Assembly (NCBI GenBank): GCA_026874595.1
Contig: CM049306.1
Span: forward strand, 18,221,019-18,285,018
Direction of reading: 5' to 3'
DNA length: 64,000 nt
Origin: Sipunculus nudus
Lineage: Eukaryota; Annelida; Sipuncula; Golfingiida; Sipunculidae
Positions 1-64,000 of this stretch are shown piece after piece (position 1 is the stretch's first letter; every line of letters begins with the position of its first letter). The translations under genes were made by a program, and so were the position numbers. The notes under the pieces were generated by a model. It was not told the origin of the DNA. It saw only the letters and a program-made list of their open reading frames with translations, and ran no database searches.

Positions 1-409
1 AGAATTACATGAACTTACTTTGCCAGCAATCAGGTTATAATAAACTTTCATCTTTTATATAGTGACCAGAGGAAAGGGTGAAAATAATAGCTGGGCGCGA
101 AGATGGCCATAATTTGAGATTATGGGTTGCACTGATTCCAAGGCATAACAAATGCTGAAACATATTTTCTTTTCGAGGTAATGATCTTTTATACCTCCAA
201 AGAAGCCTGCTTGTATAAGTAGACCGAAAACAAAACGCAGAAAACAAGATAGATGTACTGTAGCTCAAGAAGGAGACAGCTTGATTTTCGCTGATCGAAT
301 TAATAACATTTTAATAACAATAGGAATAATATGTAATATAATACAAAAATGTTAATTAAAGCAAAGATAAGGAATAAGCAGGATATTATGTAGTATATAA
401 GAGTATAAA

Positions 410-925
410 CTAGAACTCTACATTCCAAGGAATGCAAGCTCCCGCCATGCGGGGGTCCTATTGTGGGATGCTCCCCAACCCGTGTTTGCTTTCTCTTATT
501 CGGCCCATATTCTTCTGAGGTTCATTCGTACATATGTGACTGGACATTTGTGAATATTTCTTGATGATGTTCTATGAATCCGAATCTTGGGAGGGATCCA
601 TTCGCTTTTTGATAGGCTCATTCCCAAAATGACCTGAAAATTTCATGAGATTCTGTCCATGACTCGTGCATAAGTAACTCTACATAAGTGCATGACTGTA
701 AATATTTCTTGATGACGCTCCAGAATCCTGAGAAGATGCTGGATCCATACCTAAATCTAATAAAACTCCATTCTTCCTTGGTCCGTTCTCGAAATGCCCT
801 GAAAATCTCCAGAGATTCCGGTCATGATTGCGTGAGTTATGTTGTGAACAACACACACACAAAACGCATACGAACGGGAATGATCGCATACCCACTTGGC
901 GGTGACAATAACTAGATGAAGTTGC
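410..925 (-). mobile_element. Helitron-like dispersed repeat, copy 1 (inverted)
   Basis: On the minus strand it reads from a GT-rich start (near 925) through TTCACAACATAACTCACGCAA to a perfect stem CATTCCTTGGAATG followed by CTAG|T at 413-410. The same modules occur at 61845-62272, 30385-30712, 23640-23826 and 52550-52860. A 3' hairpin followed by CTRR and a host T is the Helitron pattern. No transposase frame, so it is non-autonomous. Confidence 0.6.
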
Positions 926-978
926 CTTTACATCCGTAAACACATGAACCTAAGGAAAACTCACATGCAATGCAACAT

Positions 979-1094
979 AAGGGGCGTCAATTTAGGGGGG
1001 GGGGGATGGGGGTATATATCCCCCCCCCACTTTTTGGCAAGGGGGGGGGGGGATGGTCAATGTTATCATCCCCCCCCCCCCCCACTTTTAAGAG

Positions 1095-1147
<53 letters not shown>

Positions 1148-1393
1148 GTAAATGAAATATAGATTTGAATACAATATAGACAGGCTCCATTCATGAGTTT
1201 ACTGTCAACTATTACTTACATATATATTATATTGAAATATATTTGAAAGTTGATCAAGTATATATATATATATATATATTTGAAATGTGTTATGCAGGTG
1301 CCATAAAGGTATATATATATATATATATATACATGCAGGTGTGTAGGCGAGTCATCCCCCCCCCCCACCCTGGAAGAAAAATTGACGCCACTG
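979..1393. mobile_element. hAT-like MITE with TIRs GGCGTCAATTT
   Basis: Left end AAGGGGCGTCAATTT and right end AAAATTGACGCCACTG are inverted repeats. The flanks TGCAACAT (971-978) and TGCAATAC (1394-1401) match at 6 of 8 positions, a decayed 8-bp target duplication. The interior is poly-G/poly-C and (TA)n; no protein. Confidence 0.6.
1100..1142. repeat. (TA)n microsatellite
   Basis: About 21 TA units inside the MITE at 979-1393. Similar shorter tracts occur near 1259-1280, 1313-1331, 2238-2257, 4777-4840 and 5499-5529. Confidence 0.95.
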
Positions 1394-2604
1394 TGCAATA
1401 CAGAGCAAGTAAAGGCTAACGTGCAATACAACGTGACATTGAGACTAAAGGTGAACGTGACATTTAAAATGGTAACAACTGTCATGATGAGTACTGAACA
1501 GTTTGATATAATTATGATGTACATGAATACAGACAGGATGAAACGGTATGAAATAGGCTCACATTTCCGAAAATAGCTAAATTGAAATACAAATATATAT
1601 ATGAACAATTGATTTGCTTGCCACGTTGCCTAAGGCAGCATTTCGTGAAACTGAGTCAGTATTCGAAATGGAATAGTTCCTATAGATTATGCAAATAAAG
1701 GTCAAGATGACCAAAAATTAAAATGTTCGAGGGAGTCATTTGTTGCTGCTTTTTATTGGAGCTGGAACCAAATCCAATGAAACGTCTGATGGGTATCGAG
1801 CAAATGATCACTGTTACTTGATTTTGAGATCTTAGGTCAAGGGCACGACTTAAACGGTAACTGGAGGTTGATGCAGGTTTTATACTTTTATATCGCAAAT
1901 CAAACATATACATAAACAATTGACTTGCCTGCCTAGATAACAATGAGACAGCATTTAAGAGAAATTAAGGTCACCCTAAAATTATACAGTTTGAGGGACC
2001 CGGACGCCTCTTTTTTTCACCAAAATTTGAACAAAATCAAGTGAAATCTCTATAAGTACTTGCCCGATTTAACACGTAATGTCTTAAGACGAGTGTAACT
2101 TGACCTTGAGAGCAAAGGTCAAAGTCATGACTAAACCGGTGGAAGTTTATGAAGACTGGGTAGTTTGGTTTATTCTAGTGGTTATTAGCGAAGGGAGTGG
2201 CACTGCTTTACTTATGTTGTTCGCCCTAAAAATGTTATATATATATATATATATATGGGGCACACTGGGTCCTTGTGACTTAATTTAAGAAAATACTGTT
2301 TGTTTCTGTAGGACAAGTTAATATATATTGACTTGCAAACCAAGACACGCCTAAGATACCATTTCATAATTAACATATTGAATATATATTTTGATAATTG
2401 TAAATAATTTAACTTGAAATAAGTTCGCTATGAAGTTAACTGTAATTATGTATAGTTACCATACAATATCAGATACTGTTTTTATAGCAAAGGCCAAGAG
2501 CATATGAAGATGAACTTCTATTTGCGACTAATTTGTGGTCAGCCAAATGTCTTGTTAACTAATGGTGAAATACACCCTATAGTCTGTCCATTTGTTTCTC
2601 TCTT

Positions 2605-2647
<43 letters not shown>

Positions 2648-4798
2648 CACGTTTATATAAAGCCTGTGATGTGATGGACATATAACATTAGTCGTGTATA
2701 AATAAACATAAAATTTAATTATCTCTCTAAAACGAATCACAAATACAAATGTCTTTTAAACCAGTGCAAGAACCTCTTTTGAATTCAGAAACGTATAAAT
2801 AAGACTGTCCTAGAATATTAAATACGTCATGGTCATGTTTAAGGCTCTGAGATAACTCTCTCAAAGTGGGTTTTCGAATAATTAAAGTGTTACAAAGGGT
2901 CGACAAAGCTACCAGACAAGGTGGGTTACACTTACAGGACCTTGTGTTGTACAAGCTACATGCCATAGTAAATAAGCCGTTTCACTGCGATTTATACATT
3001 AAACTTACAACTCCGTAAGACGTATATTAATGTGTATGATATTAGAAGAGCTGTCACCCTGGATTTTATAACAGTATAAAATTTTACATAAAAATATTAA
3101 ATTTTCATGTTTGCAAAGAATGAAAAAAAACATTGAGGCATTGTGCAACATTAAAAACGATGTTAATGCGTGTAATGAATCTATAAACAACTTCAGCTAT
3201 GGTTCTACAGCTGTGTTGAGTTAATCCGCCAGTCAAACCTTCATGTCATGGGAAAACTACGCTCTTAAAAGGGTCACTATATATAGCGAAACATTGACGA
3301 GCACGAACCTGCATGTGGCTCGCATAAAATTCTGAAAACATATATACAGGAATGTGTATATACCCGCCAATTGTTATGGTGATTTGAGACTCACAGTATA
3401 AAATGTACAAAAGCAGTCTTTACTGATAAAGTATGAAAATGAACTAAAAAAAGGGAGTTCCATTTGTTCTGTGTGACCTGGCAGTCAGGTTCGACTCGAT
3501 AATCATCTACTGAAAAGAAATGATTTCAATTTAAATTGGCTAATTTTGTTATTAATCAAGGTGATAAAATTTTAATAAAACTACACAAAATAAATCTCCG
3601 GCCTCCACAGTAAAGTTCTATAACGTAAACTGTTCAGGGGGAGAGGGTGGGTGGGCGATTAAGAATCAGTGCGTGCACTTATGCCAATCATGCAATATTT
3701 AAAATATAAAATTTAGTACCAGGGTTAAATACATGTACTTTTATTTAAGAAATATGAATTTTATTTTATATAATATCAATTACATAACACAGAGTGGCGT
3801 TCCTGTTCACCTGACAAAAAATTTAGTCGGGCCCAGGTGACAAGTCACATGATATAGATTTATACATGATATATGACAAGGTTCTGTCATTTATATATTG
3901 TTAAAGTATTGCACTTACATAAGAACTTCAAAATAAGGTTTATCTTCCAGACAAAATATACACAAACTCTCATAACAAACCCGAACGCAAATCACAGACA
4001 AATATATACCTTGAAGAGACAATCTACCCTACAAGTTAAGTTTCCTGGATTTCTATATGATAAAATGTCCCATATAATATATACAGATGTACAATCAATC
4101 CTTTATAATATTGTAACAATTATTTTACAGTATTGCTATTGATAATACTATATCATGACGATGATGATATGAGTAGAAGAAGTTAAGAGATTCACAATCT
4201 TTGGTTTGTTTAATTTGTTACGAGTTTGTTTTACTGTCTGATCAATTCTATTCTGTGGATTTATTAAATCGCTACAATATAGAACATAGTGTACCTGGTG
4301 ACATCTGGTGGGCGATTTGTGGTTTAAAACATCACCCGACATTTGTTGCGCAAAATCTCGATGCGCAGTTTCTCGGTCAGTGGCGACTTTCACAGGAATA
4401 ATTAAGACAAATTATAGTCCAAACCTATCTAGCAGCGTTTCCAAACGTAATGTCAATGCACTTATGGCTTTAGGGAGCACAGTTAAGATGTGTATGTGTG
4501 GATGCGTGTATACGTCAACGGGGACCGAAGATCAAATTAAAGAAAATACAATATATTTGGTATAAACATTCTATAACATACACAACCATGCATGTAATGC
4601 AAGGTAAACACATGCAAAATATAACTATAAAGTAATAAATTTTATGCATTATCTGATGTATTTACACCAACATGAGCGTCAACAGCCAGGTCCCTTACTG
4701 ATACACATCGACAGAGGAAGCATGATTTAAATTTAAACTTTAACAATTGAAGCAATTTATTTGGGGTATATGTGTGTGTGTATATATATATATATATT

Positions 4799-4839
<41 letters not shown>

Positions 4840-5496
4840 CACCTGATGACCAACCCAATACCCTGAACAACCCAATGTCACGACCACATCAACTGGTCCA
4901 AAAATTCAAGAAGACCAGCCTTCTCGTTTCCAAGTTGGTTAGCGGGTATTTCTCCATCAAAGTCATAAAACCAGTATAATTTAGGCTGTTGCTATGTTCA
5001 AAGGGTATCTTTGAATCATGTATATAAACAGTCTACAAGAATCCCTTTCTTGAATGCTATTGCCCTTTATTCTGCAGGAGAATAAATGCTATTTACAGAG
5101 ATTGAATTGAATGCTGTATATACATAAATAATAAAGGCCAGCCTGCGGGGTACGCCTGGCACCACTGAGACATACCGGAACCGTAAATATATCAGGGAGT
5201 TTATAATAACTCCTTGCATATATATAGTCTTATGGACGAACGTTATGGCGCAAGGAACGGACTTTATTATGCATGGAATATCATAACTTGAGACATCATC
5301 TCCTGACGCTGTTTTGCTGCACGAAATAAGTTCGATATGATCGTATTTTCTTGTATGACACTAACTTATCACAGAAAGAAATATGTACAATAAGAAATAA
5401 AAGTCTCTATGACCGCCTATATCGATAATGTAACGTGTATCTATAAGTTCAGTTATCACCGGTACAAAAAAACTATATGAAAATGTTCTGCCCTAG

Positions 5497-5530
<34 letters not shown>

Positions 5531-6147
5531 ATATCTATATACAAATAAACTACTGGAAACTTTTTTTCACAAGAACTGAATGTCATTGAAGAAAATAAGA
5601 ACAGTTCCATTTTAATGGAAACCTTATTATTTTGAGGCCTCACCCATTCCTAAAATGTTCCACTGTATAAGAGATAGGCCACATCAAAAATAGAAACATA
5701 CATATTCTCTGCGCCTATTTTTACTGATCAATTTCCTTTTTTTGTATTGCCTTAGTGTTAAACCTATATTCATGACGTCGTGTAAATCAGGCCACATAGG
5801 TCAAATCATGTATTAACATTCAAAACCAATATATCTTTGTAACCAAGTCTGATCAGCAATCAAATATGAAAGCATAATAAGCAGAAGTATTACTGCGTAT
5901 GAAATGTATTTTTTCAGGCATAATAGAGTAATCAATGATGCATAAAAATCTCCAGACAAATGTAATATTAATTTTGAATCAGCTGGGCGATAATTCAATA
6001 TATTGGCAGAAAAATATAAATCACATGGCAGATAAATTAAGATAAAAAATATATAGTGTACTCTTGATATTATGAACTCTTATAGCATATATGCAATCAG
6101 CAGAAATCCTGATGGATGACATTTTATCTCTTATCTCCCTCCTCCCT
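1394..6147. other. 3' flank of the kinase gene, no gene seen
   Basis: AT-rich sequence with (TA)n tracts and a (CT)n tract at about 2609-2638. Open frames here are short, low in complexity and unlike known proteins. The kinase gene's 3' untranslated region must begin at 6147, but I could not fix a polyadenylation signal. Confidence 0.6.
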
Positions 6148-6316
6148 TCAGCCCTGTGCCCACTCGGAGTACCCGCTCCTAGGCCTGACATAATCTGACT
6201 TGCTGGTAGTTAGTGAATTCTGTCCCTCCAGGAAAGAACACAACTGGTCATGTATTTCTGCAAATGTTGGTCTCATATTCGGATCCATATCCCAACAGTT
6301 AAGCATGAGAACATAC
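6148..6316 (-). CDS. RTK exon 23: end of kinase domain, short tail, stop
   Basis: Residues 1589-1644 and a TGA stop. It reads [20 protein letters not shown], the final kinase helices with the conserved Arg, then a tail of about 27 residues containing [12 protein letters not shown]. The two tail tyrosines, 1631 and 1638, are seven residues apart. The tail is far shorter than in most receptor kinases. Confidence 0.92.
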
Positions 6317-9300
6317 CTACAGAAAACATAAAAATATTCATTTGTATGATATTCAATATTCAGAACTAGAATAAGTCCTTTCGGGAACAGAGGCAGGAAA
6401 CGGTAATACGAAGAATCTAGTGTCCACAAGTTAAAATTCTGGCCTTGTGAGATTCTGATAGTGTAAGTATTATAAATAAAGTAAGATTAAGATGGTGACA
6501 TATAATCAGCGCATATACAATGTGGAATTTTTTAATACAAGAACCTGAACATTAGAGCCTACACCATAAGAACATGAATCTGTATCAATTCAATAATATG
6601 TGAGGACCTCAATGGTCATTCTATAAAACAAAAACATGGGGAAAATATATTAAAACACCTACATTTCTGGAGGTGCGAAGTCTGGCTTGTCCATCCGATG
6701 ACCGCACTTGAGATAATCACGGATGTCGAACGGGTCCACGTCGGGATAGGGCGTGCACCCCCGGGTCATTAGTTCCCATAATAGTACCCCATATGACCAC
6801 TACAAGCATAAATGTCTTACTGAGTCTATATCAATACGAAGACCCACAACGGCTGCTTATTTATCTTACATTTCTACGATGTGTTAAGGCTGAAATATTA
6901 CTGCTATTCTTACTGATGGGCTGTTGACTGATAAAATAATGAAACTGAAATATTTTCATAAATTTAGGCGGAGATATTGTCTCTTTTTCTGAATAGCTGA
7001 CCGATCAACTGATTTTCACAATAATTTAACTGCAAACCTGTGACAAACCCCTGCAAGCTTCTTATATGTCTTACTTTCCCATGCGATATTTTTCCCGTGG
7101 ATAACACAACTAAAATGCCAACTCGGAATACAAACGCTATATAGATGACAAAGCATGATTCTCAATAGAGATTGTATTCTCTTGGAGTTCATTGAAGTCT
7201 CTGTAATTTCTTGAATCTTTCTTCGGACTTCAAGAGTGTAAAATAAATTATTACGTTTTAGCAACCACACAATGTACTGCAAAAAACAGCATTTTATTTC
7301 AATGTCACTTACTACATCACTTTTACTGCTGAAGACACCCTTTTCTAGATTTTCAATGGCCATCCACTTAACCGGAAGTGGACAGCCTGTACTGTTTTGT
7401 TGGTAGTAATCTGTTTGGTAGATGTCCCGTGAAAGACCGAAGTCTGCGATCTTGACAATAAGATCTTTATCTACCCTGAAGAGTAAGACGGCATGTATTT
7501 AATTATTAAGATACTTTGACAGAGCTTGGTACTAAGTTGGTCCTATCTATTGTCAACGTTACTTTGACGGATGTGTATAGGTAAATGATACTTCGGCTTT
7601 AAAACTAATTTTTTTTTAAATTTGGCAAATTTAGTATTGCTTTGCCTCCGAATCTTGTTGTCATAAGTAAAGTGAAGGGAAATTGCCCTACATTTATAAT
7701 AATTACATCCTTTGATAAGATGTGCTGACAATAATGATTTGTGGAATGTTGCATTTACTGGAGAAAGAGAATATAGATGGAAAACAATATTAATAATTTT
7801 AGCCAGTTTTTTGTGTAACTGTTATATATAAAATAATCACATTACACAAGGCTCAACACGTATCACGTGAAATGGTATGATACATTGTCATGGCAGATGT
7901 AAAATTAAGAATGAAATCACAGATAAATAAACTTCAACTTAAAAAAATATCAACCAATTAAAATAAAAGCCCATAATACTACAATAACTTATTTGAATAT
8001 CTGGTAATTTGAAAATTGAAAAATTACTTTAAAAAGGAAACAATATCCTCAAAAACTCACATGCAATTTCTTGCTGCTAAGTCTCTATGAACGAATTTTT
8101 GTTCAGCTAAATAACACATGCCATCTGCTATCTGGAGACCAAAATGTATTAGTTCCCCTACAGTCAGCATCTACAACGAAAATCAACATATTAAAACGAA
8201 ATCATAAAATGTCGCGCCCCTGATCCATGCCCTATCGAACAAGTTCATTTTATTAACGTTTTATTGACCCATTACCTTACTCTCAAATATATATCTTAGT
8301 TCCTGTACTCTCAATCTAGATAGGTGAAAAAATACATTAATTTACCCAGATCCACCGCCAAGCGTACACCTCAAGTATTTTAATATATTACCGTCTCAGT
8401 ATATTTGCAAAGGCAACATGCAGTATATCTTTTCGACACATTTTTATACCTTTTATGCTTCATTTAACTTATCTTAGGTGATTGAGCACTGCTATAATGA
8501 AAGTGTTCCGTGGTTCGAGACACTGCTTTATCATGTTGGGTTTTACTTCTATACATAAAATATATGATAAAATACTGAGTGTAAGGAGAATGTATTTTAC
8601 TATAGTAGACTATGTTCACTATGCGAATTTATTCTGCAGCCTATAAATATAAATTTCAACATATGAATTATGCTGAACATTTTAAAATAAACCTTTATCC
8701 TTTCACAGACTTACATTTTCTTCATTTTGAATGAAGTTCTTGAGGTCGCCATTCTGCATGTAAGGTAACAAGACAAAGGCTCGGTTATTTTCTATGGCGA
8801 CCCCCACGAGGTGAAGCACGTTACTGTGCTTAAAGTCCTTCATGATGGTGGCTTCTGCCAGGAACTGTTCCATCTCCTTCACTGTTATTTGGTTATCTGT
8901 GAATAAACAAAAAAATAAATTACACTATTCTGTCCTAGACTATATCTGGTTAAACATTCCTTCCAAGAGGATCCTATAGGGTGAACATGTAATATACCTT
9001 AGCATTATGATGGAACAAGCATTATTTTAATCTATTAATCACTTCACTATCATGTTATGAAGAATTTGAGTTGACTATCTTTAGTGAATTTCGGTGCTTA
9101 TTTCATCATGTATATTGCTTTTATCTCGTAAGGTACGAACATGAGATAGAACAAGTGTGAATATGACTAAATAGGGATCACTGAAGTTATTTGTTTCATT
9201 CCCAGATTGATTACCGACGAATGACTGGCTTCGATTTAATGTCAAAGTCTAACGTAATAAGAACAGAAACAGTCGATTAACTGCAAACAACGTGTCGTAA

Positions 9301-12300
9301 TACACAATTATCCTTGTGTCATTGTCTCTCAACACAACTTGAGATTTTTAAGAAAAGTTTTTTAAGCGGGCCTATTTCGATATCTGACGTCCATTAAATA
9401 AAGATAATCCTTTGGTCCTTTCATAAAAATAGGTCAGAAAGCGCTGATTCAACGGTACATACGCTATTCGTTTTGTTCATATTCTCATGTTTATAACATG
9501 TTGCGGCCCGCACAAATTATCCAAAACATTCAACAAGGACATCGGCAAGCCAGGCGAACCAGAGTTTTGCAAATGGTGTTGTGCAACTGGTGACCTTTAA
9601 TCTTCTGTATATACATGCAAGCTACCACACTCAGTTGCCCGTTTTATTTTCTGTTTGTCAACATACGTGCATGTACCGGGTTTACTGACAACTTGCAGGC
9701 CAGCAAGGTTATATGTCCTTCACAAATCTTTTATAGGACCTTCTTATAGAAGATATAACCTAGAGTATATTAATATATACAGAGAATAAGCCAGAAATAA
9801 TACAAAATCAACAGATAAAGCATGTAAGAGCTTGTTTTAAAGTAATTTCTGATTTTTCTATCCGACAATTATGTTGTTATTAGCCTTAAGGTTAAGTAAA
9901 CCTATTCCACGTGTGTTTGTTATGTGAATGGATTCAATCCAGATTCCAGACTTTACCCTGATTTGATTGGCTGGTACATGTGAAAAGCTGGACTGAATTT
10001 TATCTACAACTAAGATCTAGTAATGCATATTGTTTTTAATATCTGCTGAAAATTTGGGACTAAAAGTGGCAGAAATACTGTGCTTTAACTGAGTGCTTTT
10101 TAATCTAAAAATTTTAGTCTCAGGAGATTTCCCAGTGTGTGACGTCACTGCCGAGTTGACAGTATTTATAGATGTGCCAATAGTTTTTGAACAAATCACA
10201 GAACCTCATGTTTTAGTGGAAAAATATATAGAAAATGTTTTTCCTCCACAAATTGGGCTCATTTTATGTAAAATCTATATTAATATTTTTTTATATAATA
10301 TTTCATAACTAATTTTGTTATATGATAATGTGAGATTTGGAATACGTTTGCTTGACGTGAAGCATTTTGGGAATTATTACTGAAACCTGGGGAGCCTACC
10401 TCTGATGGTTTTTATGGCGACCGCCCGTCCCTGTGTGCTGAAGCTGTCATCAACGAGTCGTCCGATGTGCACCCTTCCGAATTGACCTGCAGCATTACAG
10501 ATCGTCTCTAAGCTTCGTCTTCATCAAGATTTATGAATTAAAATAATCATCAAACATAACATGTTTATCTTATAACCACTAGGTCTATTCATGGTATACA
10601 TGTGGTTAGTTCACTCTGCGTTTAACGGTTAAAATGCAATCAGATTAAAAGAGGATGGTACAATTTAGACATTGTCAGGTGGCCTTGAGGACCATCATTT
10701 GTGTAATTCGGTGCTATCTATAGTACTATCATTGTTACAATAGATTTGTACCACCAGTTGCTGTGTATATGCAAAAGGTAGTGATGTACATATCTAACCT
10801 TTCCCAATGACCTTGCCGACCACCATGCGTTTGCTGTCAATGAGACAATCTTGAACCCTGAGCCGCAGCTCATCCTGCAAGACTTCCAAGACATCCGTGA
10901 TAGGGGTCAGGTAGGTGCTGCCGGTGGACCCTGTGATGCCAAATACGAAAAATATTAATAACTTGAATAATCACTAAATTGCTTGGAAAAATGCCATATA
11001 CTGATAATCATTCTTTATTCTCACAGGCAAAAACACTAAACGAAATGATTAAAACAAGGCGTAAAACGGTGAGGTATACAAAAAACGTAAATTTAAGGAG
11101 AAATTGTAAAAAAAAAAAAATTTTGTCCAATCAGATGAGACCTTTTGCTGGAAGACACAGCCAAGCTAGACTGGTACCCCGCTCTATTATGGCACCGCTG
11201 CTCTAGGCCAATCTATGCTTGGCTGAGGGCCATAATAGAGCAGGGTACCAGTCTACAGCCAAGCGAGGAATACACGGAGCCAATCATGTTCATTTCGTTT
11301 TGAGTGACAGCTTATCGCCCCGGTAACCGTCTGAACAGGCCACAGGCTCAGAGAGAATTGCCCCAGACGTGGTTTGCTTAGGGCCTTGGACACTTGGATG
11401 GCCGGCGAGTTGTAATTCAAACGAAACGTAACAACAAAGGCTGCGTGCACACCTCGCAGGCTGGTTTCAGTTCTGCAGACAACAGATACATGGCTACGCT
11501 AAAACAATCATAATGTCATAATCGAGTCGGTCGATGATGCGAGAATACAGAGGCAGCAATTAAAATTCGACCATAGACTCTCATCAAGCGGCGCTTGAAG
11601 CGCAGCTATGGGCGGGGCCAGGATGCCTGTCGAGTGTTTGTTTATTGGCATCTGGTTGGCTGCTTGTCACATCATACGCACGTTTTTTTTTTCAGCGGCC
11701 ATCTGGTGTCTAAATATATCATAAACGGTCAAAGCTGGCAGCGTGAAAATCAGTTGCTTCTTAGAAACGCAAGATTTCCGCTGCCTCTGGAGCGTAGCTC
11801 TGTATAGACTTCCTGAATTATAAAGTCTTTTAAAGTAATTTACACACCGGGCCTTTTAAGTTGACAATTGAACCATACCTGCATAATACGCGGAGATATA
11901 AGCGTTGGCGTGGCTAGACGTGTGAAGCTCAAGATGAGGATGTTTGCTCTTCTCCTGCTTCCGTCGGCTGTAGACCAGACAAAGGATGAGTATCAGCAAT
12001 ACCAGCAGCACGACCACTGCTATGGCACCAATTATCCCGTACCGGAACGCAGGGTTATCCCACCAGCTGTTCTCGTACTTCAGATAGCCCACCACCGCCA
12101 CGATGTTACCGACCCGCACCTTTCATTGAATAATAAGGACGCTTATATGAGAACAGCTGTGTTGCCATAAGTAATACTTTTATAATTTATTTTTCAGAGC
12201 CTGGGTTTTACATGTACATATATATGCTGTATTATTGTACTCTAAATTATTCAGCGTAATTGTCTATGACATTAAGTCTGTACTGAAAGCACAGTCATTA

Positions 12301-15300
12301 ATAATATAATATCATATATCCAACGATTTATCTAATTAAAAAAAAACCATAAGCGTCTTGAATTACTAACTGATTAAAACTGCAAATTTCCATCCTAGGA
12401 TGCAAGGACCAAGCATGACGAATCGTATACATAGGATAAAATACTATTTCGCATAATGGAATAAGACATGTATTTCAAAATATATTTTTCCCTGTTTTTT
12501 TCCAGCTGCAGGGTAGTGAATATATAGATACAGATATGGTTGATGATATTAAGTACCATATATTCAACACCTCAATATTCTATTTACTTAAAGATACAAA
12601 TCTCTACGGAAATGCTACTAATGCAAATTTCTAATATATACCGTCACTTCCGGGCTCCCATCTTTTGACTGGATATCCGATTCTGCTTCCGGTTGTTGGT
12701 CAGGTGGCCTACAAGCTAGCTGATTGGTTGCCAAATCTATCTCGTCACATGTCTCTACCCCAACGGTTATATTGTAGTCTTCTTTTGTAGCGGCCAGATT
12801 AAGTTTGTCTCCCTGGTTCAAAATAAATGTAGTTATCATTAAAAAACGGGTTGTTAGAACTCGTCTCATACAGTTTGTTTTCTAAGTTTCTCCTTCGAGA
12901 ATTGCCTCATCTTGTACTCTTTTCATACAAATTTTCCCTTCAGACTTTGCCTTGTGTAATTTAAGCGAGAAAACTCGTCGTACAGACGGCTTTTCGATCT
13001 TTACGGTGACCGTGGCAGCACGCTACTACTGCTCATTGTCTTTATCTTTGTAGGTGAGTTATAATTTATTGTATTTTCAGTCACTTTTAAAACTTGTAGC
13101 CACTTTTAGAACTGTTTAAATATACAATGTGCATAATCTATGTCCACCAACCTTTATTACTATATGATCATGGTTGTATGGAGAATACGTCTTGTACAAG
13201 CGCACGTGCCCATCCTCTTCAAACCGGTGCAAAATAGGATCACTGTAGACATTGAGGACGCCAAACTGCGGCAATGTCTTGCTCAAGTTTCTATACGCCT
13301 CGACGCCGTCTAACTTGAAACCGAGGTAGAAGTTGAGTGCTTCATTATTCAGCTTCTTCTGGATGACGCCTACATCCGGGGTTTGCTCTTCCTCCGCCGC
13401 CTGGCGGATAGTACGGTGTCTGGGGTGTGGTGCGGCTGAGAACTCCCTGGTATCTCTCCGCCGTCTGTTCACAATATTGGCCGGCAGGTAAATCTCGGGA
13501 GTGGGGCAAACCATTAGACTTGGACTTTTAACCTCACATGCCTGAAAGAATAATTCCTAAAATATGAATTTGCAAATCAAAGATATTTTATTCCGAGATA
13601 TTTTACACTTGAACAGTAACTTGATGCTCTTCAGAGCACTAATATTTGTTCCCATTCTAAAACACTGTTTTTAACAGAACTTTGAATAGACTGAATAAGA
13701 GCATCACATTTTATAAGGCTGGATGGTTGTCTTTCACTTAGTGTAGATCGCGTTTATTCTTCAGGTTCATTACAAACGGTACTTATTATTGGAACACTAT
13801 TATTGTTGTTCAGGATACTATAGATTAAGCTTCTCGGCGCCATCTGGTATTAAAACCTTGAACGAAACAGCTGTTTTAGATATCCTTCTTTTTTTAAATA
13901 GGCATCTTGAGTAATATTTCAGTGAAAATACTTCTATTCTCGTTTGCAATGTATCCCCATGAATAAGTATATACAAAGGAGTTATCCAATTTGGATGTCA
14001 CACAAGTTATATTTCAATGAAGTAACTGAAGATGGCGCTGAGATGCAATAAAGGTATTTAAAGTAATTATTAATTAAGACAAAGTCTTATGCGCTTCATT
14101 AATCCTTTGTCATGGAGATTTATCATAGATCAGACTACTCATTTGTACAAGAATATGAACCACCTACCGAGGAGAAGACTGTCATCTCTCCTTTGTGGAC
14201 CATACTGACCTCCATGACCGGCGCAAACACTGACGTCAAAAACTTCCCTTTTACCGTCAGTGCTCTGCCACCTCTGAAGTTAAAGATTATTATCACTGAA
14301 AACGTGGCTACGAGTCTCGAAGCAAAAATAGGTGATATTTTACACGAATGCCTAACTCATTTTTGAAAACCCTCCTCATCCGAAAGCAACGTACAATACA
14401 TAATTCTGTATTTTTAATATGATTCATTGAAAAGATATGTATATATAATAGACCAGACTTTGAAGTCACTATTACAAAGTTCTTACTTGAGGAATGTACT
14501 CATTGGACTGATGTGCTGGATGATAGGGTCAGGGCGATACTCGAATTTTCCGACTTTGAGCAAGAAACCGTCTGGGAAGGTGACTGAGATCGCATGTGAT
14601 CTGTTCTCCATGGCTGCCACCATGTTCCGCTTCCGGGCCGACTCCGTCAGACACTGGAGTGTAGTGTCATTACTGTAAAAATGGGAAAACGTGCTTAAGG
14701 TTTTCTTGTTTCACACTGTGCATGCGTATTAAGCATCTTATTCAATGAATCGCATGCATATTCTGCAAACGAACGTCTTATTTAGAAATTAATATACTAT
14801 TCCTATTTTGATCGTGCATAAAATATAGAATAATGTTTAAGGGGTCTGGGATTTTGGTAAAATGTGACTTTTAAATACGTGAAATACTGTATGCAAAATA
14901 AAACGTATCCTCGAACTGTGGAAGAACCAGATTTACGTACAGGTTACAACACAATGTTTAAAAATATATTAAAGAAAAAATAGGGACGTTTATAGGTACA
15001 GTTTACAATATGAAGTTTTTTTCTTAAAACTGCAAGTTACTACGTAATATTATGATAAAAAAATGATTGCCTTTGTATCATGTATCGCAATCATATGAAT
15101 TTTCATTGAAGATCGGCGCCAAACGCCGTCTACCGTTTCTCTCACTTTTAGTTTGAAGCGTGTGCGGTAGATGGCGGTAGGTACAAATTGGCACATTTTT
15201 ATAAACCTGACGCACCTGTCTTGTTTGTTGATGACGCAAGCGAGAGGCCCGACATCTCCACGACCTCTGATGATGGTCCGGAGGTATCCCCCCTCCATCG

Positions 15301-18300
15301 TGACCAGAGTACCCCCGGATACTGGACCGTAACGCGGTAACCAGCTGGTCACATACGGGACCTAGAAATCATGAAAAATGCCATATTTACAATTTCCAAT
15401 GAATATGCAAATTATGCATCACTGTAAAAATCGTTTAATTTTTATAATAATTGCTAGCGGCCAGCAGCTTACAGGTATATAAACGTTATATATGGGTAAC
15501 TTTGGGTAACAAATCGTGTATTCCAATAATCAGACAGGAGAGGAAGGTTTGTTGTGAAATCAAAATGTCTGAGAAAAGAAATGAAATTATGATGTTACCT
15601 CTATCGCATGGTCCATTATTGTTCGGGTTTAAGGGATATGGTTATGGGTTAGCATTTGTTTACTTCTTCCTTCACAATCAAATATAAAAAACTGCAATTC
15701 ATACTTACACATCTCCTGTCGGTTAAAGTAGCATTCCCTCCTGTCGTTCGGCAGGCACACTGACCGGATATGACGTCACAAGTAGGACTGGTGGCGCCAT
15801 CTTTATGACAGTCACAACGGTCACATCCATTCGGGTTATCCTTGGACAAACCAAACATATTAGGTCTACATGAATTACACTTGAGGCCCACAACATTAGC
15901 CTTACAGGGACAGACCCCATTCTGCAGATCACACTGTGTCGACGAGTTAACGGTACCAGCACCGGTACAGTTACATAAAGTGCAGCCGAGTGGATTAGCG
16001 GCGTCTAATTTATACGTATCAGGTTTACATTGATCACACCTCCGTCCCACCACATTCTCCTTGCAGTTACACTTCCCAGTGATGGGGTCACACGCTTTGC
16101 CTTCTTCAGTCCCCGGTAGGTGGCAGTCACAGGACTTCGTACACTCCTTCTCCTGCAAGTTCAGCTCTGATCCGGCGTAGTATCCGTCCTCACATACGTC
16201 ACAACGTGACCCGGTCACGTGGTCTTTACAGAAGCACTGCCCTGTGACTGGATCGCAGGAGCTGTTGACGGCACCATAAGGGTCACAATTACAGGGGACG
16301 CAGCCTAGCTCCTCTGTTGCCTGTAAATTGTAACTGCTGTCTTTGCATGTGTCACACTTTCTTCCTGTATAAAAGAACATTACCAGATATCATTATTAAA
16401 GATTTAGACCTGGTTCAATATTCAGATTATATGATAGTCTCATTTGATTGACGGTGATTATAGTTATAAGAAACTGTTAAACATCTATCTAATACAAGGA
16501 GTGTTATTCTTACAGTTTTCCCTTGAAAATAATGTATTTTACAGAATACGTGAGAGTGATAGCATCGTTCTTTGTCAATTAATTCCTGTCCCTGCTTCAT
16601 CCAATTAATAAAGACTAATCGATATGAAATTGAAATATCTTACCCGTAACAAGAGCCTTGCACTCGCACTGTCCAGTTGTGGCATCACAAGACGTTTTGC
16701 CCTTTACCACCCCGTCAGCATTACAGTTACACGGTGAGCAGCCATCCTGTTTCCCGGCATCGAATCCGTAATGATCCTCTTTACACTGGTCACAGTAGAA
16801 CCCCCGCACGTTACTCTTACACATACAGCGTGCGGTCACGGGGTCACACACCACCTCGTTGTTCAGTGTTCCTGTCACGTTACACGTGCAGGCCTTGCAC
16901 CCCTCAGGGTTACTGGACTGTAGGTCGTAGTAACCTTTCTTGCACGTGTCGCAACGCCTGCCCCCCGCGAAGGTTTTGCAAGGACACTGGCCTCCATACT
17001 GTAACCACAATGTAGAGGCATTTTAGTACACAACCTTTAATAAACAATGCCCGTTCCCAAGTAAAAATCACAAGTAAGTGAAATATACAGTCACGTCTAT
17101 AATATGTATAATATGATGACTTTAAAGGATACATTAAAATGATAAAACAAAGAAGAATCAGAATATACTCTGCATATTGATTTTTATGAAAAAGAAGTCG
17201 ACTGAAAACAGTTTAAAGATATTATTCCAGTTCTCCTTAATTATAACAAAACTAGTACATTAAAAGGAAAGCTTTTACCACTCGTTTGGAATTTGGAAGT
17301 GATTTTAAAGATCTGATTTCGTTAGGCAATGAGAACCACACAGAAGGGCCTCGATTAGCCCTGCCAGGGCGTTAGTATTTATGTTTTCTACTAAAATGCG
17401 TGAATAATACGTGATTTAATGCACCGATAAACGTAACTCCGTGTCGGCTCTTAAAAACAAGAACGTCGTGAAGCGGAGCATCCCCTCGCACGGGGCAGAA
17501 TTTGAATGGGTGTATTAGACAGTGTAAAAATGAGGAGGGCAGCTCTCTGGCCTTGAACTTTGCTCCTTTGACCTCAAACTAAATAGAGTTCTTCATCCAT
17601 AGGTGGGTGAGCCATATATATGCAAGATGAAAGGTTTTGGTCAAACGGTTTGCCCTAAAAAGTGTCCACAAGCTTTTTCAAGAAGTGGGCCCTGTAGCCG
17701 TGACCTTTGACACTGTGACCTCAAAATCAATAGGGGTCTTCATCCATGGGTGAGTGAGCCATATTTGTAAGATGAAAGGTTTTGGTCAAACGGTTTGGCT
17801 TTAAATGGGTCCAAATGTGTTTTTCTCAAAAAGTGAGCCCTGTGGCCGTGACCTTTCACCCCGTGACCTCAAAATCGATAGGGTTCTTCATCCATGGGTT
17901 GGTGAGCCATCTTGCAAGATGAAAGGTTTTGGTCAAACAGTTTGGCTTAAAATCGGTCCACAAGGTTTTTCAAGAAGTTGGCCCTGTGGCCGTGACATTT
18001 AACTCCGTGGCCTCTAAATTGATAGGGTTCTTCATCTATGGGTGGGTGAGCCATATTTGCAAGATGAAAGGTTGTAGTCAAACGGTTTGGCTTAAAATAG
18101 GTCCACAAGCTTTTTGAAAAAGAGGGTCCTATGGCCGTTACCTTTGACCCTGTGAGCTCAAAATTGCTAGGGTTCTTGGCTTTGAAATCGATCTGCAAGT
18201 TTGACGGACAGGTGAACGGACGCACGAATGGAGGCATTACTATAACTCTCCCGCAACGCGTTGCGACGGTATTATAATAGGACCAGAGAGTGGTAAATTA

Positions 18301-21300
18301 GTTATATGATTTGCCGCAAGGTAGCGGTACCGACACTTAAGGCGATACAGCTATTTTTGTGCAACTCATTTCTTGGTTTCGCCGCTGATGGGAGGCCACT
18401 TGTTGCAGTTCTAGTAACATGATTGTGTCAATTGTTGACAAACGTAAAATTATTTGGATTGTAGATGCGCATTTGATGGGCATATTTACCCCAACAGAAT
18501 GGATGAAAAATATTTACATCTTTTAGAAACTGTAAGCCACTTTAGCTCTTTCAATTGGGCTGCGTTTGGGATATCGAAATCGAAACAGCTGGTAACTGTA
18601 CGTGCAGCACAATTTTGTGTGTAAACCTTACCATTTCCTCCCTGAAATATAATTTCGGTAGTGGATGTAGTGGATCGAGGTGTGTAAGCAAAGGCGAGTG
18701 GATTATAGCTAACGGTCTGTTGTGACCCACGGTTAATCCACCTATTGACACTAGAAGTTAAGTTTGTGAAATTTCATTAATGGGCATCACCTAAGCTAAA
18801 AGCGTAGCAAAGGTAATTTAAGATAACTGCTTGACAGAGGGCGCCAACAGAGCAAATAGAAACTAATCTTAATAATAATGGATAAAAATATTATCTAGAG
18901 CAAAATAAATGTTGGAGGAGTGGCCTGCCATGCTCTCATGTTTATCTTTCGTCACATGAACTTATTCTTGATATTATTGATATGAGGAAAGCTTTCCAAA
19001 TGTTTAATGTCCCAAATAAGTTAAAGTGAATATCGGTTCCATTAACAAATTTATCACAAACTTAATAGATACAGCCATAAATTTATAGAGTACATATTGT
19101 AGACACATATTGTCATCAAATGTTAAGCATTATTCATGAACTAAGCTGATTTGGAACAGCTTTTTAAACAACAAAAATTATTTAAGTATTCTGATACACA
19201 AAGAGGTAAGGTCACATGTCAGGTCACGGGTGACCAGCGTTCATGCCTTAGCAATATGACTGTGACAGAGACGTGTTGTGCTCTTTTCTTCATGATAAAA
19301 TGTTTTATTCGTATATTGCGCAACCAGGACTTTTAAAAGCTATGGCAACTGAGAAATAGAGGATAGATAGGTAGAGTGAACTTAGTTTAAGGTGTATCTT
19401 ATCCTTAATGACCCTTTTATTCGTTCCTTCTGGTTTACCAGGATGACAACTAGGCGAAATCATTAGACCATATTGAAGGCTTTGAGCATGGAGCCCGGGT
19501 CCCCGGAGTGTAATTCTCAGTCTTGCACCACGGCAAGAGTTTAGTTTTAGGTTCTTGTAGATTAATACCATTTTCAATTATATAAACACTATGGTTATTA
19601 ACACGAGTTTTAGGCCCAAGCAGAATGAAAGTAGATTGTTAATGTTAATGGTTAACCTTTTATATTTTGACCCAAATACAAGCTACATTTACCGCATCTT
19701 GTAAGGTTTGCTGAACCTCAGATATTGTGGTACCATGACAATAGCGTAAGCAATACATTTTGCATGTCTTAATCGATGGAAAAGGTCATTAATATATAAA
19801 AGGAAGATAATAGGGCCGAGTAGAGGACTCCAGGGCACGACTATATTAATCGCATGAGCCTTTGAATAATGAATGCTCATAAATATTGACATGTTAAAGG
19901 GTTACGCAGAGTTCAAATTTGAGTTATACACTTACCAACTATTTAACATGTTTTGTGAACACATCCAAAACAATTATAAAATGACTCTAGTATGAGATTA
20001 TGTTTCTACCAGACCTTTTTCCATGAGCATTTGTGGATTGCGTGTATTGGTCGTCGGCTGTACTAGGATTCAATGAAGATCTTGGGGGGGGGGGGGGGGG
20101 GGTGTTGTTCTTGTGAAATTAAATTGTATGCAGCGGGTTGGACAAGGAAATCACTATTTTGGTATAATTTTTACTTTATAATTTGAAATGTAACCAAATA
20201 TGATCTTTATAGTCAATATAACAGACTCGAAATCTCGATGTTAGTTGGCACCAGCAGATGGTGGAAGTGAGGAGTGAAAGGACTATAAATACCATACATG
20301 AAGCTATATGCGTCTTTTAAACCGCCGTTATCAAATATGATTTTGACAAGCTTTAAACAACACTAGTAATAAACCATGGACGTAAAACATAAAACGCGGC
20401 CTTACTTCCAGGCATGGCCCAGTGGCTGAGATTCCTCCGGTAAAGCAGTCACAGCTCTGGCAGGTTTCCGTCAGGTAGTTGGTATCCGTCACGTTACGGA
20501 ACGTGTCACGGTCACACACCTCACAGTTACGTCCTTTGGTGTTGGTGGACGGGTCACACGCACACTTGTACGGGATTTCCTTGGTGTCACAACCTGACGC
20601 GTGACCGTTACAGTCACATCTTTAAAAAAAAGCATAAAAATGTTGCACAGGGCCCAGCGCATTTGCATAGCAATTATCATAATAAATACACTAAAATATA
20701 TATTTAATCATTCAGGTATAAGTTAATGCTTAAAATGAACGTGTCGGCACAAGGATCTAGTAATCTTGTTTTTTTTAAATTCTGGTTGTATATTTTCTCA
20801 GTTTGAATGGTATACCTTGCCCGCACACGAATCTCTCGTACGCCATGATACTGATGCTTCAACGTTTTGACGTGCGGCTGGCCGTTCAACGTCACGCGCA
20901 CGTGACTTGCTTGCATGAACTCTCGCAGTGTTTCACTTAAGTATGATCCCGTTTGTCCTGGTCGGTTGGCCAAAATATCAAACGAAACTTCTCCCTGGGA
21001 ATAAGGTGGGTCGTTGGACCTGTAAGATATATTACACAGAGGTATATGTAGAATGATGAGTATATCTATCAAACTATCACCTATATGCAATTTAAAGGGC
21101 ACTAAAAACGTAGACTGATACCCAGTACAATTACTTCATTAAACGTCTCAAGTTCAAATTCCCTGAGTTATAAAGATACGAGACATCCTTTCATTTTTTT
21201 GCTTTGAACATTTTGCAATGGTGTTTACTATCGTCAATTATATTTTGAAAAATGTGCAGCAAACATCAAACATCGAGAAAGTAAGGAAAAGTATGGGAAA

Positions 21301-24164
21301 GTAACTAGTGTCACAAAAAGGTATGTTTTAATTAATTAATTAATAATTACTGAATTATACATAATTATCACTTACGTATACAATTTCCGACAGCTGACGT
21401 CATTTGCTGCAATCAATGGCTCGTCATAATCCATGTTGAACTTTGCCATGCAGTCCTGTGTGAAATACTGCCATGACCGCCAGGGGGAAGTGGAGTTGAA
21501 TTTTCTTTCGATGATGACCGTCTCTGGAAGTGGACTGTAAAACTCAATGTCCACCCCGAGTACCTGTCAAAGACGGAATATCCATATGAAATGGTGTATT
21601 ATTTTGTGTAAATTAATGTTCAATAATGTAACAGACAATCAACGAAGAATATTAATTAAAACTGTTAGGAATTTTCTGTAAAATATGTTTACTCTGTGTT
21701 AAGTTTGTTGATTTAAAAAAATCATACAAACACAGGTATTTGAACATATAAAAGGACCAAGATAGCCCCACACATATATTGACAACAATAGTGTTTATAT
21801 AAATATTCTGCATTGTTGGATGCGTGTCCCAAACAGAAAATCTGAGATCTCAAAACCCACTGACAAAAAGGGTTCTGGTCAGTAAAACCTACGGTTATGG
21901 AAATCCCTAGCACAGAAAATCTGGGATGATATATCTCTGAAATCTTTTAAGGCTGCTTGCATGCTTTCATAACGGCTATTCACTGATGACCCTGAACTAT
22001 TTACTATCCAAGAAAACTGTTTACCACATCTGTTTTTCTTATGCCTGAATGTTATATCATTGTCGTTTCTAAATCACTATCTAGTACAATGCTTGCATAA
22101 AGCTTTTTTTTTCATTTCACTTGATGTTGTATAATAATTATATTTTGTTTTCCTAGCAATGTATACACAAAGTGCTTTCGAACGAGTTATATGCATGAAA
22201 AGAGCGCTATGTAAAAATAGTATTATAATAATAATGTCCTGTCTGTTTTTTTCCTCATATTTTATGCCTACGATATATTAGTGCTAAACTTCTTACTGAA
22301 TCAAAAACAGCATAACAAAATGATGATAGGTAATTAGGCATTGCGAAATGCAGAATTCCGGAACAAAAGACGACCATGGCACCAATATCTTTTGTTACAG
22401 CTCATACCAAGCTTCGGTGGAGAGTTAATGGCCCGGAATAATAGTGTCTGTGGCTCTAGTTTGGACCAAAGAGCTGGCTCCAATGTAGCTGCAGTATTTG
22501 CAAATGCCATAAATGTTATATAACATTGCGTCGTTTAAGATGAGAATGCGAGATATGAGTATATATACCTGGAACGTATCAAGCAAATCAATGGTGATTT
22601 TGACGTCACTAATGCCGATTTTCGAAATCCAAAAGGTGCTAGCTTTGCCATCATTTAGAAATTCTGTAATGTGAGATTCTTGATTCAGTCGTCTGCGAGC
22701 GGTCGAGTCTCTCCCTGGCCCCTGATTGGCTACACAAAATGCTTCGTCTTTGACGTTAAGGGCGGGGTGACTTGACGGACAGCGGCACTCAGTGTTAATC
22801 CGCGTTTCCGGTAAAGTACCGTTGTAGATCTCCATAACTTCCCTGAAAAAGTAAACCCTCATAAATTTTAACACAAAATGAAAGAAGAAAGAACATTAAT
22901 GTAAACATTAATGTTTACACAAAATAAAGGAAGGAAGAAGATGAATGCAAACACCTGTCTGACTATGAAATCATTTTTTAACAGGATCTTTATGCATTAT
23001 TGTAACTAGGACTTGTGGCAAATATTCTTGGTAAACCCAAAGTCAGCACCATTATATGTAGCATTTGTAAGGCATGGTCAATATAAAACCCTTTTCGCGT
23101 TCATTCTCGTTCTCGCCTTCTCGTTTTATATACGAACACTTAAAAAGGCATATACCAAGCATATTGAAACTGCTTTCAGCTGTGTATCAACAACTTAAAA
23201 TACTCAGTCAATTGTCAAAATGTATATTATCTTCTACTATTAATTCATTTTTGCTGAATATAAATGTTTACTGGCGAAACTCGGTGTCTCTTTTTCGCCT
23301 TGTTTACAGACTCTTTACAATAACAAGGCCAGCAAGGCTGGAGGAACAATAGTGCACATGCGCGAAACTTTGCAACCAAGGAAAGAAGATTTACTTTACA
23401 TGAATCATAATTAAAATATATTTTTTTATCGCTGGTCCCACCATTGGTTTAGTATAATGCAGGGGTAGAACGCTGTGTTAAATTTTTCCTTCGCGCCAGT
23501 GATCTCGCACAGGTGCACGGTTATTTATACTGTGTACAGGTGAAAGGAAATGTTTTCAGAACGAAATCACGGCAGGAACTATAATATATCCAGGAGAGTA
23601 CACTGCATATCATGTATACCTAATATACAGTATATATATAATTTTGGTGTGGATCTCGTATCTTGGACGTCATCAAGGAAAACTGACAAATGTAGAGTCA
23701 CTTATGCGCGAATGAACCTGGGAAGTTGGGCCGAATAAGTGAATCAAACAACGTTTTGGGAGCATCCCACTATAATGAACCCCATATGGCGGAGGCTTGC
23801 ATTCCTTATAATGCAGAAATTTCTTATTTTTTTAATGTCCCTTACCGATTTGATAAACTCTCGAAATACACCTTGGCGTCCTCCATTAGTCCCAAGTACT
23901 GAGCATCTGAAATTAAACACAGATGTTGTGAAACTGCCACAAAGAGCCATGACCTGACTGTTGAAATCAACCTATTAAATTTGAGAGGGATCACGTTTCC
24001 CATTTCATGCAGTATCCATGTTTATTCAGAGTCAAGACTCTCATATTGTTCGTGACTGGAATTTATACTCACCATTAATTGTGTATACATTTTTGGCAAA
24101 TATTCATAAGATATTGTTTTTCTAGCATAAATGATATTCTGCTGTGATAGGTAAATTAAGATTA

Positions 24165-24215
<51 letters not shown>

Positions 24216-24245
24216 ATTAAGATTATCGCATATAACACACACACG

Positions 24246-24335
<90 letters not shown>

Positions 24336-27300
24336 CTCGTGTGGTCGACTTTCTTAGATGACATACGGACTTACCACCATCATGAGACAGCCCAAATCTG
24401 TAAGAAGTGACAGTTCGGGGTTGGCTGAACGGAATGTTGAACAAGGCCGGGTATACGAACTCACCGTTGATCAACACGGCTACAAACGGATCGTGCACCT
24501 AGGAACACACAGGATCATATAACAATACAAAAAAAGTACATCTGTTTCACACAACGTTTACTGCATCTGAACCCAAGCTTTCGTGGGAATTTGTCATGAA
24601 TGTCCAGGTCAAATGCAACACGACCCGGCTATTAATTGTTATTGTTATTTTTGTAAAATCCTTTATATTAATAATCATACATTTTGTATTGGTTTAAGTT
24701 AAGGTTATGATCACGATGCTGAAAGAAGAAAAAATGATATATCTGATATATTATTACAGAGGTAAAAAAGAAAAAGAAAGAAAGAAAGAAAAAAGGCTGT
24801 TAAAGTACAATAAAGGGCGTTATCAAGTAAAAAAGAAAATAATAAATTTATACAGCCGCTACTTTTAAAAAATTATGTCGTTCCGAGCTTTACACCTTCA
24901 AGGACCATATTTGCAAACATCATCTAATATTTTAACATTTGAGATAATATTTTCGTTTGGTTGGTTTTACTTTACCTGCACAGCAAGGTGAACCCAGGTA
25001 TCTTGAGGTATACTCCAGTTCTTGTTTGTATAACCTTGGTTATTTCCTAATTCCACCACCAGCTGCGAGTTGGTTTCAATGTACAGTCGAAGGAGTCGGT
25101 CGTTAGCTGCACCCTGCACGTCCAGCAGTGTCCTGATTACAAACAGGGATTATTATTAAGAGTTCAATAACCATATCCAGATAGCCACGTAAAAGATCAA
25201 CTCATATGTTGCAAGATTAATAGAACTAGATGTGGTCGGACAATGGTCCTCAGACGGACCCGCATTTCTGGTAGCGCTGGACTAGTTTACATGTGAGTGA
25301 AAAGTTTAGGTTAAAGTTGAAAAATATGACAAACAGAAACAGTTTTTTATCCATATGCATAAGGGAAAAATCCTACTGGTTTAAATAATGTTAAAGAAGA
25401 TATGTATGAAACTTTGTGTGCACCGATTGTACTCTGTTGACCATATTGTATTTTGAGTAAGTCTGTATTTCAATAGGTCAGAAGCCGTCATAGGCACCAA
25501 TGATCCCTGTCAATCTGAGATAGATCAAGCTTGTTCTTGTTGAGATATCGGGTGCGAAAGAAAATTAATGATTGAGCTCTGGTGGCCATGTTAGAATTCC
25601 AACAGGTCAACAATTCGATAAGGACTGAGTCCGCAAAGGAAATAATGATCCCTGAGAAACTGATAAAGATCAAGCATGTTCTTGTTGAGATATCCGGTAC
25701 GAAAGAAAATCAGCCATTGTGCTCTGGCGGCCATATTGGAATTTTAACAGGTCTGTAATTCAAAAGGTCTGGAGCCCTCGTATGTACTAGTTATCTCTGT
25801 GAATTTTGGAAAGCTGAAGCATGTTTTTGTTGAGTTATCGCGCACAAAAGAAAATCAGCGATTGGGCTGTTGTGGCCATATTATAATTCCGACAGGTCAA
25901 ATTTCAATAGATCTGGAGCTCTCGTATGACCAATTATATCGTGGATTTGGGAAAGCTGAAGTATTTCGCTGTTGAGTTTTCGCACGCGAAAGAAAATCAG
26001 TGATTTGGCTGCAACGGCCATATTGGAATTCCGACAGGTCTGAAATTTAATAGGTCTGGAGCCCTCGTATGTACCAGTTATCTCTGTGAATATTGGAAAG
26101 CTGAAGCATGTTGTTGAGTTATCGTGCGCAATAGAAATAAACGATTGGGCTTTGGCGGCCATATTGGAATTCCAACAGGTCTGTTATTCAAAAGATCTGG
26201 AGCCTTTATGTGTTCCAATCATCCTTGTGAATTTGGGAAAGCTGAAGTTCGCTATTGTTGTGTTATCGCGCGCAAAAGAAAATCAGCGATATGGCTTTGG
26301 AGGCCATATTGGAACTTCAACAGGTCTTTGATACAATAGGTCTGGAGCCCTTGTATGTACCAATCATACCTGTGAAACTGGGAAAGCTGAAGTAAGTTGT
26401 TGTTGAGTTATCGCGCGCGAAAGGAAGTGTCAATGACGGAAGGACGGACTGACACGGTGATCATTATTGGGCATCCCTTATCAAGCGGTGCCCTAGGTAT
26501 ACCAATTTTCAATTTTCTTAAATGGTCATCTTGATATATAGCACAAAACCCTAAGAATACTCAATCTCTCTCTCTCATATATATAAATATATGTGTGTGT
26601 GTGTGTGCAACAGGTACAAAACTCAAATATTTTTAACGAAGACAAATCCGAGAATAAAGTTCCGAGACGAGGTTTAAAGAAACACTGAGACAGAAAAAGC
26701 ACCAAAAGCACCGGCATGAAAGTATCTCCTGTCACAGTCAAAGGATTTCTATGATCAATCATTATGGAAGATATTTAAGCATTAGTAGTATTGGAGCAGC
26801 CTTTGTATTATAGACATAGTTAATCACAATTCAGAACACTGAACGCTGCTCCCGTGTGTAGTCAGTACATTGGATATTAAACAATGATCATCCTTGCCAC
26901 CGTTCTCCATTCACCTAGGTATTCCCATTAATGCCTGCAATTGTTTGTGCTTGGCTGAAACGACTGGATCTGATTACAAAGTTTGCTTAACCTTACTTAT
27001 TATGAAAAAGCGATATGTGTACTTAAGGACTGGAAATGCTAAATAATGATATACTTCTCTGTTTTGGGGCTATATTTAAGCTTATTATCGACCACGCTCA
27101 TTTCACGCACGATATACAGTGTAGTACTGTGTCACCGAAAGCAAATGTACAGCAATGAGAGAACACATTGTACAAAAAACAAGCTTTATCTAGCTATGAT
27201 TTTTTTATATTCATCTTACCCAGAAAATTCCCATTCTGTCTGTTACCTTAAGGGTATAAATAATAGAACTAATTCGAACTAATTTTCTTTTAAATTTTAA

Positions 27301-30300
27301 ATACACACCATCATTCACGCAATGTATATAATTTATCTAACAATAAAAGGCCGACAAAGATTGACTCGGATAACTATTTATATATATATATATATATATT
27401 ATATTATAAGTTTATTATAAGAATTTTTAGACCCAGAAAACCCATGCCGGGGTTGCCGGATCCAGATTGAAAATTGCACTTCTCCATAACGATTGTTTAC
27501 CTATACACGTTACTACAATGGCCTCAGTTCTCCGCACACACTGGCCCAGATGGCATCCTTTCCGTCGCTATTTTTTATATTATGTGGGCAAGTCGTAGGT
27601 TTTGTCAGCTACCGCAAATTTAATTACATGATAACATTCAAATACCAACGTCATCACCATGAACCAGGGCAAAACCTCCTTACCCAGTTAGGCCTGTCGA
27701 ACTTGGCATTACGTTTCATGTTAGATGTTAAATCTTAAACACTTTTGGCAAAGACAATTACTTAAAGAGAGTGATGAATATACCTCAGGTATGCAAACTA
27801 AACATTTTAGGCCAAAAAAAAATTAAGGTATGGTTCTCAGGCACTTTTTTTCAGAAATCAGTGCGGGCGGGCGGTATTTTTTTTTGACCTTTTTTTGAGT
27901 GTTTCGATAAAAATGCCATATGATCAGGGAAAAGCATGAAAATAACAAATATTTTTGCTAAACAGGTAGAAGCACTACATAAAATGTATTATTTATCTTC
28001 TTGAAAGATAAAAAGCAAAATAAAAAGTTTTGATGCGGGGGGGTTAAAATTGACGCGGGCGGTGCCTGAGAACCATACCTTTTATTTTGTTTGGCCTTAG
28101 GGTCGCACGATATTATGCTTTCCACTCTAGCTCATCTAAGACCAAGGACCTCTGAGAGTTTGAGCTGCTATATTCCTAACGCAGGCAAATATTTCTGCTC
28201 CGGCGCCAGCAAATACATTAGAGAAACATGATTTAACATATGTTACCATACTTGAATAGGGGTACTTATATACCTAGTATACATGTGTTGCAGCATCCGG
28301 AGTCCGTGAACATGACCGTGCACGTTTCTGGCACTTTATTCAATCAGTAGTTCTCAGTTTATTCAGGTAAAACCAAGCTCCCTACCTGAGCCACTATCAT
28401 AACAAGGAAACAATGAGGGCATACACGGCCAAAGCCAAATTTCTGTCAATCTGCCTTGTCTGGACCACATTTCAACACAGAAGTTTGTTTCTTTTTTCTT
28501 CAATAATATTATAAAGACTGATAATCAAACAAAATGATACCCCGGGTGTGTCTGCACCAGCTATTAAATCAATATTATGACGGTGGTAGCCAAACGTCAC
28601 GCAACCATACCTCCGAAACGCCCGTGTTTGGGACATCAACGGTATATTGGGTCCTAAGAGGGGCCATTTTCTATATTTTCCCATAAATTCTGGGGAAATC
28701 GACATGTGTGTATCACAGTGCTTGTCAGAACGACGCTGATGAACTCGGCCCATGTCATATTGGTACTCGGATTACTCGTCCCGAAGAAACACGGCCGAAG
28801 TCACGCTGACCAGTCACAACGCAAGAACGGGGAATATATTCGTTAAATCAACGCTTCAATACTGTGGAACCACCTCTCCATGAAAGTTCAAAGACATCAG
28901 TAAGAAAAATACGTTTATTTTACACCGAGAAAACAAAATGGCCAAACATGGGCGATCACCTATATATAACCTCTTTTTTATATTCGTTGCTGGAGCTAAG
29001 TAAAGCTGGCGAACAGCAGTGGTATTCTGAAGTCTATATAACAACCTTAGCTTATACATAAATCACCTTTCATTCTTAGAACCACCGTCATGCTAACTGA
29101 GACAACATCGGTATGCTTTACACGCGCGCACCGCTTTGAGAATTGGGGAAGTAGGTACCAAACATAAAACAGACACACCTAGCTCGGCAAATATATCACG
29201 CTTCTTTCTGGGACAGAGAGAGAGAGGGTGTACTATAGAATTGTTTGTTGATACAGTGGTGTCATTCGGTGGCGACGTTGATTCTTTTCATATATATTGA
29301 GATGAACAAGATAAAGATTACATATTCAGCATACTATGGCATAAGCAATTAATTCACACGGCCATGTCCAGGACTTGAATGGCAGATAAACCTATTCCCA
29401 TGCTCTAACTTTCATTTGGTATTATTGTATCCGCCAAAACAGAGTTTTGCGGATACTATGTTTTCAGCCCACCGCCGCCGCCGCCGCGTAGGTGTCCGGA
29501 GAACTCCTCCGTAACGGCTGGGCGGAATTTTACGAAACCCGGGATTATATTAAGGTCACATGTGAACTGCTGCGCCCCGATTTTGTTTTGACCTCTGACC
29601 TTTCCTCTGCGCTCTGCGTCCGTTTGTGCGTCTGTTTCCACACATAAACCCACATATCTCGGGAACCGTTTGACCGATCAGGAAAATTTTTTTGCACAAA
29701 TGTAGCCCTTGGAGAGCTTAATAACATACACAAAAAATGGTGGCGCCACCTGCAACCATGTTTGCACAGTGTCCATCTGTTCGTCTGCCTTGGGTTAAAA
29801 TCACTCATATCTCTGCAGTGACTTGACTAATTCACCTGAAATTCGGCATGCGTATACATCCTGGATAGCTTTTCTGATTTTATGACAGGTGGCGCCACCT
29901 ACATTCACAATTATGCTCCAGACATCCAAGCTCATATCTCGAGAACCGTTTGACCGATCAGGAAAATTTTTTTGCACAAATGTAGCCCTTGGAGAGCTTT
30001 ATAACATACACAAAAAATGGTGGCGCCACCTGCAACCATGTTTGCACAGTGTCCATCTGTTCGTCTGCCTTGGGTTGAAATCACTCATATCTCTGCAGTA
30101 ACTTGACTAATTCACCTGAAATTCGGCATGCGTATACATCCTGGATAGCTTTTCTGATTTTATGACAGGTGGCGCCACCTACATTCACGTTTACGCTGCA
30201 GACATCCAAGCTCATATCTCGGGAACCGTTTGACCGATTGGGCGAAAATTTTGCATGTGTATAGATCTCACATAGCTCTTTATCATACGCAAAACTGGTG

Positions 30301-33300
30301 GCGCCACCTGCAGCCACCTGATTTAGGCGGATACACGTAGTCGCTTGTCGACTACCTGTATTCTAGTTTAATGTTGTTTTTTATAGCATCCACAAGGGGG
30401 TGTATGCGTTCTTCCCCGTTCGGTTATATGTTTGTCCGTGTGGGTGTTCTATCAAGAACGGAATCTCATGAAATTTTCAATGTATTTCAGATATCAGCCA
30501 GTGAAGAAACGTTTGGATTTTAGTGTGGATCCGGCACTTAAACCGGATTGAGGTACACGATCAAGGAATATTCAGAACTTTATAGTCACTTATGCATGAA
30601 TTAATCTAGGAATATGGACTGAATTAGTAAGTGTAAACATGGATTGTAAGCATCCTACAATCGGGACCCCCACACTGCAGAGGCTTGCATTCATTGGAAT
30701 GCAGATTTCTAGTTTGATACTGAAAGAAATGATTGCTGGCGAGGGATGATTGCTGGGGTCAGTAAGGGAGCAGAATTACGACACAAAGGTACATAGGCAA
30801 AGAGTGCCAAGGCGAACACCGAATCTGCGCAATTGGACCCGTGTCGGCACAAATCTGGGCGGGATCACGCAAAGACGGCTTATTATCATAGGATACTCAG
30901 ATATGTGCTTCATTACAAATATAAATAGATATGTATTTAAAATTGTGGACACCCTGCATATACTGTCCTGCGGTTACCTTCACCTTTTTACATATAGGCC
31001 ATAGTACAAGATCTACATCCATGTCCAGATTGGTTAATAGATACAAGTCTCACTGTAAGCAGTACTATTTTAAGGTATGAAACACCACAAAGGTCACCAA
31101 GGTCATATAAATATAATACTTTGAATATATTATTGAAAAATGAGTATTTCACTGTGTAGGTTGGGTGTGGGTCGAGTGAACACAGTAACCTTTAATATAT
31201 ACACGATACCTTTGTGTAACGCGGCAGTAAACAAGTCAACTGTTACAATAGCCATACCTCTCTTTACATCTATTTCCCTCTGTCCCCTTTCGTTACAATG
31301 AGCAGACTTGATTTACGGATATCGTAACTGACACGACCAGTGCTAAGAAATGCCGTTCACTGTACAGTCACTATCAAGTCATTTATCTGGATCAGTACTG
31401 AGACTGATACAGATTTACAGGATATAGTTGCGATATTATGAAAATGAAATCTTGCGTTGTGATATACAATTAAGCACTTTAGTTGTCTGTAAGGGTCATG
31501 TGGTATTGACCATATGAACAATCTTTAAATAATGTTACTTTTTTACATTTACATTTATCATATTATATAATTTTCAGATACATGTATATAAAACTATTAG
31601 AATAAGTTGCACATAAAGGTAGATAAAATTGATGTGAAAATGTGTGGTATGTATACAATATATGCAATGTATTGTCAAAATCAATATAAATGGATATCTG
31701 TATAAGAAATGTAGGAGTATAGGTATTTTCATAATCAAAGAGTCACTTTAAAGAAGTGGACGTGAATACAGAGTAGGGATAAAATTACAAGTGTTTCTTT
31801 TGAAAAAAAATTATATATGTTCCGAATTATTTTCCTAATTAATTTATGGTGGATCCTGAGGTATCCAGGCTATTTTGATAAAAAAAAATAATAACAAAGC
31901 CACAGACGAGGATCCAGTTTTTAAATTCCTGGATGAACTGATCCACTCAATAGATAAAACAAAACATGTCACATTATGGCTGAGAAGAATGTGTCCTACA
32001 TACCAGGAAGCGTATATGACATTGTTCACAACGACATTTTGCATAAATTAGACACCTATATATTACTTTAAGGATTATAAAAACAAAGAAGGACAGTTCA
32101 TCTGCACTTGTACATCGATGTCATATTTCGTGTTAATGACTTTCAATTCTAAGTTTTTCTTATATTCATACCATCAGCGGAATGACCCAGTTCGGCAAAG
32201 GCCCTTTCTTTGAGCCCGTGAAACATCAGGCAACACAGAGACTAGACTATTTGTAAAGACTGCACCTTGAATACAGACGGTGGTGTGTTGTACAATTACC
32301 CCTGATTCAATGGTTGGACGTGTAAAATACACCAGTCCTTACTTACCTACTGATGTTTATTGCGTGCCACTACATGTGCATATACCCGTATGATGGGTAA
32401 TGGAATACTGCTGGCATCAGAAATAAAACTACCAACGGCCCTGAACCAATTTATGTGGCACTTTTTTACTTAACAAGAATTATACAACTGTAGCATAAGC
32501 CAATGAACATATAGATCGTGAATATTTTTCAACACACCTGAGAATTGTACAAGGTTTATCAGCATTCAAAACGGAAGAATGCCATGATATATTTATAATT
32601 TTTCATCTTCACAACTAAATGCTTCTGTCTGGTGCCTTTTACCAGTTTCCTCAACCAAGGGTGCAAGAGAAACCCGTGTCAACTCGAAATGTTGACAATT
32701 TTACCCTCTATACGGGGGAGGTTATGTCATCCGAAGGAGACCGTTTGCAAGCGCATGCTGGACTCCTGCACTTTAAATCAATTTAACAAAGTAAAATAAA
32801 AGTTTTATGGTACAACTCCCCGTGTATCATGCTTTTCCTATTATATGGAATGTTTTAAATACCACTCTCGACGTGTGTAACAATGAAAATTACATGTTTA
32901 TAGATGCATTTATTAACACAGTCGTTGACGATGTTTGCTTGTACTAGTGATTCAAGGCCAGGTTTCTGAGTGCATTAAAATGTCCCTGTTGACTAGGGGG
33001 TATAACATCTTCTATATAAATAAAGACAGGATGACGACAAGGGGTGGGTCCACCCATTCCTGAAAGGCACCCGAAGAAGCCCTTATTGAATCAAATTTAA
33101 CATGATTCACCCCTCTGTGTGCCAGAGCCCGGCGGGGACATGGTCAGCTTGGTCAGGGTGATTCATGTGAACTGAAATAACCCTGCCCCGGCGGTACTGT
33201 GCATTATGAGGAGCAGAGGGAGAGGTGAAATTGCGCTTTGTGTGTTTAAGAACGGTTGCGCTCTTTGAAGTGTGTGTCCTGAAGGATTCAATGGACTTTT

Positions 33301-35819
33301 GTCATGCCCACTGACAAGCCCTTTCCGGTGTCAGGGATTATTATGGTGTACATGACCTCCCGATGCAAATATTACCCAAACAGCGCTAAGGTCAATGGTA
33401 CAAAATATTTATATTCTCATGTTATAAGGCTAATTTAATAAATAATAATACTATATCAACGGTTATAAACAAATACATCTTTTGGATGTAAATAATGTGT
33501 TGCAACAACATAAAATATAAATACCGGACTTCAGCCAACCAGCAATACCATTATTATATACCTTTGTTTCGTCAAGATGGTCTTATTGCTATGTACCCCA
33601 TACTTATAATAACAAAGATCACTTCTGGAGGAGTAATAGCAGCAGGGTAATAAAGCTTATACCTTCTTATTTCATATTCATCATGAAAAGCAACACTAAT
33701 TATTTTGGCTGGTAATCTTGGGTTTCATCTATTTATGATATACTATAACAGTAACAACCAGAGTAAAAAAACTGTTATAATTAAATTTGGTACCTATATA
33801 TATGACCATGTGTGACGAACCTGGGGCCTGGACAGCTGGACAGCTGGACAGCTGAGTGGTAAAACGCTTGGCTATCTCCGCTGGCGACCCGGGTTCGATC
33901 CCCGGCGTGGCTATGAGAGTGGGTTGTAGTTGCCCGTCCAAGGCCGGTGGTTTTCTCCGGGTACTCCGGTTTCCTCCACCTCTGCAGACTACCGAACGCC
34001 ATCACCGGAGCCATGGAGAGTGCCTCGATTAGTTATAATAACTATTTGTACAATCCATGTAAAATAAATAAGTTTACATATAAAACCGATTATTGCACGT
34101 TAACTTCTTAAAAATCATCGGCGTGCTTGTATCCACGTTATGCTGCCTACTGAAATATGGAAATGATTAATGTTTATCACTGCAATTTTGAGATTATTTT
34201 AACTGAAATATTATCGCATTTTGGCAAAAAAGTGTAAGAGGGTCTACAGGCTGAATCTGAGATATAAAAACTTACAACTTAATTTCTGGATTCTTCTGAG
34301 ACTGGTAGATTACCATTTAAGACCTTATACCTATCACCATATGAGCAGTTTTTAAATGCATACCTGTATGCAGGTTCCCGATAACCCTGGCCTTGATCAA
34401 TGAGATTAAAATATTTAAACTAATATGCATTTTCGCACTTTTTACCTGTTTTGCATGTTATGATTTGTTTGTCTAATGATTAGACCTATGCCTCATTCCA
34501 TAACTGATACATTTTTTAATGTTAGTTTTTAAAGTAAAAACATTTCCACATTTCTATAGGCAAGTGTCGTTTAACAGACTATAGCCTCTTCACTGTGTGA
34601 AGCTTGGTGTATGAAATAAAGCAGATAGTTCGCAATGGTGTTGACAGGCCACTTCCTTGTGTGTATGTTAGGCAGGGACATGGCCTCACATCTCACAAAG
34701 GGCCAGTGTTTCCCTGTAAATGTTCCGGAGCTGTTAAACTGGCAATATTTATTCAGCGGATGTTTGAGAACACTTTTCAGGCCAGCCAGTGCTTGGGTCG
34801 ATATAACATCTAATACCATATATAGCTTTATGGTATCGGGATTGGTTTTACCCTAATGTCCATGATGACGTCATAAAGATAACTGTCGTTGTCCTATACC
34901 AGCTTCAGGAAATCAGTTATATTTTTGTCCAGAATTTCTGATCGTACACATAATTTTTGTGCCATAAGAGTTTATTTAAATGAAGACATCCAGGATAACA
35001 TGTATTATATTCAATTATTATACTGGAACCTGTAAATAAAGATGTGTTAGCTTTTGGTACCGAAATATGAGCTATTCAATCGAAATTCAGAAAATATTGG
35101 GTATAATTGGACAAGTATAATAAGACCACCCCTTCTTCTTTTACTGCTAATTTAAACATTCCAAAGAACGTTTCATTTAATCACGGACTGTTCTTTATTT
35201 TGAATATATCCATATTTTCTATATATTGCAAATTATCAGACACAGTGGTTGAGTAACCTGTATGTCTCGTTGTGGTAAGAACTTTCACCGATGTCATTAA
35301 GGTTTGTGGTATGTTCTACACGATTACACGGGGCCTTGTCTGAAGGGATACACGCATGACAGCGCAGTGAATCAGATGACATTATATTTTACGCACGTAC
35401 GTACGTACTATTACTGATGTAAATTCATCCATGGACTTCGAGCCTCGATTTGGAAGCGGATTTTTAATTTTTACATTAGAGCTTCCGGAATTATTCCTGA
35501 ACACACACACTGGACATGATATTTTTCACCTCGTTTAAATATGTAACTGTGTACACCGAGCACTGTTAAATACACACTGAGGCCTAGCTTATAGTGTACA
35601 AGACGTGGATTGTTTAAACCTACTCACACTGAACGGTACTCTCAGCGACATGTCCTGTTTCTAAACAAATTAGGAAGACATTACTTTACCTGGCCACACT
35701 GACACATCGTGTATACATTTTCTATCTGAGGTTCAGGGTGGCGTAAAATAAGGAAATACTGTATCATCTGGAGCCACCAGCCATATATTGTTCATGCATT
35801 ACATGTTTGACCGCTGTTA

Positions 35820-35874
<55 letters not shown>

Positions 35875-36630
35875 TTATACAATGACCGAATTAAAAATGT
35901 TGATTTTTTCAAGTTCGGCACTAAGAGACTGTAAATCTACAGGCATAGATGTCGTTTGGTACATATTTCATATACTCAAATCAGGGGCGTAGCCAGGATT
36001 GAGGGAGGGGAGGGGGCCATGATCAGTTGCGGAGCCAGAAATTCGAAAACCGGGGGGGGGGGGGGGGCGCTAATATACATGTATGGGTACTATGAAAACA
36101 GTTATATATACGTGTATATATATATATTGTTATTATCATTATTATTATTAATATTATTATTTTCAAACAAGTCAATGGCACAAAGGCGCATTTACATTTG
36201 TAACTTGCAAAATATTATCTTTTAAATGTAATGCTCGGAGTGAAATAACTGATATGTTGAAGTCTTATGGTAAACTCTACCGGGTTTTGTGGTTTCGACA
36301 GCAAACAGGACTCCTAAGAGCACAGACCGCGAGTTCGAGTACCGGTGTCACCAGACCCGTGTGATTGTTAAGGTTCGACCCTAACGAGGGCCTGTTGTTC
36401 TGCAGCTGATCATAAATATCCTTATACTAAACAACTAAATTTGAAAGTAATAAACTGCAGATAACTTTAATAATATCTATTAAATGATTCCTAAAAAAAT
36501 ATATATAAAAAACAAAACAAAAATTAATCACGAAAATTGGGAAACTAGATAAAATGAGATATATCGCAGCTCAACAGGGGGCCGGTGCCGAAGGTGCCCC
36601 CTCTGGATCTGCCGCTGATAGCAAAGGCAA

Positions 36631-36683
<53 letters not shown>

Positions 36684-39600
36684 TATAATATTAGATTAGG
36701 TGAAACTCCGAAAAGACGGCGAGTACTGGATGCGACCGGGGGGGGGGGGGCATGGCCCCCTGCGGCCCCCCTCTGGCTACGCCCCTGCAAATGTCTGAAA
36801 TAATGTTTTTATGTTTTTATTTTTAATGTTTTCAAAGGTCTGTACCGGCGGGTATTAAGATAGACAAGTTTCCGGGCACCATTTATCAATATCATATTAC
36901 TATTCGCAGTATTTTTTTTCCTTAAAAATTAAACATGATCACTCTGTTAGACACAAACGCTGATATATCAGTATATATTACAAGAGATAAAAAGACCTCA
37001 TGACAAAACCAATGTTAATATTTGCAACCCTCTGAATCTATAGGCCAAGTGATATGGCGTATCTCATAGGTTGCCTGCCCAACTTTGATGGTTACATTTA
37101 TCTAAATAATTATTATATTACTTTTAAAAATAGATCTTGAAGCATGGCCATGGCCTTAATATGCGCCTGTGAGGGGTTTATGTCGATATTGTAAAAAATA
37201 GACTGTTTTCTCAGATATTGATTTCATTGAATTTCTAAACTAATTTGCTAGGTGTGAAACATTTATCAATTTATGGTTTTGTTTCATTCTAGTTATTTAG
37301 CCTTTGCCTCATTCCTTCACTGCAGCTTACTTGTCAATTTATGAAAATATTCTAGTATTTTAATGGGAAAAAAAAACCATACATGATGGTGTCACACTGT
37401 ATTTCACACCCTCAGTTCCCTCACACTCTCTGTTCCCAGAAATCAACATGTTTTTTACGTGCGTTTAGGTGCACTGACCCCGAAATCAACAATATCCCTA
37501 AGCTCCAATCTATAAATTTCAGTGATACCCCGGGCCTTGACAAGATGACATGTCTTGTCGGTTTCTTGCAGGTGTTTCCGAAATCTTGATAATTTCAAGT
37601 TACATTGATTCATTTTATAAAGACAAAGAATACAAATATACCTGTACACGACATCATCAAAAAGTACATGAACAAAGTACGCTCTAAGAAATAAAGGATT
37701 ACATGTAGAACCCATAATGGTTCGTAGGAGCGGAGCAATTTATAGTTTTCCAAGTAGACCCTTGTTATGAAGGTTCTTCATGAAACCCTCTCCGCAGGAC
37801 CTTAAGGTTTCTGTGTATAAAACTACATTAAACTATTATTTGACTACACAGTAATAAAAGTACTAATTGATGTTTTTTTTTGTTATATATGAATTAATTT
37901 GGCAATTAACTTCCTTTTAAAATAAATATTATAATGTCAAATGAAATACTTTCACTTTTGTCTATAAAAAATCTCAGTTTGTCTGTCACAATTCTTAACA
38001 ATATTAAGTTACCGTCTACGGTATTTAAGTACGAAAGTCTAACCTCTTTCATTCGCCCCTTGTTCATCCGCCAACCTCGCCTATCGCCAACAAATGTCAA
38101 AGTCCCGATTTCCGTACTACTTCTTTACCGGCACCAGAAGAAAACGGCACCAGGAGAATTTTATACTTTTTCCGGATACATTATACATGTATATCTTAGT
38201 AAATAAATTGTAAACACTGTTTTTTTCTGTAATTATTTATAATTGTTTCTTTCTATGTGAATAAAGTTATATAAATGTATAAAATATTGTTTTTATAATA
38301 TGACTAGTTAATGACGAGCCTAAGAAATGCATTGCCCGATTTTAGCTACCCTGCACATCTCATTTGGACGCCTCGATCAACCTCCACCCTCGCTTACCGC
38401 GAGAAATTCCCCCAGTCCCAAGGTTGGCGATTGAAAGAGGTTAGACTGTATTAAGAAATGAAAAAGTGTATTCATTTCCAATTCCGAATCTAAACGTTAA
38501 TATAAAAGGTATATCAATACAGGGTTCTAGAATGTGAAAGATTCAGACACATGGCCAATATCAGCACCGTAATTGTGCTAATAAATTTAGCGTCCTAATA
38601 TTCAGTGCTGACATCAGCGGAAAGGCTTCCCGCGATAACAACCTTCACGCCGGGCACTGATACATGAAAGCAAAAAGGAATGTAATTGTTTATTATTTGA
38701 TTGGAAGTGAGGAAAATGGGGAAACGGGCGTGAACAAGTCGGAACGCCGAAAAACCAGGGGTATTAAAGAATATTGTTTACATCACTTATGTTCACATTA
38801 CTACGTATTCCGTTTAATTTTGTATAGTGTGGACAAAACCTATGTGAAGACCTATAACGATCACCCTTTCAGTTCATGAGAATTGTTTTGAATGGACGAA
38901 AATGATATCCTAAGATATAGCTAGAGGGTATTCGGTGAAGCGCACATGCATTCAGCTGTGATTGCATATTTAGGTTAATGTGCAAAAACAAAAGAATGCA
39001 GCTTGACCCATGCATTAATCAATGGGTCATTATTTGGTCGATGAGCTATCCTCTGGGGGAGTAGCCAGTAACGGCTATTTCAGTGTAGATTTGATTTTAA
39101 AACGAAAAAAAATGGAATATAGAGAGGCCACCCATAAAGAAAAAGACTATCCTGGACCCGGGTGTGTTATCGACTAATTTCAAGTCATCTACTTAATTGT
39201 TTTCCCTGTGGGTTACTCATTCGTTATTTTGGGACATGTATTATAGTCTGTTTAACCGGTAGGTGCATGACCACTTAAATTTTGCGTTCATATTCTTTAA
39301 ATTTTAAATATGGTCACAAGCCGGTAGTTAAGTGTTCACTTGAATGGATGGGGTGACAAAAAGTCTAATATAAGATGAAAATCCTCATGACAATTAAAAT
39401 ACTTTACAACTTTCTCGTTCTTCTGGGTGGTGTATAGCCACGTGACAAATGACCCTGATCTTCATCTGTGGTGCTGAGTTGTGCATGGAGAATAATAAAC
39501 TGTTTTTCTTATACAAAAAAAATTATTGCATTTCTAATATAGTTTGTCATGTATGTTTTGTTTGACTCCAGCTAATTATCTCCACCTATCCTTTAAGTGG

Positions 39601-42281
39601 AGATATTTATTTTTGGCATTATTATTATAATAATTATAATTATTATTATTATAATTATTATTCTGCCACTTTACGTCTGAATTCATTCATACTAACTGTG
39701 TATATATCCTACTATGGTCTGAATAATTTTGCCCAGTTTCAGTGACCTTAACCAAATTTTGAAGGTCACAGGGGTAAAAAATGTACGATTTTTTTCGGAT
39801 TTTCATTGTCGCTTTTCTTCTAAACTATAAGGGTTACAGTCGAATGGATGACAATTCACCAGTATTTGGTGATTTCCATTATATCTAGAGGTACCGCTAT
39901 GAATTCACTCATGGGGAGCCATATGAGATAGGTGACTCAGCACTTTTTAGTTAGGCTACGTTTCCGGATAATCTATATACTTAGAAATTCGAAATCTTTT
40001 TACAGTCATGTGCCGTTAACAACGTATAAATGCAGTGGCATTTTTGTAGCGGCATCTTTAATAGTTTTTAATAATATGCAAATTACGAAAATTTGACGTT
40101 AGCATTTTCAGCATATCTTTGTAAACACAAGAAGGAACGGCTAAATGCCATTTGTTGAACTGAACTATAGTTGTTCCTGAATTGTCAGAGGTGTATAAAA
40201 GATCAGGGGGAGATTCGCTGATGGGGGGGGGGGGACAGGTGGAGATCCATGACTGTCCCATGACAGTTACAGAGGTCTAGTTAGGTTTATGTTTATTCCT
40301 TCATTGTTGCTTATTTTTGTATTCATCCATTTGTTTTCTATTCAATAGTTGTCCCTCTGAGTAAACCTTGACGATTCCTGGTGATTTCTATTGATTATGA
40401 AGCATAATTTTAATTATACACGTTTATAAAGTATGAAGTTTGCAAAAATACAAAACCTCTTTCGACATAATTTATGCAAACTGACGTCACAAATTCTCCT
40501 TGACCTTCAAAATGATGGAAAGTGAAGTATACAATTAGGGATTTGGTTTTAAACCTGACACATTTCTTTATTATAATGTGAAATTTCCTTCCGTCTCTTT
40601 GAGGCCACTGAATATCTAAAAATAACATATTTGCATAACACAGATTCATTAGCCTCTAGCTTAGGAATGCCACTTTGCTTATGAAACTGCGGTAATGTCT
40701 TGTTACATAACTATTCACACCATAATCCACCCTATGGAGCAAATGTAATTAGCAAACTACCGTCGTTTCACTGTTTGGTATTATCTCGTATTACGTACGT
40801 GGCGTCGAGGTCGTTACTAATGACAGATGGAGCTTGAACATTTTACTATATTTAAGAACATTTAAAATACAAAAACTGTCGTAACATTAGTGTGGTTTTC
40901 TATAAGTACATGTAATATATACACGCATATATATATTGTCAGTATGGAAACCAGTATATCTTAGGAGCAAACTGTACATGTATGCTTGGGGTAATAGACT
41001 GATATGTATTTGTTTGTTATGATGTAAAGGTTACGAAAATATTTTACAATATTTCACAATGTCTGCTATTATTCTGATGCTATGTTCACGTGACAACGAC
41101 AACATAACATAACTACAAACAACTCGCAGATTTAATCTTTTACAGCAAACAACTAAAGACAGTATCACAGCACTCTGAACCATACCAATACTGTATGTGC
41201 ATATTATTCCAAAGCTATTCATACAATAAACGTGCATGCTATTCTCAAAACTATTCCTACAGTATGCACACACTATTTCCAAAAACATTCTTGGAGTATA
41301 TCTATGCATTTCCAAGTTATTCCTACAATATGTGCATGATGTTCCCAAAACTATTCCTAGACTTTAGTTCTGGAGTGAGACAATAACGTGACACGGGCAT
41401 TGCTTGACAGTGATAGATGCATGATGCAGCAAATGTAAATATTTACTTGAACACAGGTGTGATCTTGTTCCCAGCGCTCATGTGATCTCAGGGGAGTTAA
41501 ATATATTGTCATGGTCCTTCTTTATCATTACTATCATTATTATCATTATCTCCTTGTTGTTAACTGCAATTCATTGTCACGTGTTAGTCACAAAGGCTAA
41601 TGCAAGTACGAATTCATTATAGGTTTCTATGCATAGAGCCTAATCTCCTTTGTCGAATCATGTGATATATTAAATATACGGGTACATAAACCTGCGAAAG
41701 TACATAACGGGTTTCCTAAGTGTATATGTTAGTGCCTGATTGGTATTAAGTGTCTGAGTAACAATTTTATTTCCATAAGACGAAGGCCTCGGGTTAATGT
41801 CGTCCATGCTAATGGAGAATGAAGAAAGAATGCGGGTTACAAATTAATATACAAAGTAAAGCTACTCCTTTCTTAAGTTATATTTCAAAAAGCAGCAGTG
41901 TAAATACTGTTATTATTATTATTATGTGCCCTGTGTCCTGGGGGCTTTAATACAGGGTTCATTGTGCTCATATTCCTCTATTTTCAAATACCCTGGAGCG
42001 CTGCCTTTTGAGATTTCATGTAATAATCGACAAGGAGCCTAGGGGTATTTACCGTTTCTTTCCATTGCATGAATAGTTCTACTAAATACACGGTAAGGTA
42101 CTCATATAGTCACAACAGGGCAGGAACTGAACCATGGACGTCGCCAATATTGAGCCGTCAAATGCAGTCGCATTGTTTGTGTTTTGGCTCTACTCAATGT
42201 ATGTAGGTCAGTGAACGTTTGAAAGCAAGAGCCTCTCCTGCCGTGATTAGGTTTTCAGAAACATACCACACAGGTGTACAC

Positions 42282-42333
<52 letters not shown>

Positions 42334-43831
42334 TTTTTGTGTGTTTAAACATAGTTATTTTCTTGCACTATAATACTAAGAACGATGACAGGTTATAAAT
42401 ATAAAAATGACGGTATATAATAATATAACATATATATAAAATAACATAAGCTGTTGTTTTCTTATATGCTTAGATAAATGAACAAACACCATGCACAACA
42501 AGTTTTGTTATATCGGATTACCGAGATGGCACTCATTTCGGGCAAGGAAAGTTTATTTACAAGATTATCATTTTTTTGTAATCGCGAAATCAAAGCCACA
42601 TAGAAACACTATTTCAAGTGAACAGGTTAACAGATGACGAAAATGCAAATTATCTTTGGATAAAATAACAGGTGACCACTGATAAATCTTGTTCCAGTGG
42701 GTGCCATGACATTGTGGGTGAGAGAACTCGTTGGTTATTAAAATTACACAGACTATAGCAGTTTGGTTATCTTAATAACAACCTGGGACGGTATGGAAAA
42801 AATACACTAATTCTAGAATCCTCCATATAAAACCGTTATTACTCTTATAGCCCACTCCCCAGCTGAGCTTATGAATAATTTGACATTACGTATTTTAGTA
42901 GGCATGGCATAAAGGGATAAAAATTATTATATATTTACTGTGAACAACAGCACTTACAAAAATACGACTTTTAACTTTAAAACCCCAAGCTCTTTAATTA
43001 AATATAGTCCCTTCTCTACCAAGACAAAAATTTGCACATAATTTTACAGACTTATTTGCATATCTACTTCACAGTCAAGGAAACAAACGATTGGATATAT
43101 AAATAATACACATCAACAACCGGAAAAAGATCAAATTCACTCTATTATATCCTCTTTTCTGAAGGGCTAATCTGTCCACAGAATCATTAAAATCCATACA
43201 TGTCATTTAGAAGATCTTGTCCTGTACAAATACACGAGCAGACGAGGTAATTACTGTCTCTTAATCCATATGATGATCCAAAGTATAAAAGAACTATCAA
43301 ATAATGACATCGAAAAATAAACATGCAATTTTACTGAATTTTGACTTACCCTTGAGATCCATGATTCTTCGGTTTTAGCCAAACACTGTATGATATATCC
43401 CAGAGACTCTGGAGCCTGATAGCGGCCAGAATAGCAGGATCTATCGTTAAGTAACAGTTTTGGCCGGGTGTGGCACCGCCTTTAAAATGTGCAGTCCTTA
43501 TATTTGGCACCGAAGTCCGGCTTGAACTACTATCATCATAAACACACTGATCCCAGCCCGTTGCGGACTCGATAATTCTTTGGTTTACCGGGTGTGTGTC
43601 CCCATGAGGGCAAGAAGATGTGCAGATTTTCTCATTGCAATAATCACGATATGCAGGATCTGTGGAGCTTTCACAATATGTGGCAGGTCCCCCAAGCTCA
43701 CATATGGCATCCGCTGGGGTAAGTTCCAAGGGTTTATTCAACGCCGCATTAAATTCATTTGGAAAAAGTGCGCCGACTCGGACATTTTGCGCAGTTGACA
43801 GTAAGATTAGAAAAATGTATGCGAAAACCAT
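6148..43831 (-). CDS. Usherin-headed, Met-like receptor tyrosine kinase (whole gene, 23 exons)
   Basis: Predicted single-pass cell-surface receptor kinase of 1644 residues, joined from 23 exons whose GT-AG borders and phases all agree (4935 coding bases). Approximate domains: signal peptide 1-20; cysteine-rich usherin-like lead-in 20-130; LamG-like jelly roll 145-275; laminin N-terminal domain 285-497; laminin EGF repeats 498-905; IPT domains about 906-1001, 1002-1150 and 1152-1250; membrane helix 1266-1288; kinase 1355-1617; tail of about 27 residues. Catalytic features are complete: glycine loop G1361-G1366, Lys1388, Glu1406, HRD 1480-1482, DFG 1500-1502 and activation-loop Tyr1508/1512/1513. 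The start at 43831 was chosen because a hydrophobic signal peptide begins there, although the frame stays open upstream to 44107. Usherin itself has no kinase, and Met has a Sema head instead of this one. An adhesion or matrix-sensing kinase is my inference; the ligand is unknown. Confidence 0.88.
6663..6799 (-). CDS. RTK exon 22: kinase C-lobe
   Basis: Residues 1544-1588. It reads [20 protein letters not shown], then [15 protein letters not shown] and PDFAPPE. The stretch WELMTRG-x-x-PYPDV-x-x-FDI-x-x-YL closely matches Met. Phase 2 donor GTAGGT. Confidence 0.93.
7313..7475 (-). CDS. RTK exon 21: DFG motif and activation loop
   Basis: Residues 1489-1543. It reads [18 protein letters not shown], with metal-binding Asp1500 and the Y-x-x-x-YY tyrosines 1508, 1512 and 1513, then [20 protein letters not shown]. 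The YxxxYY loop is shared with Met, Ron, insulin-receptor and Trk families. Ends in phase 0. Confidence 0.93.
8061..8170 (-). CDS. RTK exon 20: catalytic loop
   Basis: Residues 1453-1488. It reads [19 protein letters not shown], then [13 protein letters not shown], giving catalytic Asp1482 and Asn1487. The HRDLAARN motif is the tyrosine-kinase form, and [13 protein letters not shown] matches Met. Phase 2 donor GTGAGT. Confidence 0.93.
8715..8896 (-). CDS. RTK exon 19: kinase N-lobe, helix C and hinge
   Basis: Residues 1392-1452. It reads [19 protein letters not shown], with helix C Glu1406, then [16 protein letters not shown] for the hinge and helix D. This segment is very close to the vertebrate Met/Ron pattern (FL-x-E-x-x-IMKDF-x-H-x-NVL and LPYM-x-x-GDL-x-NFI). 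Ends in phase 0. Confidence 0.92.
10400..10486 (-). CDS. RTK exon 18: glycine loop and catalytic lysine
   Basis: Residues 1363-1391. GQFGRVHIG completes the nucleotide-binding loop GKGQFGRV, and AVAIKTIR supplies the catalytic Lys1388. It is a small 87-base exon with matching one-base phases on both sides. The 1.5-kb intron that follows shows nothing recognisable. Confidence 0.9.
10799..10930 (-). CDS. RTK exon 17: juxtamembrane segment and start of kinase domain
   Basis: Residues 1319-1362. It reads [20 protein letters not shown], then [15 protein letters not shown], the first beta strand of the kinase and the start of the glycine loop. It ends with one base of the loop's next glycine. The following intron is 312 bp. 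Confidence 0.88.
11145..11805. mobile_element. Dispersed repeat family B, copy 1, in RTK intron 16
   Basis: Homologous in reverse to 57570-58152: both share TTTCGTTTTGAGTGACAGCT-like, GGCATCTGGT/CGAGTGTTTG and CGCAAGATTTCCGCTGCCT-like blocks. One end carries nested inverted GGCAGCG arms. No coding capacity. This copy has an extra hairpin at 11167-11255. Confidence 0.7.
11167..11255. repeat. Inverted repeat hairpin, 25-bp arms
   Basis: Arms AGACTGGTACCCCGCTCTAT(TATGG) at 11168-11192 and its complement at 11230-11254 differ by one base; the loop is about 37 bp. The other copy of this repeat family lacks it, so it looks like a small later insertion. Confidence 0.75.
11879..12119 (-). CDS. RTK exon 16: end of ectodomain, transmembrane helix, juxtamembrane start
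   Basis: Residues 1239-1318. It reads [20 protein letters not shown], then a helix of about 22 hydrophobic residues (1266-1288, rich in V, L and I) and the stop-transfer SRRKQEKSK. This fixes the topology: exons 1-15 outside, 17-23 inside. One spare base at the end. The next intron (948 bp) holds a dispersed repeat at 11145-11805. Confidence 0.9.
12642..12812 (-). CDS. RTK exon 15: third (membrane-proximal) IPT domain
   Basis: Residues 1182-1238. It reads [20 protein letters not shown], then [17 protein letters not shown]. The GD-x-L-N-x-A...DY-x-V-x-VG-x-x-C...QL-C-x-PP pattern is close to that of the last IPT domain of plexins. It contains one potential N-glycosylation site (NIT). Phase 0 donor GTATAT. 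Confidence 0.85.
13152..13541 (-). CDS. RTK exon 14: second IPT domain with tetra-arginine site; start of the third
   Basis: Residues 1052-1181. It opens [20 protein letters not shown], then has NRRRRDTR at 1076-1083, a candidate proprotein-convertase site, followed by a charged, low-order stretch to about 1110. It resumes with [12 protein letters not shown] and [12 protein letters not shown], which resemble the plexin/Met membrane-proximal IPT region. Phase 0 at both ends. Confidence 0.86.
14168..14273 (-). CDS. RTK exon 13: second IPT domain, start
   Basis: Residues 1016-1051. It reads [20 protein letters not shown], the GG-x-x-LTV-x-G strand of an IPT domain, and ends MTVFSS in phase 0. 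It is a small exon of 106 bases, confirmed by phase and by the domain pattern. The following intron is 626 bp. Confidence 0.84.
14487..14672 (-). CDS. RTK exon 12: first IPT domain, end, and start of second
   Basis: Residues 954-1015. It reads [16 protein letters not shown], then [20 protein letters not shown], then [16 protein letters not shown]. The C-x-T and F-x-Y-R-PDP-x-I-x-x-I-x-P pattern is the standard link between successive IPT domains. Phase 2 donor GTAAGA. Confidence 0.86.
15216..15361 (-). CDS. RTK exon 11: first IPT/TIG domain, start
   Basis: Residues 906-953. It reads [20 protein letters not shown], the P-x-x-GP-x-x-GGT-x-x-x opening found in IPT domains of plexins and Met, and ends [11 protein letters not shown] in phase 2. 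This is the first exon of the Met/plexin-like half of the receptor. Confidence 0.86.
15709..16364 (-). CDS. RTK exon 10: laminin EGF repeats 4 (end) to 8 (truncated)
   Basis: Residues 687-905, the largest exon after the start. It contains the end of repeat 4, full repeats 5, 6 and 7, and repeat 8, which stops at its sixth cysteine (TLTDRRC) where the phase-0 donor GTAAGT follows. The missing last two cysteines of repeat 8 do not appear in the next exon or in the 347-bp intron. Confidence 0.9.
16644..16998 (-). CDS. RTK exon 9: laminin EGF repeats 2 (end), 3 and 4 (start)
   Basis: Residues 569-686. It begins [19 protein letters not shown], completing repeat 2, then a full repeat 3 ([17 protein letters not shown]) and most of repeat 4 ([11 protein letters not shown]). 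Each shows the eight-cysteine laminin EGF pattern. It ends with one base of a split glycine codon. Confidence 0.9.
17570..18180. repeat. 146-bp tandem repeat, about 4 copies, in RTK intron 8
   Basis: The block TTCATCCATGGGTGGGTGAG recurs at 17591, 17738, 17886 and 18030 and decays at 18175 (spacing 144-148). Copies share GCAAGATGAAAGGTTTTGGT and TGACCTCAAAAT. It is the core of a longer element that ends in the perfect palindrome CGCAACGCGTTGCG near 18252. Confidence 0.85.
19720..19870 (-). pseudogene. Non-LTR retrotransposon reverse-transcriptase fragment
   Basis: The minus frame reads [18 protein letters not shown] followed by about 13 more residues, matching the conserved RT stretch VPQGS[14 protein letters not shown] before the catalytic YADD box. 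The YADD position is degraded (AYAI). Only about 50 residues survive in RTK intron 8; a dead LINE relic. Confidence 0.7.
20084..20102. repeat. Poly-G run
   Basis: About 19 consecutive G on the plus strand in RTK intron 8. Similar runs occur near 36053-36067, 54726-54743, 54818-54830 and 62303-62322. Confidence 0.95.
20406..20619 (-). CDS. RTK exon 8: laminin EGF repeat 1 and first half of repeat 2
   Basis: Residues 497-568. It starts [12 protein letters not shown], the canonical first LE repeat after an LN domain, and ends [16 protein letters not shown] in the middle of repeat 2. Donor GTAAGG in phase 0. The next intron is 3.4 kb and carries a reverse-transcriptase fragment, a 146-bp tandem repeat and a poly-G run. 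Confidence 0.88.
20816..21019 (-). CDS. RTK exon 7: laminin N-terminal domain, end
   Basis: Residues 429-496. It reads [21 protein letters not shown], then [14 protein letters not shown], and ends [14 protein letters not shown], the final strands of an LN domain (compare laminins, netrins and usherin, where a Y-x-x-x-EI-V-GRC segment leads into the first LE repeat). Phase 2 donor GTATAC. Confidence 0.88.
21376..21563 (-). CDS. RTK exon 6: laminin N-terminal domain, middle
   Basis: Residues 367-428. It includes [19 protein letters not shown], then [11 protein letters not shown] and DVSCRKLYT. The W-x-x-WQYF-x-x-DC motif is diagnostic of LN domains. It ends in phase 2 with donor GTAAGT. The next intron is 356 bp with a short TTAA-rich stretch and nothing else. 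Confidence 0.88.
22569..22842 (-). CDS. RTK exon 5: usherin-type linker and start of laminin N-terminal domain
   Basis: Residues 275-366. It reads [12 protein letters not shown], then [11 protein letters not shown], then [20 protein letters not shown] and IDLLDTFQ. The CRCP-SHP motif and the LNDG...TFWIS strand are hallmarks of the usherin LamG-to-LN junction and the LN fold. It ends in phase 0 with donor GTATAT. The following 1005-bp intron shows nothing recognisable. Confidence 0.87.
23640..23826 (+). mobile_element. Helitron-like dispersed repeat, 5'-truncated copy, in RTK intron 4
   Basis: Shares GTGTGGATC, CGAATGAACCTGGGAA, GGGAGCAT and GGAGGCTTGCATTCCTTA with the copies at 30.5 and 62.1 kb. 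The terminal stem and CTRR have decayed. It ends about 20 bases from the exon 4 donor. Confidence 0.6.
23846..23906 (-). CDS. RTK exon 4: short 61-base exon closing the LamG-like domain
   Basis: Residues 255-274. It reads [21 protein letters not shown] across both junctions. It was too short for an ORF list, but it is the only segment that joins exon 3 (one spare base) to exon 5 (needing two bases) in frame. It has a clear TTTCAG acceptor and GTAAGG donor. The end of a Helitron-like repeat lies about 20 bases past the donor. Confidence 0.8.
24168..24332. repeat. Compound (CA)n / (TA)n microsatellite in RTK intron 3
   Basis: Two (CA)n blocks (24168-24204 and 24235-24264), with a short duplicated segment ATTAAGATTATCGCA around them, then about 34 TA units. 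Confidence 0.97.
24375..24498 (-). CDS. RTK exon 3: LamG-like domain, end
   Basis: Residues 214-254. It begins [15 protein letters not shown], which continues the exon 2 strand (HLAVQ-V) exactly as in usherin-type LamG domains, and ends YRFGLSHDG plus one base of a split codon. The donor is GTAAGT. The following 468-bp intron contains the long (CA)n(TA)n tract. Confidence 0.85.
24976..25132 (-). CDS. RTK exon 2: LamG-like domain, middle
   Basis: Residues 161-213. It reads [20 protein letters not shown] and ends DTWVHLAVQ, the tryptophan-histidine strand typical of LamG-like jelly rolls. The first base completes the split glycine of exon 1, and the exon ends in phase 0. It is separated from exon 1 by an 18.2-kb intron; the next intron is 477 bp and holds nothing I recognise. 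Confidence 0.85.
25460..26415. repeat. 144-bp tandem repeat, 6-7 copies, in RTK intron 1
   Basis: The block GGCCATATTGGAATTCC recurs at 25584, 25729, 25873, 26016, 26157 and 26302 (spacing 141-145). Copies share AGGTCTGGAGCCCTCGTATG and GTTATCGCGC. The array ends in a short hairpin region (GGGCAT...GTGCCC, about 26470-26505), like a cored transposon end. Confidence 0.9.
27811..28096. mobile_element. MITE with ~35-bp imperfect TIRs
   Basis: Left GGCCAAA...AAGGTATGGTTCTCAGGCAC and right GTGCCTGAGAACCATACCTT...TTTGGCC are inverted. The flanks are TTAG on both sides, so a TTA target duplication (PIF/Harbinger-like) is possible. No protein. The inner part has GCGGGCGG and poly-T. Confidence 0.65.
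29428..30366 (+). mobile_element. Pearl/HINE-type Helitron-like element with tandem-repeat core
   Basis: It opens with a hairpin (TATCCGC...GCGGATA, 29428-29455) and closes with the complementary GGCGGATA (30326-30333), a stem GTAGTCG-CTTGT-CGACTAC (30337-30355) and CTAG|T (30363-30366). The core is a 280-bp tandem repeat. This plan matches the pearl elements of bivalves, which are now treated as non-autonomous Helitron relatives. No transposase. Confidence 0.7.
29650..30310. repeat. 280-bp tandem repeat made of two ~140-bp half units
   Basis: CTCATATCTCG(G/A)GAACCGTTT starts at about 29651, 29931 and 30211, exactly 280 bp apart. The palindrome GGTGGCGCCACC recurs at 29739, 29888, 30019, 30168 and 30297 (steps of 149, 131, 149, 129), so each unit is an old dimer. 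Confidence 0.92.
30385..30712 (+). mobile_element. Helitron-like dispersed repeat, copy adjoining the pearl-like element
   Basis: It runs from a GT-rich start through TTTTAGTGTGGATCCGGCA to GGCTTGCATTCATTGGAATG, AGATTT spacing and CTAG|T at 30709-30712. It begins within about 20 bases of the previous element's CTAG end. Confidence 0.65.
31000..33800. other. RTK intron 1 stretch with nothing recognised
   Basis: AT-rich, with no open frame above about 70 codons and no repeat structure I could detect by eye. Confidence 0.5.
33833..34078 (+). mobile_element. tRNA-headed SINE with conserved core
   Basis: A tRNA-like head (AGTGGTAAAACGCTTGGC, B box GGGTTCGATCCCC at 33890-33902) is followed by GGTGGTTTTCTCCGGGTACT and CCGGTTTCCTCC (33947-33978), a core shared by many marine invertebrate SINEs (I believe the Nin-type domain). 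The start carries a triplicated CAGCTGGA. The tail is AT-rich. Confidence 0.75.
34080..35810. other. RTK intron 1 stretch, no feature
   Basis: Short overlapping frames near 34571-34856 on both strands do not resemble known proteins. No repeat ends seen. Confidence 0.45.
35982..36787. mobile_element. hAT-like non-autonomous element, 806 bp
   Basis: Inverted ends CAGGGGCGTAGCCAGG and CCTCTGGCTACGCCCCTG, flanked by CAAAT on both sides (35977-35981 and 36788-36792). The interior has poly-G, (TA)n and a tRNA-like patch near 36313-36350, but no protein. Confidence 0.72.
36800..38029. other. RTK intron 1 stretch, no feature
   Basis: AT-rich with only short chance frames; nothing recognised. Confidence 0.45.
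38032..38448. mobile_element. Tc1/mariner-like MITE
   Basis: Left AGTCTAACCTCTTTCATTCGCC-like and right GGCGATTGAAAGAGGTTAGACTG-like ends are inverted, and TA borders both sides (38030-38031 and 38449-38450). The right end, TA|CAGTCTAACCTC in reverse, fits Tc1/mariner ends. 417 bp, no transposase. Confidence 0.65.
38451..43345. other. RTK intron 1, first 4.9 kb after exon 1
   Basis: Contains a poly-G run near 40220, an AT trinucleotide patch near 39630, a 35-bp minisatellite (41177-41360) and a (TA)n tract (42285-42331). No gene seen. Confidence 0.5.
41177..41360. repeat. ~35-bp minisatellite, about 5 units
   Basis: The block CTATTC(C)TACA-TATG-x-GCAT recurs at 41215, 41251, 41286, 41317 and 41351 with drift. 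Confidence 0.7.
43350..43831 (-). CDS. RTK exon 1: signal peptide, usherin-type cysteine-rich start, first strands of LamG
   Basis: Encodes residues 1-160 plus two bases of a glycine codon. The start [15 protein letters not shown] is a plausible signal peptide. It is followed by GALFP and a set of cysteines ([30 protein letters not shown]) whose spacing matches the usherin amino terminus. The exon ends in [14 protein letters not shown], the opening of a LamG-like fold. The donor is GTAAGT at 43349. The open frame runs on upstream to 44107, so transcript and true start are not certain; the base at -3 is T, a weak start context, and +4 is G. Confidence 0.82.
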
Positions 43832-44500
43832 TAACGAGGGTTCTTTAAAATGGTTGTTAACAATACGTAATGAGAATAATAAATCGTCTAATAAAAATCT
43901 ATAATTATCCATGATGTCGAAATAATTTGTTTTGTATTTTGTCACACGTCGGGTTCCAGCCCAACGGTCTTGAAACTCTTCCAGCTTAACTCGAACAATG
44001 ACTGAAGTTAATGGTGGTGCCTTTCCACAATCTAATCCGTGAAAACCACCAGTGGTCAGCTTCTTGAAAACTCGAAGAACACGTAAATATCCACTGTCAA
44101 AGTTCACACAGGTGATACAAACCGACCCCGATCTTTCTTGTTTCTCCTGGTTCTCTTGCTCGATCTTTGAAATTCTTACAGCTTCTCACGTGAGCCGCGA
44201 CACCTTCACCTCTCAGGCAGACATGCAGCCATGGAATGCACTAACACATACTGAAACGTCCGCGGGGCCACCGAGTGCGCTGTATGTCACACACCTTGTG
44301 TTTCTTGTCCACATTGAACATCCAAAAAGCGAGACCTCCCCAAAGCTCAACCTCAAAGTGATTTCAAAGAATACTGCAAGTCAGCTGGTCTGATCGGAAT
44401 GTCACTTGATCGTATTAACGTCAGGTGTCTGGTCCAGTGTTATGTTTACCACAGCGAGAAGAGGGGTTTGAGTGAATCGGTATTGGGTCGTCCCGCGCCT
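43832..44500 (-). promoter_or_regulatory. Likely 5' untranslated region and promoter area of the kinase gene
   Basis: Higher in GC than the surroundings. It lies directly upstream of the signal-peptide ATG and has no other gene. No TATA box or initiator could be assigned; the call rests on position only. Confidence 0.3.
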
Positions 44501-47500
44501 ACTGTACGCTGTATACCGAGGTTTGTATAGAGAATCGGTCAGCCGGAACGGCAAGTTTCTAACACACTCTGACTCACGGCCAATATACGTACATGTGTGG
44601 ACGCATCAGGTCTCGGTACTTCTATGTAAAACCACGCCCTCGCTGAAGGACACTCTTACTTCGGAATATTACCGTTTCGCGTTTGGCTCCAGGGGGTGGG
44701 GTTGCACGTCCTCTTCGGGTCAAGGTTGATGGAACAGCGTCGCTCAGACAACTGGTGCTCTGTGACGCACTGACAACTGGGTTCATTTTGACGTCTGTAA
44801 AACGACGCAATCAGAAGTGACCGTCTGAGGCTCAAAACTGGTTCTTGCTTGTATCTGCTAATGTCTTCAGCATTAAAATCTTACAAAGGGATCAGACTTA
44901 ATCCAAATTTATTGATTAACTTCTTAAACCCAGCAATATACCCGATATTACTATTTAAACAAGTTGATATCTCTTTATCCATGCATTTTTTTTCTGCCGA
45001 GTATTATGTAATCTTTGAAATTTATTTGCCAGAAGAATGTTTTAATAGATAAGTTGAGACTTTGCACGAGAATGTCTTTTGCTGCCCAATCAACAAAGTC
45101 GGTTGTATACCTGCATTCGTACTGTCACAAGGCCTCGGTGAGTTGTGAAAATCGGGAATGTCTTTGTGTTGCACAAGTCGCACAACAGGGGAGACTTAAT
45201 TAGGTGATGTAACACGTTGTAACAAACAGTCCTCTATGGTGATAGCAGCCCTGACATGCAACATGTGGTGGTGCTAATTTTCTTAATGGATTGGTAGAGT
45301 ACCCATCCAGTCTATATGCTGGCGAAGGAAGCAAATTCAGTCGCATTGAATATATTGAGAGTTACTTTAAGCACATACATGTCTAAGATATTTAGGTGAC
45401 GAAAGTATGGGTTACTGGTCATAGAATGTTGGTGATTAGAAAGCATCGCATATAGATAAAGCGCCGACATGAAAAAATCTTAATACAGGTAAATTAAGAT
45501 TTTGAAATAAAAGAATGACATAAATGACCCAGTATCATAGCTAATTGGTTCTTTCAATCTCTAGTAAAATAAGTAATTTAATAGGCAGATAATTTGAAAA
45601 CAATAAAAATATAATAATAATAATAATAAAAATCATCGAAGTGTACAGGTTTGAAAATATGTAGATATGTAGATTTAAGGCTGGAATCTTGAATATAGAA
45701 AATGTACGTATTATTCACAAGGACTCATGAGAACCCTCTTGAATACATGTAATTAAGGAACCATGCGATATTACGAGTAACTTGATTAATGGTGACGCCA
45801 GGCGTCTTTCTGCGGAAGTGCACTCACACTGAAGAAAAAAGCCTCCGGAATTCCATCAATTTTAGGTCAGTAACTGCGACTTGAATGGTAAAATGTTCAA
45901 ATAAGACCCTTAACGCAAGCGACCTAGCGTGAGACGGTGGATTGTTTTTACGTATATGTGTTTGCTATAAAGCTTGTGTCTGTCATGGTTATAGAGAGGG
46001 TGAGTGATGAGCACGTATCTGTTTGCTTCCACAAAGTCTGGAGTTGTTTCCGGAGTTGTTACTATAATGCCAGGTATACTCACAGATGTATCCCACGCCA
46101 TATATAAGGGTAGGCACGGTTTCTCTGAATTGAACTCTCATTTAATGCACGCAAACAGCCAATCATTTGCCCCCGACCTACATCCCGTTTCGACCAGGCG
46201 ACCATTTATCTGACGATAATAGGGTATTATAAGCATATATATAAATCTTATTCGGTTGATTATCGCACATGTTATATTAAGAAGATAAAACAAAAGAAAC
46301 CTTGTCACAGTTGAATAATTACATGTATATGAAGAATGGAAATTAATTTTACTGCTAGGCTAAGTTAATTTGTAGAATATATATTTAGTGATCAGGAGAG
46401 GGGAAAATCTATATTTAAGGATTTAGGAAAGCATTACTCGTTTATTGCATGGAATATTTCAAAACAAGAGCTACCTTTGTCCCAATCACGTGACGTATTA
46501 AAAACGTCTTCGTCTTCAAGGTACACACTTCTTTTCAATAATAATATGAGTATATTTTGTCACACTATTAGTTCATTTTGGCTGAATACATGAGTTACTT
46601 AGCAAAACCATCCTGCACACGAAGTTACACTCTCCATCTGTTTCATACATTAATTGTTATGGGTTTCTGTGCGAGGAAACGTGTTTGTTTGCCATAACAA
46701 AACTGCGTGAACAGAGTTACGATCTTGCGCATGCGCGACAACTACCAAACAGTTATGGAGAAGAAACATGAAAGAAGAAATACAGAAAAAAACACCGGTT
46801 GGAGAATTGAAAATTCTGAGATTCCCGCTAAGTTGGCGCACATCGTATTATGCCAATATCGATCCTTTGAACATCGTGTGTGTATATGCTTCTTCTCATT
46901 CTGGCATATGCGTGCCGCTTTTACGAACAAGCGCATAAGCTTCCGATCGTGTCCAAGAATCTCTCGGGGACGAAACAACGGGGTTATTTTTTTAAGTGGC
47001 CTCTGGAGGCTTGCCAAAATTTTCTTTAATGTGATTATTTTGATTATCCGAGGTGTTTCAAATAGTGATAATATCTTGAACGTGTTATAAAAAAATGTTG
47101 ATAACATGTTAGGCCCCGCTAATTGACCACCGATCATAATCCAAAAAGGTCCATCAGCGACATCTGACGGCAAATCAGACGAACTGGACATCTGACGGCA
47201 AATCACACATGCGCAGTCAACCACCTCGGGTCACATGATTTTTGAGTTTTCAACATTGGCAATAATAGACCTAACGTGTTTGCTACATGCATGTAGATAG
47301 AGAAACCTATACACATATAACAGGGGGTATTGAAAGAATCTTTCAATAGGAATTACCTGCAGTTTGTTACTATGTACCTAGTGTAAGCCTATAAAAAACA
47401 AGGCAGATGAATAGCTGTCTTTAATTATGCAATAGATTTCGTGGAATTTTAAACGAACACAACAGATTTGTCTCTTGGTCACCACCCATGTTATTTCCTG

Positions 47501-48350
47501 TTGAACATTCAGTGAATCAGAGACAGGAAACTCCTTGCATATCCCGCCCACAATGTTAATAGCATTAAGCATTAAGAGGGAGGCCCTTGCATGCAATAAA
47601 TCAGCAAAAATTCACATCGTGTGATGAAAGCACTTATGTAATATACTCGGAACGCTCATAGGTTGATATTTAAAGCACAGGTGTTTTACTGCCAAGGTCA
47701 GATGATTGTTGTCGCAATGAGCAACATGCCACGCCAGTTGTATAATCATGTTAACTGAGTAATTAGGGAAGGAGGTTTCCTGCAGTTACTGAATGTAGAA
47801 CCTACCAAAAATGTGCTTTTTGTGTATTTCTAGAGAGAGCATGTTAGACGGCACGACGGACGGACAACAATTGAGATAAAACGAGCCTCCACCATATTGT
47901 TTTGTGTGTGTCCTCTAGCTGCTGGCTTAATCTGCAAAACTAAGGACAGTGTTTATACAGTTAACATCGGCAGGCCACCCAGTCGCCCTATACTTTTCCT
48001 ACTTTATCAACACCTGTCCTACTTTGTTTTACCTAATTCCTACTTTTTTTTCAAAATGTTTGTAAAAAGCTGCTGTGGTCACTTTGATGCATTACGGACT
48101 TCCTCATTGTCACACTGCGGTGTAATCTCATGGTCTGTCTAAAGCGCGGAGAATTCAGGGAGAATTTTTGGAGATTTTTCATAAGCAAAGAAATAATATA
48201 CCAAAGCCTAAATATAATGCAACTGTAACCATTGGGATTGAATGCGGGTGTAGGTGAGCAGATGTTTTCAAAGATATGGATGGTTGTGATAACAAAAAGA
48301 TGTAATCGAAAAATGTTCTTCTTTTGTCAACTGGCCAGTGGGTAGCCTGC
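44500..48350. other. Intergenic, no gene recognised
   Basis: Open frames of up to 160 codons exist (for example minus strand 46742-47224), but none resembles a known protein and no splice logic supports them. A 19-bp direct repeat GACATCTGACGGCAAATCA-like lies near 47158-47208. Confidence 0.45.
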
Positions 48351-48700
48351 ATCGGTAATGTATTCAAGTCCACACCATCCAAATGCAAGTAGGAAGTCAT
48401 GCCAGCCAAGTTCAAGTCCGGGTCCTTTAAAGGTCTGAGTCCAAGTCATCTGGAACACGGGTCCAAGTATGAGTCCAATACAAATCTATTTATTAAAGAA
48501 ATCTTAATGAGAAATTTGAAAATTTTGATAGCTGTTCGCACATGTATAAGTCCTTAAAGTTTGTGGCAGAGTTTTATTTTCTAATGGACTCGAAATGGAC
48601 TCGGCCTGATTTCTTGAGTCCTTACCTTCGAGTCCGAGTGCAAGTCCGAGTCCAGGACCTCCGAGGCCGAGTCCTAAATAAGTTGACTCGAGTTTTTTTC
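48350..48700 (+). mobile_element. GAGTCC-rich dispersed element, copy 1
   Basis: Shares CAAGTCCACACCATCC, GTGGCAGAG(T/C)TTTATTT, TTCGAAATGGACT-like and GAGTCCGAGT blocks with 58900-59356, which lies in the opposite direction. Hexamer GAGTCC repeats fill the interior. No coding capacity. Confidence 0.6.
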
Positions 48701-49189
48701 TCACTTAATTGTATCAGTTTTGCGTGCAGATGTATATAGCAGATCAGTGCAACCACACGATCATTACGAAAGTTACACTTTTTAAAGCATAATTCATTTA
48801 GTATGACTAGATTAAAACTATTTCACGGCATACATGCGTTGTGCTTCAACTGTCTTTTCACAAGGTTATTGAAAACGTTATCCAACATGTGCCATCAGAC
48901 TCGGGCTCTTTACCAACACTCCCTCTAGCACCATGGTTTGCATCGATCGCTAGACAACTGAAACTCAGTCACAAAATAAGGTACTCTTTATTATGCCCCC
49001 CCCCCCCCTCCAGGAGACATGTTGTTTCAGTGCCATCGTCTGTCGTCGTCCGCGTTATCATCTGAAGGATATCTTGTGAACGCGATAACCTTTGAAGGGC
49101 TGTATATGTTCCTCCAAAGTTTTAAACACTAGCCTAATTTTTCCTACCGGACGAGTTTGAAATCCGATGATCTTTAACCACATCTTCAC

Positions 49190-50010
49190 GGTCAAATCTG
49201 CCAAAATGTAAATCATCTGTCATCATCTCTGAGGAGTGTGATAAGCGGTGACCCTGACCTCAATCTTCCTGGTCAAATCTGCCAAAATGTAAATCATCTG
49301 CCATCATCTCTGAGGAGTGTGATAAGCGGTGACCCTGACCTCAATCTTCCTGGTCAAATCTGCCAAAATGTAAATCATCTGCCATCATCTCTGAGGAGTG
49401 TGATAAGCGGTGACCCTGACCTCAATCTTCATGGTCAAATCTGCCAAAATGTAAATCATCTGCCATCATCTCGGAGGAGTGTGATAAGCGGTGACCCTGA
49501 CCTCAATCTTCATGGTCAAATCTGCCAAAATGTAAATCATCTGCCATCATCTCGGAGGAGTGTGATAAGCGGTGACCCTGACCTCAATCTTCATGGTCAA
49601 ATCTGCCAAAATGTAAATCATCTGCCATCATCTCGGAGGAGTGTGATAAGCGGTGACCCTGACCTCAATCTTCATGGTCAAATCTGCCAAAATGTAAATC
49701 ATCTGCCATCATCTCGGAGGTGTGTGATAAGCGGTGACCCTGACCTCAATCTTCATGGTCAAATCTGCCAAAATGTAAATCATCTGCCATCATCTCGGAG
49801 GAGTGTGATAAGCTGTGACCCTGACCTCAATCTTCATGGTCAAATCTGCCAAAATGTAAATCATCTGCCATCATCTCGGAGGAGTGTGATAAGCGGTGAC
49901 CCTGACCTCAATCTTCATGGTCAAATCTGCCAAAATGTAAATCATCTGCCATCATCTCGGAGGAGTGTGATAAGCGGTGACCCTGACCTCAATCTTCATG
50001 GTCTAATCTG
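49190..50010. repeat. 81-bp minisatellite, 10 copies
   Basis: The unit begins GGTCAAATCTGCCAAAATGT and repeats every 81 bp from 49190 to 49999, nearly identical. Because 81 is divisible by three, a 258-codon frame stays open through it. It sits in a dispersed element that begins near 48990 with poly-C and GTCTGTCGTCGTCC. Confidence 0.95.
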
Positions 50011-50650
50011 CTGAATCTAGAATCATCCTATTGAGATAGTGCATATTTAACCCCTAATGTTTTGGGATGGCCGATGGGGGGGGGGACAAAAATATGTTTT
50101 TGCAATGCAAAAAAATAAAGCCATTCTAGTTATAGTTATTTTTTTTTCTTCTCAAGTTTTGTTACATTTTTATACATGTTTTGCCTGGTTACATTTTATT
50201 TAAACCTGCGGTGTTTGATTTTAGTTTAGCTTCTCTGCATCAGATGGCACTACTACACAATTTTGAGTAAAGCTTCATGTAACTTAAAGTGAAGAGAAAG
50301 CTGCTTTATTTGTCAACAAATTTAAAGCACACTGTCAAGAACAGCCATGTCTAGTAATTCGCCTCAAAGTATACCCTTACGGGTATCGTAATAATTTGAA
50401 ATTTTCACCTTTCCAACGGAAATTTATTAATACAGGTTTGCCTTTTCGCAAAACTAAATGTCTTTCTGCTACGACACATTCATCAATCATATCAAACTTT
50501 CAGTCACATTTCGCTCAGTGTAGACCATATTCTGCCATCCTAGATTGCCAAATGCATGCAAAAAATGCTACTGCTGGGTTACTATTGTATTCAACAGTAA
50601 TGAACTAATGGAGTGAGATAAAACACTTGCCATTGGAAATCTTTTAATGT

Positions 50651-52070
50651 CAGGGTTGGGGCCAGGTACTTGCAAAAGTACCTAGGTACAGGTACAGGTA
50701 CTTGCAAAATGGTCAGGTACAGGTACAGGTACAGCAGTTTTGTGGAGTACCTAGGTACAGGTACAGGTACTTTAGAAAGTACCTAGGTACAGGTACAAGT
50801 ACGTTTAAAAGACGTTTGAACTAATGATAATTGCATAAATTTCTTGTAGATATGCGATAATAAGATGTAATAGAATGGCTGAATATATCATTAAAGATTT
50901 TAAATTTTAGCTTTTTATGTCATCACAAAAAAATGAGCATGGCAAATGTAAAGGATTGCCTTTAGTAAATGTGATAAGTGAATGAAGCTGATAAAGTTTA
51001 CAAAGTAAGTAATACAGACATATAAAACTTTCATTCATATACTTAAATATGATGTCAATATTTCAAATCAAGCTTTGAGATTCAGAGTGATGTTTTAGAG
51101 TCAAAATCTCTGGAAGCACCACACACTCTTTAAAATAAAGAGGCTTGACAGCTTGACTGAAAGGAAAATCTTATAATCAGTTTTTATTGATTAACTTCAT
51201 GACGTGAACAATAATACATACATAATCAGAAGTAACAATAAACATGTTCATTGCAGTATAAGTCATACTGAGGAATGTTTTGAGAATCAAGAGCATCTGC
51301 ATTTGATGCTTGAGCAGGGACTTTGTTTCTGTGAAATGGAATGTTCTGCTTTTTTGGCAGATGCTGAGAATTCAGTTACACGATATGTACCTTCTTCACT
51401 TTATCCTTCACCAATGCTCTTTGTATACTAGACAACAAGTATCTACATGGGGCATGTGAGCAACACTGTCCATATCCTTTTCACTCTGCCCTTTATATCT
51501 GATAATGCCACAATGAACTTCCTGTGTAGATGCTGGAGGTAGCCAGGCCAGCATGCTACTAGCCATAGCCCAGTCAACTTTAAAGGCTGCTTGGAGAAAA
51601 GCTTAGTAATTACCCCTGCCTGGATAAGGTAACAGACCTGATAGGGGTGACAGCTCAGTACACTTACTTGACCCAACCTGATGTCCATTTCCAGTATCAT
51701 TACCTGTAATCCTCATAACTGTAAATTGTGCACCTAGGTACAAGTACCATTGACCAGCTTGCTAGCCCTACTAGCTACAAAGGCAGCAGGGACAAATGCT
51801 TTGTAATTACCCCTGCCTGAGATAGGTAACAGTCCTGAAAGGGGTGAAAGCTTTGTTCATGCAATTGACCCAAGCCTGGTGTCCATTTCCAGTATCACAT
51901 TTGTACCTGAAGTACCTTATACCAGGTACAGGTACTTTAGTTCCAGGTACAGGTACAGGTACAAGGTACTTCCTACTCATGAAAGCCAGGTACAGGTACA
52001 GGTACTCTGAATTGTGTACCTAGGTACAGGTACAGGTACAAGTACCTGGCCCCAACCCTGTTTAATGTAC
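50651..52070. mobile_element. Complete non-autonomous hAT element, 1420 bp
   Basis: The ends CAGGGTTGGGGCCAGGTAC and GTACCTGGCCCCAACCCTG are perfect inverted repeats. The flanks TTTAATGT (50643-50650 and 52071-52078) are a perfect 8-bp duplication, diagnostic of hAT. Near both ends lie arrays of GGTACA hexamers, and the middle holds a diverged direct duplication. No transposase frame. Confidence 0.9.
51535..51900. repeat. Internal direct duplication in the hAT element
   Basis: About 160 bp near 51540-51700 recur near 51740-51900; both contain AATTACCCCTGCCTG, GGTAACAG, AGGGGTGA and GTGTCCATTTCCAGTATCA-like blocks. Confidence 0.75.
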
Positions 52071-52549
52071 CTTAAGTCAGCCTTTGTTCTGAGCCTGGTC
52101 TTACAGGTAGTCTTATTGTTCAACAACCTATGTCATCTTTCTCAGTAATTGTATATTATTACGCTCCCTGTGACATTAATTCTCATAAATGTTTCACAGC
52201 ATTCAAACCGCTTGTATGTGCGTTTTGTGCCCGGGCCGATAGGGTCATGTGCTGCCATCTGCCGAATATGTTGCGATTCACTCCCACCATCGATTCCGTT
52301 GGTACAAACGTGCACTCAGCACCAAGGAACAAATATAGAACCTCTCGAACATTGCCCGAATATTGAGAACTAGCCAGGTGCTAATGCTGAAATGTAGGAG
52401 CTGAACTATATTAAAACTACAGATTGTCTGATTTTGTTCTCAGATGATAGAATAAGTAGGATATTGTCTGATTTTGTTCTCAGATGATAGAATAAGTATA
52501 TCCTACTAAATTTGAAATAAATAAAAAGGAAGTCTCTACCATATTGGGG

Positions 52550-52860
52550 CCCCTATTGTGGGATGCGTCCAAACCGGTGTTTGCATTCACGTATTCGACC
52601 CATATTTCTAGGTTCATTGGTGCATAAGGGGTTGCAAATTTGTGAGATATCCTTGAAGATGTTCCTTGTTCCTGGACCATGAGCCAGACCCAAACTAAAA
52701 TCTAATTGATTCTTCACAAGCCGATAACCAAGGAGCCCTGAAAATTTAATGGAATACTGTTCATAATTGCGTGAGTTATTTGGTGAACAATCATGAATAA
52801 CCTTCTCGCGTCTGTTTTGGCTGCTTGGATTTTATGCTCCCCAGGGGGCCGCGAAAAACT
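52550..52860 (-). mobile_element. Helitron-like dispersed repeat, 3'-truncated copy
   Basis: Shares CCTATTGTGGGATGCGTCC, TGTTTGCATTCACGTATTCG, AGGTTCATT(G/C)GT and AATTGCGTGAGTTAT with copy 1 in the same direction. It lacks the terminal hairpin and CTAG. Confidence 0.55.
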
Positions 52861-53039
52861 ACTAGACTAAGAATACAAGCCTTTATTTTTTTTTTTTAAG
52901 ATTTTGTGGAGGCGGTAACCGACTCAATTTTTTTATACTGTCTTAATCTAATTCTAAATCTAAGTATGAACATCTGCAGAGTTCCGTTTCGGTTGGGACT
53001 ACGTGACAGGGCGGTAGCACTCCCTTCCTATCATTATAA

Positions 53040-53310
53040 TTGTATCCTGGTATGATCCAGGCCCGGTGTTTACCACGCATCCGGATCCTGGATGTGTCAT
53101 CATCCCCGTTGCTGGGTCATAACACCGATACCCCCCACCCCCCGAAAGTTGTGATACATAGTTGTGGGGCACAGGCAAAACGTTAAGCCTGCAGAGCGCT
53201 CACCTAGGGTGCGGGCCGACCCTGAAAATCTCACCGCCTCGGCTGAGAATTGAACTCACGACCTCCCGGCTTTGAGTCTTGTGCTCTCCCCCTAAAACTC
53301 AGAAGCCGGA
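53040..53310 (-). mobile_element. tRNA-related SINE, second type
   Basis: The minus strand opens GGGGAGAGCACAAGACTCAA, then AAGCCGGGAGGTCGTGAG and a B box GAGTTCAATTCTC, followed by GGTCGGCCCGCACCCTAGGT. The A and B box arrangement fits a tRNA-derived head; no intact tRNA fold. Confidence 0.55.
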
Positions 53311-53758
53311 AAGCAAAGAAACAACTTTCCTTGTTATCTTTCGAGATCATACGTATCTCCAATGTGGAACCCTACAATAAATCACCATACAATACATTAA
53401 CTATAATTGCTACAATTGAAAATATACGAGTGTGTCCCATTTCCGATAACATTTTATTATATTTCTTACAGCACGTATGACTCTTTCCATGGTCTTATCT
53501 GTTCGAATTGATAAAACTTAAAATAAATCCGTTGCCAGTGTATATTTACCATATCTAGAAGTTCACAAAGCTGCTTACCCTTTAGTAAGAGCCTGCTTTA
53601 CAATTACTTAATCAAGGTAACTTTTCTCTATGATCACATTTTTAGGGATGATTTATTGTTTGTTAATACTAACCAGTAACAAAGGAATCTCTGCTGAGGT
53701 TTGGCTGTCTATGTCTATGATCTGCACCGTTTACTAGATGATTATACGCGATAGCCAA

Positions 53759-53789
<31 letters not shown>

Positions 53790-54643
53790 AAAAATACGAG
53801 GCCCGTAACTCAGCGATAATGGGGAATGGGCAAAGGAGTGTACGACCTTATATAGGAGTAAGGTCAAGGTAAAAAATAAAGAAATATATAGGCCAGGTGC
53901 AACTTTATGACTTAGAAAAAATATTTGAACCAAATTTTGCAAATCAGTCATGTTTGAGGTCTAGCGTAAGCAGGAAATGACCGTGTTTGGGCTGGATCTC
54001 CAAAACTGAGGATTTTCCAAAACTGACCATGTATATATTAATCAAAGGTGACAGACTTGCACCTGATATTAAGCTTTCTAGGTAAGGAGGGGAGGCTTAT
54101 AGGGTTGATGAGTGTATTTGTATATCAATATATGGGTCTTTATTGTCAGTGGTCAACTGTGCGCAAAACCATTGATTCCTTTTTTTTATATATTTTTTTT
54201 CTTTTATCTGGACGTGTTTGTGCTAGATTTCCAGTATGACTGATTTTCCAAAATTAGGTAAAGCATTGAAAACCTCCTTTGTCGTGTCGTTTGAGATAAA
54301 AAAAAAGTTGGCTATATCTCTTACCATATGAAAATAAATGGATGCATTAAAACATTTATAATCATATGTGAGTGAGGTACTAGTATATTAAAATTTGCCG
54401 AGTAACAGGATATTTGTCAATGTTATGATCAAGCCCTGGTGCCTTAAACCCTTAAAATGCCATATACATATACTCCCAACTTTACTCGTATACACAGTGC
54501 AGAAACACATTTTTAACTAAAGGATGCAAGAATTATGTGTTTGTTCCCGTAGTTTACACGGAAGTAATGCACTGAGCACACAGTGCTCATGGTATCAGAA
54601 AGTTAGCGTTCAAACCGCAGGAGCTGAGTGTCGAATAATTACC
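53311..54643. other. Intergenic, no gene recognised
   Basis: Includes a C21 run directly followed by an A15 run (about 53759-53794). Nothing else recognisable. Confidence 0.5.
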
Positions 54644-54874
54644 CAGGGGCGGAACCAGGATCTAGGAATGGAGGGGTCCAACCCAGGAGGACTGATGATA
54701 AAACCTAAAAAGTCCCCATGTCCGGGAAGGGGTGGGGGGGGGGGGGAGATGAGGGTTCCACGCTGCAAAAGATGGTCTAGAACCATTTAAAAGGTTGCGG
54801 CGGATGTATATTGGGGTCGGGGGGGGGGGGGATGCTGAACCCAGTGGACCCCCCCCCCCCCGCATCCGCTTCTG
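54644..54874. mobile_element. hAT-like MITE, 231 bp
   Basis: Left CAGGGGCGGAACCAGG and right (T)CCGCTTCTG agree at 8 of 10 end bases in inverted orientation. The flanks TTACC and TTACA suggest a 5-bp duplication. The interior is poly-G and poly-C. Weaker than the others. Confidence 0.45.
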
Positions 54875-56034
54875 TTACAATTGCAGTGTAAACCAAGATG
54901 AACCCATATCATGATTAATTTGTGTCCATCACTCCCTCTGTCTTTTTTTTTCTCTCCAAAATTCACGAACCATGACATAGCGTTTCACTGATGTTATTTT
55001 GTTCCTTTTTTGTGTAATGTTGTTTTCGTGTCGGTATGGGATGCATGCATTGGACAAGAGAATATATAATAAAAATCTTTTAATTCAATTATGCAATACC
55101 ACACCACTATGTTGCAACCAACATTTCTGTTTTTTTCACAAAGGGGCATGGTACAATGTAGTTATATTATCATTCGTGACCACGATAACAGGCTTCAAAT
55201 CTATATCTTTGTCTGTTTGATGTCTTCAAAAGCCATAATCTCTTTCCGATTTATGCCGGAAGCTACTGAGAGCTGAACTAGCCTGTAATCTTTGTTTCTT
55301 TTTCACATCGATTTAAGTGGTTAAACGTGTGGGCCGTACAGTTATAAGGGAGAAATAATTGGGCGGTAAAGCCTACTTTTTATTCCCGATGTATTCAATT
55401 AATTTTGGATCAGCAAATGCGATTTCTTATACTAAAATACATCAATTCAGGCTCATAAACCTCCTCGCCCGTAGCTAATTTTTTTTATTTCTTATCATTG
55501 GAGTAGACCTATGGCTAGGTCATTGACATATACCAGTCTATTTCAAACGACAGAGACCATGCAGTCTATTTTAATCATGTAGTAAGTCCGGTACTGTAAG
55601 TGTACTTGTTAACGGGCATCCGATCGTTCTTTAAATTTTGAGGTCCAAACAAAAGGTAAGGGAGGCTAATAAAGACTTCGGTGATCCTAATTAATGAATA
55701 ACTAATTTTAATTACTCAGAGCCACGCATAACCGCACGCCTTAGCTGGCCATATATACTTATGCATTATACCTTGCCATATTCAGTCAAAATTAAGTTAG
55801 ACGAGAACATTATTCAGTCACACCAAATGCTGTTGAGTTCATAATTTACATATCAATACACGTGTATTCTAATGTATGCCGTGTATGTAAAATGATATTG
55901 TTAGGTATACAGAGGTTACTGATCCACAATGACTGTCACATGGGATAGAAAACAGGTACTCACAGCTATAGTCAAGCGCGAGACTGAAAGCTTCTTTAAA
56001 TGTATACACAAGAAGACACATTTTCTTCATTAAG
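54875..56034. other. Intergenic, no feature
   Basis: AT-rich sequence between the MITE and the presumed end of the GPCR transcript; nothing recognised. Confidence 0.45.
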
Positions 56035-56754
56035 CATTTATTGTAGAAAATAATTCTAATTTTATTTACAAATGAAGTCTAAATAAAGTTTAGTCATTAC
56101 ATATATAAAAAATAGAACTATTTAAAAAGAAAAGCAACAAATGCAGATAAAATTGCAGACAGCAGAGTCTTGTCAAGCAACAGGTCAGTCGTTAGACTCC
56201 TCATGGAAACAAATAAATTAAAAAAATAAAAAAATATATAAAAATAAAAGGTAAGACTAGAAGACAAAAAAAAAAATCACACAACCTCAGTAACACGACG
56301 ATACACAGGAGTAAAAACTGAAAATTCACATCTGTACTGTTAATACACAACGCACTCAAAGACACATGAATAATAAGATGCTTCAGAAACTCAAGGCATT
56401 TCTTATGTCCGGTACACATTCATGCAGGTGTGCGTCAGTGATGCTCACCCTTTCAGTCCACTCTATATATACAGGCGGCATGTGCTTTACTGTCTTCAGT
56501 ACAGCACCACAGTCAGGATTTTAAAGTCTGTTATGATATGATAAGTGTATATACTAATATGGAACAGTTTTGAGTCACTAAGTCACAATATTTTGGCGGT
56601 CTTCTCGTGTCTTCTCAGATGTCAGCTCTTGTACAGTTCTTTGTTACCTGTAATTTAAACTGCTGACTGAGCAATTCAACGGTTACACCTGTTTCACGAA
56701 CAGTTCCTGCTCACCCAGACGTTTGCTAGGTTAAAGCCATTTAGTCTCCTTCAA
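56035..56754 (-). other. Probable GPCR 3' untranslated region with AATAAA signals
   Basis: Read on the minus strand, AATAAA occurs near 56041-56036 and again near 56068-56063, about 700 bases past the stop. No other gene is seen here. The transcript end is an inference from these signals only. Confidence 0.35.
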
Positions 56755-57022
56755 TTATTTATTCAGATTATCGTCACTCTCCATAATGGTCCATGTTGAT
56801 GACGCCTGCAGGGTTTTCTTGAGACAGTCTTTTGAGGCGTCAGACGTTGACGATGTTGCGTTACCAGAATCGGATGATGTTTGACGAGAAGTACTGCGTA
56901 ATCTTGCACTTCTTGATGACGACCAGCTCTTGTCACTCTGCCGGAAGTCGCCCACCTTCCGCTTCGTTTTCAAGCACTTGCAGCATGGGAAGCAGCTATA
57001 CAGCGCTGACTTGTAGGCCAGT
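56755..57022 (-). CDS. GPCR exon 2: helix 8 and cytoplasmic tail
   Basis: The acceptor TTTTTCTCCAG precedes ACTGG; its first base completes the split arginine, giving LLHRTFRLAYKSALYSCFP across the join, as expected for helix 8. The rest is a basic, Ser/Thr-rich tail ending in ESDDNLNK and TAA. Confidence 0.88.
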
Positions 57023-57155
57023 CTGGAGAAAAATAAAACGTCAATCAATCAATGCGTATATAGATTTAATATACCACCCTGCAGGTGGTGTCATGGTGAT
57101 ATCGAGCTTCTTTAAACCAGACTATTGCTAAAGGTACTTTTTAAAACAAATCCCT

Positions 57156-57205
<50 letters not shown>

Positions 57206-60200
57206 TATATGTTCATGTACATGTATATAAGGGGTTTTTTTTCATGATACAATGGCGTTTGAAAAGCTTGCCTTTTATATGCTGAAAAAAAACATTAGTT
57301 TTGCCATCCACCAAGAGAATTTTTATACACATGACTGTTATAACTGTTGTGACTGTACAGCCACACAAATAAAACCCATCGGAAAAAAATCATCATCAGC
57401 TCCTGATAGATATCCCCCTTGAATACTGTATGTCTTGTATATAAATATATATATATATATATATATTTAAATATATATATATTATATCTTAACACTGCTA
57501 CAGTGTATACATGTGTCCCCTCATCGGAGGATCGAACGAATATATATATATATATTCATTAACTCCCAAAAGATATACGCTCCCGAGGCAGCGGAAATCT
57601 TGCGCTTCTAAAGAAGCTACTGATTTTCCCGCTGCCTGGTTTGACCGTTTATGATACACTTAGACACCAGATGGTAGGTCTGTCTGCTGATAAAACTGCT
57701 GATGTGACTAGCATCCGACCAAATGCCAGTTAACAAACACTCGACAGGCATCATGGCTCGGCCCAGAGCTGCGCTTTAAGAGCCGCTTGATGAAAGTTTT
57801 ATGGTTACTCGAAAAGTCGAATTTTAAGTGCTCCCTCTGCGTTCATCGACCGGTTTGATTATGACATTACGACAATGTTAGCGTAGTCATGTATCCGTTG
57901 TCAGCAAAACTGAAACCAGCCAGCGAGGTATGCGCGGAGTCTATGTTGTTACATTTCGTTTGTAATACAGCTCACCGGCCGGGCATCCTCTGTACACAAG
58001 GACCTGTGCAAACCATGTGTACGGGCCATTCCCTCTAACCCTGTGGCCTGTTCGAACGGTTGCCGGGGCGATGAGCTGTCACTCAAAACGAAATGAATAA
58101 CATTGGCTCCGTGTATTCCTCGCTTGGCTCGTAAACCGTTTTGTCTTCCAGCACAGGGTTGTGTCAGTGCTCCCCTTTGGTTTAGCGATTTAGGCTACGA
58201 GGTCAAAACAAACAGCGCTTACGATGTAGGTAGTAGGCCTATAGGTAAAGGGCTGTGTAAAGAGCGTAAAGAGACATTACTCTGTCACAACATCGAAACC
58301 CGAAATTTCCGCCAGTGTTGAATGCCAGGCTTGAATTTAAACCACTAAAAAACAGACTACATTATTTATTAGAAACCACAGTCGAAGCGTGGTTGATGTG
58401 CTATCTGACTTTGTGGTTTACACGCACTGTATGCACACCAGTTCTGAAGAACTGATGTTAGTGTGTTACACGGCTTTCATATTCACTACCATGTAAAAAG
58501 TGTGTTGCATTTCTTCCTCTAACATATTATCTCTCTTTTTTCCCTTCTACAATGTGTGACGTCTTTGTTATTGATCAACAGTACCCGTATTAGTTTAAGA
58601 CAACGATCATTGTGTATAACTAAATTTGCATCTAACAGTGAACTATCCGTTTGTTTTCTAATGATTTGACATTATATCGACGTGACCACATTAAAGACTG
58701 AGAAGCGTCTGCTACGTCCTGGGGTCCCAGGTCCAGGGGCTCCGAGTTAGCTACGTCCTGGGGTCCCAGGTCCAGGGGCTCCGAGTTAGCTACGTCCTGG
58801 GGTCCCAGGTCCAGGGGCTCCGAGTTAGCTACGTCCAGGGTCCCAGGTCCAGGGGCTCCAAGCTAACTCGGATTAATCAGACCAACTAGATGTATATTCG
58901 GAGATCAAAGATAAATTTACTGAGCAAAATAGCGTTTGACGTACAAAATTACCAGTCCAGACTCGAGTCCGCTTGATTAGGAACTCGGACTCGGACTTGG
59001 ACTCGAGCGTCCTAGACTCGGCCTTTAACTCGGAAGAAAGGCAAGAAGTCCATTTCGAATCCAGCATAAATAAAGCTCTGCCACACACTGCATAGTAATT
59101 TCATAATAGTATTCTATATGCATGTGCTATATGCAGTCCTAACAGATTACAAAAAAAGTTACATTTACCAAGCTTTAGCTCTGCTTCGGGAACTAAATGT
59201 AATTAAATTTCAAATAAAAAGCATATGTAAGCAAACATAAACAAAATTTGATAATCTCAAATTTCATTTTAAATGTGTCTCGGGTCACAGCGAGTCTGAC
59301 TAGAAAAAGGTGGACTTGCACTCGACTCGGATGGTGTGGACTCGGCGCCATCACTGAAAATTAAATGAGCCACCCGCTACGACAATATTAACAACCCTTG
59401 TATTTACAACGACCACCCTGCTGTGAGACCAATTGTCCCGTGTAATATACTATCCAAATATACATCCCCGGGAACACGACCATCTCCGGGAACGCAATTT
59501 AGAAGCAATGTTGCTGGATGAAATGATATGAGAATATCGTGCGTTGAACTTTGGGAAGTCAGATTTTTTTATATCAATGACAGAAATTATCAGCGATTCC
59601 TATATAGTGTTTAAGAACAGGGCGGTGAAGATGAAAGTGCGGGGTTAAACATCAGTATCTTCTCATATAGGTGCGGACAATCTAGTGTGGCTTATATAAA
59701 CCTATGTTGGTTTAAAATAATTACATAAACATTGCAGTGAGCTCTGTATACCTTTAGTTTCAGTTTCACAGACAGTTCATACTGACGCAAGGCTATGACA
59801 TTAACCTTTACAGATATAGAAATATAGATTAACACTCACCGGAATGTGCGATGAAGCAGGCCGTAAACCAGAGCGTTGCTGCCGGTGGCGGCACAGTAAA
59901 AGATGGTGAAGGCTGTGTACCAGGCTCTGTGCGCATGTCCGCTGGGATCCAGAGCTCGAAGAAAAGCGAAAGGAGCATACCCAAGAAGCATGACGAGACT
60001 GCAGACCGCCGTCGTTCTGGCCAGCGCCATCTGTCTCTTTCTGAAAACCCTTTTCGTTCGGTTAAGCACCGCGTCCCCGGTCTGTTGCTGTATAATATTT
60101 TTGCCAACGTTGCGGTTTTCCCTGAATATGCTGCCGTAACAAAAAGCCATAACAATACAAGGTATGGTCGTGTAGGCGCTGTAGATCCACATCTGTAAAA

Positions 60201-60732
60201 CACCAAGTCCGGGGTAATACATACAGTCAAGTCCGATGTCCACATTCACTCTGCCCCTTATTTCATCAACTATTGTTGGCAGAAGAAGCGATAAAGCCAA
60301 GACCCAGCAAAGAATAACACAGACAGCATTAGCTCTACGGCTGATTAACACCCGAGAATCGTGAACAATGATCACGTATTTCTGAAGAGCTATGCACATT
60401 TGATGGGCTACTGAGCTAGCGAAGCATGTACACACGACGTACATGTAAATCTTATAACCCAGGACACCAAAGGCCCACTCCCCGGTCAAGTATGTCCAGA
60501 ACAGCACAGGACATACCGTGAGCATCATTAGTATATCAGGAACCACCAAGAATCCCACCATAAAATTGCTGCTGTTTAATAGTTTCTTGTTCGTGGCCAG
60601 AGCAAACACTATCAGCCCGCTCCCAATTATAGTCTGAATAAACGTCAATGGGATGGCCACCACGGACACATAACGGAGAGGTGGGCTAACTTTGAGATGG
60701 TCAAACACAGACGAGAAGTTGACCCCGGCCAT
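56755..60732 (-). CDS. Class A (rhodopsin-like) GPCR, two exons, melatonin-receptor-like TM7
   Basis: A 386-residue seven-helix receptor joined from exon 1 (60732-59840) and exon 2 (57022-56755). Helices lie near residues 24-46, 57-79, 96-118, 135-157, 180-202, 241-262 and 272-292. Seen in the sequence: Asp66 (2.50), Trp143 (4.50), Pro191 (5.50), Pro254 (6.50), and NALVY at 286-290 followed by GLLHRTFR. The NAxxY form and the helix-8 start recall melatonin receptors and their orphan relatives. Odd points: the TM3 cysteine position is Tyr93 although ECL2 has Cys170, and DRY is QKY (117-119). The tail has a cysteine cluster (SCFPCCKC, possible palmitoylation) and a Ser/Thr-rich end. Ligand unknown. 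Confidence 0.9.
57570..58152. mobile_element. Dispersed repeat family B, copy 2, in the GPCR intron
   Basis: Reverse complement of 11145-11805 along its length, without the 11167-11255 hairpin. It starts with nested GGCAGCGG...CCGCTGCC arms and an inner CGCTTCTAAAGAAGC stem. Confidence 0.7.
58711..58866. repeat. 39-bp GC-rich tandem repeat, 4 copies
   Basis: The unit GCTACGTCCTGGGGTCCCAG (plus 19 more bases) starts at 58711, 58750, 58789 and 58828; the last copy is slightly changed. Confidence 0.95.
58900..59356 (-). mobile_element. GAGTCC-rich dispersed element, copy 2
   Basis: On the minus strand it begins CAGTGATGGCGCCGAGTCC, a hAT-like end, and continues with the blocks shared with 48350-48700. 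The other end was not located. Confidence 0.55.
59840..60732 (-). CDS. GPCR exon 1: residues 1-297, all seven helices
   Basis: Starts ATG with A at -3 and G at +4, a good context. Encodes the amino terminus with an NFS glycosylation site, all seven helices, and LLHRTF plus two bases of an arginine codon. The donor is GTGAGT at 59839. Without splicing the frame would stop one codon later, so the intron is needed. Confidence 0.9.
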
Positions 60733-61840
60733 GTTTTCCTGACCACGTGGTCCACAGGTCGAGATGACTGAAGCTTACTGTAACGTCCCTGTAAAGTCCC
60801 TGGCAGCTGTATTTTGTATTAATAATTTGTTGTTATCGATATACACCCAGTATAAAAAAGAAGTGAGATATTATCTTTTTTTGGCTGATGCGCATCACTC
60901 AATGTCATGTGGTGTTGAGCTGAGTATTTGTGTAATGCACAGTTTTTATGCGTCCTTCTATTTCTATGACGAATGGTCCCACTTGGCTTATTGTTACACC
61001 TATGGTCTTTTTTTAAATCTATTTCTCCCAGTGTGCAAACTTCTTGTATATACAATATCGCAGCCTTTACTAGATATCGCAATTTCTAAATATTCACGGG
61101 CAAATACAATCCCTTGTATTCCTTCGTTCGATGGGGACAGTTTCGCAGTTACGATCCTTTCCAAATCTTCTTCCCCCGATGTGCTCAGCTTCGTCGCTTG
61201 CTGATTTGTGACTGTCACCCAGAAATGCAAGTGGATAGCACCATGCATTGGTTCTTGCGAAATGTTGTCGCCACCAGATCAAAGAGCCTATTTGGTTAGT
61301 CCAGTAATGAGCGAGGGGCATTGTGATACGCTCCGTCCAGGATGCCCAGGACTGCGCCAGTTTTCGTTCTCCTGTATCGGCTTTTGTTTGAGAGAGCAGA
61401 TACAGATAGAGCATACAACATACCTAGAAACCTTGTCTACGTAAACCGCACATGCCTTATAGATATTATCTGTCCGTGTATAATGGTACCGCAGTGAACT
61501 GACCGGACATGGTAGAAGGACCACTTGCGACCGTGTTTCATGTGTGTTTTTATACGTTGACCTGATACTCTGTGGTCTCTGGTATGTCCGGTTTGGTACA
61601 TATTAAAGAGCTTATAGGATCCTTAACACTAGGCATTTAATGGATGACAGTGATTATCTTTTAATACTAATTGTATAGCGTTGGTGTATAAACAATCACA
61701 TATTCTGGCTATCAAGAAGTTATACTAGGGTTATAAACAAAAGTTGGTTATGAATTGTTACAAGAGTCTGAACGTGTGGTTATGTTTAATTATTTTATCA
61801 TAATTTAACATGTTACGTCCCTTGAACATTTACTACTACT
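60733..61840. other. Upstream flank of the GPCR gene
   Basis: A 146-codon plus-strand frame (60764-61204) and overlapping minus frames are open, but they do not resemble known proteins. The GPCR promoter should lie here; no motif could be assigned. Confidence 0.4.
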
Positions 61841-61844
61841 CAGC

Positions 61845-62272
61845 ACACTTTTGCCTCTGCCAGGAGAGGTATTCGTTCATTCACGTTCGTGTGTGTGTTT
61901 GTTTGTGTGTTTCTTCACAACATAACTCACGCAATCTTGAATGGAATCTAATGAAATTTTCAGGACATTTCGAGAATAGGCTAACAAATAATCGATTAGA
62001 TTTTAGTGTGGATCCGCCATATTATCCGGGTCCAGGAACGTCATCAATAAATATTCACAAATGTACAGTCACTTTTGTACGAATGAACCTGGGAATATGG
62101 ACCGAACAGGTTAATGAAAACACGGGTTTGGAGAACTTCTGCACGACTGAAACTGTGAGTATGGGCCGAATAAGGGAAGGCAAACATGTTTTAGGGAGCA
62201 TACTACATATAAGGACCACCCACATAGGGGAGGCTTGCATTCCTTAGAATGCAGATTTCTAGTTTCATTTGC
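61845..62272 (+). mobile_element. Helitron-like dispersed repeat, best-preserved copy
   Basis: Contains TTCACAACATAACTCACGCA, GATTTTAGTGTGGATCCGCC, CGAATGAACCTGGGAATATG and the end TTGCATTCCTTAGAATGCAG-ATTT-CTAG|T (CTAG at 62269-62272). Confidence 0.65.
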
Positions 62273-63380
62273 ATTTGAAATAGTTCGGGGATGGAAGTGG
62301 GGGCGGGGGGGGGGGGGGGGCGTGGTTGTTACAACATGAGGCTGAACCCTGACTCTTTTTTTCCAAATTTATTGTTATTAGGATAAATAATTCTGAAGTC
62401 ACCAATGTACTATTTTTGTTATTCTTAGAGTGTGCAGAACTCTTGAATAGTACAATGGCTAGTGACTGGACATGTGGAATCGTACTCCCAGCCAAGTATG
62501 GTTTATCATTGTTATGTCTGATATATTCAAGTTCATGTTTATACCCAGTTCATGTTTGTACTCCTATTAGTGTTGGAGCAGATATTTTTAGAAGCAAGTG
62601 GCTGGTCCTTTCTCAAGAGGGCCTGGTGGTAATATTACTTAATTTGTTTGATTTTGAGCATTATCCCAGTTATACAATTGTTTTAATGGAGACCGACATA
62701 CTTTCTGAACCTAACTTTATGTGTATGATTTATTTCATATAAGTATTTCGAAAAGATTAAGAACGTCAGTATATATTCCTTGAAAAAATCACAAAATAAA
62801 ATGTAATAAATATATACTAATGTAATAAATATATACTATATGTTCTCTATCAGAGTATGTCATATTTAGTTTGGGATCACTTTCTTTTTCCCTTTCAGCA
62901 CAAACAAATATCTTGAAATCTCTAGGAATTTCTAGAAGCCTCTAAATAACTTATTTCGCCGAGCTGAGTATAGAAAATGAGCTACTATTTTCATGTGCTT
63001 TGTAAAGTTATATTTAATATTCCACATTTAGGTCTGGATTGTTAAAAATATCCCTTAACACGGATTTTATTTTATTTTCATTTATATATTTATATATCTT
63101 TATTCAGAGTGGCTTGTTCAGAATATACTGATCTTCCACAAGGCCCTGATAGTAAGTGAAATTTCGTACATATATAAACAAATAACATGACAGTATTATA
63201 TATCATGCGAGTAAATATAAATGTATAGGATTTCGTATATTGTTAGTTCCTGCACTAGTATGACTGTTATTAAGAGTTTTTTAAAGAATATTATTCAGGA
63301 ATTCGTAAGGTACACATTAATCCCCCACTAGGTATGTTTGTCTTGGTGTGGATTCAAATAAAAAATATCAGTAGCGGATT
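62273..63380. other. Intergenic, no feature
   Basis: Poly-G run near 62303-62322, then AT-rich sequence with a direct repeat TGTAATAAATATATACTA near 62802-62836. A 108-codon frame is probably chance. Confidence 0.45.
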
Positions 63381-63780
63381 CGATGACTGACTGATTGTTG
63401 GAGATATCATGTGGACAGGCACTTGATGATTGATTACTCGTTGGAGTTATTATGTGGACAAACCCTCAATGATTGGTTACTTGTTGGAGATATTATGTGG
63501 ATAAACCCTCGATGATTGAATAATTGTTGAATTATTGTGTGGACAAACACTCGATGCATGATTGAGTAATCGTTAGGGATATTGTTTGGACAAGTACTCG
63601 ATGTTTGATTAATTGTTGGAGATATTGTGTGGACATACCTTCGATGATTGATTAATCGTTGGAGATATTGTGTGGACAAAAACTCGATGATTGAGTAATT
63701 GCCGAGGTATTGTGGGGACAAACTCTCGATAATTTAATAAGTGTTGGAAATATTGTGTGGACAAACATTCGATGGTTGAA
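63380..63780. repeat. ~43-bp minisatellite, about 9 units
   Basis: GTTGGAGATATTGTGTGGACA recurs every 41-46 bp (for example 63582, 63625, 63668, 63710 and 63753), with CTCGATGATTGA between. Units are diverged by a few bases each. Confidence 0.88.
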
Positions 63781-64000
63781 TAAGACTATCACAGAAACCA
63801 GGACGTCTGGAAGGGGTACAGAAATTTGTGACTTCATATACAAAGTTTATATCAGCATTTAGAGCTAACTGAATTTAAATATGAAAGCAAACGCATGGGT
63901 GAACTATAACCGAAAACCTGGAATATCCAGTATAATGTGTTTTAAATAAAGATATTTATATTTCACACAGACATGGACTTTAGTTCTAAAAGACTCTGAC

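Follow-up and report, generated by a model that had tools for sequence, protein, structure and literature searches.

We identified a gene that appears to join an usherin-type head to a Met-type IPT and kinase half in the window, the 64,000-base stretch of DNA analysed here. It lies on the minus strand (43831 to 6148), and its 23 phase-compatible exons give a 4,935-base reading frame of 1,644 residues with one terminal stop. The product is a coding-intact model of a type I receptor kinase with an usherin-type head, and it carries sequence features expected of an active receptor kinase: a hydrophobic start (hydropathy), a membrane helix and the catalytic residues (motif search). We consider it probable, at roughly 0.78, that this is a single-pass receptor tyrosine kinase that arose by exon shuffling and that most likely works as a matrix-sensing receptor.

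The gene model is the best phase-compatible chain after scoring of splice sites, coding potential and open frames. Strict cut-offs in the exon finder recovered only part of the exons, and the cut-offs were then relaxed. Rebuilt without an exon list, with end points, exon number and length known beforehand, the chain agrees in all three with the 23 phase-compatible exons over 6148-43831 of an earlier, sequence-only reading; the coordinates of that reading were right, and it had left the minus strand unstated. All introns carry GT-AG ends (22/22), which is not independent evidence because the chain was offered GT and AG sites only. The independent support for the model is its exon phases and its domains. 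Near-equal splice alternatives were found at the acceptors of exons 4 and 9 and at the donors of exons 7 and 14. Intron sizes range from 196 to 3,407 bases, except for intron 1, whose 18,217 bases appear to make it the weakest link of the model. The LamG match (aa 144-277) spans this intron, with the junction at aa 160/161. In intron 1, near exon 2, a 165-base direct repeat also occurs six times (25375-26402), at a spacing of mostly ~145 bases. Elsewhere in the window, a 312-codon stop-to-stop open frame on the minus strand (59839-60774) reads by eye like a seven-helix receptor of class A type, and a tandem-repeat open frame on the plus strand (49178-50011; ~26-residue unit, GQICQNVNHLPSSLRSVISGDPDLNL) is probably a minisatellite.

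The sequence-only reading had listed LamG-like, LN and LE domains, three IPTs, a membrane helix and a tyrosine kinase, all of which were recovered by Pfam, hydropathy and alignment to MET. Exon 1 (43350-43831; all exons on the minus strand) encodes a hydrophobic start, which is a putative signal peptide (aa 1-19, hydropathy), a cysteine-rich N-terminus and the beginning of the LamG-like domain (Laminin_G_3, aa 144-277, E 4.3e-10). This domain continues through exons 2 (24976-25132) and 3 (24375-24498) and ends in exon 4 (23846-23906). The LN domain (Laminin_N, aa 307-493, E 2e-28) occupies exons 5 (22569-22842), 6 (21376-21563) and 7 (20816-21019), ending in the last of these. LE repeats fill exons 8 (20406-20619), 9 (16644-16998) and 10 (15709-16364), where the usherin-type head ends; eight LE-type units were counted by pattern, and EGF_laminin was found at E 2.5e-61, with six stretches under E 0.001. 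Beyond intron 10, IPT 1 lies in exons 11 (15216-15361) and 12 (14487-14672), and IPT 2 starts in exon 12, runs through exon 13 (14168-14273) and ends in exon 14 (13152-13541), which also encodes a basic linker and the start of the IPT 3 region. IPT 3 itself is assigned to exon 15 (12642-12812). The count of three IPTs comes from two recovered by MET alignment and the best TIG stretch, aa 1171-1243 (TIG E 7.6e-15 overall, with no single stretch under 0.001 alone). Between IPT2 and IPT3 sits RRRR (aa 1077-1080; 13455-13466), the sole furin-type motif in the protein. Basic runs occur near the corresponding place in two relatives, KRKR in L015 and RQKR in L043, and none was seen there in the relative L042.

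Exon 16 (11879-12119) carries a membrane-proximal stretch, the sole strong membrane helix by hydropathy (aa 1267-1285; 11979-12035; KD19 3.57) and the start of the juxtamembrane region. The latter continues into exon 17 (10799-10930), where the kinase domain starts (PK_Tyr_Ser-Thr, aa 1356-1614, E 5.2e-91). The kinase hallmarks, including DFG, were found by motif search: the glycine loop and AIK lysine in exon 18 (10400-10486), the HRDLAARN catalytic loop in exon 20 (8061-8170), and DFG and the activation loop in exon 21 (7313-7475). This last exon also holds the tandem tyrosines Y1512/Y1513 (DIYQTDYY; 7403-7408), a Met-like activation-loop pair by comparison with the MET letters. Exons 19 (8715-8896) and 22 (6663-6799) encode the kinase N-lobe and C-lobe, and exon 23 (6148-6316) the kinase end, a short tail and the stop codon. 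Neither Sema nor PSI (Pfam, E 0.001), nor Ig or fn3 (Pfam), was found in the protein.

The assignment of the head to the usherin amino-terminal plan holds, both in the order of its LamG-like, LN and LE domains by Pfam and in exon phases. With an E limit of 1, a search of the entire genome (1.43 Gb, 153 contigs) with the first 553 residues gave 18 matches: eight were the window gene, five fell at C3:2.83-2.87 Mb and five elsewhere. A Laminin_N search of the genome gave 16 exon matches. The gene at C3:2.83-2.88 Mb contains LN and LE exons and, farther on, more LE and one fn3; we call it usherin-like because LN, LE and fn3 are all present. Eight LN/LE exon boundaries are equal in phase between the two genes, namely both ends of the three LN exons (2 to 0, 0 to 2 and 2 to 2; exons 5 to 7) and the acceptor side of two LE exons, the first (2; exon 8) and the one that opens with GGQC (0; exon 9). 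Deeper in the LE region the two genes differ, with introns in the C3 gene that are absent from the window gene. LN identity between the two is 36-41%, and therefore the head copy is probably old. Ahead of the LN domain, aa 19-107 match the C3 gene at 29% identity, and the LamG exons have no match in it at E 1. The LamG part is therefore tied to usherin less firmly than LN-LE. The LN domain also matches laminin and netrin chains. Thus the window protein resembles usherin (USH2A) in its LamG-like, LN, LE order and, through the C3 gene, in the eight LN/LE phases, but it has no fn3 past the LE repeats and carries IPTs, a membrane helix and a kinase instead. Usherin is not known to have a kinase.

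The other half of the protein is Met-type, as had been proposed. Among PDB sequences the best single-domain kinase scores were MET 301, RON 271, Mer 259, AXL 251, TYRO3 238 and RET 233 bits. The top-listed EGFR entry, at 316.5 bits, is a sum over two kinase copies, and MET leads per domain; the same two-copy sum also tops the kinase searches for the genes at C5:75.35 and C1:3.38-3.41 Mb. IPTs 1 and 2 could be aligned to MET 657-806 (E 5.3e-17), a span that we take to be MET IPT2-3. The window protein shares with MET and RON its IPTs, a single membrane helix, the activation-loop YY pair and a kinase nearest to MET in score, and the phase-0 acceptor ahead of its IPTs recurs before the second IPT of this genome's MET-like gene. 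It differs in having no Sema or PSI, three IPTs rather than four, IPTs that begin at the match to MET IPT2, a short C-tail, and a kinase that groups with other Sema-less IPT kinases. AXL, MER and TYRO3 are the next kinases by score after MET and RON, but the window protein has no Ig or fn3 ectodomain. An Axl-type receptor was ruled out by the absent Ig and fn3 together with kinase scores below MET.

A kinase tree with Met, Ron and Axl members had been suggested, and it placed the window kinase in a separate four-gene Sema-less clade, not with MET and RON, the order among clades being open. The tree has 11 rows, six from this genome and five from PDB, the latter presumably human, and leaves out the loci C2:25.22, C2:25.30, C5:55.45 and C8:45.04, among others; paralog rows are built from tblastn pieces and lack some edge residues, and three of them lack the last kinase exon. 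One clade (95/96) unites the window gene with those at C2:35.67, C9:45.71 and C2:25.25 Mb, all Sema-less IPT kinases. The other groups are MET+RON (87/87) and AXL+MER (98/100); five of the eight inner branches stay open, and two rows, EGFR and C2:25.25, are long. The row nearest to the window kinase is C2:35.67, at 59% identity. In topology tests, for which the groups were named after the tree had been seen, a pairing of the window gene with MET was rejected (p 0.0002), as was one with the PSI-bearing gene (p 0.009), whilst grouping of the four-gene Sema-less clade with AXL/MER was not rejected (p 0.41). We therefore use Met-type to mean nearest in score and not MET ortholog, because the deep tree order is open and the pairing with MET is rejected. 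A simple MET ortholog was ruled out by the absent Sema and PSI together with the rejected pairing (p 0.0002).

Kinase and IPT searches of the genome returned several loci of similar exon pattern, and the upstream stretches of five were examined. For these relatives, head assignment relied on strand and on proximity within the 10-30 kb upstream, not on splice chains. Upstream of same-strand IPT exons we found an ephrin-receptor-like domain over cut-off with weak EGF at C2:35.67 Mb, TSP1 over cut-off with weak EGF at C9:45.71 Mb (both EGF calls under the Pfam cut-off), and an ephrin-receptor-like domain over cut-off at C2:25.25 Mb. The window gene and all three of these Sema-less relatives (3/3) have a phase-0 acceptor at, or at most one codon (<=1) from, the first residues of IPT1; in the PSI-bearing MET-like gene such an acceptor stands before the second IPT. 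IPT acceptors were read as the nearest AG, and the comparison is of acceptors, not donors. The three sister genes are therefore like the window gene in kinase clade (95/96), IPT matches and phase-0 acceptor, but unlike it in what stands upstream, ephrin-receptor-like, TSP1 or weak EGF domains there and the usherin-type head here. The domain swap put forward by the sequence-only reading is thereby borne out: head phases equal those of the C3 usherin-like gene, the tail is Met-type, and the position of the junction intron is common to four relatives.

The gene at C1:3.38-3.41 Mb contains PSI (Pfam 32.9 bits against a cut-off of 23.1; MET PSI-IPT1 E 1.9e-22), IPTs and a kinase that scores 310 bits to MET, 300 to RON and 252 to Mer. 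By these matches it appears MET-like, with MET and Met-LP both candidate identities. An exon-by-exon search of the genome, whose counts are lower bounds, gave at least 6 Sema exon matches, none of them at the Met-type loci examined, and by eye no Sema was seen in the 20 kb upstream of L051 at the MET-like gene (C1:3.37-3.39 Mb; PSI exon, many repeats). Long repeat arrays with open frames lie upstream of the PSI exon of this gene (L060 and L061, C1:3370001-3390000). At L045 (C5:75350001-75360000) Ig domains lie upstream of a Met-type kinase (MET 291, RON 267 and TYRO3 235 per domain) and no IPT was seen; this locus may add another head to those seen with Met-type kinases. Lastly, three Met-type kinase exon clusters fall within 90 kb at C2:25.22-25.31 Mb (L043, L048), with IPT matches near two of them, and are likely a tandem family.

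The head swap seems not to have been a single event. Since different head domains lie upstream in the three sister genes, interest shifts to the whole clade of IPT receptor kinases with swapped heads. Most simply, exons would have been shuffled at a single intron, and different copies would have kept different heads. A broader proposal, to which we would give slightly less than an even chance, is that, at one phase-0 intron, the IPT and kinase half was repeatedly given new, mutually unrelated matrix or adhesion heads (usherin, TSP1-EGF, ephrin-receptor-like), and that the member with the usherin head serves as a receptor kinase for basement membrane or matrix, in a class of its own beside the DDR-type collagen receptors.

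The head could instead belong to a separate gene, so that a secreted LamG-LN-LE protein and a downstream IPT receptor kinase were misjoined by exon chaining. Retention of intron 10 (15362-15708, minus strand) would give a secreted head, with a stop 19 residues past exon 10 (frame VSMNC to NKC), and one ATTAAA lies within the intron. However, the LE and IPT halves are only 347 bases apart, and the splice sites between them, GTAAGT (donor) and TTTCTAG (acceptor), are both in phase 0. Seven ATGs occur in this intron, five of which stop short of exon 11 whilst two enter it out of phase, so that none starts a frame in phase with exon 11, and with starts looked for in intron 10 a kinase half standing alone would be without a signal peptide. 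Moreover, the three sister genes, whose upstream head domains are of other kinds, likewise have a phase-0 acceptor ahead of IPT 1. We rejected the two-gene reading on the 347-base LE-to-IPT intron without an in-frame ATG into exon 11, and regard it as highly unlikely. The same 19-codon open frame and ATTAAA could also mean that the gene yields two products: besides the full-length receptor, a soluble head that acts as a decoy or matrix component and that arises when intron 10 is retained or the transcript is polyadenylated internally. An early stop is expected in any intron, however, and a single hexamer can occur in an AT-rich intron without having a function; we think such an isoform unlikely. 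That the gene is an assembly chimera or is decaying is barely credible: a single assembly is the sole source, but the window has an N count of 0, the contig is 110.9 Mb long, the reading frame is intact with its kinase hallmarks present, and the exon phases are common to relatives elsewhere in the genome.

In the exon-shuffled receptor that we favour, usherin-type exons (LamG-like, LN, LE) would have been joined to the exons for IPT1-3, helix and kinase; the join would lie in a phase-0 intron immediately ahead of the IPT aligned to MET IPT2. Usherin and laminin heads bind extracellular-matrix or cell-surface partners, and the LamG-LN-LE head may do likewise. Matrix-driven clustering would then bring the kinases together, Y1512/Y1513 would be phosphorylated and Met-like signalling would start, coupling matrix contact to Met-type signalling. 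Cleavage at RRRR between IPT2 and IPT3 may yield a two-chain receptor. Alternatively, the receptor might keep a Met-like soluble ligand (HGF/MSP-like), with the usherin head merely positioning it, as its Met-type kinase and IPT parts could suggest. In MET and RON, however, much of the surface that binds HGF/MSP lies in Sema and PSI, and both are absent from the window protein, which makes this distinctly unlikely.

Met and Met-LP kinases are reported from annelids and molluscs in passages of a MET-evolution survey that found them by Sema queries (PMC6374515); because the queries were Sema, Sema-less receptors would be missed by design. As described in the same passages, Met-LP, of Lophotrochozoa and Echinodermata, is a Met-like kinase on a complete plexin ectodomain with Sema (PMC6374515). 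It is like the window protein in placing a Met-like kinase on a non-MET ectodomain, but the window protein has no Sema or PSI. Ectodomain shuffling in tyrosine kinases is discussed in general in parts of PMC8662651, in whose main text laminin and TIG have zero occurrences, and PMC6040699, in the part that bears on this subject, deals with netrins and plexins only. Among the matches listed from the open-access literature, which lacks most subscription journals, no title or abstract start describes a LamG/LN-IPT-kinase receptor; unpublished annotations may well exist. Judged by its sequence, the window gene would be an IPT kinase of Met type whose head has been replaced.

Direct sensing of the matrix is known from only a few receptor kinases, of which the DDRs are the textbook case. 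If our reading is true, matrix contact would gain a new path to motility and growth signalling through a Met-type kinase that bears an usherin head. The sister genes with other heads would constitute a natural experiment in how far receptor kinases tolerate head replacement, and the window gene may let cells read the surrounding matrix through a growth-factor-receptor switch.
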